The notes under the pieces are model-generated. The model did not search any database, was not told where the DNA came from, and was given only the letters and a program-made list of their open reading frames with translations. Positions 1-64,000 of a stretch of DNA of 64,000 nucleotides are shown piece by piece. The stretch spans positions 3,347,204 through 3,411,203 of the forward strand of contig OX422184.1 of assembly GCA_949130485.1 (NCBI GenBank). The letters are read 5' to 3'. This DNA comes from Agelas oroides (lineage: Eukaryota > Porifera > Demospongiae > Agelasida > Agelasidae). Made by a program: the position numbers and the translations under genes. The first letter of the stretch is position 1, and every line of letters begins with the position of its first letter.

Positions 1-561
1 GGTTCCCCAAATTCTCCTTGCACCAACGACTTTTTCCTTTTGGGAAGGTGGAGCTTGCTCGTGAGAGCTCCCACGTTGTTCTCCAGCTCCGGAGAGTCGT
101 TGGTCGCAGACGCTTGTTAGTTTCCTAGCCCGTTCCTCAGCACTCTGGTCAGCTCCCTGGGCTTGTCGGGGCTTCTTGGGCTTGCGTTTCTTTTGCACAA
201 CCTGAGACCACGTTCGCTCAATTCCCTCAGCCGGCTGGACAGTCGATCTCAACGTATGAACGGTACTTTTCAGTTCCTCGACTTCCAGGACCAGGGCCGC
301 CACAGCACTCTTCAACTCTGCCAGTTCAAGTGTGTGTATGTCAGACGCACAGCTGGGACAGTAGAACGGCCTGCTGTCATCACTTAGCTCAGCGAAACGG
401 GTACGAGTCAGCCCTGCACAACATCGATGCAGCCATGCTTGGCAGGAGCCCTCACAGAAGATGGAGTCTTGGCTCTTTCGTCCCCCGTCAATTACAGCCT
501 TCTCACAGACAGGGCACATAGCTGCGCTAGTCTTTGGGTTTTTAGCTTTCCGCGACGCCAT
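1..561 (-). CDS. PHD-finger protein, partial (runs off left edge)
   Basis: An uninterrupted minus-strand frame of 187 codons runs from an ATG at 561 to the window edge, so the C-terminus is missing. Residues 16-75 carry a full C4HC3 zinc pattern of PHD-finger type: Cys16-x2-Cys19, Cys36-x3-Cys40, His45-x2-Cys48, and a final C-P-S-C. A Leu/Glu-rich probable coiled coil follows (about 80-105), then a Lys/Arg/Gln-rich polar stretch. PHD fingers usually read histone H3 tails. A short PHD plus coiled coil is also typical of ORF1 proteins of CR1/L2-like retrotransposons in marine invertebrates, and I think that is at least as likely as a host gene. The sequence past position 1 would decide: an endonuclease/reverse transcriptase ORF would mean a LINE. 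Confidence 0.6.
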   Translation of the reverse strand, partial: MASRKAKNPKTSAAMCPVCEKAVIDGGRKSQDSIFCEGSCQAWLHRCCAGLTRTRFAELSDDSRPFYCPSCASDIHTLELAELKSAVAALVLEVEELKSTVHTLRSTVQPAEGIERTWSQVVQKKRKPKKPRQAQGADQSAEERARKLTSVCDQRLSGAGEQRGSSHEQAPPSQKEKVVGARRIWGT

Positions 562-1007
562 TACTCAAACCGTCAATTTACAGGTAGTGGTGAGTATAAT
601 GCTGTTTGGGATGAGAAACTTGGCTTGTGCTATGCCCTTGTTCAGTGCAAGTGTTTGTGCGTGTGTGCGCACAGTTAAAGCGAGAAGATTCACACTAGGG
701 TTATTGAGAGCAAAAGCAAGTACAAAAACGGCTCGAGCCGAAAGCAAGATTCCAATCCAGTAGTGGTGCTCACCTCTAGCGGATACAGGATGATTGGTAA
801 CTTCAGGATCGGAATTCTTTCACTGAAATGTACAGCTGGCTCTTCTCTACAATTCTAGTTTGCCCACGTGGCTCCAGCGGTCACGCTCCGATCACGCGAA
901 GCCTGAGAAAATCTCAGGAAATAAACCGGAAGCGTGGTTGCTACGCGTTGCTAACCGCAGGAAAAAATTTGGGGGGCGTGTCTTAATGTCCACGCGTGAA
1001 TGTACGG

Positions 1008-1463
1008 AAAACAGCTAGGGATGAGGCTATTATGCTCAAAAATTCACCCTTTATGCTATGCTAGAATGCTTCAAACTATGTCCGATTATGCTCTTGGTGT
1101 GTCCCTATTATGCTCATGCAGCAAGTTAATCAATTAATAGAATTTAGTTAAAACTGCGCCCCCAAGATGCTCACACTAACAAAATTAGCGCTGTTGATCC
1201 ACCCTTTAGAGCGTAGTGCTACTTAGCTGCTTTTATCATGATCTTTGTCAAAACAAGCTTCACCACAAAGGAGGAGTCAGACATGAAACATCCCTTATGA
1301 ATAGAAAGGCACACCTCTAACAGTTCATACCCATGCGCGCGCAGTGGAAGCACCTTACGCGCTCAATGTTACCTTCCGATTATTCCCGATTATGCTCGCT
1401 CTGCAGAGCTACCGATTATTCCGGAAACTATGCCAGCATATTAGCCGCATCCCTAAAAACAGC
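1008..1463. mobile_element. hAT-like MITE with 8-bp target duplication
   Basis: The element is 1016-1455 (440 bp). The left end TAGGGATGAGGCTATTATGC and the inverted right end (TAGGGATGCGGCTAATATGC read on the minus strand) match at 18 of 20 positions. Both sides carry the identical 8-mer AAAACAGC (1008-1015 and 1456-1463), the target-duplication length of hAT transposons. The interior holds repeated TATGCTC-like motifs and no ORF. It is therefore a non-autonomous copy. TIR and target duplication are seen directly; the hAT assignment is inferred. Confidence 0.8.
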
Positions 1464-1646
1464 CGTGGTAAACAGAACGGCCCAGATGTTTTTGGCCGCG
1501 CCCACCTTCTGATGGCTGCGCATGCGCTGTAAAGGCACAGGGATATTGACGAGAGACAAGGGATGAACAGACCGAACAGTGCCGGCTCAGAACGAGGCTA
1601 ATATGATCTAGCAGCATTGCATCAGCTGTATAGTGTGAAAAAGATG

Positions 1647-1733
1647 TAGGGATGGGGCTTTGCCAATATGTTGACCTTTGCTTTCATGCATTATCCCTAC
1701 CTTGTTTGCATACTTTTTGGCATGCCATCCCTA
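1647..1733. repeat. Short inverted repeat with TAGGGATGG ends
   Basis: An 87-bp stretch starts TAGGGATGG and ends CCATCCCTA, with little similarity between. The ends resemble those of the hAT-like MITE at 1016-1455, and it may be a solo internally deleted copy. No clear target duplication was found. Confidence 0.4.
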
Positions 1734-3954
1734 CATGTTTTTTAAGTCTTGTTTCTGTACTTTTTTTCTTAGTTACAGTTAGACCTAACAGTCGAATCGC
1801 CAGCGTACGTAACGTCAATACCTGCCCGTACAAATTTATTTACAACGCGGCGTGCGTACGTGCGCAATAATATACGGAGGTGCGCGAAAATGCACGGAAG
1901 CTGCATGAATATTTTAACCGCTGTAACTCAGTGTTGTTTTTTTTGCTAAAACCAAAACTAAAATGCATTTTAGTAAGGCATAAAACCTTTTAGTAATTAA
2001 AACTAAAACTAAACCAACAGTTTGAATCTGTAGCCTAATTAAACTAAAACTAAACTACTAGTCCGAACATTAAACTAAAACAACACTGCTGTAACTCAGG
2101 AAGCCAATACAGAAATAGCATAAAAATAGAAGGACATGCAATGCATAAGTAGGCCTTCATGTGTAGCACGTTTAGGACTTATTTCAGCTTTAGGAGCAAA
2201 GATACTGCAGCTGCAGAGTGATATTCCGGGTCTGTGCCAACAAAGCTGGAACATTTGCCGTAGCCACCTACTGGAACTATTCCAAAGGCATGCTGTAATC
2301 TGACTGGGTATATTTCATAAAACTAGACCATAAAAATCAGTGTCCACTGTGGCATAACAGTTCAGCGCATGTTCCAAAAACATAGGTATCAAATACTGCT
2401 TTTATGGTGTACGTGCATATATTGTTCAATCTGTCAAGTTCACACACAACTCATTTTGGTTGATATATCATGTTTACATGTAATTGGATACAAATCAACA
2501 GTAAACAGGTGAACACAGGTTGCAGTGAGACAACAATAATGATTGAGCAGAATTCCGGCTAGAGGGCTCAGTCCAGGGATAAAAGAGTTACCATGGGAAT
2601 TTCTGGCAACTTTTGGTAACTCCAACAAGGCCTGTGTGGTGAATATACTCAACTGGTCTTTCAGGCACACTCTGCTGGAGAACAGGAAGTAATTATCATT
2701 ACCAAATTTATGGCTGAATCAATGATGGCCTGCACAGCACACATTCGGCATGCTACTAAGGCATTTATAACCCCCACAGTGTCCTGAAACACCTAGCATA
2801 TGGAATGCTACACAGTGATTGAATGCTCTTAAGCAATAGCTAGATTGCATCAAAATCTAATGTGCTCTTGGTAATAGTTATAACTTGTATTCTTGTCTTT
2901 CTGTGGAAACACTGGGACACAAGTCTTGTACTCGTTGAGTAGTCTGGGGCAAATAGAAGTAAAATATCCCCAAAATATCAAGTAGATAGGCTCCAGCAAT
3001 GAATGATGGAGTGAAGACCCCCACATAATCAAATGGTTAGATCATATTTCGGTGGCACATTTGCTGTAGCCAGCACCTACAACCTCCAAAATTCATGTGT
3101 GTTACCTACAGTTGCTGTAGTTCTTAGCAGCGCATATATCGTTTGTGTCCACTACCCTAGTATGGAAAGCGAGCATAAAACGTTCCTACCCATGACCACA
3201 TGCCCCACACTTACGACGGTTTCCTGGACCCTGTTTAACCTTCAACTTGCTTTCAGTACTCATTCCTACATTCTATTATCTTAGTACTAGCAGCTGAGCT
3301 TACCTCTAGACAGGATTTCTACCTACGTCTCCAACGCCAGCCTTCCAAACACAGCTGAACCGCTCCTGCATTTCCCGCTCCAAATAGTGCCTCTTGGATT
3401 ACGTCATTGCAATTAAAGTCCCCGTTTTACGCACGCTGGCGATTCGACTGCTAAGCCTAAGAATATTTCAAGTGTAACCACAACATCAGAACTTGAAACG
3501 GCGTTGACAGTTTAGTAGTGGTTCCAGGCATGTAATAATTATGTGTAATATAGCCAGCTAGAACCTGATGAAGGGCCAACCACTCTCCCTACCAAACTTT
3601 GTGAAACAAATTTCATGATTCAGTTGTCATGACGACTGACCAGCTGCAGCACAGAACATCATACTGACAACTGACCATCCTAGCTTTACAGTTCACTATA
3701 AAAGCTGTGGAGTAGGCTATTTTTAGTTTAACTACAAGTAGGTAGCGCCTTACCTACGCGGTGTTCATAAGCCTTGCCCAATGCCGCGGGGGGGGGGGGG
3801 GAAATGCCCGCTGGCAATTTTCGCTTGTGTATTAGTCTTGCTTCCAGACCAATCACCGTGGTCTTTGGTTTGGGAACGAGACTTCGTGTGCGCATACGTA
3901 CAAAATTAGAAAATGGCATCCTAAGCAACGGACAGCAGCCTCAGAGTGTTGTGA
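1734..3954. other. Intergenic, no gene recognised
   Basis: AT-rich sequence with short chance ORFs only. There is a degenerate run of AAACTAAAACTAA motifs at 1945-2080 and a 14-base G run at 3789. I see no conserved domain, splice pattern or transposon end. Confidence 0.4.
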
Positions 3955-4053
3955 ATGGCTTTTGTTGACCAGGGTGAATTTGAAGCTATGAAGACGCTGA
4001 GTGGTCGTAGAGCTCCGCGCTGTGATAAGCATCAGTTTCGTACTAAAATGACG
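3955..4053 (+). other. Possible lone first exon (unrecognised)
   Basis: An ATG at 3955 opens 33 codons ending in ACG followed by GTGAGTA, a consensus splice donor. It lies about 340 bp upstream of the archaemetzincin pseudogene on the same strand and could be its 5' exon, but no similarity to that family is visible. Codon content is unremarkable. Low confidence. Confidence 0.2.
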
Positions 4054-4395
4054 GTGAGTACTTTAAACCGTTTGCGAGATATCGTTGTTGAACGTAGCGG
4101 TCGTAACAAGAATACGAAAAATGGCACTTTCGCTACCGCACACTTTTGCGTTTAGCTGTCTTCCGCGTGGCTTTTGGCCACTTATATGAGTCTTGCTGAT
4201 CACAAAGGCACCCAAAGAGGACGTATGGGCGCTTAAATGGGCTTTTAACGTATTTGTGGTGAAGTTATACGGCTTTTGCTTAAGTATTGCGGCCTGCGCG
4301 TCGGCGCCATCCCTACATAGAGAGTCTACCGACTCTCTGATACCCTCCCGGTATATTATCTATGATTCCGTCCTCCCTCCCCCAAGAAACGCCTG

Positions 4396-4828
4396 GAGGC
4401 AATTGGTAGTGGGCAGTTGGCAAGAGAGTATGATCCAACTAGTAGCTTCTTCAAAGAAATCCCCAAACCGACATCCATTGATGACTGGCTTGCACAGTAC
4501 AACGAAACAGGGCAAACATACAAGCAATTTCTCAGAGAAGGTCCCTGGTTATCAAACAGAAAACTAAAGTATATCAAGAGCACTTTTGACCGATCTGGAA
4601 GTTAGTGTGTTTAGCTTTTGCAGATACAACCCAACTCTTACCGCGGTCTCAACAGAATTCTCAGCCGGGCACCAGCTGTACAATACGGTTTCTATGCCAA
4701 CTGAAGAATAGCGGTGACTTGTTCTCGAGAGAAGTTGCAAGCTATTGGTCCACGAGATATCCCACTTGCTGGGCATTGACCACTGCATCTGGTACTCCTG
4801 TTGTATGAATGGGTCTGGACACTTTTCT
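4396..4828 (+). pseudogene. Archaemetzincin-like metalloprotease, pseudogene
   Basis: Three blocks resemble the AMZ family. Block 1 (about 4396-4602) is N-terminal, with an FFKEIPKP...DDWLAQY...GQTYKQF pattern. Block 2 (about 4622-4708) is a short piece starting RYNPTL. Block 3 (4718-4828) has the active site HEISHLLGIDHC (4751-4786), then Cys-Cys-Met-Asn-Gly-Ser, matching the family's HExxHxxGxxHCx4CxMNGS zinc signature. Blocks 1 and 2 are in different frames. Blocks 2 and 3 share a frame but are separated by TAG (4709) and TGA (4715), and the region that normally lies between them is gone. The 3' end breaks abruptly at 4828 into antisense kinase sequence. Archaemetzincins are zinc aminopeptidase-like proteins; this copy cannot make one. 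Confidence 0.75.
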
Positions 4829-5392
4829 GAAGTATTCCATAGCTGTAGACATCTCCCTTCACAGTTTTGATGGATTCCTATCTCTCACCAGAGGCTGCGT
4901 ACACAGGTGCACCTGGTCCTATGGTCTTGGCCTGCATTGCAAGCTTTACGAAGCCAAAATCTGAGAGCTTAGCTTTCCACTGGTTGTTGGGTTTAGCCTC
5001 CAAGAGAACATTGGCAGAGCTAACATCTCGGTGGATGATTTCACCGTGGTGATGAAGGTGAAGGTAGTTGAGGGCTGAAGCAATGTCTCGGAAGATATTC
5101 AGCTTGCTGGAACCTTCAAGGAGGTTCCTCTCATATGCCTTTCTAAGTGACATGTAAAGCAATTCTGTGACCACCAGTGGATCATTCTCTGACGTCTATA
5201 AGCATCACCAAGTTGGGATGTCAGATCTGCGCCATGATGCTAATTTTCTTGTGGATGACCTCAATATACTCCGGCTCCTTGAATCATGTCATGTAGACCT
5301 TTTACTGCACTCATTGTCCTCGAAATGTGCCCTCCACAACAAACTCCCAAGCTCCAGTGCCAAGAGTCTTCTGCATGTTGAGAGAGACTTAG
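4829..5392 (-). pseudogene. NHR-kinase family fragment G (kinase middle only)
   Basis: This is a copy of the middle of the kinase exon, truncated at both ends. Recognisable are the VTELL hinge region, the catalytic loop HRDVSSANVLL and a DFG motif (DFGFVKL instead of the family's DFGSAKL). The activation segment frameshifts at YAASGER and stops at 4878. The last roughly 75 residues are missing because the sequence joins the archaemetzincin pseudogene at 4828/4829. On the other side similarity ends near 5392, just upstream of the glycine loop. No NHR exon lies upstream before 10359. It is a dead fragment, the outermost of the array in this window. Confidence 0.8.
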
Positions 5393-6907
5393 CTACTCAG
5401 AAATATGTTACATCTATGAAGTTTCTTTGGCTACTGCTTTTATAGGATGTATTTGTTTTTGATATTTGATACACATAGTCACCAGTACAATCATGTATAT
5501 GCATATTGCAAACTACTTGACAATGGGAAGGCTTGGAAACAAGGCATAGTCAAGGTCCCTAATATGGCTGGCTACCTGTTTGCACAAATCCCATAGGCCT
5601 GAACACAGAGTGATGTGCTATGGTACATATCCCGTTGTATGCAAGTGTCGTCACACTTTCAACACCATTTTCATAACTGCAGCATGTGCCCTCTGACAGT
5701 TGGTGTAGCACATTTACAGTTTACAGCTAATAACATTGATAGGTGCATTACATCATCAGCCTGTACTGAAATATGCATGCTAAGGCAACCTGGTACAAGA
5801 TGTGGCAGTGTTGGATATGCGTGTCTTCCATGATTAACAGTATTGCCTCTACCATAGCCTGATGCACTTCACCCATATTTGGTCATCTCAGTTGCATGCA
5901 TTTTGTGTGACACATCAAAGGATGCTTTCAATTTGAATCAAAGTGTGGTTGAGAAACTTCTCCCTTTGTTCAATTAGCTTCAGAAGGCCTAGCTATAAGT
6001 CAGCATTTCTGGTTAGGTTTGGTGTTTCTTTGATCTTACACATCTGCCCCTGGAGGATTCCTTGGTTGCATGCATGGTTGTGTTAGAAATGCAGCCAAAT
6101 AGGTCTTCGGAATAAAGAGACTGGTTTAACTAAAGAAGAAGCACCTCAATGGCTGTCAATAATCACTGGATTGGATTACTGGAATGGACTACTGGACTGA
6201 CCTTTTTTTCACACTAATAATCTTTTATATGACCTATGACAAGATTTGCTTGCCTGAAGCTTTCTGACATGACCTATTGCCTCTCCTGCTAGCCTCGTAC
6301 CCAAGCTCCTCCCCTGCAGAAGACCCTGGGTATGAGGCTATCTCTTGCTATCTTGCCTTTTTTAACTATGTAAGTAACAATGTATTTTTCCTTGTAAACT
6401 GGATGGTGGCGAAGGACTAGGAACGAGGCTAGAATGAGGTACATGTACACACTGTCCACATTTTTCCGCAGCAAGTGCAATGCAGATGCCAGTATTTGTA
6501 ATGTAGGCATGGATTAGAGTCTCGGTTGCTTGGAACAGTAGCACACAACGCTGGTGAAGCTTGGGTTGACAGCTTGCTTGAGAAGAGTGATCATGCTCAC
6601 TGTTGGTAGGTAGCTACCACACACAGTCAAGTATGCTTCACAATACGAGTGAGAATGTGTAGGCAGCTACTTGACAGACTTTATCCTGCAAATCCTGCAA
6701 AGGTGTTGTATCCCTCGCATGTGAAGTGTTCAGGTGCCGACAATGTGATTATAGCAGTGACCTTTTATACTCTCTTTTGAATGGTACAAGTCCTAGACCC
6801 CAGAGCTGCTTCTGGAGAGAGCTACAAATCGGTGACAAACGTATGCCAATAATCGCTAGAAACGCCGGTAATGTAGCAAAATGGGTCTTCTCAAAGAGAA
6901 ACTAATT
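5393..6907. other. Intergenic with one small MITE
   Basis: No gene recognised. A 51-bp member of the TAGCCTCG family lies at 6290-6340, with degenerate flanking 8-mers TCTCCTGC and TCTCTTGC, perhaps an aged target duplication. Confidence 0.45.
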
Positions 6908-7893
6908 GAACTAAAGAAGATCAAAGCTCTTGGACGGAATCTCAAGAAACCTATTTTGGAAACATTCCTGGGACTTATGATACTATCACTCAGGCGCAAC
7001 TGAGATGACCTAAAATACGATTAAAGTAGCACAATTTACCATTGTAATAGTGCAAAATGTCCCCCCCTCCCCCCCCCCCCCCCCCCCCCCCCCCCAAAAA
7101 AAGTGGCCCCCTAGGACACTCTACACTAGTGTAAAGTGTCCCCCCTCAGTGAAAAGCCCCCCCCCCCATATAGGACACTATGCACTAGTGTAAAGTGTCC
7201 CCTCTTCAGTGTAAAGAGCCCCATAGGTCTATGTCTTGGGGGGATACTTTACACTATAGTGTCCTTCCCAACATGCATGAAGTTGGCTGATCTGCCTTAC
7301 CTGTGTGACTTAAATCAAAGTGGCCATATAGCAGCTATATGACATTAAAGAGAAGCTTGTGCTTAACAACAAAAGTATAAACATTCAATGTATAATAGTT
7401 GTCAAATTCTAAGTAGCTATATATAGCACAAACTACAAACTTAAATAATATCCACAGTATTAGCAATCACTAGCTACTTCCCTAACGAATGTTACACAGA
7501 TTAGCTATAGCTAGTTACATTGTGAACAAACCACAAAGAGTCCTTTGACTGTGTGAACACATCCTTGTCAATTCCCCTTCACACGCCATGTGAAACCATT
7601 CCTTGCATTGTGAGCACTGTACTAGTGCCCGCAGGATTGAACGGTTTTTGCCCAAGGCTGGCGGCAAACACTCTGGGTCGATGCACAAAGAACCTAGATA
7701 CACTACAAAGAGCTATACAAGTTAACAAAGGCCTATACAAAGAAAAAAGAACACACTAGAACAATACTATTGTTCACAGAACTAAAGAAGGAGCTCTTGG
7801 ACGAAATTTCAAGAAACCTATTTTGGAAGCATTCCTGGGACTTATAATAATAATACACTCAGGTGCAACTAAAAATACAGTTAAAGTAACCCA
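6908..7893. repeat. Direct repeat pair around C-rich low-complexity tract
   Basis: Segments 6908-7035 and 7779-7893 are diverged direct copies (shared landmarks include AACTAAAGAAG, CTCTTGGACG and GCATTCCTGGGACTTAT). Between them lies a C-rich tract with a run of over 30 cytosines near 7066-7095, and a local array of GTGTAAAGTGTCCCC-like units with ACACTAGTGT palindromes (7110-7265). The copies may be ends of a larger element. Confidence 0.5.
7515..7703 (-). pseudogene. Zinc-finger (PHD-like) relic
   Basis: A 62-codon frame contains VQCSQCKEWFHMACEG, the C-x2-C-x4-H-x2-C second half of a PHD-type finger. A less clear Cys-containing stretch precedes it (LCIDPEC). No partner exon was found. 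Such fingers are common in transposon proteins of invertebrates, and the fragment lies between the two direct repeats, so a transposon relic is the likeliest reading. Confidence 0.35.
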
Positions 7894-7982
7894 ATATTTA
7901 GTCTGTAACTGAAGCAACCCCACTCAGGTTAATTAAAACAACCCTCGACTTTTTCTAGCACCGTGTCAGTCATAAGAGCACT

Positions 7983-9176
7983 ATGACAGGTCGCTGGAAG
8001 CCGGTATTAGCGACTGCTATTGCCCTAGTAATAATACCCCTCCTCATCCTGCGAAATACGTGTCAGACCCGCCCTACGGCGAGATTAGACACCACTTTCG
8101 ATACCCAGCTGGAAAGATTGGATTCCCCCTCAGATACCCAGGAGAGATTGGATGCCCTCTCGGGTTCCCCTGCACAGTGTGCCAATGACTGTTCTCCTTG
8201 CTCGAAGTCACCAGAGTATTGGAACCTTACCTGCCATGATATCATTGAAACCCAAGCCAAGAAAAGGAGGCCTCAACTTGAATATAGACGAAAAGTGATT
8301 CTGTCGTCTGACACAGAGAATTTCTTCTATGCTTGGTTTGCCCCAATTACTTCTCTCCTTTGGATGGAGGTAATGAAATGGAAGCCTGTGTACATTTTTG
8401 TGTACAGAGCAGAATCTGACATAGGACCAGTGTTGAAGTACATCATCAGACATGTGGAGGCAGCAGGAGCAGAGGTTATCAAAATAAGAAACACACTTCC
8501 AGAACCTCACTACTTAAGAAGCATGGTGGTCTCAACATCCCGGTTTGTAGTCAGTTGTAGGGACTGGCCTGGTAATCCCTACATGTTAATATCGGATGGC
8601 GATATGTGGCCAATGAGTGCTGAAATATTCAATCAGCAAACATCAGTTGAAAGGTCTGTTCACATTCTCTGGCCCAAAAACTATGTGCTGGGCAAAAGTG
8701 TAATTCCTGCGTGCTATGTAGGCATGAAGTTATCAACATGGAGAGAAGTTATGCATATTACAAAAGGTGATGACATGCTGCAAACTATTGCTGGATTACG
8801 TGACTTAGTGGGAAATGGCTCTCTTTCCAAAAATGCTCAGTGGGATGTTGATCAGCAGGCATTCACCAAAAGGTTGTATCACTGGAGAGGTTTTCCCCCA
8901 AAAGTCCATTTTTATCCCCATGATTGTTCAAAAGATCGACTTAATCGTGCTCTCAGGAGCGAGAGATTTGTGTGGCATCCTGGTTTATTGGATTCACATG
9001 TACTTCGCCCTGGCTTCACACCTCAACACTGGCCACGGCTCAGACAACTGGCAGCTCATTTTCTCAATGAAGAGCAAATGAAGTGGGTTGATGCATACAC
9101 AGAGAGATTCTGTCGCTTACTGTTTTGTACAGAGAATGCAACAGAGGATAATAGAAAACCTTACTTTCATCCATGA
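7983..9176 (+). CDS. Type II membrane glycosyltransferase-like protein
   Basis: A complete single-exon ORF of 397 residues. Residues 8-23 form one hydrophobic segment after a short basic N-terminus, the layout of a type II Golgi membrane protein. A Ser/Thr/Asp-rich stem (25-75) and a lumenal domain follow. In that domain LISDGDMWPM (203-211) holds a DxD-type motif (Asp205-Gly-Asp207), as in metal-dependent GT-A glycosyltransferases, and WDVDQ (287-291) is a plausible second acidic site. N-glycosylation sequons lie at Asn81, Asn278 and Asn385, and Cys residues are paired in the stem. I cannot name the donor sugar or acceptor. A TTTTTCTAG just upstream (about 7960) could be the acceptor of a 5' UTR intron. 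An AATAAA occurs about 300 bp after the stop (near 9475). It sits on the opposite strand from the kinase array and seems unrelated to it. Confidence 0.75.
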   Translation: MTGRWKPVLATAIALVIIPLLILRNTCQTRPTARLDTTFDTQLERLDSPSDTQERLDALSGSPAQCANDCSPCSKSPEYWNLTCHDIIETQAKKRRPQLEYRRKVILSSDTENFFYAWFAPITSLLWMEVMKWKPVYIFVYRAESDIGPVLKYIIRHVEAAGAEVIKIRNTLPEPHYLRSMVVSTSRFVVSCRDWPGNPYMLISDGDMWPMSAEIFNQQTSVERSVHILWPKNYVLGKSVIPACYVGMKLSTWREVMHITKGDDMLQTIAGLRDLVGNGSLSKNAQWDVDQQAFTKRLYHWRGFPPKVHFYPHDCSKDRLNRALRSERFVWHPGLLDSHVLRPGFTPQHWPRLRQLAAHFLNEEQMKWVDAYTERFCRLLFCTENATEDNRKPYFHP

Positions 9177-9675
9177 TTGTGAAACATTTACACAGTGATA
9201 ACGTTGTGAGAAACATTCAATGTATGTTCTCTACAGCTGGGGTAGCTAGCAAATTCTGTGTTAAAACACCCATGTTGTTTTTGCTGTGTAGGAGGCTTGC
9301 AAACTTGCAGCTACTTATGTAAGGATGGATTGGTTATGTGGGAGTGAATCATCCCAACATATTTTTTCCAGGACCGTCCCTACATTCAGCTGATATCTAT
9401 GAAATCATTTTTATATTAAATTTTGTTTGTGCCGTGTCTGGTGGAGGAGGGGTAGTCCAATACACTGAATACAAAATAAAATTTCCTAACTCAGGTAACC
9501 TTGTTCCCAGGCCACCTCCAGATTTTATCTCACACCCGAAGTTTTCTCCACAGCTGCAAGATAAATCTGGGTCTATCCTAGAAACAAGATAGATACAACT
9601 CAAGGTTTGTGGCCATTAATTATAGCATTTTCAGAGAAGTTGGGTCAAAGTTCCAACCAGAAACCTGTACCATCT

Positions 9676-9953
9676 CATGTATCTTCTTCTTTCTCATGGT
9701 GTCTCCTGATGTCTCATGATGCGGCATCATGAAGTGTCATGGTGTCTAATGGTGCCTCATAAGGTTTTATCAAAATGTTGTGATGTCTCATAATGATTCA
9801 TTGTGTTTCACAATGTCTCATGGTGTCTCGTGGTGACTCATGATTTCTCATGGTATCTCATGATATCTCATCATATCTCTTAGTGACTCATGGTGTCTTG
9901 TGATAACTCATAGTGTCTCATCATGTCTCACTTGGTCCCATGATGTCTCATGG
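9676..9953. repeat. Degenerate TCTCATGGTG-type tandem repeat
   Basis: About 280 bp made of 9-12 bp imperfect units around TGTCTCATGATG/TCTCATGGTG. The length varies and no unit is perfectly conserved, so it is an old microsatellite-like array. It abuts a TAGCC-family MITE. Confidence 0.7.
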
Positions 9954-10031
9954 TAGCCTCATTCCCAGGCAACCCCCAGATTTTAAATCAGGTGCAAGAT
10001 TAAATCTGGGAGTGGCCTGGGAATGAGGCTA
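9954..10031. mobile_element. TAGCCTCG-family MITE
   Basis: A 78-bp hairpin starting TAGCCTCATTCCCAGGC and ending GCCTGGGAATGAGGCTA, with an internal second inverted pair around CCAGATTTTAAATC / GATTAAATCTGG. No clean target duplication here. Confidence 0.7.
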
Positions 10032-12069
10032 GTATATTATAGTCTTGTGTGATGTGTAAACCATTTCCAGGTCCATGTGGTAAACAGATCATAGTTTCAT
10101 TCCACAAGGCTCTCCCTGAAAACCCACTGTAAGCAATGTAATGACATGCAGTGACTTGAGAACTAGACTGGGGAAGAACACCAGTGATGTGCCTATGTGT
10201 ACACTACATCATGTGTACACATGCATGACTCATTCAGCATTAAATTTACAAAACCTATTATATACTCAATTAACCTCGAAACTAACTGGCAACACAGAGT
10301 GACTATACGAGACAACCATTATGCCAATATACCATTACACAATTTGTCCAATATGTGATTAGTTTGGTCGAAATTTATTGAGCTCAGTCAGCACATGAGA
10401 CATTGTTGGTCGGTTGTCAGGGTGCTCTTGAATGCAAGCCGTGATCAGTCCATGAATGAACACGGACCTGTCTCGAATTGCTTGCATCATGCTAGGGAGC
10501 CTCTTCTCCATTGGGAATTGCTCCATGGTCACTTCACACACAAGTATTCCATAGCTGTAGACATCCACCTTTGCAGTCTGACGAATTCCCATCTCTCGTC
10601 TGACTTCAGGGGCTGCGTACACAGCTGCACCTGGTCCTGTCGTTTTTGCTTCCATTGTGAGCTTTGCGGAGCCAAAATCTGAGAGCTTAGCTTTCCACTG
10701 GTTGTTGGGTTTAGCCTCTAAGAGAACATTGGCAGAGCTGACATCTCGGTGGATGATTTCACCATGGTGATGACAGTGAAGGTAGTTGAGGGCTGACGCA
10801 ATGTCTTGAACAATATTCAGCTTGCTGGAACCTTCAAGGAGGTTCTTCTCGTATGCCTTTCTAAGTGACATGTCGAGCAATTGTGACAATTAGGGGACCA
10901 TTTTCTGCCTCAATCACAGCAGCTATAAGCATCACCAAGTTGGGATGTCGGATCTGCGCCATGATGCTAATTTCCTTGCGGATGACCTCAATATACTCCG
11001 GCTCTTGAATCATGTCATGGAGACATTTTACTGCCACTCGTTGTCCTCGAAATATGCTCTCCACAACAAACCCCCAAGCTCCGGTGCCAAGAGTCTTCTG
11101 CATGTTGAGAGAGACTTCTTCTCGTGGGACCTCCCAGAAATTGCTCTGGTAGGACTGTTTGGACTGTGGCTGCAAAGCATATTTCTGGACTTGCTGTCTA
11201 AGTGTAGCCAGTTGCTGCATCAACCCCTCTTTTTCACTTTGTATATTGTGTATGAATCGATCTTTCTCAGCTATTTCATGCCTCAATTTCTCTTTTTCGC
11301 TTTGTAAGGCTTGTATGATTTGGTCTTTCTGAACTATCTGCTGCTTCAGCTGTAGCTGTGCTGCCTCAGTAGTTTTGTCTTTCTCTGCTGATTGCCGCAT
11401 AAGGTGGGATATCTACATAAGTTGAAGATACTGTAATAAACTCATCTAGACTGAACAGAACGGAAACTTCGTGCAAAACAACATGAAACCCGGGTTGCAC
11501 ATCACTTAAATGTGCCATATGTTGAAGTGTTTGCAATGATCAAATTGAATTAAGCACGCAATCAAAGTCCCTTTTGAGAGCTGATCAAAGAATCAAGGTA
11601 ACCTCCTAACTGCAAAAATCAACGGATCAAAGATGTGTGGCTACAATTTGACCTTTGAACTACTGAAAATCAAGCAATCAAGAGCTTCAGCAGGGAACAA
11701 TCAAGTGATCAAGTACACTTTTTGCCAATCAAAATTCTTGATCCTGGTTGCAAATGCTTCAACAGTTGACATATAAGTGACTACCCTGTGTTGCACATGC
11801 ACTTTTAGCTTGAACCTAACGAGAATAATACGGTAGTCTCAATATGTCAATATACCTGGTCTTTGTATGTGTCCCGTTCTTGCTGCAGCGATGTAACTCC
11901 TGACTCGCAATGAAGTATCTCATAACTCATTAATTGATCACATCCTTGAGTCTCCAAGTCTTTCTGGAAGACCAAGAAAATTATATCTGGTAAACTTGTC
12001 GCGTGAAGTGTAGATGTCAGGTTGATGTCTGGAGATGTGGCAAATTCCTGAAAAGTTGCCATCCATCCA

Positions 12070-14254
12070 AATGCACAGTCAGGAGCTGAATACCAAACTT
12101 CATTGCAATGCTATCAATATTCCAAGCAACAGACCACTTTGTCTTTTCTTGCCACACATGCAGAATTCTTGCTGTCCTCCTAACATTTAAGAATGTCACT
12201 GTACATTTTGCCAGGCCTTAATGCTGCAAGCAAAACATTTTGTTTGAAAGCCTGGACACAAGGCTAGCACTACTACTGTGTGTGATAATGGAATATAAGC
12301 CAACCTCCACCATCAGCAGTGGGCCAGTGTATATATATAATAAATCAGCTTGAGTAATATAGACAGTACATGCACTGCATCTCGGCCATGTCACCATGTG
12401 AAAATGAGTCTGTATTTTCTATACCTTATTTTGGACATTGTAATTACAGCATGGTATCAGCTCAAGTGATCACAGCATAAAGGACTGCACTTGTCTTGTA
12501 CTACAATGATGGTTGCTTTAACCTGGAGAGGTTACCTGATTGCAGACAATTAAGATAAAGTGATTATAGTGGTTGAGGGGTACCTGAGACTAATCGCATA
12601 AGGCAATGATTGTACAACCAATCTTAACCACTGAACATCGAGGGAGTCACCTGATTCTCCAAGAACTCCATTATAATATTCTTGTTCCCAGCCTCTCACA
12701 CCCCCAGCTCTCATCACTTGCAGTATGAAAAGTGGCCGAGGGTGGTAGCTAACTAGGCTACCATAACAATACAAGCTTTGAAATGCAGTAGTACTAACTA
12801 TAACTTCCTCAAAGATTGCTGTGTAGCTACATACTTAGAGGTTTTTGTTGTTGATCTGCCCTTCAGGCTGAATGTAGTTTCACTACCTTTCTTAGAGATG
12901 TTCAAAGATTCTAGATCTTTTGTTGATCTGCCCTTAGGTTGCTTTAGTCTCTAGAACGAAAAATAAACCTCTCATAGCCAATGTTATCTTTTCAGTTTAT
13001 CTGCAACCAGTGTACCCATGCACTGTGTGGTTAAAGCAACCAATTTGTTTTGCTGCAGTGTACGTCACAAGTCAATACATACCTGGTGAGCAATGCCACC
13101 AAAGGATTTTCTGCGAGTGTCCCTCTGCACTGTATATGAAAATCAGGAAGACAAAGAGCTGACCTCAATAAACCAGCTCTCCACCTGTGATCATAATTAC
13201 TACCAGTATAGTGTAGCAAAACCTGCATGGGCCCATCAAGGCCGGGTTCTGAGCACCACTGCATGGTGTTGGCCTATTACCACTGCTACCATTAGAATAA
13301 CACAGAAAATGGGATTAACACTATGAGCTACTAGTTATGCATGACATATAAAACAGACTGCTCACAGTCATAAAAAGACAAAAGCAATGTAAGGGGGGTA
13401 TACGCATGTGCATGATGTGCCTCACGCAGAGCAGAAATTATGGCAAAGTGTGGTCTTGACAAAGTCGACGATTTTGAGGACGTGAGTGGAGTTACGCGTG
13501 CTGTTCTCTGCCTATCCCATTCACGGGCCGTCAGTGAGCGAAGTGAATCGCTTTGTTTCTGGTGCGCAAGTCTTCTCCTTTCACTGTTGTACTGTCATCT
13601 TTCATCACTTAAATGTTTTCTGTACCTTTGGATGCGTTCTCTGGCCTGGCGTCGTCGTCTCTCCTCTAAGTCTTCCATCGTATCGTGAGCTCAAGCGCAC
13701 CAAGAGGGACATGTGCCGGAGGGTACATAAACTATACGTAAACTCATATACTTCAGTCGTAAACCCGTTACGGACAAACATACATACATACAAACATACA
13801 TACAAGTACAACCTCAGACTAAGGCCCCATAAGCGCCTGCCGCACCCGCACGATTATGTGCCTCACGCTAAGACGTTCGGCAAATATGTTGTGTGCATGT
13901 ACACACAGTTCACACCATGAACGATGAATGTTGCATAAGGCACAAGACTATGTCCACAACAGTATTATAATAGTACTTCATAGTATTGTAGGAGACTTGA
14001 GTATAATCATCAATCTTCTGAAGAGGCCTCAGAAGCAACTAAATGCAATGAGGTGGTATGTCTGCAGAAAACCCTAGCTCACTGGCCACATTCCTGTACT
14101 CAGGCCCCCACAGTCATCATCAAAATTCTAGCTGTCACCGATTATTCCAAATGTGGAGAGTGAAATTTGGCATGAAGATGAACATGATGAAATTTGAGAA
14201 GGATGTCAGCATCTAAATTTCAAAACCTTCCCAAGGGGACCTGCCTGATATATA
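12070..14254. other. Gap inside pseudogene F; no exon recognised
   Basis: I looked for exons 2 and 3 and saw none. A plus-strand ATG at 13441 opens 14 codons ending at a GTGAGTGG donor, but nothing else supports a gene there. Confidence 0.35.
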
Positions 14255-14360
14255 TGTTATAGTTATAGCACAGTGCCAGGGATTTATGGCAGGACAAGGT
14301 TTGCTTACTAAAAGCCATAAATCCCTGGCCACCTGTGCTATAACTATTATATATCCTACC
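14240..14360. repeat. Hairpin MITE-like element
   Basis: Arms near 14255-14296 and 14320-14352 pair almost perfectly (GCCAGGGATTTATGGC against GCCATAAATCCCTGGC, then TATAGCACAG against the matching inverted bases). Spacer about 24 bp. No ORF. Confidence 0.65.
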
Positions 14361-14814
14361 TGATTGGTCCTTTGTGTTATTATTGTAAACACATTTGTAC
14401 ATGTGCAAGTTTTTACAGTAACTTCAAGACTGTTTACACACAGCTGTATATAAAAGCTGTACTATAGTATGGCAATGTAGTGTAGTGTAAACTAATAATA
14501 CATGATCACAGTTAAACCCTACCTGTTGTATAGGCAAAACTATACTAGGTAGAAAACACAAAACAACTTGTTAAAAAAATGCTTGGTTAAACCATGACTA
14601 AAAAAGAGATACTTGAGTAGGCTTCACAGCATTTCATTCTTTTGATTAGCATGGAACACTAGTCATGCAAAATGTCATACGTAACCAAATAATGTACTTG
14701 TACCTAAAAAAAGAATGTGCAATATAAATATAGACAGCCACAGCTAGCTTTGGGTAACATATATTCTATGTACGCAAAATGTCTGACCACAACACGTATA
14801 CTCTAGTGTGCATT

Positions 14815-15150
14815 CTAGATTCTAGTCTCGTGCCCAGCCCACGCGTGCCTCCCGGTGAGAAATGGTCTGGAGAACAGAGTCGAATTTCTTGGGCTTATTT
14901 CCCAAAAGTGGTAAGGACCAATGAGATTGCGAGATCTGTAATTGTTACGTAGCGCTTCCCTTATGACAGAATTTTTTTTATCTCTACTTGAGTATCCGTA
15001 CCTTTTTGAGCGGTTTGGCACAAAATGTTTTGAACATTGCCAGGTGACAGGGTTGCAAAAGTGTGCGCTAGCCCAAGAAATTCGACTTGGTTCACCAGAC
15101 AGTTTCTCCTCGTGAGAGGGTGGGATCTGGGGACGACACTATCTAGATTC
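14815..15150. mobile_element. Interspersed repeat (second copy inverted at 57445-57810)
   Basis: The sequence from TAGTCTCGTGCCCAGCCCAC to the CTATCTAGATTC end matches, in reverse, the segment 57445-57810. Shared landmarks: GGTCTGG next to a GAGAAA run, CAATGAGATTGC, GTAGCGCTTCCC and TCGACTT. The outer parts contain inverted motifs (GGTCTGG...CCAGACAG). No coding capacity, so likely a non-autonomous DNA element. Confidence 0.6.
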
Positions 15151-15794
15151 TACCACCGCAGATCCTTAACAGCTACGTAGGCCCTACCTGCCCTTGTGAT
15201 CCTCACAGCTTCACACTTAGCATTAATATCCACTACTGGGTACAGATCATATCCTGCTTGATAAATGCCTTGAGCTGCAACTCCCTGGGACCTGCCATTC
15301 ACAAAGAAGGTGACCACACCATCATGTGACACCTGCAAGCCCAAACGGTCTCCTTCACGCAAGTCATGTAGGTTTTTAAAACCATATTTCATTCGTGTAG
15401 GACCTGAGTAGCCAACAAGTTTATTCTCAATTGCACTTGGACGAAAGTCTTCCCAGCCAGAATGCCATATGCAGTAGTTTGTAGTACCAGGAGAATGCTG
15501 TGGAACATCACTGTGCTTGATCTTGCTTCCAGCCTTGCACTGCATCACTCCCAGTTTGAGTGTCCCATTCCACCACTCTGTCTCGTAGGATGATATCTCA
15601 ACTTCAAATTCGGTTGTTCCCTTGAGAACTTTGGCTCCATATGCCACACCATAATGACATGGATCAGAGGGGTGTATCCGCTCTGCCTGTAGACCTCTCC
15701 TTCCAGAAATCTTTATATTGTTAGCATGAAATGATTGCCGGAATCCAAACTCAATAGAATTTTTGAGCACAAAAGTTTCTTCAGATGATGCCAT

Positions 15795-16440
15795 TGTTTC
15801 TAGTGGAGTCTTGCTTACTAGAGTAATTCACTATGAACTATAAACCTGCACGCGGACATTAATATAATAGGGGAAATCCCTACCGTGTAGTAGGGCTTAA
15901 TTAGAAATTGGTTGCAGTATTATCATGACAGCACCGAATTAAAACTGCAGTACAATATACCATGCAGTATAGCTATACACATGCATGTTTTTGTTCAGTA
16001 GCATATATACATACATAATTACGAATATAATCATCACTATAAAAGCAAATTGGATATTTTAACCTGCACACTGCGTCATAATTATTCAACTTTGAAACTC
16101 ACTTGCGGTGACTTCCTCACAAATGTTTCATTTTGTGGTGGTAAGATGATATGGCCTCTGGTTGTCTTTATTACTCTCCACCATACCAACTATAATTATA
16201 TAGTACCTGTCTCATCAGTTTGTCTGTAGCCACAGCCCTTTGATGGTCGCAGGTGTGGGAGTCTCTCAACACTAATAGTAAAGTGGTTTAGATCAGATGA
16301 GTATGGTTGTAAGGTGATCTGGGCTGCTTCCTTAGCCTTCTAGCTACCGCACAGGACCATGCATGCATTGTTTTTTTTTTCTCGTTTTTCTGCAACTATC
16401 TTGGTTGCAGAAAAACTAAAAACGTAGTCTCATTCTCAGA
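15795..16440. other. Promoter side of F / 3' flank of E; no gene
   Basis: The first about 40 bp are the conserved upstream leader of the NHR genes. The remainder is AT-rich with no recognisable feature. Confidence 0.4.
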
Positions 16441-16560
16441 AAAATGTAGTCTCATTCTCAGGCCATGCATGAGCACCCACCTGTCTTGGTCTCATTCTCA
16501 GCCGGCCATGCATGAGCACCCACCTGTCTTGAAAAACGTAGTCTCATTCTCAGACCCTTC
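16425..16560. repeat. Patchwork repeat containing pieces of the gene E kinase
   Basis: GTAGTCTCATTCTCAG-like units alternate with two copies (16459-16488, 30 nt; 16504-16531, 28 nt) of a segment identical to gene E coding sequence at 16814-16843. The copies carry the gene-E-specific variant GAGCACCCACC, so they came from E itself, about 300 bp away. The pattern looks like templated insertion during break repair. Confidence 0.75.
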
Positions 16561-16729
16561 TGAAAAAAACTGTGGTTCCAAGACTGGTCTGCAAATAGGG
16601 TATCCATGCACTGTGTGAATACGAATGTTGTCAAACACATAATTTCAAGCATATCTATAGCTACACAGAGTAGCCATAGGAGATAATCATGTGTACATTC
16701 AAACTGCATACAAAAATTGTTTAGATTAG

Positions 16730-19700
16730 CTAGTTTGGTGATTTATTGAGCTCAGTCAGCACATAAGACATTGTTGGTCGGTTGTCAGGGTGCTCTTGCA
16801 TGCAAGCAGTGATCAGGCCATGCATGAGCACCCACCTGTCTTGAACAGCTTGTATCATGCTAGGAAGCCTCTTCTCCATTGGGAATTGCTCCATGGTCAC
16901 TTCACACACAAGTATTCCATAGCTGTAGACATCCACCTTCGCAGTTTGACGGATTCCCATCTCCCGCCTGACTTCAGGAGCTGCATACACAGCTGCACCT
17001 GGTCCTGTAGTTTTTGCCTCCATTGCAAGTTTTGCAGAGCCAAAATCTGAGAGCTTAGCTTTCCACTGGTTGTTGGGTTTAGCCTCTAAGAGAACATTGG
17101 CAGAGCTGACATCTCGGTGGATGATTTCACCGTGGTGGTGAAGGTGAAGGTAGTTGAGGGCTGAAGCAATGTCTCGGAAGATATTCAGCTTGCTGGAACC
17201 TTCAAGGAGGTTCTTCTCATATGCCTTTCTAAGTGACATGTCAAGCAATTCTGTGACCACCAGAGGATCATTTTCTGCATCAATCACAGCAGCTATGAGC
17301 ATCACAAGGTTGGGATGTCGGATCTGTGCCATGATGTCAATTTCCATGCGAATGACCTCCACAAATTCGGGTTCTTGAATCATGTCATGCAGACATTTCA
17401 CTGCCACTTGTTGTCCTCGAAATGTGCCCTCCACGACAAACCCCCAGGCTCCGGAGCCAAGAATCTTCTGCATGTTGAGAAAGACTTCTTCTCGTGGGAC
17501 CTCCCAGAATTTACTCTGGTAGGACGATTCGGATTGTGGTTGTAGAGTATCCCTCTGGGTGTTCTGTCTAAATGTAGCTATCTGTTGTCTCAACCCCTCT
17601 TTCTCACTTTGTAAGCTCTGTATGAACTGATCCATCTCGGCTATCTGTTGCCTCAACCCCTCTTTATCATTTTGTAAGCTCTGTACACAGTGATCTTTCT
17701 CATCTAACTGCTGCCTCAAGCCTTCTTTCTCGCTTCTTACTACCTGTATAAATTGATCTCTCTGCTGCCTGAAGCCCTCTTGTAAACTCTCTATAAACTG
17801 ATCCTTCTCGGCTATCTGTTGCCTCAACCCCGCTTTCTCACTTTGTAAGCTCTGTATGAGTCCATCTTTCTCATCTATCTGCTGCCTCAATCCTTCTTTC
17901 TCACTTCTTACTACCTGTATGAATTGATCTTTCTGCTGCCTGAATCCTTCTTGTAAACTCTCTATCAATCGATCCTGACTGTTGCATAAGAAGTGACACC
18001 TGAATATAGTTGGGAGTGCCAAGATAATATTGTAGCACAGATGTGTCAAGACAAGCATGATAAAAAGTGACCTAAAGTCAAGCCAGTTCTGATTGATGCA
18101 CTATATGCAACAGCAGACTGGAATGGTACCTGTTTTTTGTATCTGTCTTGCTCTTGTCGTAGTTTAGCAATTTCTGACTCACAGTGGAGTTTCTCATCAT
18201 TCATCCTCTGTCGATCATGTCTTTCAGCCTCAAAGTCCTCCTTGAAGACCCTCAACTACACAAGGACGTAAAAAGGACGTGAAAATACCTTTATATAAAG
18301 AAGCACCCTTACTTTCCACAGAAAATCCATCCCAGCCCAAATGAAACACTTTGATGCAAAAGCGTGCGGAACTTTGTTTATGTGATGACATCATGATCGG
18401 ACAGCACAAATGTACTGGGAAAATCAACCAACAGTTGATTGGGAAGATAAGCTCATAGTTGATAATAACAATGAATGAAATGAATAAAAAGTTTGAGTTT
18501 CAATTCACAAATAACACAATCATACAATGTGCTTGTAATGTGTACATTTTGCAAGGAAAGAATGATTTGCACCATGGCCCATGCATGAAAGCTTGAGTCC
18601 TCCTTGTGATGGATATTGTTAATGCATCATCATCTTTAACTGAATATAATGGAAGGTACCACCATGAAAGCTACACTTATGCCAACAATGTCTTCCTCAG
18701 TTAGTCCCTCTTGTTTGGAAAAATATCATGGAAGAATATAACTATGAACCACTGTAGAAACTCTTTTCCTGAAATTAACTTCATGTATATCACAGTGAAG
18801 ATGCTCATATATATAGATTGCAACTAACATCTAACATTCTATAGCCACAGTACTGTTTAGTAAGAACTTCCCTAAAGCTTATCACACTCACACCACAACA
18901 CGAGCTGTGATGAGTATCAGAAGTGGCTAGCTATTACATATTGCATTGTGAGTTAGACGCAATTACCACGTTTAGTAACTGGCTTATACATATAACCATC
19001 TCCAAAATGTGAGCTCTAGAGTGTTCATTGTTTTCGTTGGTGGTACCTACTGTTGTAACGCTATTAACACTCACTTGCTCTCTTAGGACTGCTACTTCTT
19101 CCTTGAGTGCTTGTTCCTAGCATAAGAGAATATAACTGCATTGAGGAGTATCAAACCATGCAGGCTGCAACTCAAGCAAGTATAAGTAGCTATAAGGTGT
19201 ACCTGAGCCACAGTAAGGGCCATACCGATAGGCAATTTCAATGCACCCCATGCACTAATCAATTATTAAGGAATCTGGTATAGACCTCAAGAAGATAGTC
19301 TGGCGTTGCTAGTGTTTTGTGTTTGGACAGATGAACAAGTGGGCACTTGACTACCAGCAAATACCACAGTTATGAAGTACAAATTGTTTGTATGGGTGCA
19401 GATGCAATCTTCATAATGGTAGTACATTAGGTCATACAGCTGTTTTTAGCTCCTACAAAATGCCCTCGCAATGAGACTAGAGATATCACCTTCCACAATC
19501 ATGGCTTGTATGTGTCACAGTGTAGGCTCAGTTAAGATACATGTGCCAAAGTAGGCTTTATGTGGGACACCTTGCTTGTAGAATGGACTGTCACTATAAG
19601 GCTGCACTTGTACTAATATGCATCACAAGTTCTATAAATACTAGTCTATCGAGCTAGACCACCTTCTCTCGCTCGCCGGAAGTTGGGGGTGGGGTTAAGG

Positions 19701-20602
19701 AAAGGCGACCCCGCCCCCAACTTTCGCCAAGAGAGATAAGGTGGTCTAGCTCGATAAATACCTGATAGGTAGCGCTGCTGTCAATTTTCTGCACTGTAAT
19801 AAGGAAATCAGGGATGCAACATCATACAAACTGGCCACTGTTAACAGTAACACTTGTGATCATAAGTGATGTTCCAGTTAACTTAATCATGCCCGACTAT
19901 AAGAAAGGCCAGTAAGCTGGGTCTGAGGGTATTTTATGCACACACATGGGTACAATTTTCTGACCATGCTAGAGCTACTGTAGAGCTCTAGTACTCTACC
20001 ACTACAGGTCGTCAACATCTAGAAGTGAACATACCTGCCCTTGTGATTCTGACAGCTTTGCAATTAGCGTAAATATCCACTACTGGGTATAGATCATATC
20101 CATCTTGGTAAACGTCTTGAGCTGCAACTCCCTGGGACTTGCCATTCACAAAGAAGGTGAGCACACCATCATGTGACACCCGCAAGCCCAAACGGTCTCC
20201 TTCACGCAAGTTTTCTAAGTTTGCACAACCGTATTTCTTTTGTGTAGGACCCGAGTAGCCAACAAGTTTATTGAGGACTCGATGAGATGACCACATGCAA
20301 TACATTTCGGCACCAAGTGAAATTTGTGGAATATTACTGTGCTTGATTTTTCTTCCTGTCTCACACTGCATTACCCCCAGGGTAAGCGTCCCAGCCCACT
20401 TTGTCTTGCAGGATGTGATCTCAACCTCAAATTCAGTTGTTCCCTTTAGAACTTTGGCTCCATACACTACACCACAACCGTACAGTTTTGTCTTCTCTGC
20501 CAGAATCCCATCCTCCGAAATCTTTATATTGTCGGCATAAATGGAATGGAATCCAAACTCAACAGCATTTCTGAGCACAAATGTTTTCTTGGATGATGCC
20601 AT
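16730..20602 (-). CDS. NHR-coiled coil-kinase gene E
   Basis: Exons: 20602-20035, 19793-19762, 19116-19075, 18255-18130 and 17974-16730, giving about 670 residues: NHR 1-189, UBAN-like exon 4, then seven heptad-repeat units (the longest coiled coil in the array; units 1-3 and 4-6 look like one triplet duplicated), then the kinase. The kinase has GSGAWGFV, VAVKCLHD, HRDVSSANVLL, DFGSAKL and AAPEV. Start: ATG of MASSKK; the longer reading needs a GTG. Oddity: relative to siblings, 8 nt are missing right after the usual exon-5 acceptor (CAG|GTGTCAC at 17999), so using it would frameshift; an AG 25 nt further in (GTCAG|GATCG) restores the frame and is my choice. Transcript data would settle this. 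A 110-bp hairpin MITE sits in intron 1. Confidence 0.7.
18130..18255 (-). CDS. Gene E exon 4: UBAN-like coiled coil
   Basis: 42 codons, phase 0 on both sides, acceptor TGTGTAG and donor GTACC. Core VFKEDFEAERHDRQRMNDEK retains Asp-Phe-x-x-Glu-Arg-x-x-Arg, the ubiquitin-contacting pattern of NEMO/ABIN/optineurin UBAN helices. Confidence 0.65.
19647..19756. mobile_element. Hairpin MITE in intron 1 of gene E
   Basis: 110 bp with arms TATCGAGCTAGACCACCTT and its inverted match, continuing inward through TCTCTC and GTTGGGGG/CCCCCAAC. Spacer about 18 bp. No ORF. Confidence 0.75.
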
Positions 20603-20823
20603 TGTTCCCACTGGCTGTTAGTCTTGCTCACTGAACTACAATGTCATTTACTTTGTACAGAATCTACCCCTGTAATACACAAGTCAGAAGCGAACAGCAT
20701 ATCAACCAAATGAATGTAAATGACATTGTAATGTTGTCAGTGATCCACACACGCATAATTAACTTTGTACAAAGACTTCAAATGCAAGGTGAATAATGTG
20801 GGATTCACCAGTTTGTTTTAAGA
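20603..20823 (-). promoter_or_regulatory. Gene E 5' leader, original copy
   Basis: Contains the array-wide AGCAAGACT leader motif about 20-30 nt before the ATG. The block through about 20815 is duplicated, with the first 17 or so codons, at 21224-21495. Confidence 0.5.
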
Positions 20824-21030
20824 CCGTATAGTGGGAAACTTTCGAGGGAGAAAACTTTCATGAATTGGTGGAAAAGACGATTTTCACGGAGAAAACTTTT
20901 GCAGATTGCTTGGTTGTGCCACGCCAAGGGACGCCACGCCACCAAATTTCGCAGAGAAAACTTTCGTGAATAGCCACAAAACCTCGAAATTCGCAAAGGT
21001 TTTCTCCCTTGAAAGTTTCCCGCTGTACGG
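20824..21030. mobile_element. TIR MITE, CCGTATAGTGGGAAACTTTC ends
   Basis: 207 bp. The left end CCGTATAGTGGGAAACTTTC and the inverted right end CCGTACAGCGGGAAACTTTC match at 18 of 20 positions, and similarity continues about 20 bp (GAGAAAAC). Further GAGAAAACTTT motifs recur inside. No coding capacity. Target duplication unclear. Confidence 0.7.
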
Positions 21031-21190
21031 TAGTACTGTTGATTTAAACTCCCTTTGAACACAAGTCTAGCCATCATCGTTCATAGTTCAATACCACCTC
21101 AAGTGGCCATAATTGAATTAACTACAAGACTTATTAGCCACAAACCCTGTCTGATCCACCTATGAAGTCAGTGAGATGCTTACTGTGTTA

Positions 21191-21255
21191 CATTTGTGCT
21201 CAGAAATGCTGTTGAGTTTGGATTCCAAACTCAACAGCATTTCTGAGCACAAATG
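21191..21255. repeat. Perfect 65-bp palindrome made of NHR 5' coding sequence
   Basis: Two 32-bp arms (21191-21222 and 21224-21255) are exact inverted copies around a single T at 21223. The right arm is the beginning of an NHR exon (codons for FVLRNAVEFG), so the left arm is an inverted copy of coding sequence. Confidence 0.9.
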
Positions 21256-21495
21256 TTTTCTTGTTTTCTTGGATGATGCCATGGCTCCCACTGGCTCTTA
21301 GTCTTGCTCACTGAACTACAATGTCATTTACTTTGTACAGAATCTACCCCTGTAATACACAAGTCAGAAGCGAACAGCATATCAACCAAATGAATGTGAA
21401 TGACATAGTAATGTTTTCATTGATCGACACATACATAATTAACTTTGTACCAAGACTCTAAATGCATGGTGAATAATGTGGGACTCACTAGTTCA
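21224..21495 (-). pseudogene. Duplicated 5' end of NHR exon plus leader
   Basis: Nearly identical to 20545-20815: the first codons of gene E exon 1 (with a 9-nt TTTTCTTGT insertion), the ATG context and about 210 bp of upstream sequence. It could act as a second promoter but reads into the palindrome, so it is a broken partial duplication. Confidence 0.75.
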
Positions 21496-21584
21496 TTTTA
21501 ATAGTCACATAAAAGTGTCCCAGATATTAAAACACTACTTTTTCCAGTATGTTATTGCTTGTGAAGTTGTCACAAAGATATAAA

Positions 21585-21915
21585 GCTTTTTCATGTGATG
21601 TCATAACCTTCGAGAATACAAAGAAATCAGAAAACAGCTGCCATGTTGACAAGGAGATGGTAGTTTCTATGACAATCTTGGTGAATGGAAAGAGACACTT
21701 GTAATGCTTCTGGTATGTGTTCACTTGGGAGAACTACCACTGCTTTGTAAGCCAAAACAGGCTAATCTGACACAGACCACTTCGTTTTTGATCAATACTG
21801 CATATTCTGCCATGTATAAAGCTGTACTCCAAGATTGTAGTACAAGCGTTGCTGTGTATGGTTTTGATGACATAAGTGAAAAGGATCTATATACACATAC
21901 ATGCCTGGCCTTAAT
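21585..21915. repeat. Array-associated repeat R1 (copy 1)
   Basis: About 330 bp, clearly homologous to 48255-48560 and partly to 35470-35600 (landmarks TAAAGCTGTACTCCAAGAT, GGTTTTGATGA, GTGAAAAGGATCTA). Short plus-strand ORFs are not conserved in frame. Probably intergenic sequence carried along by tandem duplication, or an unrecognised transposon. Confidence 0.6.
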
Positions 21916-21943
21916 CACATGGTAGTTGTTTAGGGTTCGTATA

Positions 21944-22085
21944 TGTAACAGCATGGTTTGTAGTGCAATTTGGGAATTAATTGCATGAGTAAGGTTTGTA
22001 ATTTCACGAGGCGAAGCCGAGTGAAATTACTGACCTTACGAATGCAATTAATTCCCAAAATTGCACTACAAACCATGCTATTACA
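21944..22085. repeat. Inverted repeat flanking the Crypton (3' side)
   Basis: Arms of about 64 bp (21944-22007 and 22021-22085) pair with few mismatches around the loop GAGGCGAAGCCGA. It lies 110 bp beyond the recombinase stop codon. Confidence 0.85.
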
Positions 22086-22196
22086 TATTAATCATAACAA
22101 CACTGATTATTTACCATCATTCATGTAGCTGAATCAAACATGTGTTTAGATACTATATACACATAATTGCAGGGATATTATAGCATATTAAGTGAG

Positions 22197-23674
22197 TCAA
22201 TCCTCATCAGAGTCTATTATGTAGGCACGAGGCCGCTTCCTTGGAGTCACAACAGGTACTTGATACTGTGTGGATGTACTGCTTGATTGTGTATTGCCAA
22301 AGAATACAGTACAGTTGCTGAAGTTGTACTGATGCGGAACTATAGATGTTGCATATGACGGTGTTACTGGGACATTTGGGTTGCAGTTATGTAGAGGAGG
22401 CCTGGTCACAGCACACTGAGGGCCACTGCTCAACACCTTGCTTATCTGGGCATGGTTTTCCTGCTCCATCTCCGCATACTGCTGCAAACTCTGTACATTG
22501 TGATGTCCTGTGATGGCAGCAATGTCACTGTTAGGAATACCCTGCTTCTGGAGCTTTCTCACAGTTGTTTTCCGAACACTGTGGTTTGTGAGCTTCTTCC
22601 CAGTAGCATCAAGTCCTGCTGCATTTGCCATACTCTTCATGTAGTTGTTAATGGTGTTCACTCCCACAGGTGTAGTGGTATACCAAACCTCTCTGTCGGC
22701 CTGGAAACTGCGAAGGGGATTCAAGTACAATGGTCCAGATGTTTTCATTTTTTCTGGTCGTTTTGATACCAGTTTCTGTATGAGGCGAACTGGACATCTA
22801 CTACCACCAGTAGCATAGGCTTGTTGGGGGACTCGTCTCTCCTTTTTAACCAACCCTCCTTGGCGTGTCTTTGTAACTCCTTCGACCCATTCAACATAAT
22901 CTGCTTCACCAGTCACTGCATTCTTCACAAACTTCAGCTCTTCAACTCGGATCTGGTGGTGTTCCTGTCTTCCCCTTGTTCCAAAATGTTGGCTCAACAC
23001 ATAAAACACTGTGTGGTTGAGGCTCACAGGACTGGCATTCCCTAGTACACCCTTCTCCCACAGCAGCTCTTCCTCTTCCTCATTTAATGGGTCTGCTCTG
23101 TTCTTTCGCTTCCCTTTGCCTTGTTCTCGGAGTTCAATCGCTTTCCCATTTAGCACCTTCCTGCTTTCACTAAACTCCTTGTCTTTGCTATGCTGTATTT
23201 GCAGCCACTGCTTCGAAAGAATCTGTCCAGTGCAGCTAGCATGGTCCGAAGGGACTCTGGTTCGTAATCTGTCCCATCCTTCTTCTTCAATTCAGCAAAG
23301 AAATTTTGTAGAACCACGTCTAGCTCACTAGCACTAGCGTCACATAATGGCACTGTAATGCCACACTGTTTTTGCCATGTCTCAAACCTCCGCGCCCAGT
23401 TGTTGGTGCTTCTATCGGTGTTCTTGTTGCGGTTCTTGTCCTTCAAGCGCTGCAGCTCGTGGGCGTTGCTAGGACCAGGTAAGCAGAGGGTGGAGCTCGT
23501 AGGGGGCGGAGAAGTGGGTGGGGCAGCGTCGCCCTGCAGTACTTCAAGCGGTATACCGGCGAAGAACTCCTCGAGTTCGTCATCTTCGGTGTTTTCGAAC
23601 ACGTCGGTTGTATTGAGAAATTCGGCAATAGAAGGGCAGAAAAATTCACTCGCACAGTAGCTACCTTCCGCCAT
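22197..23674 (-). pseudogene. Crypton-type tyrosine recombinase, one frameshift
   Basis: Two minus-strand frames make one protein. The first (23674-23150) has an acidic N-terminus, then a SAM-like/DUF3504 N-terminal core: TNNWARRFETWQKQCG through FFAELKKKDG and ALDRFFRSSG. The second (23156-22197) continues with the catalytic half: NHSVRKTTVRKLQKQGIP (the HxxR motif), ITGHHNVQSLQQYAEM (catalytic His region and probable nucleophilic Tyr) and a basic C-terminus. The frames overlap by 7 nt; a one-base loss near 23182-23188 explains the break. DUF3504 proteins (QRICH1, ZMYM2) derive from Crypton elements, so this could be a transposon or a once-domesticated gene. The frameshift and the flanking palindromes favour a dead transposon copy. 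A genuine programmed or sequencing frameshift cannot be excluded. Confidence 0.8.
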
Positions 23675-23753
23675 GCCGCTTGGTTACCGTTGTGCGCTCC
23701 ATAGCCCGTTTGTTTACTTTTACGTTCGCACGTAGAAACCGCTGCGGCAGTAG

Positions 23754-23821
23754 CCAATCAGGTTGTGATTACACTTTTTGCACTCGTACCAGTGCAAAAA
23801 AGTGTAATCAGCATCTGATTG
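23754..23821. repeat. Inverted repeat upstream of the Crypton
   Basis: Arms TTACACTTTTTGCACT and AGTGCAAAAAAGTGTAA around CGTACC, extended outward by CAATCAG/CTGATTG. It lies 80 bp before the recombinase start. It could be a transcriptional or excision feature, or an unrelated MITE. Confidence 0.75.
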
Positions 23822-24002
23822 GTTGAAAACAGTGCAGATTACAGAAATATTGCATTCCCGCGGTATAGAAGCTTTGTATAGAAACTTGTTATTACCATAT
23901 GATTAACTACGTAATGACAGTACAGTGGAAATAAACAGCTTAGACTCCCCCCACCCTCCAATGTTACAAGGTTCTTTCCTTCATGAGAAGGAGCCTGGGT
24001 GG

Positions 24003-24370
24003 AAGGCTATGTACTAGTGTGAGTAGAACTACTGCGATCTACATCTAGAAGGCTATGTACTAGTGTGTGTAGAACTACTGCGATCTACATCTAGAAGGCT
24101 ATGTACTAGTGTGTGTAGAACTACTGCGATCTACATCTAGAAGGCTATGTACTAGTGTGAGTAGAACTACTGCGATCTACATCTAGAAGGCTATGTACTA
24201 GTGTGAGTAGAACTACTGCGATCTACATCTAGAAGGCTATGTACTAGTGTGAGTAGAACTACTGCGATCTACATCTAGAAGGCTATGTATTAGTGTGAGT
24301 AGAACTACTGCGATCTACATCTAGAAGGCTATGTACTAGTGTGAGTAGAACTACTGCGATCTACATCTAG
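24003..24370. repeat. 46-bp minisatellite, 8 units
   Basis: Exactly eight head-to-tail 46-bp units, nearly identical. One site varies (GTGTGAG or GTGTGTG) and unit 7 has GTATTAG for GTACTAG. Each unit contains the near-palindrome AGTAGAACTACT. The array and its flanks are homologous to 35680-36645. Confidence 0.97.
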
Positions 24371-24870
24371 AATTCAGTGGTTCATCTGATGCTGAGCAGT
24401 GACCACACCTTAAACTGATTTCTCGGTCTACAAATCTTTCACTACAATTGTGCATTACAAAAAGAAAACACTGTTCATGACACACGACTTATCTCTCACA
24501 CTTGCCCCACACATTACAAGCTAGAGCTATAATGGTACTCCTATGCAATGGTAAAATCTTTGCATTGTTAATGTGCCTGATCTAAACCAGCACTTGGTAA
24601 GCCTTAACCTTTGCTTACGCAGTTAACCAACAATACCCTGTCCCCCATCCTGGACCCGATACATGTATGCGATAGATTCTATACACAGCAAACAGGTTTT
24701 AAAAATGTCAAGTTTTGCTAACCGTGGTAGCTAGCGTGTTCTTCTTTTTCTATGAGCACTGTAGCTGTCGCAAGTGTTTGAGATGTTCTCACAGTAGAGA
24801 CAACAGGGTCCCCTGTCGACCGATCGATCATGAAATGAGGTCTTTCCTGCTTAATTGACCTAATAACGTC

Positions 24871-24924
24871 TAGCCTCGTTCTCAGGCCCGTTAGACATTT
24901 CGAACGGGCCTGGGAACGAGGCTA
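24871..24924. mobile_element. TAGCCTCG-family MITE (older copy)
   Basis: 54-bp hairpin with flanks AATAACGTC and AATAACATC (one mismatch). It is orthologous within the duplicated block to the copy at 37283-37336, so it inserted before the block duplicated. Confidence 0.85.
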
Positions 24925-25212
24925 AATAACATCGCGGAATGAGAGGCTGGGCGAGTCTTGAAGGTTTGTCCATAGGACAAAAGCATATGCAAAATTATTT
25001 GTTGTTTTTAGTATTATTCTCTTGTGCACTCAACATTGCATGTACAGGCAATATTTTGTTATATACAACACTATAAAATGTTGTTCATTCATGCAACCTC
25101 GAAAACTATAGCAAGTTAGCTAGCCACCAACAGTAAAAAATTAACCTGATTCTGACTATTTTTGTTTTTACATTATACATGTGTGTGATATGACTAACCT
25201 AGTGAGTTTTTT

Positions 25213-28200
25213 TTACTTTGGTCGAAGTTTATTTAGTTCCGTCAGCACATGAGACATTGTTGGTCGGTTGTCAGGGTGTTCTTGTATGCAAGCAGTGATC
25301 AGGCCATGCATGAACACCCACTTGTCTCGAATCGCTTGTATCATGCTAGGAAGCCTCTCCTCTAGTGGAAATTGCCCCATGGTCACTTCACACAAGAGAA
25401 TCCCATAGCTGTAGACATCCACCTTTGCAGTCTGACGAATTCCTATCTCTCGCATGACTTCAGGAGCTGCGTACACAGGTGCACCTGGTCCTTTGGTCTT
25501 GGCCTCCATTGCAAGTTTTGCAGAGCCAAAATCTGAGAGCTTAGCTTTCCACTGGTTGTTGGGTTTAGCCTCCAAGAGAACATTGGCAGAGCTGACATCT
25601 CGGTGGATGATTTCACCATGGTGATGAAGGTGAAGGTAGTTGAGGGCTGAAGCAATGTCTCGGAAGATATTCAGCTTGCTGGAACCTTCAAGGAGGTTCT
25701 TCTCGTATGCCTTTCTAAGTGACATGTCGAGCAATTCTGTGACAATCAAAGGATCATTTTCTGCATCAATCACAGCAGCTATAAGCATCACCAAATTGGG
25801 ATGCCGGATCTGTGCCATGATGTCAATTTCCTTGCGAATGATCTCCATAAAATATGGCTCTTTAATCATGTCATGGAGACATTTCACTGCCACTTGTTGT
25901 CCTCGAAATGTGCCCTCCACAACAAACCCCCAAGCTCCAGTGCCAAGAATCCTCTGCATGTTGAGAGAGACTTCTTCTCGTGCAACCTCCCAGAATTTGC
26001 TTTGGTAGGACTGGTCAGATTGTAGTTGTAGAGTATTCCTCTGGACTTGCTGTCTAAGTGTAGCTACTTGCTGCCTCAAACCCTCCTTCTCACTTCGTAA
26101 GTTCTGTATGAATCGATCTTTCTCAACTGTCTGCTGCATCAAGCCTTGCTTCTCATTTTGTATCGTGTGTACAATTTGATCTTTCTCAACTATCTGCTGC
26201 CTCAAACCCTCTTTGTCACTTTGCAAGCTCTGAATAAATCGATCTTTCTGAGATATCTGCTGCCTCCACCCCTCTTTCTCACTTTGTAAGTTCTGTATAA
26301 GCTGATCTTTCTCAACTATTTGCTGTCCTAGTTGTAGCAGCAGATCGTCTTTTTCTGCTGACTGGTGTGTAAGATGTAGTACCTGCAAAATAAAAAAAGA
26401 AATGTTGGAGATTGTACTAAGTATCAATCAGTTGCAATTGACCAGCCTTGAGCTAACGTTGCCAGGGCCTAACCCAACTTCAGTACGGAAAAGCAGAAGA
26501 GGGTTAGGGTCAGTACCTATATGTATCCATCAACTGCCTACTTAGTAACTGCATGGCTTATGCACTTAATGTACCACTCACTTGCTGTCTCAGGACTGCA
26601 ACTTCTTCCTCGGGTGTTTGGTCCTAGTAATAGTATACGTTGAGGATTACAGGATAAATAATGCAAAGCAGCTGTGGGACTTACAAAGCTAGGTTGTGGT
26701 ATAAAGCAGCTTTGACAGTTGGTGGTGGTTGCCGACAAATCCCTATGCAGAACTATGCAGAGCTATATGTGTACACTCAGAACTATGTGTGACACTCACA
26801 CTCTTTTCTTGTAGTTATCTTACCTACTTTTCTGCAACTTTTTGCCTTGCTCTGTACACCCATTTTCATTTTTCTTGTATTTGGGGAAGGTCATGCCACC
26901 ACTTAGCCACAATGTGCTACCTCACCATGTGCATTCCTTTGCATCAAAAAATGCAACTAGCCACCTGCAACTTTCTTGAAGCCAGTGATACTCATAGTCT
27001 ATGCAAAATCTAGCCACTTCTAGCAGATCTAGCCTCGTACCCAGCCTAGCTTACATGTAGCTAACCACAGCAACTTATAGCTAAATAAATCCATATGTAG
27101 TACCTACTATACACAACTAATAAACTCAGAGCTATGGCTGAAAATGACGAGTGCATCACACAATCCACACATGCGTGGTCAATGTATGGCAGGAATTCCA
27201 CATAGTTTAATTATGCATGACTACCCTACAAACTGCTCCAGCTCCCTCCAAAAATGTACTACTACCGTAGTCTCGCAAAAGAGCACCCACCCCCTACTTT
27301 TCGCCCACATTCCTGTATAGTTTACTCAAATGAGCGTTCACCCTAGAGTGGGCTTCACATCGAGTTTGAGAAGCACGGCCTCAAGCACTATGCATATCTG
27401 AGGTAAGAAACTTCATGTAATACTTCACCAAACGTTGCTACAAGGCATCTCTGCGTAGACTGACATAGCTAGTGCGGTGCACACTGGGAGCTACAACATG
27501 CACAGCCAGTGACATGGTGCTGCTCAGAGTGTTGTGTACCGTCAGGACTCGACTTCAAAGCCGCTGGTGGTTCCGTTGTACGTTATTGCTTGTCCAGTTA
27601 TTTGCTTTGAGGGCATCAAGTCGTTGCAAACATGAAATGGGTGCTCTTTCGTGGTTAAATGCGGAAACATTCAAAAGAGCGACCACCCCCCTCTTTGGCA
27701 GACTTGTAAGGTGCTCCGCCCATGGACACTCTTTCGCGAGACTACGGTGTAGGTGTACCTGGGGACACCATATTGTACTATATAGTTTCATAACCGCCTA
27801 ATGGTACACACCTGAACTAATACTATACCACATACCTCAGAAGCAGCATTGCTGTTAATTTTCTGCACTGCATGAGGGAATCAGAAATGCTATGTCAAAC
27901 CCACTGGTCACTGTTAGCTACAGTCTAGCTGAATAGCATATCATGATATATCAGTGTACATCAGTATATATATAGCTACACAACTTTCTACAGTCTCCCC
28001 AAAGGAGAAAGGTCTGGTGAATACAGAAAATGATTCTAGGTTAATATATGCAGCTATTAGGTGTGAACACACCTGCCCTTGTGATTCTGACAGCTTTGCA
28101 ACTAGCATAAACATCCACTACTGGGTACAGATCGTATCCTTCTTGGTAAACGTCTTGAGCTGCAACTCCCTGGGACTTGCCATTCACAAAGAAAGTGAGC

Positions 28201-28730
28201 ACACCATCATGTGACACCTGCATGCCCAAATAATCTCCTTTACGCAAGTCATTTAGTTTTGTAGAACCATACTTCACTTCTGCAGGACCTGAGTAGCCAA
28301 CAAGCACATTTTCAATACGGTCTGAACAAAACATGCAGTAGTTTTGAGTACCAGGAGAATATCGTGGAATATCCCCGAGTGCAATCTCACTTCCTGCCTT
28401 GCATTGCATCACTCCAAGCTTGAGTGACCCATCCCACATTGTTCCATCATAGAATATTATCTCAACTTCAAATTCAGTTGTTCCCCTTACGACTTTGGCT
28501 CCATATACCACACCACGACTACAGGATGCTTTCCTTTCTGCCAGCAGCCCATTTGCTGAAATCTTTACATTGTCAGAACAAGTAGAATGGAACCCAAATT
28601 CAACAGTCTTTCTGAGCACAAAAGTTGGTTTGGATAATGCCAAATTCAACAGTCTTTCTGAGCACAAAAGTTGGATAATGCCAAATTCAACAGTCTTTCT
28701 GAGCACAAAAGTTGGTTTGGATAATGCCAT
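25213..28730 (-). CDS. NHR-coiled coil-kinase gene D (lacks UBAN exon)
   Basis: Exons: 28730-28073, 27867-27836, 26623-26582 and 26382-25213, about 633 residues. Only 200 bp separate exon 3 from exon 5, and no 126-nt UBAN-like exon is there; splicing 3 to 5 keeps phase 0. Exon 5 has four heptad-repeat units and a kinase with GTGAWGFV, VAVKCLHD, HRDVSSANVLL, DFGSAKL and AAPEV. The NHR N-terminus is unusual: the first about 15 codons are present three times (period 46, then 41 bp), with 5 nt missing from the middle copy, which keeps the frame open and adds 29 residues. Start chosen at the ATG of MALSKP, in the same context as its siblings. Its 3' flank (minisatellite plus MITE) is shared with gene C. 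Confidence 0.75.
27264..27747. mobile_element. TIR MITE in intron 1 of gene D
   Basis: 484 bp with ends ACCGTAGTCTCGCAAAAGAG and, inverted, ACCGTAGTCTCGCGAAAGAG. Internal CACCCACCCCC/GACCACCCCCC motifs also recur. A chance 109-codon ORF lies inside but has no recognisable content. Confidence 0.75.
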
Positions 28731-28732
28731 CG
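28600..28732. repeat. Triplicated start-codon region of gene D
   Basis: Copies begin at 28600, 28646 and 28687. The middle copy lacks the TTTGG pentamer. 46+41 = 87 nt, a multiple of three, so the coding frame survives. Confidence 0.9.
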
Positions 28733-28734
28733 CT

Positions 28735-29230
28735 CTCACTGGAGTCTTGCTCAATGATGCCTAAAAACCTGTAGAAACACAACAAACAACAGCAAAATAG
28801 CTGCACTAGCTAGCATGTTGGCTCAATGCACTGTGGGAGGAATAAAGAACCCTTTATGCAGTACATGTACATTAGCACTAAGCTTTCAGGTCACTGGGAG
28901 CATCTTGCATGGGGTGCAGTTTAGGTTTGTAAAGTAGTTTTTATGCTATCCCTGGAGGTGCTCAATTCACATTCCACAAGTCACAGTTTGAATTAACCAC
29001 TTTAATCACATGCTGATGTATGATTGGGGGGAGCCTGAGCGAGCCCCACACTAGTGGGACTTCATTGCGGAAGTGTGTTTGTAACTTACATACGTACGTG
29101 CTTGTTTGCTTGCGGCCACTTACCGGAAATTTGGATAGGAAGGTTACACGTGCTTTTCAAATTTGTACATGTATGTGTATTTTAAATTCAAATCTGAATG
29201 CAAGTTCACACAATGGATTGCTCACTAACC
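28735..29230. other. Upstream of gene D; no gene
   Basis: The first 40 bp are the conserved leader. Beyond it I see no coding or repeat structure. Confidence 0.4.
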
Positions 29231-29280
29231 TAACTCAATGCCGATGGACGAGCGCAGAACAGCAGGTGGGCCAGGCTAGA

Positions 29281-29675
29281 TAGACAGTGCGTGTGCGATC
29301 ACGAATGCAGAGCAGTGGAACGAGGCAACTAAAGGTAGAAAGACGACGTGAGCGTGACCACGAACACAGAGCAGCGGAACGGCCTGAGGCTAGGTAATCC
29401 AGCCTAGAGAGACTATACGTGAGCGCAACCGCGAACAAAGAGCAGCTGAACAGGCGGACCCAAGGCAAGCTAGGCTTGCTCGAAGCCAGGAGGCTAACCG
29501 ACAAAGAGGGCAAGCTGAAAGACAGCCTGAGCCTCAGCAAACCAATGTGCCTGCCTTAGAGGAAGACTGGGTACAGGGTAAGCTTACAGCATTTCATGCC
29601 AAAATGTCAAGCTTATCCTTTACTCATAGTATCTGCTGCAACGAGTCATTCCATGGCAAATGGATGTGCATGTAG
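29281..29675 (+). pseudogene. Helitron-like/DUF6570-type protein relic
   Basis: Two frames encode Arg/Glu/Ala-rich repeats: VERRREREHR-like at 29332-29396 and RNREQRAAEQADPRQARLAR at 29424 onward. In the second frame they are followed by LTAFHAKMSSL and a Cys-Cys-Asn-Glu-Ser-Phe motif. Arg-rich (RRE)n stretches followed by a C..C.E.F motif are typical of N-terminal parts of Helitron-associated proteins in invertebrates. Frameshifts and stops (for example TAA near 29396) make it non-functional. Family assignment is inference. Confidence 0.4.
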
Positions 29676-30129
29676 GAGAATGATTGACTTGATGTATTAC
29701 ATCACTCATCAGTGACATAATATTCCTGTGTATCAGCTTGCTCAGGCTCACCACCACAATGTTCTACATTTTCTAGTTATCTATGGAAGCAAACAAAGAG
29801 GTAGCTATATTAGCATTGCATGTGTAAGACAAGGACAGGGAATGACAAAATTGTCTGGTAACATTGGAGGACGAAGGCAAGTCATTTACTCCCACTATGT
29901 CATCATTCACATGATTTGCAATGAGTATGCCCCACAGTAGAACAATTATTGTGTGATTCTCCACATAAAAATAGTGGTATAAAGAAGCAGAAAGCATCTA
30001 ATTTTCCCCTGTGACAGCTATGTTCAAAATGCTGTCCAATCTGGGACATCTTCTAAGTGTTACAACACAGTGAATAGATGAGTTCAACACTTGCTTGACT
30101 ATTTTGCTGTTTCCTGGCCCTGTCTAATA

Positions 30130-31250
30130 GAGTAAGTTAGCAATCATCGGACGACAGGTATATTCGGACACTCAAACGCGGAGGGAAAACTGCGTAAACA
30201 TTCGGCGATACCACAAGACTGTAGCTGAGGTACGTGGTACCTGGTGTAACAAATATGACGCCCGCGCATTGTTTCCTGTTGGCGCTTGAAGCGATAAAAT
30301 GGCCGTCCGAAAAACATCAATATTCGGAAAAGTGTATGTATTTTCAGACACTGTTGTTTGTGCCTTCTCTGAAGCTGCTTTTGGAGAGATTTTAGCATCG
30401 ATACGATGCCCCAAGACCTCCCCAATTCGCAATATATTTTGGTAACGGTAGCTGCTTTGAACACTCAGGGGCGTAGCTGAACATGGACCAGTGCGATCGA
30501 TCAATAATCGGACTGTGAAATTTGTCATTTCTTGCTGTGTTGTCTCCAAAAAAGTTGAAGTCTCCACCATATTAGCATCAGTAGAATCTACAGGCTCTTG
30601 GCTACATGCTGGTATTTGTGCGTTGAGTAGTTCTCGAGATATTGCACGATATCGTTTGAACTCACGTATTTATGCTGCACATAAATCAACCAGCGTACTT
30701 TATGGAAAGAAACATGAAATATATTTATATCTCGAGAACTACTCAATGCACAAACTCCGGACAAGAACCAGCATGTAGCCAAGAGCCTGTAGATTCTACT
30801 GATGCTAATATGGTGGAGACTTCAACTTGTTTGGAGACAACACAGCAAGAAATGACAAATTTCACAGTCCGATTATTGATCGATCGCACTGGTCCATGTT
30901 CAGCTACGCCCCTGAGTGTTCAAAGCAGCTACCGTTACCAAAATATATTGCGAATTGGGGAGGTCCTGGGGCATCGTATCGATGCTAAAATCTCTCCAAA
31001 AGCAGCTTCAGAGAAGGCACAAACAACAGTGTCTGAAAATACATACACTTTTCCGAATATTGATGTTTTTCGGACGGCCATTTTATCGCTTCTAGCGCCA
31101 ACAGGAAACAATGCGCGTGCGTCATATTTGGTACACCAGGTACCACGTACCTCAGCTACAGTCTTGTGGTATCGCCGAATGTTTACGCAGTTTTCCCTCC
31201 GCGTTTGAGTGTCCGAATATACCTGTCGTCCGATGATTGCTAACTTACTC
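30130..31250. mobile_element. 1.1-kb foldback element with ~515-bp arms
   Basis: Left arm 30130-30642 and right arm 30728-31250 are near-identical inverted copies (ends GAGTAAGTTAGCAATCATCG), separated by about 85 bp. TA dinucleotides flank both ends, as with Tc1/mariner-type insertion. The arms each contain the same roughly 130-codon open frame, which has no recognisable domain and is probably a by-product of the near-identity. Confidence 0.9.
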
Positions 31251-31519
31251 TACATGCATGTTAATAAACCTCTTTGCTTATTTTGCTGACTGGTAATTTT
31301 GTTTGCCATGCCTGATCACACATCGGCACACAATTTTGTTATGCAATCGGATTGGGGGTGCTCAATTTCAGGTTCCAGAAGTCACAGTTTGAACCACCCA
31401 ATCTTTAATACTAGAGTTGGTTCTCGTAAAGTGCATACAGAATGTTGCTAATAAACTACTTAACACCTGTACATTTAACTCTTAGATTATGCTGAATGCT
31501 AAAACACTGGTTTATGAAA

Positions 31520-31592
31520 GCCTCGTTCCTAGGCTCTCCCCACGCCGTACTGCAAGCAACAGAAAGCTGGGCAGGGCCTGGGAACGAGGCTA
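31520..31592. mobile_element. TAGCCTCG-family MITE, left end eroded
   Basis: GCCTCGTTCC on the left and GCCTGGGAACGAGGCTA on the right, about 73 bp, with an AAAGCTGGGCAGGG segment shared with the copy at 50896-50973. Confidence 0.75.
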
Positions 31593-32278
31593 GGTGATAC
31601 TATGATGGTGTTATAATTTGTACATGAACACACAAAATTGCCATGATGGCGATGATAGTAATGTGAGAAAAGCCATATGAGTGCTTGCATATGCCTACTA
31701 TTTTAACTTTTCTCTCCCAGGCTAACAGAGCCTACTCAACTTGACCAGGCAGCTGGAAGCAGTTATCATTGAATATCTACAGTTCAAGCACTAAGGCTGT
31801 GCATGAGAGGAAATATTTGACACCCACGTATGAGACCTACAGTCACACAGGACTTCACAGTGGCCAAGCTAGCTATCTTAATATGAAGGTACTTGTATTT
31901 GCAGAACCTCGGCGTATGCAATCTTTTCTTAAACCACTGCTAACCTGATCAAAAGTGTTGACACTTCAGTGACCACACAAACGTCATTCCGAGTTGCAGC
32001 TCTGGACTCTTGTATAAAGGCTAAGGTAGGTACACTGATAGCAAGCTACATCTATTAGCTACACATTTTTGGTAGCAGATTATCGATCTAGCATATGGCA
32101 AGCCGTTTGTATCAAATTCGACGTCATCAGGGTTTCATACAGGAGTTTTCGAGAGGGGGGGGGGGGGGGGGGGGGATGTAGATACGTGCAAAGGGTGCAT
32201 GTGCAGCATCACTAGGGTTTTGTAGATTTTAATGAAATTCTGGACAAATTAAGGACAAAAATTGTCGGATTCAGCTAT

Positions 32279-32816
32279 AAAAGTCACAAATTTTTCTGAA
32301 CGAAAACAAGCGCATATAGGAATGGAACCCTCAAAAACTAACCAAACAAGATAGGAATGACACAACAATACGTCCACACCATCCCTACATCTTGTGCCAT
32401 TTTGCCAACTATGCCTTGTGCTTGTTGTATGCATAGGAGGCTTGTGGAAGGCAGTGGAATGAGTAGTGCTGGGTGTGTAGTGCATGTTGACGTGCATGGA
32501 TTGTGTTTTGGGTGGCTGCAACACTACTGAGCATGGCAGACATGGCAGATATGGGTTGTCTTATATGCGGAAGGCTGTGAATCAGCAGTGCTGAGTGCCT
32601 TGTTGATGTGTAGTTATGCATTCATTTAGTGAGTGTGAATAGGCTAATATGCATGTAGTGAGTTTTGTGGTGTGCATAGTTGGCAAAATGGCACAAGATG
32701 TACGTAGGGATGGTGTGAAAGTATTGTGGTGTCATTCCCATCTAGTTTGGTTGGTTTTTGAGGGTTCCACCCTGACATGCGTTTTTCAGAAAAATTTTTT
32801 ATGACTTTTTTCCTGT
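32279..32816. mobile_element. Foldback MITE with ~137-bp imperfect arms
   Basis: Arms 32279-32415 and 32677-32816 pair along their length (landmarks AAATTTTTCTGA, GGAACCCTCAAAAA, CATCCCTACAT, GCCATTTTGCCAACTATGC). The middle is made of short GTGTGTAGTGCATG-like repeats. Confidence 0.8.
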
Positions 32817-33158
32817 TGTTTTTTTTTGTTGGTGTTTTTTTCTTAGGAATGGCAAGAGAGAAGAGAGGTGGGAGGGAAGGCCAAGCGGAAAACACATGGT
32901 CTGTAAAGTACAAAAGTGTAGAACTTTGTTGTCCACAAAGTCATCGTAAACTCAAACGCTTTCAAGTGAAATTGTAAAACTACCCATCCAACTTCTCAAT
33001 GGAAGTAGAAACTGCTGCCCTTGCAAATTACACGTGCTCAGTTGTGTGGAGTCCTCACATACATGTACATACATTTTCATTTACAGCAGCCATACCAATA
33101 CATTCCTTACACGCTTTGAACCTCTTTAACTCCGCCCTCACCTATTTACCCCCAATCG

Positions 33159-33304
33159 ACTGAGGCTACTCTAGAGGAAAAGTTGCAACAGAAAGCCAAA
33201 TCCATCATCAAGTTTGAGTGACTCCGACAATTGGTGCTAGATGGCTCCAAGGGTCTCTTTACACTGGACGGCAACCACTATACACCAGTCTTCACGGCGA
33301 TGTA
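33159..33304 (+). other. Possible gene fragment (unrecognised)
   Basis: One frame reads TEATLEEKLQQKAKSIIKFE, one stop, then LVLDGSKGLFTLDGNHYTPV before a second stop. It looks protein-like but I do not recognise it. Probably a decayed exon. Confidence 0.2.
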
Positions 33305-33674
33305 GAGAACTTTGATCTTGACTTGATTACTACAAGCTGAAAAGTACCGACTCTCTGATGCAATTCGATGTAACTGACCAATAAGATGGCTGGCTGTACT
33401 TCCGAACTATGTATGCTTGAACAATCAAAACAGCATCCTGCTATGATTTACATTTGTGTACCTTTTATCGTGTGTGGTTGGATCCCCGGGCTCTTGTGCC
33501 TACTGCAGTCATCCAAACAAACACAAAAAAACAAAACAAAAAAAAAAAAACAAAAAAAAAAATTTCCTCTCTCTCCCCTCTCACTCCTTCATGTCTAATT
33601 TTGATAATGAACACTCCTTAGTGAACTCCATTTTTCATTTCTGTATACTTTTATGTATCGATACTTAGTAGCTA

Positions 33675-33752
33675 CAGTGTCTCATAAGCCCTCATGGGCT
33701 GGCTGCGTTCCTGCAGGTGACAATAAAGATTGATTGATTGATTGATTGATAT
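33675..33752 (+). mobile_element. 3' end of a non-LTR retrotransposon with (GATT)n tail
   Basis: A GC-rich hairpin-like stretch (AAGCCCTCATGGGCTGGCTG, then CTGCAGGTGA) runs into AATAAAGATTGATTGATTGA repeats. CR1/L2-type LINEs end this way. An A/C-rich tract precedes it at 33521-33562. No reverse transcriptase upstream. Confidence 0.55.
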
Positions 33753-33759
33753 AATACTT

Positions 33760-35470
33760 CTCCTGGAAGCATGCACATATCCCCTCTCTACACATGTTTT
33801 GCATCATACCACCATACTTTGGTTGTTGCAGTCTTCATCAGGTACTTTGTGTCAGCTGCTACCTTCTTATCACGGTAAGCTATCTAAACACGTGCTCAGT
33901 TGAGCTTCTGGCCAGGGAAGTACTTACTATGAAAATATTATAATCTAACAAAATGGCATATAGCGGCAAGCATAAGCGTGGAGTTACCTGAGAATTGCTG
34001 AGTAGTTTGAATTCTTGTAGAACGATAGGTGGTGAGTGGAATACGTAGCAATTGTTTTCTTTTGTTGTTTTTTTTTGCATTTGAATCGTTGTAATAGCTT
34101 CATCCATTATCGTGCTAGCATGGCTGAGAGAGAAGGAAAGAAAGAAAGAAGTCAGAAGATACACGATTTGCTTGTTTAGCGACTTGCCGGTCTGGTATTT
34201 TAGCGATGCTTTCCAAGTTAATGATCCTGTTGCTCATGGAAGCACTCGATAATGACTGATATGGCTCATAGAGGCCATTGACTAATCTAACGCAGATGTT
34301 TTGAGTGTGTCATTTGTGCACTTTTACTTTTGCCGCCATTTCTTTCGGGGCCATCCATATATATGGCATACTACCATACACCATGATACACTAAACCTAT
34401 AAGTAACGAGCAAAGTAACTGCACCCCAAGATGCTTATAAGAGGTAAAGTTTGCTGGTAGCCCACTGCTACTTAGCTACAAGACCTGAAGTAGGTTTTAG
34501 AGATCAGGATTTTGTGCTGCAAATTTTCCTGAAGTGGAAAGCCTTAGAGTTCAGAGTTTGTGGTTTCTTAAAAAAGCTTTACCTTCGAGGGAGGAGCCAG
34601 ACATTAGTTTATCAATTGTGAATAGCAAGGCATGCCTTCACCTCCTTTATACTCTGCACATTACTGTTATTGTGTTGCATAACCTATTGTAGCTGTTGAG
34701 TCAATTATAATTTTCGAATTTCCCCCCCCCCCCCCCTGTATGAAACTGACATTCAGACATTGATGTAAAACCCCCAGACGTCAACGTAACACTCAGACAT
34801 TGACATAGAGCTCAGAAGTTTAGACAGGTTGTTGGCCTGGGTGGTCACGTTCGGGTACTAGATAAGAAAGCCTTCAAGTGTCTGTATACTCGTTTTTCAA
34901 ATCTAATGGTGTACTACACACATAACACATCTTTCACTCACCCCCACACAGTGCACACTGCAAATCTTTCTGTGTTCGTAAATTTTCATTTTGAGTGCCT
35001 GATTTAAAACCACGGTACCTCACCCTTTGATTACACATTTTAAGAGAGTATAAAAATGATAAGTTGTGATTCTCCCCCCAGATGAACTGGCTATGACTTC
35101 AAACCTTCTGAACAACTCCTGAAAAAGTGTGTCAACCCAATTCAAGTTATATTGTGTTCTTTTCCTATGAGCACCGACGTAGCTGTCGCAGTTGTTTTCA
35201 CAACAGGGTCCCCCAGGTAGATCGATCATGAAACAAGGTCTTTCCGATTTTGTCCACCTGTCAGTCAGTTTGTCAGTCCGGTGAAAAATTTTGAAATCAG
35301 CACATTTACTGAGTTAAACAATTGCTGTACGCGGCAATGACTTGGCAATCTACTTGATAGAGACCAAAGCAGTTCACTCCTTGTATTTCCAGCTCATTTC
35401 TCCTTTTGATATGGTCAACCACCTGGATACGGTGGAGACCGGGCATATGCGGACTCCAAGCATGTGTTCG
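33760..35470. other. Intergenic, no gene recognised
   Basis: Only a poly-C run near 34723 and, at 35150-35240, a diverged copy of the kinase 3' flank (GAGCAC...GTAGCTGTCGCA...AACAGGGTCCCC). Confidence 0.4.
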
Positions 35471-35679
35471 TTACAATATAAGTGTTGCTGTATATGGTTT
35501 TGATGATGTTAAGTGAAAAGGATCTATATATACATACATGCCTGGCCTCCAGAAATCACTTGATATTTGTTTTAACAGGGGCTCACTACGTAACCATAAA
35601 TAATATGAATGGCAGTACAGTGGAAGTAACCCCTCCAATGTTACAAGGTTCTTTCCTTCATGAGAAGGAGCCTGGGTGG

Positions 35680-36645
35680 AAGGCTATGTACTAGTGTGAG
35701 TAGAACTACTGCGATCTACATCTAGAAGGCTATGTACTAGTGTGAGTAGAACTACTGCGATCTACATCTAGAAGGCTATGTACTAGTGTGAGTAGAACTA
35801 CTGCGATCTACATCTAGAAGGCTATGTACTAGTGTGAGTAGAACTACTGCGATCTACATCTAGAAGGCTATGTACTAGTGTGGGTAGAACTACTGCGATC
35901 TACATCTAGAAGGCTATGTACTAGTGTGAGTAGAACTACTGCGATCTACATCTAGAAGGCTATGTACTAGTGTGAGTAGAACTACTGCGATCTACATCTA
36001 GAAGGCTATGTACTAGTGTGTGTAGAACTACTGCGATCTACATCTAGAAGGCTATGTACTAGTGTGTGTAGAACTACTGCGATCTACATCTAGAAGGCTA
36101 TGTACTAGTGTGTGTAGAACTACTGCGATCTACATCTAGAAGGCTATGTACTAGTGTGTGTAGAACTACTGCGATCTACATCTAGAAGGCTATGTACTAG
36201 TGTGTGTAGAACTACTGCGATCTACATCTAGAAGGCTATGTACTAGTGTGTGTAGAACTACTGCGATCTACATCTAGAAGGCTATGTACTAGTGTGAGTA
36301 GAACTACTGCGATCTACATCTAGAAGGCTATGTACTAGTGTGTGTAGAACTACTGCGATCTACATCTAGAAGGCTATGTACTAGTGTGTGTAGAACTACT
36401 GCGATCTACATCTAGAAGGCTATGTACTAGTGTGTGTAGAACTACTGCGATCTACATCTAGAAGGCTATGTACTAGTGTGTGTAGAACTACTGCGATCTA
36501 CATCTAGAAGGCTATGTACTAGTGTGTGTAGAACTACTGCGATCTACATCTAGAAGGCTATGTACTAGTGTGAGTAGAACTACTGCGATCTACATCTAGA
36601 AGGCTATGTACTAGTGTGAGTAGAACTACTGCGATCTACATCTAG
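35680..36645. repeat. 46-bp minisatellite, 21 units
   Basis: 966 bp = 21 exact 46-bp units of the same repeat as 24003-24370. The variable base gives nine GAG-type, eleven GTG-type and one GGG-type unit. The types are clustered (units 8-13 and 15-19 are all GTG), suggesting amplification in blocks. Confidence 0.97.
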
Positions 36646-36747
36646 AATTCAGTGGTTCATCTGATGCTGAGCAGTGACCACACCTTAAACTGCTTTCTCG
36701 GCCTACAAATCTTTCACTACAGTTGTGTATTACAAAAAGAAAAGCTG

Positions 36748-36905
36748 TTCATGACATATTTCCATTAACGACAGTACGTTAGCATCTATATGCTATACAG
36801 TGATTTATATGGTTAGGGTGTGGTTAGGTTTGGGTTAGGGCTGGTATAAATACAGTATAGCATACGGATGCTAACGTACTGTTGTTAACGGCTTGTTTCA
36901 TGACA
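36748..36905. mobile_element. 140-bp MITE with 9-bp target duplication and empty site
   Basis: The element is 36757-36896. TTCATGACA is repeated on both sides (36748-36756, 36897-36905). The paralogous block at 24474-24482 has a single TTCATGACA and no insert. Inverted inner motif ACAGTACGTTAGCAT. The centre holds telomere-like GGTTAGGG/GGGTTAGGG motifs. Confidence 0.9.
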
Positions 36906-37282
36906 CCGATGACTTATCTCTCACACTTGCCCCACATATTTACAAGCTAGAGCTATGGTACTCCTATGCAGTTGTAAAATCTTTGCATGCCTGCTCTAAA
37001 CCAGCACTTGGTAAGCCTTAACCTTTGCTTACACAGTTAACCAACAATACCCTGTCCCCCATCCTGGACCCAGCTTCTACTGATTGTACTTACACAGCAA
37101 ACAGGTCTAAAAAATTATGGCAAATTTTGCTAACCGTGGTAGCTAGTGTGTTCTTCTTTTTCTGTGAGCACAGTAGCTGTCGCAAGTGTTTGAAATGTTC
37201 TCACAGTAGAGACAACAGGGTCCCCTGTCGACCGATCGATCATGAAATGAGGTCTTTCCTGCTTAATTGACCTAATAACATC

Positions 37283-37336
37283 TAGCCTCGTTCTCAGGCC
37301 CGTTAGGCTTTTCGAACGGGCCTGGGAACGAGGCTA
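37283..37336. mobile_element. TAGCCTCG-family MITE with 9-bp target duplication
   Basis: 54-bp hairpin flanked by identical AATAACATC (37274-37282 and 37337-37345). A 9-bp duplication fits Mutator-like transposases. Confidence 0.9.
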
Positions 37337-37710
37337 AATAACATCGCGGCCCATACGGTACGGAACGAGAGGCTGGGCGGAGAGGCGCGCGCTTAGAACA
37401 TGGCTCCGCGGGAAGCGAATCTTCAAATTGAAGGTTTGTCCATAGGACAAAAGCATGCAAAATTATTTGTTTGCCTTTAGTATTGTTTATTTGTTATTGT
37501 CCTGTCCACTCAACATTACAGGCAACACCAAACAGGTAATATTAATTTTTGTTATAAACCGGCAACACTCACAATGTTGTTTATTCATGCAACCTCAAAA
37601 ACTATAGCAAGCTAGCTAGCTACCAAGAGTAAAAAAAAAAACTCACTACATTAGTCATATCACGCACAATACTACACATGTAAAAACAAAAATAGTCAGA
37701 ATCAGGTGAA

Positions 37711-39019
37711 CTAGTTTGGTGGAAGTTTATTTAGTTCCGTCAGCACATGAGACATTGTTGGTCGGTTGTCAGGGTGCTCTTGTATGCAAGTTGTGATCAG
37801 GCCATGCATGAACACCCACCTGTCTCGAATCACTTGTATCATGCTAGGAAGCCTCTCCTCTAGTGGAAATTGTCCCATGGTCACTTCGCACAAGAGAATC
37901 CCATAGCTGTAGACGTCCACCTTTGCAGTCTGACGAATCCCAATCTCTCGCATGACTTCGGGAGCTGCGTACACAGCTGCACCTGGTCCTGTTGTTTTGG
38001 CCTCCATTGCAAGTTTTGCAGAGCCAAAATCTGAGAGCTTAGCTTTCCATTGGTTGTTGGGTTTAGCCTCTAAGAGAACATTGGCAGAGCTGACATCTCG
38101 GTGGATGATTTCACCGTGGTGGTGAAGGTGAAGGTAGTTGAGGGCTGAAGCAATGTCTCGGAAGATATTCAGCTTGCTGGAATCTTCAAGGAGGTTCCTC
38201 TCGTATGCCTTTCTAAGTGACATGTCGAGCAACTCTGTGACAACCAGGGGATCATTTTCTGTATCAATCACAGCAGCTATGAGCATTACAAGGTTGGGAT
38301 GTCGGATTTGTGCCATGATGTCAATTTCCTTGCGGATGATCATCAGAAAATACCGCTCTCTAATCATGTCATGGAGACATTTCACTGCTACCTGTTGCCC
38401 TCGAAATGTACCCTCCACGACAAATCCCCAGGCTCCGGTGCCAAGAATCTTCTGCATGTTGAGAGAGATTTCTTCTCGTGGGACCTCCCAGAATTTGCTC
38501 TGGTAGGACTGTTCGGACTGTAGTTGTGGAGCATTCCTCTGGACTTGCTTTCTAAGTGTAGCTATCTGCTGCCTCAAGCCCTCTTCTTCACTTTGTAAGC
38601 TCTGTATGAATCGATCTTTCTCAACTATCTGTTGCCTCAACCCTTCTCTCTCTGCTGATAGCTGTGACACCTGTATATGGAAAAAAAACAATAGCTACAC
38701 AGAACTGCCAGCACAATGCATCTAATATCAATTGTCACATGTGAAACATGTGCCAGAATTTTTAAAGCTGTCAGGAAACCTTCACATTGCACTTCACTTT
38801 CAAACGCATAGCTACCACACTTCCAGCCCAAAGGATGGGTTCCCCTTTCTTCCACATGATCTAAGGCTTCAGTAACTACTTACAATTCTGTCTAAAAACA
38901 AGATCTATATCAAACTCAAGACACTAATGAGGTTTAGCTGTAAAAGGTCCAGCTAATGTGCCCCCCCAAGTTTTCATAAATTGTTATATAAATTGCTCAC
39001 TACTCTATGTGTAGTTTCA

Positions 39020-39053
<34 letters not shown>

Positions 39054-42000
39054 AATCAAAAAGTCTTTCCTACGCCTATGATAATGGTTCCAGTGCTCAT
39101 GTTAATAACACACCTGATGCTTGTATCTGTCTCGTTCTTGTCGTAGGGATGCATTTTCTGACTCACAATGAAGTTTCTCCTCACTCATTATTTGTTGATC
39201 ACGTCTTTCAGCCTCAAAATCTTCCTGGAAGGCTTTCAACTACATAAGCACACAAAAAAAAATCTGGATGGAACAGTATCCTTACTTTCCACAATGAAAA
39301 CCCATCCGCTTATCTTATCTCAAATTTCGTACCCTCTCTCATGTTTTCATGCATGAAAGTGGTAAATTAAGTGACGCCATCATGCACTCTTGCTGGTAAT
39401 GAGGCTATAGCACAAAACAACTTTGTCAACAAGGCGACAGTGTCAATGTCAATTCGGTAACCTCCAGCAGATTTACGCAGCATCTTCAGATCCGCAAGTC
39501 AGGAATGGGCGCTTAAACCATTCAAGCACTTTTCGGCATGCAAGCCTCTATCCTCCCCCCCTCCCAATTTCCTTGCTTGAGCTGCAAACACCCATGGGCG
39601 CTTGCTCATGCAGGGCAATACAGTAAATGCTGGAGAAATTGCAACTTGATACAGTGCATGTTTATTACATACCTGAGAAGTAGCACTGCTGTCAATTTTC
39701 TGCACTGCATGAGGAAAACAGGGATGCAATATCACATACAGTAGGTATTGTTAGCTAAAGTATAGACCAGATGTAACACCTATGGATCAACTAATAATAT
39801 CTTATAGCCCCAGGATACTTGTATTAAGTAAGCCTGAGTATCTATCAGGCCTATACTGGAAAATATGGAATAATGGAGTAATGGAATACCAGAACAACGA
39901 AATAAAATAATTGCAATATGCATGTGCAGAGTATACTTGCACAAATGTCTTGCAAGCCACATCCTTTCACTGAGCTTCAGTCTTTGGCTGGCAATTGAAC
40001 TCTATCTATTTCTTTAGTGGGTTCAACTTACACCTAATATCACACCAACTGTCATACTAATGTTGGATGCGGCTCTGAAAGGCTAACCAATCAAACACTG
40101 TTGTGGGCTACAGATTGTTGCTGGGAAAATGATTTACATAGTGAGCAAGCCAATCAGTCCACTACTTAGGCAAGTCAGAACTGTCGAATACCTTACCACA
40201 AAGGTATTTGGATCGTAGGCGAGTAGGGTGAACTTTGAGAGGAGCTAGCTAGATACTAGTACAGCATGATTGATGAATCACTGTTACACTGTCTTCCTAA
40301 AAGCTTGATCACTTACCCAGTCACTGGTATGCAATGTAATGAGCACTAGTTCACTAGTGAATACTCGCCAGTGAGATTATGTATGTAGCTTACAACAGTG
40401 TTTAAAACCTCCAGATTAGATACTGGTCTCAGCAAGTATTCCAAATCCCACCCTCTCACGAGGAAAGGGTCTGGTGACTATTGAGTGCTTCCTTTGTTGT
40501 GCTAAGTCTTCATTTTTTTAACAAGCCTATGATGACATCTATAGACATACCACTACACTTCAAGAATTAAGAGATTATTGTTGGTGTGACTAAAAAATTG
40601 TTATTTTGGTTGAACAGTTGAAATGTGCAGAGATACTTCTGTGAGTTCTTGTATTCCCTAGAGCACTGTAGCTTCTGGGGGACAAGTACATATATATGTG
40701 GTATCATCTGTAAATGAATATTTGTAGTCCATGCTCTGGGGATTTTGCATTCCCTAAACATCTGTACCTTGGGAGTTTGGAAGACGTAACTAAGCAACAT
40801 TTGTGACTAACTCACAGTAGCTCACATGTTATTCACTTGCACAGCTGAAATAGCATTCTTTGGGTCATTTACTGTGAACAGGCATGGACTCAGTGGGATG
40901 TAGTTTAGTTTGACAATGTGCACATTCCATAAGAAAAGCTGATTCAACTCTCCATCAACCAATTTGAAATGAAAAAACATGAGCATATTTAAAGCACTTT
41001 AAGAAGAGACATTATGTTAAAGCCGGCTATAAGAAGCTACAGTGCTCTAGGGAATACAAGAACTCCTAACCAACACACAGAAGTATCTCTGCACATTTCA
41101 ACTGTTCATTGATGCAACTAAAATAACAAATTTTTGGTCACAACAACATAACCTCTTCTTATATATTCCATTGGCTAGCGTGCAACACTTGTGTGACGTT
41201 GCACTATTTCATTGGCTTGTTCAGAATCGAGATGCTGACTCGGTGCTACCAAGAAAGTGCTCAATGGTCACCAGACCCTTTTCCCACCATAATTATGTAT
41301 TGTATTTGGCTAAGTGAGGAGGAGTAGCATATGTATAGCCTCGTTCTCAGGCCTCTCCCACTTTTACCTTCTGTTTGCAATCACAATAATATACGGAAGT
41401 GGAAACAGGGAAGGCCTGGGAGACAGACGGACAACAATGACAGACGGACAATGACAACAGCGATGACAGACGGACACGACCGTGATCACTTTACCCCTTG
41501 CGGGTAATAATAGCTACAGGTATATGCTACAAAGCAGATCCATCACACGACAAAATATGAACATTTCTTGATCCACAGTAGTACTGTCAAAACTTTACAC
41601 CCCAGAATGCGAGAAAAGGGGTTCTCTCTAGAATGTCAACTTTCAAAATGCACCAACAATCAGTTAAGATGAATGGCACAATCAACTGCTAAGAAGCCTC
41701 ATCCAAACAACTATGAATTACACGTACCTAGGGAGATGCTTCATCATTGTGGGGCTAGCCTGAGGGAGCAGCACATGCAGCCATTTCTCCACTCAAGGCA
41801 GGTGCTATGGCTACACAGAACTGGACTGTGCTTCACACTTGAATGATCCCGTTGTTTATGAGCGTCATTCATGCATGGCCCTTACATGAAGCGAACCCAA
41901 CCTCCATGCATAAATTATTCCTGCCGTCTGTGCATGAGCAGCCTGCCTTGTCTGTCATGGTCGGTATAGTACGTTGCACAAACCAGAAGTTGCAATGTGT

Positions 42001-43519
42001 GCTTCATGTGAGACATCTTTGCTCCGGCTCTCTTTCACACCGACACTGCACTCTGGCAGTAGCCCTTTAAATGAGCGCAATAAATATTTCGTGAAGATTG
42101 AATCCACATGCACTTGAGCTCAGTCAAGAGCAACAGAATTTACAGCAAGTGGCTACAAGCAAGCCAGTAACTAAGCAACCAAGCAAATATACACATGCAC
42201 ATGCACATTGCAGCCACGCAAGTGTGAGGCTTGCTCAGGCTTGCCTCAATAAGAGCAAGCAGCCACTCTCCAACAGCTGGAGACTGGAGCTAGACAATTT
42301 GACCAAAGAGTGAAGCAGCTAGATCAAAGAGACTTTGGGAGTGGACATTCTGAGACCAACTTGCCTAAAACATAAGGTCAAACTGAACTTCCCAGTTCGA
42401 TCCCTAACAGTATGCAGTGTTTTTTCCCCCCCACTTCCTGTTTGACTGCTTACAGGCTCGCTTTCCTTGCAGATAATAGTTGATACGCAGCAGTGCTTTT
42501 AAGCCTGCAATAAAGGTTATGACATTGTGGTCAACTCATGTCTCCCTTGAACCTTGATGGTTAAACAGTTAAAGGTAAACTAGTACTGAACTCTCAGGTC
42601 ATCTTGGGGTGTGGTTTAGAGTTGAGCTTGAAACAAGTATATGCTTATAAAGTCAAATGAAACTGTACCCAAAAACATGGGCAAGTTCCCACATGCATAT
42701 AAACTGAACTCCCTCTATACCTGTTACATTTCTCACATGCTAAAATATATATACCCATTCCATTCCTAATTTTGCAGTGTTGGAAAGAGCCTGAAAAACA
42801 GACTGTACAGTTTTATTAGCCTCGTTCCCAGGCCCCGCCCAGCTTTTCCGTTTTATATATACATACATAGTTGGGTACAATGTTAGACTCTAGTAATCTA
42901 GCATCACAGGTCTTCAACAAGGGTATTGAAATATGTGCGTACCTGCTCTTGTGATTCTGACAGCTGTGCACCGACCGTAAACATCTGCTACAGCATACAG
43001 ATCGTATCCTTCTTGATAAACGCCTTGAGCTGCAACTCCCTGTGATGTGCCATTCACAAAGAAGGTGAGTACACCATCATGTGACACCCGCAGGCCCAAA
43101 CGGTCTCCTTCACGCAAATTTTCTAGTCTTGTAGAACTGTATTCCCTTTCTGTAGGACCCGAGTAGCCAACAAGCTTATTGAAGACTCGATGAGACGACC
43201 ACATGCAATAAAATTTGACATCAAGTGAATATTGTGGAATATCACTGTGCTTGATCTTGCTTCCTGCCTTGCACTGCATCACTCCCAGTTTGACTGTCCC
43301 ACTCCAGCTTGTCTTACAGGATGTTATCTCAACTTCAAATTCAGTTGTTCCACTTAGAACCTTGGCTCCATATGCTATACCACCATTGAATGTATCAGAG
43401 GGGTATATTCTCTCTGCCAGTAACCCATACTTTGAAAGCTTAATGTTGCGACCATGGACAGAATGAAATCCAAACTCAACGGCACTTCTGAGCACAAATG
43501 TGTCCTCAGATGACGCCAT
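37711..43519 (-). CDS. NHR-coiled coil-kinase gene C (lacks exon 3)
   Basis: Exons: 43519-42943, 39704-39673, 39239-39114 and 38670-37711, about 564 residues: NHR 1-192, an 11-residue linker, the UBAN-like segment, one heptad-repeat unit, kinase. The 42-nt exon 3 seen in A, B, D and E was not found between 39240 and 39672; its absence keeps the phase. Kinase motifs are complete (GTGAWGFV, VAVKCLHD, HRDVSSANVLL, DFGSAKL, AAPEV). Intron 1 is 3.2 kb and holds a foldback element (40445-41290). Closest relative by 3' flank is D, but the coiled coil, with a single unit, is closer to B. Confidence 0.75.
39114..39239 (-). CDS. Gene C exon 4: UBAN-like coiled coil
   Basis: 42 codons, same borders as siblings. 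Core AFQEDFEAERRDQQIMSEEK: Asp-Phe-x-x-Glu-Arg kept, but the distal Arg of the DRQ triplet is Gln, a possible weakening. Confidence 0.65.
40445..41290. mobile_element. Foldback element in intron 1 of gene C
   Basis: Imperfect inverted arms at 40445-40690 and 41030-41290. Shared pairs: GGGTCTGGTGAC, GTGCAGAGATACTTCTGTG, TATTCCCTAGAGCACTGTAG. A left-over central segment of about 340 bp has no ORF. Confidence 0.75.
41338..42942. other. Rest of gene C intron 1
   Basis: Contains a truncated TAGCCTCG-family end at 41338-41420 and another at 42818. No exon was recognised. Confidence 0.4.
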
Positions 43520-43739
43520 TGGTCACATTGGAGTCTTGCTTACTGTATTATACACAAAACCTGTAACAACACATTGTAACAATTAATGGCTAACATAGTA
43601 CTGAAAGACTAATATAGTAATAAGCGGTGTCTCAGTGACCATACATCATTCATAAAGATGCTAAAAATTACACTATAAAATTTTTTTAAAGCCTCTATTA
43701 GTTCTTAATTACACACACAACACTCCACGGCACACTATA

Positions 43740-44210
43740 CACTGTAAAAAATTGGAGGTTAATTTAACCCAGAAAAGGTCATCTCAGTTGCACTCTGGAT
43801 TCATCATTCAGTTTAAAATGGGTTACCTCAGTTGCAGGATCTATACCACCTCCCACTTTTACCACAGTGTAGGGTTACAGTGTTTGTGTACTCAAAAGTT
43901 CCAATATGGCATGAATAGTTGCATAAATACTGCCCAAAGGTTAGCCAATAGTACATGAATATTTTTCAGAGTCAATCCAATAATACATGAATATAGTGAG
44001 AGTTCCACCCCCTTTTGGCACAAACATGCAATAACAAATTGAATTTCATTTGCAACCCAATTCATTGTTTGCTAGAAACCTGCACTGGACAAGGGGTGTA
44101 ACCCTAAACCCTGGCAAAAGTAGGTGAGCCACTGCCTGGACCTAGATGAATCCAGACTGCAACTGAGATGACCTTTTCTGGGTTAAATCAACCTCCAATT
44201 TTTTACAGTG
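43740..44210. mobile_element. 471-bp TIR element, CACTGTAAAAAATTGGAGG ends
   Basis: Terminal inverted repeats of about 60 bp differ at only 2-3 positions. Both ends are flanked by TATA. No transposase inside. Young non-autonomous DNA transposon. Confidence 0.9.
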
Positions 44211-44619
44211 TATATACTGTATTTCTAGCCCGTTGCTGTGTGGTTGCTACACAATACAGTGTGCTGTATATTAGATAAAGCCTTGCATGTAATTTGTACC
44301 CTCTGATTGCTACTACAGGTAACTGAGTAGCTATATTAAAGCTAGCTAGACCACTAGTGCAACCGTCGAAAACTGACAGCCACATTCACAAATACACAGG
44401 CCACTGACATAGCAACACATTGAAGTGCGGGCTAGAAGCCAGTTATTATAGCCACACGTCCAGGTTTTAGTTGACATATAAGCAACACTGCATGGCCTTG
44501 GGCTGTGCCAGTGTGCCTATATATGTCTACTAAAGCCCTGTGAGCAGTTAATAACAGTACTATAGCTTGTATGCACTTACACAGGCAACTGCCAACTCAG
44601 GTCCTACTTCTATGACAGC

Positions 44620-45005
44620 TACCGTATTTCTTCGATCAGACGCCACGGCTACATTTTTTCCGCTGCATGCTCGTTTTTGTGCGGCTACTATTCGAGGGCG
44701 GCGTTTATTTCTTTGCAGACGGCTAGATATTAAAGGTACATACGAGCGATACAGTGACGACTGCTAGATGCTGTCAGCATACGCGCAGCCTCCCAGTCCT
44801 ACTGCCAACTGTGGAAACGAGTCGTTCAACACAAACAGCCCTAGCGCTAGCCCGATTCGCATACATGTGCGTGTTCCGATTGTGCGGCTACTATTCGAGG
44901 GCGGCGTCTATTTAAAGCTGAAATGCGGTATTAGTAAGTTACTAATACTTTGGTGAAATATCAGACCACCCTACTGTTACCGTATTTCTTTGAATAGACA
45001 TCGCA
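44620..45005. repeat. Repeat relic with CCGTATTTCTT ends
   Basis: CCGTATTTCTT occurs near 44622 and 44980 in the same orientation, and a 27-bp segment (GCGGCTACTATTCGAGGGCG core) is repeated at 44678-44704 and 44881-44907. Probably a rearranged transposon. Confidence 0.5.
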
Positions 45006-45178
45006 AGCAAGTATAATGGCTAGCGTACCTGAACCACAGTAGGGGCAATACTGATAGGCAACGTAATTCTGCATGAGGTTATATGCAAGAATACATACAA
45101 TAGCATGATGCTAATACATGGCATGTACCCTGTTTCACGACTATTTAACAAGTATGGCTACTACACAGTGTAGAGTAA

Positions 45179-45672
45179 CTACATAGCATTCCACTGCTTA
45201 GAACAAACTTGTAGGGCAAACTTCTGAACAGATTCTAGCATCTCTATGTCCTTCTTTAGATAAGGGTCCCAAGCCTGACACATATATTCGAGGTGAGGTC
45301 TGATGTTAGATACATAGAGTTGTAATAGGGTGGAAGTGTCTGCATCTTGATAAAACTGTCTATAAAGCATTCCGACCAGCTTCCTTGCTTTAGCACAGAT
45401 CATACCATGTACCCTGTTTCACGACTATTTAACAAGTATGGCTATTTTACACAACATACGTAAGTTTACAAACACAGTTAAAACAGACTTACTGAAACAG
45501 CAGTTTTAAAAGAATCATAATTTGCCAGAGCCAAGTTTGATGGCACTCTGTTCCATAGTTCCACAGTAGAAAGAGTATTTAAAACGAGTGAGTGTTTATG
45601 TTCCAGAGATCAAAAGGAGTTTCTCTTGGGGGAAAGCATTCCGACCAGCTTCCTTGCTTTAGTGCAGATCAT
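45179..45672 (-). mobile_element. Non-LTR retrotransposon reverse transcriptase relic
   Basis: Fragment 1 (45406-45179) encodes the end of a LINE reverse transcriptase domain: AKARKLVGMLYRQFYQD, RPHLEYMCQAWDPYLKK and a final VQKFALQVCSKQW. Fragment 2 (45672-45487) restarts with the same ARKLVGML piece, then jumps to the LINE C-terminus with VELWNRVPSNLALANY and a stop. The element was rearranged by internal deletion and duplication. Confidence 0.75.
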
Positions 45673-46212
45673 ACTTATAAAAGTGTCCAACATAACTTTT
45701 CCTAGTATATCATTGCTCGTGAAGTTTTCATGTGATATCATCACCCTAGACCCGTAGCTTCTACTGTTTGCACATACACAGCCCACAGATTTTCAAATTT
45801 TGCTAACCGTGGTAGCTATAGCGTGTTTTTCTTTTTCCATGAGCACTGTAGCTGTTGCAGATGTTTGAGCACAGTGAACGACCAGTCAATCTGTCATGAA
45901 ATGAGGTCTTTCCTGCTCAATTGGCCTAACATGGAACGAGAGGCTGGGAGGAGAGGCGTGTGCTTAGAACATGGCTCCCCGGTACATCTTCAACTGAACT
46001 CTTGTTCATAGGACAAAGCATGCAACATTATCTTGAGTATTGTTTATAATAAAACAGGTTATAAACAACACTATAAAATGTTGTTCATTCATGCAACCTC
46101 AAAAACTATAGCAAGCTAGCTAGCTACCAAGAGTAAAAAAAACCTCACTACATTAGTCATATCACGCACAATACTACACATGTAAGAACTAAAATAGTCG
46201 GAATTAGGTGAA

Positions 46213-46544
46213 CTAATTTGGTTGCAGTTCCGTCAGCACATGAGACATTGTCGGTCGGTTGTCAGGGTGTTCTTGTACGCAAGCAGTGATCAGGCCATGC
46301 ATGAACACCCACCTGTCTCGAATCGCTTGTATCATGCTAGGAAGCCTCTCCTCTAGTGGAAATTGTCCCATGGTCACTTCGCACAAGAGAATCCCATAGC
46401 TGTAGACGTCCACCTTCGCAGTCTGACGAATTCCTATCTCTCGCAGGACGTCAGGAGCTGCGTACACAGGTGCACCTGGTCCTGTCGTTTTGGCCTCCAC
46501 TGCAAGTTTTGCAGAGCCAAAATCTGAGAGCTTAGCTTTCCACT
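46213..46544 (-). pseudogene. NHR-kinase family fragment H (kinase C-lobe)
   Basis: Encodes the end of the kinase from LSDFGSAKL through the APE region (reads APDV) to the C-terminus ELQPN, slightly shortened. At 46544/46545 coding sequence stops in mid-exon and continues as sequence resembling the intron of gene F near 11715-11785. A deletion has joined exon 5 to an upstream intron. Its 3' flank matches those of C and D. Confidence 0.8.
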
Positions 46545-46831
46545 GGTTAAAATCAAGTTATCAAAATCTTGATTCGGATTGCAAACACTTCAACAGGTGA
46601 TGTAAGTGACTACCCTTAATAATGGGGCCAGCTGCACTTATCATGTTATCTTGTTTCCCTTAGACCTTACAGTAGACTTTTACTTTGTCATTAGTACTTT
46701 ACTGATGAGTTTGCCTTTACTTAGTTATCAGAAATTTGTCCTTTTCCTCTTAACCTTACAGTAGACTTTTCTTAGTCATCAGCTGTGGTCATTTAATTGC
46801 CTTTTTCCTTGTTCTAGGTACAGTTGAACGC

Positions 46832-46839
46832 TATAAAAG
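46832..46839 (+). promoter_or_regulatory. TATA box of the beta-trefoil gene
   Basis: TATAAAAG, 79 bp before the ATG at 46918, consistent with transcription starting near 46860. Upstream, CCTTACAGTAGACTTTT is repeated twice (about 46663 and 46753). Confidence 0.55.
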
Positions 46840-46917
46840 CCCACAGCTAACCAGCAAGAGCTGTATCTTCGCTAAATCTGTAGTATTTCAGCAAAATCAA
46901 TTGAGTGGACATCAACG

Positions 46918-47382
46918 ATGGTTTGTCCTTTGAGTGTCTTGGGGATCTGTATTGGAACTGTCCTATATATTCAGTCCGGGGGTGTTCCAGGCCGCTGGAT
47001 GGATGCCCACCGATCAAAAAATGTGTATTTCACAGAGACAACACTGGAGTACATAGAAACAAGCCCAGAAAGTGCATGGGCTAAGTGGATCCTCAGAGAT
47101 GGTGGAAATGGCAAGGTCATGCTTGAGAGTCTACGTTATCGTGGCTATTACTTGGATGCGCACCATACCTACAATGTTAAAATCGCACAATCGGATACTC
47201 CCAGTGCTGAAACCTGGACCAGGTGGACAATGACAAAAGACAGTTATAACAACTACTACTTTGAGTCTGTGCGATATCCAGGACGCTACTTAGAAAACCA
47301 TTCCGGTTGGTCAAGTTATTATGCATATTTGCACTTAGGTCGAAGTGGCAATTCAGTCAAGATGCGAGTCCATCAGTGTTAA
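46918..47382 (+). CDS. Beta-trefoil-like protein, three internal lobes
   Basis: A complete intronless ORF of 154 residues. Three internal repeats are visible: YIQSGGVPGRWMDAHRSKNV (lobe 1), MLESLRYRGYYLDAHHTYNV (lobe 2) and YFESVRYPGRYLENHSG (lobe 3), each followed by a Trp/charged stretch (WAKWIL, WTRWTM). The aromatic-rich F/LES-x-R/Y-PG-YL-x-H pattern is like AbfB-type or fascin/ricin-like beta-trefoils, which bind sugars or proteins. The hydrophobic N-terminus (about residues 6-18) could be a signal peptide, but it aligns with the first strand of lobe 1, so a cytosolic protein is equally possible. It lies directly next to kinase fragment H and on the opposite strand from the kinase array. 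A lectin-like role is inference. Confidence 0.7.
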   Translation: MVCPLSVLGICIGTVLYIQSGGVPGRWMDAHRSKNVYFTETTLEYIETSPESAWAKWILRDGGNGKVMLESLRYRGYYLDAHHTYNVKIAQSDTPSAETWTRWTMTKDSYNNYYFESVRYPGRYLENHSGWSSYYAYLHLGRSGNSVKMRVHQC

Positions 47383-47399
47383 TAGGATACATCCACATT

Positions 47400-48250
47400 A
47401 CTTTCTTGGACAAAAGTTTCCTTATTAACTGGTAGCTATTCTTTTTTTTTTTTGCAAAGCAGATAGTCAAGTTTTACTGCAAAGGACGCAATGTGTTGAG
47501 ATGGGATAGGGCATAGTGAGCATTGATTGTGCCATCTTTGTGTGCAATTTTGTTAAGAACTCTGTATTTTGCTAACTACACTATTTTGGTGTCCAATTAC
47601 TTTTTTGGTAATTCTGTCACTACATGTCACATGTCATTCAAATCATGTGCAACGCACTATGTTTATATATTCACAGGGTAAAATTTGACTTCCCTACATG
47701 TCTCAGGTATGTGAGACCTGATGTTTCATTTTCTGTTCATCACATGAATAGAGGTAAACGATGGATATAGATGACATTTAGCCCTATCTTGAGAACAGTC
47801 AATCAAAAGTCAGGTTTTGTATTCACAGAAAATGGGTAGGAAATTCAATTTTTTACCATATGTATTGAAAGAATGTTGCAACAAATGGGTAAATATTCTT
47901 TGGAAGCTTGAGAGAGAGGCAAGGATGTTTGGGTAATTGAGGGTATGGATAATCAAGGTTACTATATTATTGTTTTTATATAATACATGCTTTATGTGTG
48001 GGACCAAGCTTAACTTGTGCAGTTTTTGATTGATGCGACATAGTGTACACCAAGATGTGTATATAAAATTAAGTTTGTGTGATGAAAATGCTCTATTGCA
48101 GGTAACAAGTATAAAAATTGAATCTCATGTCAGTAAAGCGTATATACCTGCCTTGCATACAGTGCTGAGATGGCCTGCATTATTTATCTTTAACTATGTA
48201 TGATTTCTCTTCCAGTGATTTCTACTGCTTTTCCTGTGGTATACTATCAG
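47400..48250. other. Intergenic, no gene
   Basis: AT-rich 3' side of the trefoil gene. I see no ORF or repeat of note. Confidence 0.4.
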
Positions 48251-48254
48251 ATAG

Positions 48255-48560
48255 GGTTTTCATATGATGTCATCACTTTGTAAATGGAAACAGTGCCACA
48301 TTGAATTAAGCATATACAAGCAGATGGTAGCTTCTATGGCAATCACGGTGAATGCTTCTGGTATGTGTTGAATTGGGAAAAATACCACTGCTTTGTAAGC
48401 TAAAACAGGCTAATCTGACAGACCACTTTGTTTTCTATCAATACTGCATATAATGCCATCTATAAAGCTGTACTCCAAGATAGTGGCACATGCAAGTGTG
48501 TGCATGTATATGGTTTTGATGATGTAAGTGAAAAGGATCTACACATACATGCCTGGCCTC
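48255..48560. repeat. Array-associated repeat R1 (copy 2)
   Basis: Homologous to 21585-21915 over its whole length (TGCTTCTGGTATGTGTT, CCACTGCTTTGTAAGC and AAAACAGGCTAATCTGACA shared). It lies downstream of gene B. Confidence 0.6.
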
Positions 48561-49627
48561 CAGAAAATTCAAATGGTATATATTTGTTTAAAAAGGGGCT
48601 TACTACGTATAAGTGTGAATAATATGGATTATGTAGTGTAAGTAAATAGCAATTGCCCGCCCAATGTTACAAGGTTCTTTTCTTCGTGAGAAAGTGACTA
48701 CCCAGTCACTCATTCCTAGGGATCAGTGACTCCCCCCTGGAAGAAATGGCTCCCCTGAAGTCACTGGCTTCTATATAGGAGTGAGCATCTCTCATATGTA
48801 TATATATTAGGATGTAACAAAGATGATGATACAAATTAGTATGCAAAAACGCCTAATTTCCACTGGCAACCTGAACTAAACTATGTCTCAGGAATAAGTG
48901 GTTTAGTGCATCTGAAGTGGTCCTGCACATGCAAGCTGCATAGTACAGAGAGCACTGTATACCCAATGACTTCTATGTACATGCACCAGCATAGCTGATT
49001 AAGCCTGATATATGGAATTGTGATGGGGAGGATGGAACTGGATAATAACCAGCAGATGGACCATAAGAAGCCATATACGTATGCATTAGCTAGCAGACAA
49101 GTGTCTGTACTAACTAATTGCTCTTATATTAATGAATTGTGAGGGGAAGGCACAGTGTTAAAATTCTCTCCATAGTATGTATACTCACTAGTTCAATGAA
49201 CCCTGAAACTTGAGTAACCACTCCTTTAACCGAGTAGTTTTTGCAGTGATTGATGTGTACAACAACAGTGTATTATAGCCTTCAGGCAAGCAATTTACCT
49301 CCAAGGGGGTAGTCATTTGGTCATTCTATCCGGGGAGTCACAGCTCACTCCTCTGACACCGAGATGGAGAATTTGGAATGATAGACTGGGCAGAGGGGCG
49401 GGCACGCTTAGTAACCAGTGTGTATTGGTGTTAACTGTCAGTTCAATGTGGAACACCACCAAAATATTTTGACACTGTCTAATATAAACAACTCTGCAAT
49501 GCACAGTGTTGTTCATTCAAGCAAGCTCAAGCTAGCTAGCTACAAAAAGTAACAATTCCACTATATTTGTTTCACCATGCACACAATAACACAAATTACA
49601 CTGGGTAATAAAACCCCAAAAATTGGG
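48561..49627. other. 3' flank of gene B
   Basis: Contains the CCAATGTTACAAGG lead-in found before both minisatellites but no minisatellite units. No gene recognised. Confidence 0.4.
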
Positions 49628-52600
49628 TCAGTTTGGTCGAAGTTTATTGAGGTCAGTCAGCACATGAGACATTGTTGGTCGGTTGTCAGGGTGCTCTTGT
49701 ATGCAAGCAGTGATCAGGCCATGCATGAACACCCACCTGTCTCGAATTGCTTGTATCATGCCAGGAAGCCTCTCCTCTATCGGGAATTGCTCCATAGTTA
49801 CTTCACACAAGAGAATCCCATAGCTGTAGACATCTACCTTTGCAGTCTGATCGATTCCTATCTCTCGCAAGACTTCAGGGGCTGCGTACACCAGTGCACC
49901 TGGTCCTGTCGTTTTGGCTTCCATTGCAAGCTTTGCGGAGCCAAAATCTGAGAGCTTAGCTTTCCACTGGTTGTTGGGCTTAGCCTCCAAGAGAACATTG
50001 GCAGAGCTGACATCTCGGTGGATGATTTCACCGTGGTGGTGAAGGTGAAGGTAGTTGAGGGCTGCTGCAATGTCTCGGAAGATATTCAGCTTGCTGGAAC
50101 CTTCAAGGAGGTTGCTTTCGTACGCCTTTCTAAGCGACATGTCGAGCAACTCTGTGACAACCAGGGGATCATTTTCTGTATCAATCACAGCAGCTATGAG
50201 CATCACCAAGTTGGGATGTCGGATCTGTGCCATGATGTCGATTTCCTTACGGATGATCATGAGAAAATACGGCTCTCTAATCATGTCATGGAGACATTTT
50301 ACTGCTACCTGTTGTCCTCGAAATGTGCCCTCCACCACATATCCCCATGCTCCGATGCCAAGAATCTTCTGCATGTTGAGAGCAATTTCTTCTCGTGGGA
50401 TCTCCCAGAATTTGCTCTGGTAGGACTGTTTGGACTGTAGTTTTAGAGTATTGCTCTGGACTTGCTGTCTAAGAGTAGATACCTGCTGCCTCGAGCCCCC
50501 TTTCTCACTTTGCAAGCTCTGTATGAATCGATCTTTCTCAACTATCTGTTGCCTCAACTCCTCTTTCTCTGCTGATAGCTGTGATATCTGTATACAGAAA
50601 GTTCAAATGCAATAGTATGTTTGTTACACAGAATTGTCTGCACAATATGAAAAATGACCTAATATCAAGTAAAATCAAAGTCGTCATGTGTGAAACAAAC
50701 TTTTAATGGAGGAGCTCCTCTGGTTGGAGTGTGATGGCAGCTACCTGAGGTAATATGAAGTTTCCTGACAGCTTAAAACTTACACATGATTTAAACCAAG
50801 CAATGTTATTGTGTCTCAGCTGTAGTTCAATTGCTGTTCTGTCTGGAAACAAGACTTAGATCAAACACAAGGGGCAGTGAAATAGTCCAGCTATGCTTTG
50901 TTCTCAGGCTCTCCCCGTGCGTGAATGAAAATGCAAGTGACGGAAAGCTGGGCAGGGCCTGGGAACGAGGCTATAAGCTGGACCAGCTTCACTGGTTCCG
51001 GTACCAGCTGTCATGCTGACATGCATGTCATCAGAATACCTGATGCTTGTATCTCTCTTGTTCTTGCCGTAGAGAAGCAACTTCTGACTCACAGTGGAGT
51101 TTCTCATCGCTCATCCTTTGCCTGTCACGTCTTTCAGTCTCAAAGTCTTCCTGGAAGACCTTCAACTACACAAGGACATGTTGGATGAAGGATTTTCATT
51201 GGTTTCAAACTTTGAAAAAATTGTATATACTATGCATGGTGTATAATTAGGTTGTGGCCTTATGATAGATTGGCATCATCATAAACTCCTGAAATTAAAT
51301 TTCTTACTTGATCGTAAATAATATTAGAGTAACTATTCAAGATTATAGTGAGTACTTGGTAAAACCTGAGACTGTTGCGACCTGAGCACAGCAAGGGAGC
51401 TACTAACAGGCAGAGAGTTTTAAGAAGCATGCATAAATTCCATTAGATGAAGCGTCTAATGTATTCAGAGTATGTCAACAAAGTTGTACACTTTATTACC
51501 ACAAAACGTGTGCCTATATCACCAATAAAAATATGCTGATTACTGCAATTGAAGTTACATGCAGTGATGGCAGCTGGAGTCATGAATGTGCAAAACAACT
51601 GGTGAGTATAGATGCATTTCAACAATGATCATGCTCAAAGGTTGCAACTAACGTCTGAGTTACCAGCACATTACAGTGATCCCCTTCTGCCCTGGCTAGC
51701 TTTGGCTAGCTAGCTCATGCCAGAGCCAGAGCAGCTGTGGTGAGAGTTTCGGTCTTGGATGCTACATACTACACTGAGTCTCATGAGAAGGGCATCAGTT
51801 AAATACTTATAATAGTAAATTACCAGTCTGTTTAGGTTTCAAGGTATAAAGATTTCTGCATACAATACTCACTTGCTGCCTTAGGACTATATCTTCTTCC
51901 TTGAGTGCTTGCTCCTATAGCATAAGAGAAATCATGTTGATCTGAACTATGTATGTAGGTAAGAAACACCTAGGCTACAGTGCCTGATCGAGCACAGTGA
52001 GGTTCTAGTAGGTATATATACCTCACGAGAAATTTCCTACCAATAAACTGACTATGTACATAGACTTGGTTGATTTCACATGCCAAAAGTTATACAGTTC
52101 TGTATGCTAACATAATATGACAGCATTATCTTGGAATACTGACACTGCAAGTGAGTACAGCCAGAACAATTGCATTCTTTACTATTCCTACCCAAATACT
52201 TCACAGCTTCTCCATTTACCTGAGAGGTAGCACTGCTGTCAATTATCTGCACTGCATAAGGTAATCAGAGATGCAATGTCACATGCACACACTGCCTATT
52301 GTACCGTAAGCTCACAACGGGAGGGAGCATTTACTTAAATATTCAATAATTAGTCTTGACCATACAGCTCCCAGTTCAACGCAATGTGAAGTCGACAATG
52401 CATTTACGATGCAATGGCTTTCTGGAAGAACAGCAGCATGACTATAGTTGGTTATGCAACTATGTGAAATCAGCAGCACGTGTTGATACTAAGCTGAGAG
52501 GCATCAAGGTAACTTGCATCATTAGTGATGACAGGGAACAACCAGTAAGCCTGTGCCACAAGCAACAAAAATCTGGGTGGTAGGCTGCAAACGAGGCTAG

Positions 52601-53440
52601 TGGTTCCATGTGTATATGTTTACAAAAACCAAAGCTCACTAAAAGTACGCACAGAAGATGCTCACCACTGAGTATTCTTAGTAAATGTACCTATGTAACA
52701 ACAGTTAATCATGAGGTGGATTTATTTACAGCCACATACGCTTGTCCTACCTCACATATACTAGCCCCTCTCCCATTTGTTTGTAATTTTATATTCATAT
52801 GGAAGAGAGCCTAAGCTTAGTACTCTACTACTGCAGGTCGTCAACATCTAGAAGTGAACATACCTGCTCTTGTGATTCTGACAGCTTTGCAATTAGCGTA
52901 AATATCCACTACTGGGTACAGATCATATCCTTCTTGGTAAACGCCTTGAGCTGCAACTCCCTGGGACTTGCCATTCACAAAGAAGGTGAGTACACCATTA
53001 TGTGACACCCGCAGGCCCAAACGGTCTCCTTCACGCAAGTTTTCTAAGTTTGTAGAACTATACATTCTCTCTGTGGGACCTGAATATCCAACATGCTTAT
53101 TATTGACTTGATCAACTGACCAAACGCAGTACATCTTGGTACCAGGTGAAGTTTGTGGAATATCACTGAGCTTGATCGTACTTTCTGCCTTGCATTGCAT
53201 CACTCCCAGCTTAAGTGATCCAGCCCACTTTGCTCCATAAGATGTTATTTTAACTTCAAATTCAGTTGTTCCCTTTAGAACTTTGGCTCCATATACCACA
53301 CCACCATCGTATGTATCAGAGGGGTTTATCCTTTCTGCCTGTAACTCATTCTTTGAAAGCTTAATGTTGCGACCATGAACAGAATGAAATCCAAACTCAA
53401 CAGCCCTTCTGAGCACCAATGTGTCCTCAGATGACACCAT
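49628..53440 (-). CDS. NHR-coiled coil-kinase gene B
   Basis: Exons: 53440-52864, 52251-52220, 51914-51873, 51165-51040 and 50587-49628, about 578 residues. All five exons are present with consensus borders. NHR 1-192; linker exons encode VQIIDSSATSQ and EQALKEEDIVLRQQ; the UBAN-like segment follows; then a single heptad-repeat unit and the kinase. The glycine loop is GIGAWGYV. VAVKCLHD, HRDVSSANVLL, DFGSAKL and AAPEV are intact. The start reads MVSSED where siblings read MASS. A TAGCC-family MITE lies in intron 4. This and gene A are the best candidates for fully functional members. Confidence 0.8.
50896..50973. mobile_element. TAGCCTCG-family MITE in gene B intron 4
   Basis: Right end GCCTGGGAACGAGGCTA intact; left end eroded (TATGCTTTGTTCTCAGGC). 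Confidence 0.75.
51040..51165 (-). CDS. Gene B exon 4: UBAN-like coiled coil
   Basis: 42 codons, phase 0. Core VFQEDFETERRDRQRMSDEK with all of Asp-Phe, Glu-Arg and the distal Arg. Confidence 0.65.
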
Positions 53441-54800
53441 TGCTCACACTGGAGTCTTGCTCAATTAACTATATGGAGTCTTGCTTACTGAAATATGTAC
53501 GAAACCTGCAAGAGTGAGCAAACATTGTAACAACCTAATGGCTGACATAGCACTGAAGCACATTATGGCAGAGCTATGCAAATTACAGGCAGAATTCAGT
53601 GATCATATATCACTCATAAAACTAGAGATGTCACTCCCAATTAAAACTGATTTGCATGTGATTGCTGCCTAACTCAAAAATAAAGAGCCCACACTGAATG
53701 TAACTCCCTGTTAGGCACACTTCGCTGTTAATCAGGTGGGGAGATATAAGTGTCATGTGTGAGTATGGTAATTTAGTGTGCCCACCACTGCCTATCTTGG
53801 CCACTCAAAATTATATGTCTGCCCCCCGGCAGTTCTTCAGTGAGGTGTCTAGCTGGGCCTCTAGTATAAAAGTGATTAGCTCATACGATAGTGATAGCTT
53901 ATATGATGGTAGTAATGAATACCATTGCTGCTGGAAGAATAGAACTTCTAGACAACACCATGCATTTATGAACTCAAGCTTTGTCAAGCTTTGTCAACTT
54001 GCTAGCTCTGTCAACCCTAATCTTGGTACAACTGGAATGATCAAAAGAAGTCAGTGGAATAGTGATTTTTTGTTAATTGTATCAATGTCAGCTCATAACA
54101 AAAAATGGATGATTAGGCCATGCAAAGTTATTTTCCTGTTTCTGGTCCTACAAGTCTAACCCTAATACATCAGGTCTGGGCACAAGACTACAAAATGCAG
54201 ACACACTGTGCATCTAAACAGCCAAAATATAGAAGCTTGGACGGTGAAGCCACTGAGTGCCGGTTGTGTAAACACTCAAGGTGGTTGTATGCTGAATACT
54301 GATTACATCTGATTACGTAAGCCAGAGAAATTGACCCGCACACAAACCAGAAACAGGAAATTAACTTTGTTAGGCCTTAATAGCAGTACACATCAACATG
54401 CAGTTAAGGTACTAGTGCTAATCCAGTTCTGTAATTAAATGGAACATGTGTATACATTTTGTGTCAGACCCTGGACCTTCTGGATACTGGTCAAATGTTA
54501 CCAACTGAGGCACTGCAGAAGCAGAGGATAGATGGTATATATCCTTAGACACAGTCCAATTCTCATGCTGGCTGTCTTGCTCTCTCTGCATGATGAGTAC
54601 CAAAATACACTCTGCTACAGCCCCAATGCACTACCGTATATCAGGAATTAAATGTGTGTGTCAAAAGAATGCGAATCATCGTTTGTGCAATCTTGCGCTA
54701 AGGAAGCATGTTAACGAGGTCAAACATATTCACAGGTAATTTTACGGTACTTTAGTCAAAGCATGAAGCCATAAGTACATTAGTCATGGCTGCATGAGCC
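53441..54800. other. Upstream of gene B; no gene recognised
   Basis: The first about 60 bp hold the leader motif twice (GGAGTCTTGCT at 53451 and 53476 on the plus strand). A 134-codon plus-strand ORF at 53755 has no recognisable domain or splice pattern. Confidence 0.4.
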
Positions 54801-54951
54801 TAGCCACGTTCCCAGGCTCTCGTGCGGGGGAGGAGGAAAGAGAGCGTGGTAAACACTGTTTGCACATGCCCCAAGTTCCCTTGGTAACCTGCATGCTACT
54901 CTGCTACACTAAAATTACAGCCAATTTCAGGGAACGAGGCTAGCATGAGCC
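54792..54951. mobile_element. TAGCCTCG-family MITE with exact 9-bp target duplication
   Basis: The element 54801-54942 begins TAGCCACGTTCCCAGGC and ends GGGAACGAGGCTA. It is flanked by identical GCATGAGCC 9-mers. Its 142-bp length shows the family tolerates different interiors. Confidence 0.9.
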
Positions 54952-55137
54952 ATATATAGATAGCCTGCTTTGAATATGTCCTTTTTTCAATTTGCGTTCT
55001 TTTAACTGCAACTCTCTATTTATTATTTTCTTGGACTAATTGCAATCTAAATTCCCAATATACAGTAGGTGTCAACAGGCCAGACCCTTTACGTTCTGCA
55101 GCACCAGTTGCTTCTAGTATTGTCAGATACTGTAAGC

Positions 55138-55300
55138 GATTGGCACTGTGGACCAAATACTAGCACTGCAGACTAAAGAAGTGATCGGCACTGCGGAATG
55201 GATACTAGAAGTAATTGGAAATACAAAACAAATACTGAAAATGATTGCCACTGTGGGATGGATACCAGAAATGATCTGCACTGTGGAACGGGAAGGGTGT
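55138..55300. repeat. Degenerate ~34-bp tandem repeat
   Basis: Imperfect units around GGCACTGTGGA...ATACTAGAAATGAT, about four or five copies, directly before the tRNA-like sequence. Confidence 0.5.
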
Positions 55301-55301
55301 G

Positions 55302-55381
55302 TGAGACTCTGAACTTTGTATGGTGGTAAGAGCATCTGACCAGCATTCAGAAGACCCAGGTTTGAATCCTTGCTGAATCTC
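55302..55381 (+). repeat. tRNA-like sequence (SINE head or tRNA pseudogene)
   Basis: An A-box-like TGGTGGTAAGAGC and B-box-like GGTTTGAATCC are spaced as in a tRNA. TCTGA/TCAGA could form an anticodon stem with loop CCAGCAT (C, not U, at position 33). The outer GAGACTC/GAATCTC may be acceptor-stem remains. The D stem does not pair. A SINE head is more likely than a functional tRNA. Confidence 0.45.
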
Positions 55382-55853
55382 AAATTTAATTTTTCGCCAA
55401 CAACTCTGCAACTATATAACACATATTTTCACCACATATGGTATTATCCCAAGATGAAAATATCTAGCCTTCACTAGATTCCTGAACTACAAGTGATAAT
55501 GTGAATTTGATTGCAGATGTCAACATCTCATTACTTAACCGTACAGTAAATGCCTCATAGCTAGTAGGACGGCTACTCAGTACAGCTATGTGAAGCCAGC
55601 CATCCTATTTTTTATCACTGTGCCGCTGTATGTAAAGTGGTTGTGATCATGAGTCCGTGTCAGGGGCCGGATCGAATACCAACAATGCAATATCTCACCT
55701 GGAGGAGCAAATTTTGCTATTCAGTCACCATGACCTAGGTTCGGACGTTTCCCGCTGTGTTCGTAGCAGCATGAATTCATCCCGTGAGATCAGCCAACTG
55801 CAACTTTGTTTTCGGTCACGGCTGCTGGTTGCGCATGCGCGTATTGTACATGT

Positions 55854-56874
55854 TACTAGGATACACATTGTATTGTGCAAATGACCTCACTCCGCGAACG
55901 TCCGCGTTTGCCCTCGTATTTCCCAAGTACAGTTTCTACGTTCCCAATCCATGTATCCTGGGAACCAGACCAGTCTTACCATGTAAAAATGGCTGCTGTA
56001 AAGCTTGAGTTGGTAGAACAAAGAGCGTGTTTGTCTTATGGTACAGTCGCTATTTGTCTGCCGTGGGTTGCTCACAGGTGGAACTGTCATACCAGTAAGT
56101 TTGGTAGCTGTTGTGCCTACCGTTCTGGAGAAATCCGTGTTTTGCGGATATCTCACTGCTGCATCTGTTTCCCTTGGGCTACCGACACAGTTCGCTCACA
56201 GTTGTTTAGTAACAGCTAGAGCTTTCATGCCTGCCAGTCTGATAGTGATCCCGTAGACTATTGTTGAGATATCGAAGTTTTTAGGCCAACTTCCGGTTGA
56301 CGACGACGACGACGAAAAATCTCAATTGAACTCGCTCGGAATGATGTACCACACCCAAACGGTCTTCCCGGTCGACTGAGCCACTGGAACTTTGACATTG
56401 TAGCAGAGAGCAAAACACCATGCAAAAGAAATACTAGGGATACACATTGTGCAAATGGACCTCGCTCCGCGAACGTCCGCGTTTGCCCTCGTATTTCCTA
56501 AGTATAGTTTCTACGTTCCCAATCCACGTATCCTGGGAACCAGACCAGTCTTACCATGTAAAAATGACTGCTGTTGTAAGCTTGAGTTGGTAGAACAAAG
56601 AGCGTGTTTGTCTTATGGTACAGTCGCTATTTGTCTGCCGTGGGTTGCTCAGAGGTGGAACTGTCATACCAGTAAGTTTGGTAGCTGTTGTGCCTACCGT
56701 TCTGGAGAAATCCGTGTTTTGCGGATATCTCACTCCTGCATCTGTTTCCCTTAGGCTACAGACACAGTTCGCTCACAGTTGTTTAGTAACAGCTAGAGCT
56801 TTCATGCCTGCCAGTCTGATAGTGATCCCGTAGACCATTGTTGAGATATCGAAGTTTTTAGGCCAACTTCCGGT

Positions 56875-56952
<78 letters not shown>

Positions 56953-56970
56953 AAAATCTCAATTGAACCC
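55854..56970. repeat. Tandem ~0.5-kb duplication ending in (GAC)n
   Basis: Units 55854-56320 and 56431-56970 are about 95% alike by eye (CTCCGCGAACGTCCGCG, GGAACCAGACCAGTCTTACC and GGCCAACTTCCGGTTGAC landmarks). Both end in (GAC)n then GAAAAATCTCAATTGAAC. Conserved small ORFs on both strands follow from the identity and look non-coding. Confidence 0.85.
56876..56951. repeat. (GAC)25 microsatellite
   Basis: About 25 perfect GAC triplets. The sister site at 56299-56315 has only five to six. Confidence 0.97.
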
Positions 56971-57444
56971 GGGTATAGCCTCGCTTCGCTCGGAACTAGT
57001 CATAGAGATACGCATTCAATTTGCGTGTATGCGAGAGTTTGGCTACTAACGCACAGTACGAGAGGAGTGGGGCCGGGGTTCACGTTGACGTGATAGCCAG
57101 CTGACTGCATCATAGATATATCTATGACTGCATGCATCTGTTGATCGTGTATGCATGTAGACAAGCTCAGGATGAACTCTTACACTCACCCGGTAAGCAA
57201 GCAAGAGGATTTTTGCTACTTTAAAGTAGGACATGAGCTGCATGTGTGCATAAGATGTTGTGCAAAAACCGCTTGAGGGATGTTCAACCGACATTTTTCT
57301 GCCGTGATTGGGTTCCGACTACATGATCGTGACAATTTCCGGTGTATGCTAATAATTTTATTTGTAGTACGGTATACTGGACATGAGTTCATTGTATGTT
57401 AGGTCAGACATCACAAAACTATGAAGTCTTGTGTGGGTAGACGC

Positions 57445-57810
57445 TAGTCTCACAAGCCACACCCTTTCAGAGAGAGGAAGGGTATGGTCTAGTTTCATTT
57501 CCAGACCCCACCCTAGCTCTCACGAGGCCTGAGAAACGGTCTGGTGAACCAAGTCAAATTTTTTGGGTTAGTGCACACTTTTGCGTCAGTGCAACGTTTA
57601 GTCACCCCAAACCCGCTCAAAAAAGGCCCGAGATGCTCGAGTAGAGATAAAATTTTTTACAATAGTAAGGGAAGTGCTACGTAATATTTACCGATCTTGC
57701 AATCTCATTGGTCCTTAGCTACCACTTTTGGGGAATAAGCCCAAGATATTCGACTTCATTCACCAGACCGTTTCTTGCCGGGAGGTGCGCATGGGCTGGG
57801 CATGAGACTA
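57445..57810. mobile_element. Interspersed repeat, inverted copy of 14815-15150
   Basis: Ends GGGCTGGGCATGAGACTA, the reverse complement of the left end of the other copy. It carries an extra CTCACGAGGCCTGAGAAACG start. Confidence 0.6.
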
Positions 57811-58143
57811 TGGAAGGGTCTGGTCATGCTGCAGCTGATGAGTCGACACCAAGGAACAAGCATCATGGTTAGATAATAAGATGCTGACATCTGCTAAACA
57901 TATTGTGACGTAATTGCTACTCCATGACAACGGATGGAATCTATGAAGTGGGTAGATCTCATTGGTCACAGCAAGTTTCTGCCGTGGCAACAATTCGACG
58001 GGTACAGCCACGGCCATACCCTTCCTCACTAGTGAAGAGTGTGGTTTGCAAGACTAGGCAGACTTTTGCTAGAATCTGTAACAATTTCCACTATTTATTG
58101 GCTATGCAAAACTGCCATAGTTTTAAATAGGTGTATACCTACG

Positions 58144-58312
58144 ATATAACCTGTTACCTAGGCAACATCTAAAAATGTTGCTCATATATCTCTCTTCTAC
58201 AGTGATGTTGCCTAGGTAACAGGTTATATATCCCTCCCTGGGGTGTGGTCTTGCACAGTGGTGTCGGGCTATGCCTGTGTAAAACAACCACCCCCCAGGG
58301 AGGGATATAACT
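58144..58312. repeat. Two adjacent hairpins
   Basis: Hairpin 1: TATAACCTGTTACCTAGGCA pairs with its inverse ending at 58229. Hairpin 2 begins there: TATATCCCTCCCTGGGG pairs with CCCCAGGGAGGGATATA at about 58294-58310. Together they could form a cruciform-like structure. Confidence 0.8.
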
Positions 58313-58723
58313 ATTACTTGTAGCTTTGTAACCATGCAAGGTGTTAGTCCCCCTTAAGAGCCTGGGTAAGTGGCTAGTGTACACTCCTTGCAGAGGAACA
58401 TTGTGAAAAGGCTGAACTGATTGTGTCCATGGGTTAGTGGAACTGAACTACCTGTTCTGATGGTGTTCATTATGTTACTCATTTGCTGTTCTTTGTGGGG
58501 GAACTGAAGTCTGTACTTGTGTTAGGGATGTACAGTTGCAATAGTGCATAGAGAAATTGTATTTGATCTCACTGCCGCCATATTTTGGTATACTTACACA
58601 TACAACAATGCTGCAACATTATATGTCATTCATTTCACAATTCAAGCAACCTCAAAACTACAGCAACAATACTACACATGTACAATGTAAAGAAAAAAAA
58701 TTGTTCGAATTTGGTGAGGTGAA

Positions 58724-61700
58724 TCAGTTTGGTCGAAGTTTATTTAGTTCCGTCAGCACATAAGACATTGTTGGTCGGTTTTCAGGATGGTTTTGTATGC
58801 AAGCAGTGATCAGGCCATGCATGAACACCCATCTGTCTCGAACTGCTTCTACCATGCTAGGGAGCCTCTTCTCCATTGGGAATTGCCCCGTGGTCACTTC
58901 ACACACAAGTATTCCATAGCTGTAGACGTCCACCTTCGCAGTCTGACGGATTCCTATCTCTTGCCTGACTTCAGGAGCTGCGTACACAGGTGCACCTGGT
59001 CCTGTGGTTCTGGCCTCCATTGCAAGCTTTGCGGAGCCAAAATCTGAGAGCTTAGCTTTCCATTGGTTGTTGGGTTTAGCCTCTAAGAGAACGTTGGCAG
59101 AGCTCACATCTCGGTGGATGATTTCACCATGGTGATGAAGGTGAAGGTAGTTGAGGGCTGAAGCAATGTCTCGGAAGATATTCAGCTTGCTGGAACCTTC
59201 AAGGAGATTCCTCTCGTATGCCTTTCTAAGTGACATGTCGAGCAATTCTGTGACCACCAGAGGATCATTTTCTGTATCAATCACAGCAGCTATGAGCATC
59301 ACCAAGTTGGGATGTCGGATCTGTGCCATAATGCCAATTTCCTTGCGGATGACCTCGATATACTCCGGCTCTTGAATCATGTCATGCAGACATTTCACTG
59401 CCACTCGTTGTCCTCGAAATGTGCCCTCCACAACAAACCCCCAACCTCCAGTGCCAAGAATCTTAAGCATGTTGAGAGAGACTTCTTTTCTTGGGACCTC
59501 CCAGAATTTGCTCTGGTATGACTGGTCAGATTTCAGTTGTAGAGGATTCCTCTGGATTTGCTGTCTAAGAGTAGCTATTTGCTGTCTCAACCCCTCCCTC
59601 TCACTCTGTAAGCTCTGTATAAATTGATCTTTCTTGACTATCTGCTGCCTAAACCCCTCCCTCTCACTTTGTATGAATCCATCGTTCTCAACTATCCACT
59701 GCCTCAACCCTTCTTTCTCCCTTTGTAAGCTCTGTATGAACTGATCTTTCTCATCTATCTGCTGCCTCAAACCCTCATTATCTGCTGACTGCTGCAATAC
59801 CTGCAAACAAAAAATCAGGGATGCAATAGTCAGAAAATGATGGCTGTTGCACAGAACCGGGCAGCACAATGTGAAACAAATTGCCCAACATCAAATGCTA
59901 CACAGTATACTGCAAGTGATCAAAAACTGGAGGGAGGGAAAGCCTGGGAAAGAGGCTAGGCTGCACACTTGATACTTCTAGCAATCAGGGCTGCCAAAAC
60001 AATGTAAGGATGGTCACACGTGGAACACTCATTACAGTTGAGCTATATTTACAGTCTGATGGGTTGCTTTGCATTCTTCAATATGATCACAACTGATCAA
60101 GGCTACATTAATCAACTGTAATCATCCATTCAGTTGCAATTCTGTCTGGAAACAAGACCTAGGCTGAATACAAGGCAGCACCCGAGTCAAAATTTGAAAA
60201 TGTCTGGCAATATGTACCTTCACTGGTTCCAAATATGTACCTTCACTGGTTCCAGTCACTATATTAATGACAGGTCAACAATACCTGGTCTTTGTATCTG
60301 TCTCGTTCTGCTTTTAGAGAAGCAATTTCTGCCTCACGGTGGAGTTTCTCATCACTCATCCTCTGTCGGTCACATCTTTCAGCCTCAAAGTCTTCCTGGA
60401 AGATCTTCAACTACACAAGGACATAATAAGAAGAATTTTTCTGACTAAAGACCATCTCAGCCCAAGCTGACTGAATACTTTGCTGCATAAGCTCAGAGGC
60501 TTAATGTTGTTTACTGTTGCCAACAGTAGCTAGGTGCTCTATGAATATTGATATTAGCTATACTGGGAGAGTGAGAAATAAATCCATAGAAAAATTACCG
60601 AGATCCCGCTGGGATAAGCTCACCATTTTGGGATATAGTATCAGTGGGTTAGAAAGTCAACCAAAAAGATATGATTATTGTAGTGTAGTAGACTAGTGAC
60701 TCATCCCAAGGAAGAATAGCTACCAGTAAGTCCAATTTCCTTGTACTTTGTACACAGAATATGCATGCATGCATGCACAAACGTTGAAATTTTGTGATTG
60801 ATATCAACATTAAGCTCTCTCTTTTGCTATCTTAGCAATGGATGAGAACACACACAAAATGAACATGGATAGTTCCAAGTCAGGCAAGTCAGCTGAATAA
60901 ATGGTCCGGCCATGGCCTGACCAGCTATACCAGTTCCGGTGCCTATATCCCCATACATAGATCACTCAAGTGAACACTGTACAGCATGTCATGAAATTTT
61001 GTAACTCGACCTTGCTGTTTGAGGTTAAAGGTCTTTGTGTCTGATATCTTCATGCAAAGGGTAAGACTGTGGTGCCTCAGAAACCATTCTCCTGCATGCA
61101 AATAGAACCATGGCAAGGCTACTATAGCTAGTTGTACATGTATACACCATGTAAACACATGTGCCTACACACTTCTGGGGATGAATTATACTGCAAGCAA
61201 CAAAAATTGGGGTGAAGATGCCTTGTGTGTGGCTAGTGCTATTCATGAATATAATTTGAATATACTTGTAAGTTGTACACAGTTGTCAATCCGTTTCTTT
61301 ATCCTTCCATCTGGTTAGGGTTTTCCATGACTGGCTCTCTAACATAAAACTTGCGCACTGTTTTCTCCGAAATCTATAGGTACCCACTCTGTTTTGGAAA
61401 TAAAAACAATTTTTATACTCCATTAAATTCATACAGCTAGAAATAAAATTAATTTATATAGTAGTAGTTTTAGTAACTGGCTTATGTAATCAGACTACTA
61501 CACTTAACACTACTCACTTGCTCCCTTAGGACCGCAACTTCTTCCTTGAGTTGTTTGTCCTAGCATAAGAGGAATAATTTATGTTGATTTGAACCATGTA
61601 AATGCATGTAGAATGTAGATTCAGAGACTGGCCTATAGGCTCAAGTGCCTGAACACAGTGAACGTCTAGTACATTGGTTTAACAACTTAACCCAGTGCAT

Positions 61701-63527
61701 GTGTCAAGATATCCCCTACCAATAACCTTGTATATGTCTCACCATGTAGACTTGGTTGCATGATATACAAATTTCATCCACTCAGCATGCCAAAAGATAC
61801 TACCCATGGAGGATCTCTCACAGAATATATGTAGCCAAATAAAATATGTTCAGATGTTCTAATCATTCATGTCACAAGTGACTGCTTGAAGAACTGCACA
61901 TGTACTATATATATTGTTAAGTTCTGTACATGCATACCTGAGAAATAGTGATGCTGTCAATCTTCTGCACTGCATAAGGAAACCAGGGGTGTAATATCGC
62001 ACACTGCCTATGTCAGCTAGCTAAGAATAGACAAGTTATCATTGTAGTTACAAGGTAGCCTTGTTCCAGTTTTACTGAATCTCCAAAATATGTAAAGCGA
62101 AAACCGTATTGCGTTCCTTATATGGAAGTCAGAGGGTGCACTGATGGTTATGTAATGTGACTCATTCTTTATCTTCAATGCTTTGCGCTTGAGTGTTGCA
62201 AAGATTCTGCAAAACCCGGTACATTGCTTACAGTACAAAACATGGGAATGTGACTGGAATACTTATCACACAGTGATACAGAAGGTCGAGAGAAATGGAA
62301 TTACTAAGTGCGGGCAGATTATCAATTGTGGCCGTGTATGCAATTCGATGATCAAGTGCTTGTGTCAAAATTGATGTAAGCATAGAAAAAGCTCAAGCTT
62401 TCTGGAGAAAGAAATCTTGTGTTAAATATCACTTTGAAAGTTTTTAAGCAAGTAAATGGGTGAACACAAGCTTGTTAATTCAAGAATTGTACTGTCGCAA
62501 CTACACAAGATATATAATGAATTCAGAAAAAACTGTCAATAAACACATGCATGGGCGATTGTTTGCTGGTCCATGTGCATATATATAAAGCTCCTCTACC
62601 CGCGGCATATCCTTTCCATTCACAATTTCAGTATTCAGAGAGAGCCTGGATACTAGGTTATACAGTCTTGTACAGCTGACATAATTTACACACACACTTC
62701 AGTGGCTTCTCAGTCATAAATGGGAAGGAAGGTTCTCTGATACCAACTTAAAATTGGAAACTTTGCCAACGTTTCAACTGAATGCTCAGTCATCACTTTC
62801 ACCCTGGAGCATTTAGTCGAAACATTGGCAAAAGTTTTTTTGTTGGTATCAGAGAACCATTAATGCACACAGTTGGGTACAAGGTCTGACCACTGTCGAG
62901 TCTAGTAACCTACCACTGTAGGTCTTCAACAGCAAAGATATTGAACCTACCTGCTCTTGTGATCCTCACAGCTTCACACTGACCATAAACATCCACTACT
63001 GCATACAGATCGTATCCTTCTTGATAAACGCCTTGAGCTGCAACTCCCTGGGACTTGCCATTCACAAAGAAAGTGAGGACGCCATCACCTGACACCCGCA
63101 GGCCCAAACGGTCTTGTTCACGCAAATCATTTAGGTTTGTAAAACCATACTTCAATTCTGTAGGATCTGAGTAGCCAACAAGCATATTTTCAATACGGTC
63201 TGAACAACACATGCAGTAGTTTGGAGTACCCGGAGAATATTGTGGAATATCATTGAGCTTGATCTTGGTTCCTGCCTTGTACTGCATCACTCCCAGCTTA
63301 AGTGACCCATCCCAATTTGTCCCATCATGGGACATTATTTCAACTTCAAATTCAGTTGTTCCCCTTAAAGCTTTAGCTCCATATACCACACAACCATATA
63401 CATCAGCAGGGTTTATTCTGTCTGCCCCTAGCCCATACTTTGAAATCTTTATCATGTCAGAATGAATGGAATGGAATCCGAACTGAATAGCACTTCTAAG
63501 CTGAAATGTTTCCTCAGATGATGCCAT
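58724..63527 (-). CDS. NHR-coiled coil-kinase gene A (reference member)
   Basis: Exons: 63527-62951, 61969-61938, 61559-61518, 60410-60285 and 59800-58724; 617 residues, all borders GT/AG. NHR (1-192): FGFHSIHSDMIKIS, EFEVEI, GSLKLGVMQ and DGVLTFFVNGKSQGVAA match the Neuralized repeat, a protein-binding fold of Neuralized E3 ligases. Linkers: 193-217. UBAN-like coiled coil: 218-259. Heptad repeats (three units, one short by 3 residues): about 273-345. Kinase (about 370-617): GTGGWGFV (375-382), Lys395 in VAVKCLHD, HRDVSSAN (488-495), DFG (Asp512) and APE (534-536). All residues needed for phosphotransfer are present, so it is probably active, TKL-like. The catalytic loop has Ser-Ser where Ser/Thr kinases have Lys-Pro and Tyr kinases Ala-Ala. 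Soluble, no signal peptide or membrane segment. Start: ATG of MASSEE, since the longer frame begins at GTG. Confidence 0.8.
60285..60410 (-). CDS. Gene A exon 4: UBAN-like coiled coil
   Basis: 42 codons between GTGTAG and GTATTG. Core IFQEDFEAERCDRQRMSDEK. Known: in NEMO the DFxxERxxRE helix contacts linear ubiquitin. Here Asp, Phe, Glu, Arg and the distal Arg are kept and the last Glu is Gln. Confidence 0.65.
62731..62858. mobile_element. Hairpin MITE in gene A intron 1
   Basis: 128 bp. GGTTCTCTGATACCAAC pairs with GTTGGTATCAGAGAACC, and inner arms TTTGCCAACGTTTC/GAAACATTGGCAAA continue it. Confidence 0.85.
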
Positions 63528-63575
63528 TGCTTCCACTGGCCCTGAGTCTTGCTCACTGAACTACATGTACAAAAC
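63528..63575 (-). promoter_or_regulatory. Conserved 5' leader of the NHR-kinase genes
   Basis: AGCAAGACT occurs about 15-35 nt before the ATG in all six NHR genes (here and upstream of 53440, 43519, 28730, 20602 and 15794), followed by a CCAGTG-like piece. It may be a core promoter or 5' UTR element, or merely reflect recent duplication. No TATA box is obvious. Confidence 0.45.
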
Positions 63576-63888
63576 CTGTACAAGAGTGAGTAAACAGCAT
63601 AATGACCAAATGGCTGACATAGTAATACTGTCTTTGGCTCATGCACCCATGCATTCACAATTCGCAATTTTTTCCTCAGCTCCCAAATTCAAAAAAAAAA
63701 AAAAAAGATCAAAATTAAAGTCCTAAGACTTCTTTCTCTACAAATCTCAGCTGTGTATTACACACACAACACTCCACAACACACTACATACAGTTTTGTA
63801 CTTTACATTAACCTGTTGAGCGTAGTTCTACAACAACTCTGGTCACACCTCTTAGACAGCATTCACACGAAAAGTGAATGAATGTACT

Positions 63889-63920
63889 TGCCCTTGTAGG
63901 TCTGACAACTTTGCACACTG
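63889..63920 (-). pseudogene. Tiny NHR exon relic at right edge
   Basis: On the plus strand CTTGCCCTTGTAGGTCTGAC followed by AACTTTGCACACT matches the end of NHR exon 1 (RITRAG and its donor), then similarity stops. It hints that the array once extended rightward. Confidence 0.4.
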
Positions 63921-64000
63921 ATTACCTAGGCAAAAACAAAGTAAAGACAAACTGTGAAGCAGTAGCATTTGGGAGATTCATTGGCCAGCTATAAGTGCAG

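Follow-up and report, generated by a model that had tools for sequence, protein, structure and literature searches.

A tandem array of genes predicted to join an NHR domain, a UBAN-like coil and a TKL-like kinase in one chain

Genes that place an NHR domain, a UBAN-like coil and a kinase in succession raise the question of whether the three parts belong to one protein, and of what such a protein would do. In the window (the whole 64,000-nt stretch of DNA analysed here), tblastn finds six NHR exons that alternate strictly with six kinase exons on the minus strand; the genes are lettered A to F from right to left. Of each set of six, Pfam matches five NHR exons and four kinase exons, and the kinase exons of B and F are supported by tblastn. 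The tandem array of NHR-coil-kinase genes is real, and the tandem amplification described in the initial annotation holds. Its six loci and two kinase fragments are borne out by tblastn and Pfam; its NHR relic, placed with the rest on the minus strand, proves to be a tiny inverted piece found on both strands, which sits within a 240-bp segment duplicated from around the start of gene E. The left boundary had to be corrected as well, for the array continues beyond the window: a seventh complete gene, G, adjoins its left side at C2:3336300-3341300 in source-assembly coordinates; its five exons are all open and encode 690 aa, and further kinase fragments lie left of the window at C2:3330973-3331354. 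The features in the window are as follows.

62951..63527, minus strand: gene A exon 1, NHR, 577 nt (PF07177, E 5.2e-23)
61938..61969, minus strand: gene A exon 2, 32 nt, phase 1 to 0 (gene model)
61518..61559, minus strand: gene A exon 3, 42 nt, phase 0-0, N-terminal portion of the stretch matching UBAN (gene model and PDB match)
60285..60410, minus strand: gene A exon 4, 126 nt, phase 0-0, UBAN core (PDB match of exons 3+4; PF16516, 5.9e-8)
58724..59800, minus strand: gene A exon 5, 1077 nt, coiled coil and kinase, stop (Pfam; AF2 model)
52864..53440, minus strand: gene B exon 1, NHR, 577 nt (PF07177, 3.2e-29)
52220..52251, minus strand: gene B exon 2, 32 nt (gene model)
51873..51914, minus strand: gene B exon 3, 42 nt (gene model)
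51040..51165, minus strand: gene B exon 4, UBAN, 126 nt (exons 3+4 against ABIN1, 6.3e-7; PF16516, 1.2e-6)
49628..50587, minus strand: gene B exon 5, coil and kinase, 960 nt (tblastn, gene model)
46216..46548, minus strand: kinase fragment, C-terminal part (tblastn)
42943..43519, minus strand: gene C exon 1, NHR, 577 nt (PF07177, 5.8e-30)
39673..39704, minus strand: gene C exon 2, 32 nt (gene model)
39114..39239, minus strand: gene C exon 4, UBAN, 126 nt (gene model; PF16516 at just E 0.19)
37711..38670, minus strand: gene C exon 5, coil and kinase (Pfam, gene model)
28073..28730, minus strand: gene D exon 1, NHR, 658 nt (PF07177, 2.8e-25)
27836..27867, minus strand: gene D exon 2, 32 nt (gene model)
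26582..26623, minus strand: gene D exon 3, 42 nt (gene model)
25213..26382, minus strand: gene D exon 5, coil and kinase, 1170 nt (Pfam, gene model)
21190..21282, both strands: NHR relic, short inverted piece, about 33-64 nt
20035..20602, minus strand: gene E exon 1, NHR, 568 nt (PF07177, 2.1e-25)
19762..19793, minus strand: gene E exon 2, 32 nt (gene model)
19075..19116, minus strand: gene E exon 3, 42 nt (gene model)
18130..18255, minus strand: gene E exon 4, UBAN, 126 nt (gene model)
16730..18100, minus strand: gene E open frame, coil and kinase (ORF, gene model)
15188..15794, minus strand: gene F exon 1, NHR, 607 nt (PF07177, 3.6e-18)
11856..11972, minus strand: gene F remnant of the UBAN exon, degraded, no acceptor left (sequence)
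10359..11412, minus strand: gene F coil and kinase, frameshifted (ORFs, tblastn)
4788..5388, minus strand: kinase fragment, frameshifted, in two frames (tblastn; no accompanying NHR found)

One common exon plan had been proposed for all loci. Within the window only A and B have it in full, as does G outside; C, D, E and F deviate. The exon lengths themselves stand: exon 1 measures 577 nt in A, B and C, and exons 2, 3 and 4 measure 32, 42 and 126 nt wherever they are present intact. Exon 1 is longer in D (658 nt, the 5' part having been duplicated in tandem within it) and in F (607 nt), and shorter in E (568 nt). Introns are GT-AG in 14 of 14 cases in models A-D, and the reading frames are kept open throughout models A, B, C, D and G. 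Exon 3 was looked for in C, and the UBAN exon (exon 4) after exon 3 in D; neither was found, and the frame is preserved in both genes. In E, the conserved exon-5 acceptor AG|GTGTCA does not fit the frame, AG|GATCG further downstream would, and E is a doubtful gene. Exons 2-3 were looked for in F and not found, and its kinase carries a frameshift at 10882-10889; judged by its sequence, F is a pseudogene.

The NHR assignment hung on profile support, and such support was found: PF07177 scores 66-105 bits in five NHR exons and 108.8 bits in B, against a curated cut-off of 23.3. Among NHR structures in the PDB, the closest by sequence belongs to KIAA1787 (E 4.5e-14), which we take to be NEURL4. The predicted structure model of the NHR was poor (pLDDT 47.8) and was set aside. 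The gene models terminate in the kinase and not in a Neuralized-type C-terminal RING. Elsewhere in the genome, a regular-expression scan of 9.9 kb gave no RING near the NHR on C13 (L040). A candidate second NHR-kinase locus at C16:3518100 was rejected: the stretch ahead of its kinase looks SPRY/NHR-like by eye but gives no Pfam NHR match, and its kinase frame has stops.

Exons 3 and 4 of gene A match solved structures of ABIN1 (E 2.1e-6), OPTN (1.7e-5) and NEMO (6e-3). Chains of ABIN1, OPTN, NEMO and ABIN2 make up the first 20 PDB matches for these exons in both A (20 of 24) and B (20 of 23), and the alignment with their UBAN spans about 37-50 residues. A generic-coil account of this match was rejected, since the exon-5 coil of A, taken as a control, matches no UBAN protein among its 21 matches (best E 0.39). 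An xEDFxxERxDR stretch is kept in the UBAN core of A, B, E and G, and the Asp of its EDF would correspond to ABIN1 D485 and NEMO D311; in the core of C, Gln and Ile replace the Arg of these genes, which counts against the main reading set out below. So do the scores with the Pfam CC2-LZ profile (PF16516), at 33.5 bits in A, 29.3 in B and 12.6 in C, all under the cut-off of 35.3. A genome search with this profile placed none of its ten matches above cut-off, conventional UBAN loci included, and its lax setting also gave a match in two of 14 control genomes, both bacteria. The UBAN-exon start codon is identical in all four other UBAN-type loci opened in the same genome, three of which have zinc-finger-like motifs downstream (seen by eye; the one scanned with Pfam fell under cut-off). 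This common start codon speaks for exon shuffling, and a conventional UBAN gene as the source of the captured exon is well supported. The UBAN-like coil first proposed is upheld by its similarity to the solved structures and by the common exon start, with the CC2-LZ check below cut-off. In favor of the main reading, an E3_UbLigase_RBR-type domain (PF18091) is encoded in the genome, with two exons above cut-off; a domain of this type forms the C-terminal end of HOIP, the ligase that makes linear chains.

The kinase profile reaches an E of about 1e-36 in four exons (Pfam), and the catalytic Lys, Glu, HRD Asp and DFG Asp (K136, E154, D231 and D253) show no change in any of the 37 kinases aligned. 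A Lys in the HRD loop is usual for Ser/Thr kinases; here the loop reads HRDVSSAN and lacks it, a further point against the main reading. The AF2 model of gene A exon 5 (pLDDT 84.6) has a helix at residues 2-83 and then the kinase, the predicted coil forming one continuous helix ahead of it. This coiled coil is extensible and built of 21-aa units. Among the 60 best of 850 PDB sequence matches, the tyrosine kinase CSK comes first, followed by CTR1, MLK1, TNNI3K, LRRK2 and IRAK4 among others. The fold neighbors of the model are led by TNNI3K, RAF and CTR1, with Abl at rank 15, MLK1 with its leucine zipper at rank 22 and Csk at rank 28. Sequence matches and fold neighbors make a TKL-like kinase, as had been proposed, the probable assignment, with CSK and Abl also ranking high. 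The suggested likeness to RIPKs was abandoned: the closest matches are the kinases just named, no RIPK appears among those 60 best, and the Pfam scan of the exons returned neither Death nor RHIM.

Splice phases are compatible across the exons in five gene models (A-D and G). Database protein P0065 carries the C-terminal part of PF07177 and a kinase within a single open frame, and in P0008 a UBAN tail is read in the same frame as a kinase exon, straight across what looks like an intron. In the best-covered of 120 database proteins, out of 2450 that match, at most 76% of the spliced query is aligned, and a database search with residues 1-260 gave no NHR-UBAN protein (one weak match, E 0.12); both results count against the main reading. 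The single NHR-coil-kinase chain originally put forward is sustained by the matched phases and the P0065 fusion; that one chain encodes NHR, UBAN and kinase is, from these sequences, well supported.

Mean dN/dS is 0.47 for the NHR, 0.29 for the UBAN exon and 0.19 for the kinase; the latter two values argue for coding sequence under purifying selection on average. Two of the ten UBAN pairs lie near 1 (A-E 0.92, A-G 1.05), again a point against the main reading. NHR exons diverge faster than kinase exons, and the NHR and kinase trees are significantly different. Traits of an immune or self-recognition type are present, namely clustering, a variable sensor, reassorted parts and pseudogenes. The proposal that the genes were amplified like such a family agrees with the faster divergence of the NHR, the conflict between the trees and the presence of pseudogenes; diversifying selection, however, is not established because mean NHR dN/dS is below 1, and no 15-codon NHR window has pN/pS >1.

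Our main reading is of an intracellular, coil-dimerised kinase that would be clustered by an NHR target together with M1/K63 ubiquitin chains and so act as a two-input switch; we hold it to be evenly balanced between right and wrong. The chain would run from the NHR through a short linker, the UBAN coil and the extensible coiled coil to the TKL-like kinase, with the UBAN and the long coil forming a parallel dimer. The NHR domain would bind a target (peptide or protein) that differs among paralogues, and the UBAN would bind M1- or K63-linked chains produced at the same site. Target and chains together would cluster the dimers, which may then phosphorylate each other and their substrates, like RAF, MLK and IRAK. 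The inputs would be a recognised target and a ubiquitin chain, and the output phosphorylation; paralogue D may be a version that has dropped the ubiquitin input. A fuller claim is tentative, and we would sooner expect it to fail than to hold: that the kinase reads linear/K63 chains via its own UBAN, with variable NHR sensing in the same chain, in place of separate adaptors such as those of the NEMO-IKK or ABIN/OPTN-TBK1 steps, and that the clustered family diversified as its NHR exons were reassorted while the kinase stayed conserved.

The captured UBAN exon could instead serve as a dimerising coil without ubiquitin binding, leaving an NHR-guided, coil-dimerised kinase. That D stays open in frame without the exon, that CC2-LZ scores fall below the Pfam cut-off and that core residues are altered in C all suit this account. 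It is nonetheless doubtful, given the conserved xEDFxxERxDR of A, B, E and G and a top 20 of PDB matches made up of UBAN proteins and, by the exon-5 control, not of coils generally. The proteins might also be ABIN-like decoys that compete for chains and dampen signalling, the kinase being secondary. In favor of this role, ABIN1 is the closest UBAN and is thought to work by competing for chains (PMC8286839 and PMC5520163). The kinase is, however, the most conserved part (dN/dS 0.19) and its catalytic residues are intact, and a decoy role is unlikely.

Two other accounts dispense with the single working chain. The NHR frames of A-F terminate 23 to 41 nt beyond the donor, and no spliced record was found among the database proteins listed, as would suit two transcription units, one for an NHR-only protein whose frame meets a stop soon after the donor and one for a separate UBAN-kinase protein. 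Donor and acceptor phases that match in five models, the strict NHR-kinase pairing along the array and the one-frame fusion of P0065 make this quite unlikely. It is very unlikely that the array is mostly a decaying local duplication without working product: F and both fragments in the window are broken and E is doubtful, but five genes (A, B, C, D and G) keep open frames and mean dN/dS is <0.5 in every part.

If the two-input kinase is true, a kinase with its own UBAN and SPRY-fold sensor would condense into one protein the kind of pathway that in well-studied animals leads from ubiquitin chain to kinase through separate adaptors, NEMO with IKK and OPTN with TBK1 (PMC7226360 in part, and partly general knowledge). 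It would also be a natural test of kinase activation by ubiquitin-chain clustering, with sister kinases without NHR or UBAN, and paralogue D without UBAN, as ready-made controls. The common exon border itself illustrates clearly how exon shuffling can spread a ubiquitin-binding module.

The sections of PMC5094078 drawn on here report TIR combined with Pkinase and SH3, and TIR combined with neuralized, and do not name neuralized with kinase. A word search of the open-access literature gave no NHR-kinase or UBAN-kinase protein in titles and abstract openings among the matches listed, and no TKL member with NHR or UBAN was found in the literature searched. The component domains are all known; their combination in one protein was not found described in that literature.

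Comparison with known systems places the array as follows. The UBAN similarity of exons 3-4 is shared with ABIN1-3 (TNIP), NEMO and optineurin; these are, to our knowledge, adaptors without a kinase domain, whereas the coil of the array leads into a kinase. The NHR domain is shared with the Neuralized family (NEURL1, NEURL4), but the array has a single NHR, a kinase and no RING; PMC2770060, in the part cited, reports NHR with RING from Bilateria only. Like the SPRY/NHR immune sensors (TRIMs and others), the array couples a variable SPRY-fold sensor to an effector; this effector is a kinase, whereas PMC8195603, the source of the comparison, names RING, HECT, NACHT and Death-fold partners in the sections used. 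Compared with the TKL kinases (MLK, RAF, TNNI3K and IRAK), the HRD loop is unusual, but kinase fold and sequence are alike, and the coil is joined to the kinase as in MLK.

The minus strand of the window (C2:3347204-3411203; assembly of 259 Mb in 141 contigs) carries six kinase exons alternating with six NHR exons, which form genes A to F, lettered right to left. Pfam finds Neuralized (PF07177) in the five NHR exons scanned (E 3.6e-18 to 5.8e-30), and the genome search finds it in the sixth, that of B (E 3.2e-29). Pfam was run on four of the kinase exons, which reach E of about 1e-36; the kinases of B and F are based on tblastn and the genome search. Leftward, the array runs on beyond the window, with a seventh gene followed by kinase fragments.

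C2:3336300-3341300, gene G: five open exons of 592, 32, 42, 126 and 1278 nt, encoding 690 aa

The genome search matches NHR 19 times across the assembly: seven matches belong to this array, nine lie on C8, two on C19 and one on C13. On C2 there is no match right of the window. The C13 match (9.19 Mb; 4915-5583, plus strand, of the surrounding DNA, L040) is a separate NHR exon with about 53% identity to the array NHR and an identical donor position; the 9.9 kb of L040 contain no kinase match.

Exon 1, which encodes the NHR, has its phase-1 end border at ...RITRA G|GT. It is followed by a linker exon 2 (32 nt), the UBAN exons 3 (42 nt) and 4 (126 nt), and exon 5 with a coiled coil and the kinase. 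The exon lengths in the initial annotation are exact, whereas its single plan for all six loci is too strong a claim. All five exons are present in A (617 aa) and B (578 aa), but exon 3 was not found in C (564-aa model) nor exon 4 in D (633-aa model); the frame is kept in both because these exons are each phase 0-0. E has exons 1-4, with the usual exon-5 acceptor out of frame; F has a degraded exon 4, a frameshifted kinase and no recognisable exons 2 and 3. All 14 introns of models A-D have GT-AG borders. The exon-5 coil contains tandem 63-nt (21-aa) units in A, D and E, and its length ahead of the FWE motif is 98 residues in A, 59 in B and in C, 129 in D, at least 148 in E and 166 in G. By eye, an AG acceptor recurs about 30-65 nt ahead of the start codon in A, B, C, D and G, which suggests an additional 5' non-coding exon upstream of exon 1 in these genes.

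Compatible exon phases, five open models and the strict pairing of NHR with kinase all point to a single protein. Among database proteins, P0065 (616 aa) combines a kinase, within one frame, with PF07177 (39.7 bits against a cut-off of 23.3, covering profile positions 61-148 of 149), and P0008 stays in one frame from the end of a UBAN across what looks like an intron and on into the kinase exon. By regular expression, the border motif occurs in 38 of 49 database NHR relatives, and with one change in 8 of the remaining 11; beyond it the frames no longer agree, the pattern that a conserved donor would give. NHR and kinase matches on contigs of the same size (526,943, 309,048 and 201,240 bases) suggest, from these sizes, that the pairing also exists in other assemblies. 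The full UBAN motif occurs in none of 170 database proteins by regular expression, the full-length spliced query reaches a best coverage of 76% among 120 proteins listed of 2450 matches, and a protein database search with the NHR-UBAN half found no such protein. No named protein record of the NHR-UBAN-kinase architecture was found, nor, among the matches listed in word searches of open-access papers, a description of it.

Comparison of exons 3+4 of A and of B with all PDB sequences supports the UBAN assignment. For both, the best 20 matches are ABIN1, optineurin, NEMO and ABIN2 (best ABIN1 E 2.1e-6 for A and 6.3e-7 for B), with other coils ranking below. As a control, the exon-5 coil of A gives 21 PDB matches, no UBAN protein among them. 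The Pfam CC2-LZ scores of A (33.5 bits), B (29.3) and C (12.6) all fall below the cut-off of 35.3. The profile has ten matches in the genome at E <= 1, none above cut-off: four in the array, four at UBAN-type loci (C3:12.50, C3:12.56, C3:13.75 and C15:7.97 Mb), one on C9 and one in a C7 kinase coil, which was opened and is not UBAN. Because two of 14 control genomes match too, a weak match to this profile says little by itself. In all four UBAN-type loci opened, the UBAN exon begins right after AG, at the codon that corresponds to the first of array exon 4. The C15 exon is apparently 150 nt, phase 0-0, and the top match of the C3:13.75 UBAN is ABIN1 (E 9.5e-4). Zinc-finger-like motifs were seen by eye downstream in three of the four, the one given to Pfam scoring under cut-off. 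The simplest reading would be that the array acquired its UBAN exon by exon shuffling from a conventional UBAN-type gene.

Invariant in all 37 aligned kinase relatives are the loop glycines and Trp, Lys136, Glu154, His-Arg-Asp 229-231, Asp253 and Ala-Pro-Glu 275-277. The predicted structure confidently places a single helix (residues 2 to 83) before the kinase. At E <= 1e-20 the wider family has 89 genome matches, of which 31 lie on C7; Kelch-like frames, seen by eye, precede the kinase in both C7 loci opened. This kinase thus occurs with several N-terminal partners. In the database relative P0086 it follows repeated C-x4-C-x11-C-x2-C motifs that by eye resemble A20-type zinc fingers; Pfam gives no zf-A20 match there. 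If such fingers are real, they would be a second ubiquitin-binding partner for this kinase. The closest relatives of the array kinases (C3:12.38-12.41 Mb; tree support 83-86) lie at distances of roughly 90 and 146 kb from two of the UBAN-type loci; no NHR or UBAN was found near them in the DNA examined, which for two of the three covers only 1.5 to 2 kb upstream.

Nei-Gojobori means of dN and dS, with their ratio, over A, B, C, D, E and G (UBAN without D)
Part dN dS Ratio
NHR 0.193 0.410 0.47
UBAN exon 0.148 0.509 0.29
Coil 0.166 0.539 0.31
Kinase 0.054 0.278 0.19

No 15-codon window of the NHR has pN/pS above 1 (maximum 0.99; seven genes, pseudogene F included). Across 43 NHR sequences, residues 97-131 vary most (mean entropy 1.41 bits) and residues 132-192 least (0.45). 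The six-gene NHR and kinase trees are discordant, and each part rejects the topology of the other (AU p 0.0018 and 0.0007). The NHR tree has three internal branches, two of them with support of only 61-62. This discordance indicates reassortment or gene conversion.

Other elements lie in and around the array.

Window 7959-9176, plus: 405-aa open frame, no significant Pfam match
Window 22197-23683, minus: tyrosine recombinase pieces between D and E (DUF3504 5.8e-29, Phage_integrase 3.4e-10; N-terminal part QRICH1-like, 9.6e-6, below cut-off), presumably Crypton-like
Window 24002-24372 (8 copies) and 35679-36647 (21 copies): 46-bp tandem repeats of near-identical unit, downstream of the D and C kinases
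Window 30128-31252: inverted repeat of 495 nt (98% complementary) around a 135-nt spacer; each arm holds open frames, and the whole may be a recent mobile element
Window 46876-47382, plus: 168-aa frame, weakly similar to beta-trefoil lectins (AbfB 8.9e-4, RicinB 4.2e-3, below cut-offs)
L038 (left of window) 2633-5572, minus: endonuclease-reverse transcriptase frame of non-LTR retrotransposon type

A near-twin of the 405-aa frame was seen by eye left of the window (L037 3471-4559, plus); being copied on both sides of the window's left edge, the frame was probably duplicated together with the array.

Beyond the domain assignments, we infer each step of the mechanism proposed here. NHR domains are binders of peptides or proteins. 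The NHR would bind a target, the UBAN would bind ubiquitin chains on that target or nearby, and coil-held kinase dimers would thereby become clustered and activate one another. The genome encodes PF18091, which we take to be the ligase domain type known from HOIP; M1 chains could thus plausibly be produced. Foldseek places TNNI3K, BRAF, CRAF and CTR1 as top matches of the kinase, with Abl at rank 15 and MLK1, with its leucine zipper, at rank 22. The Asp of the EDF motif conserved in the array UBAN presumably corresponds to ABIN1 D485. The D485N variant of ABIN1 is defective in ubiquitin binding and is described as the equivalent of NEMO D311N in an excerpt of PMC5520163, and UBAN domains favour M1 chains, followed by K63 but not K48 chains, according to an excerpt of PMC7226360.
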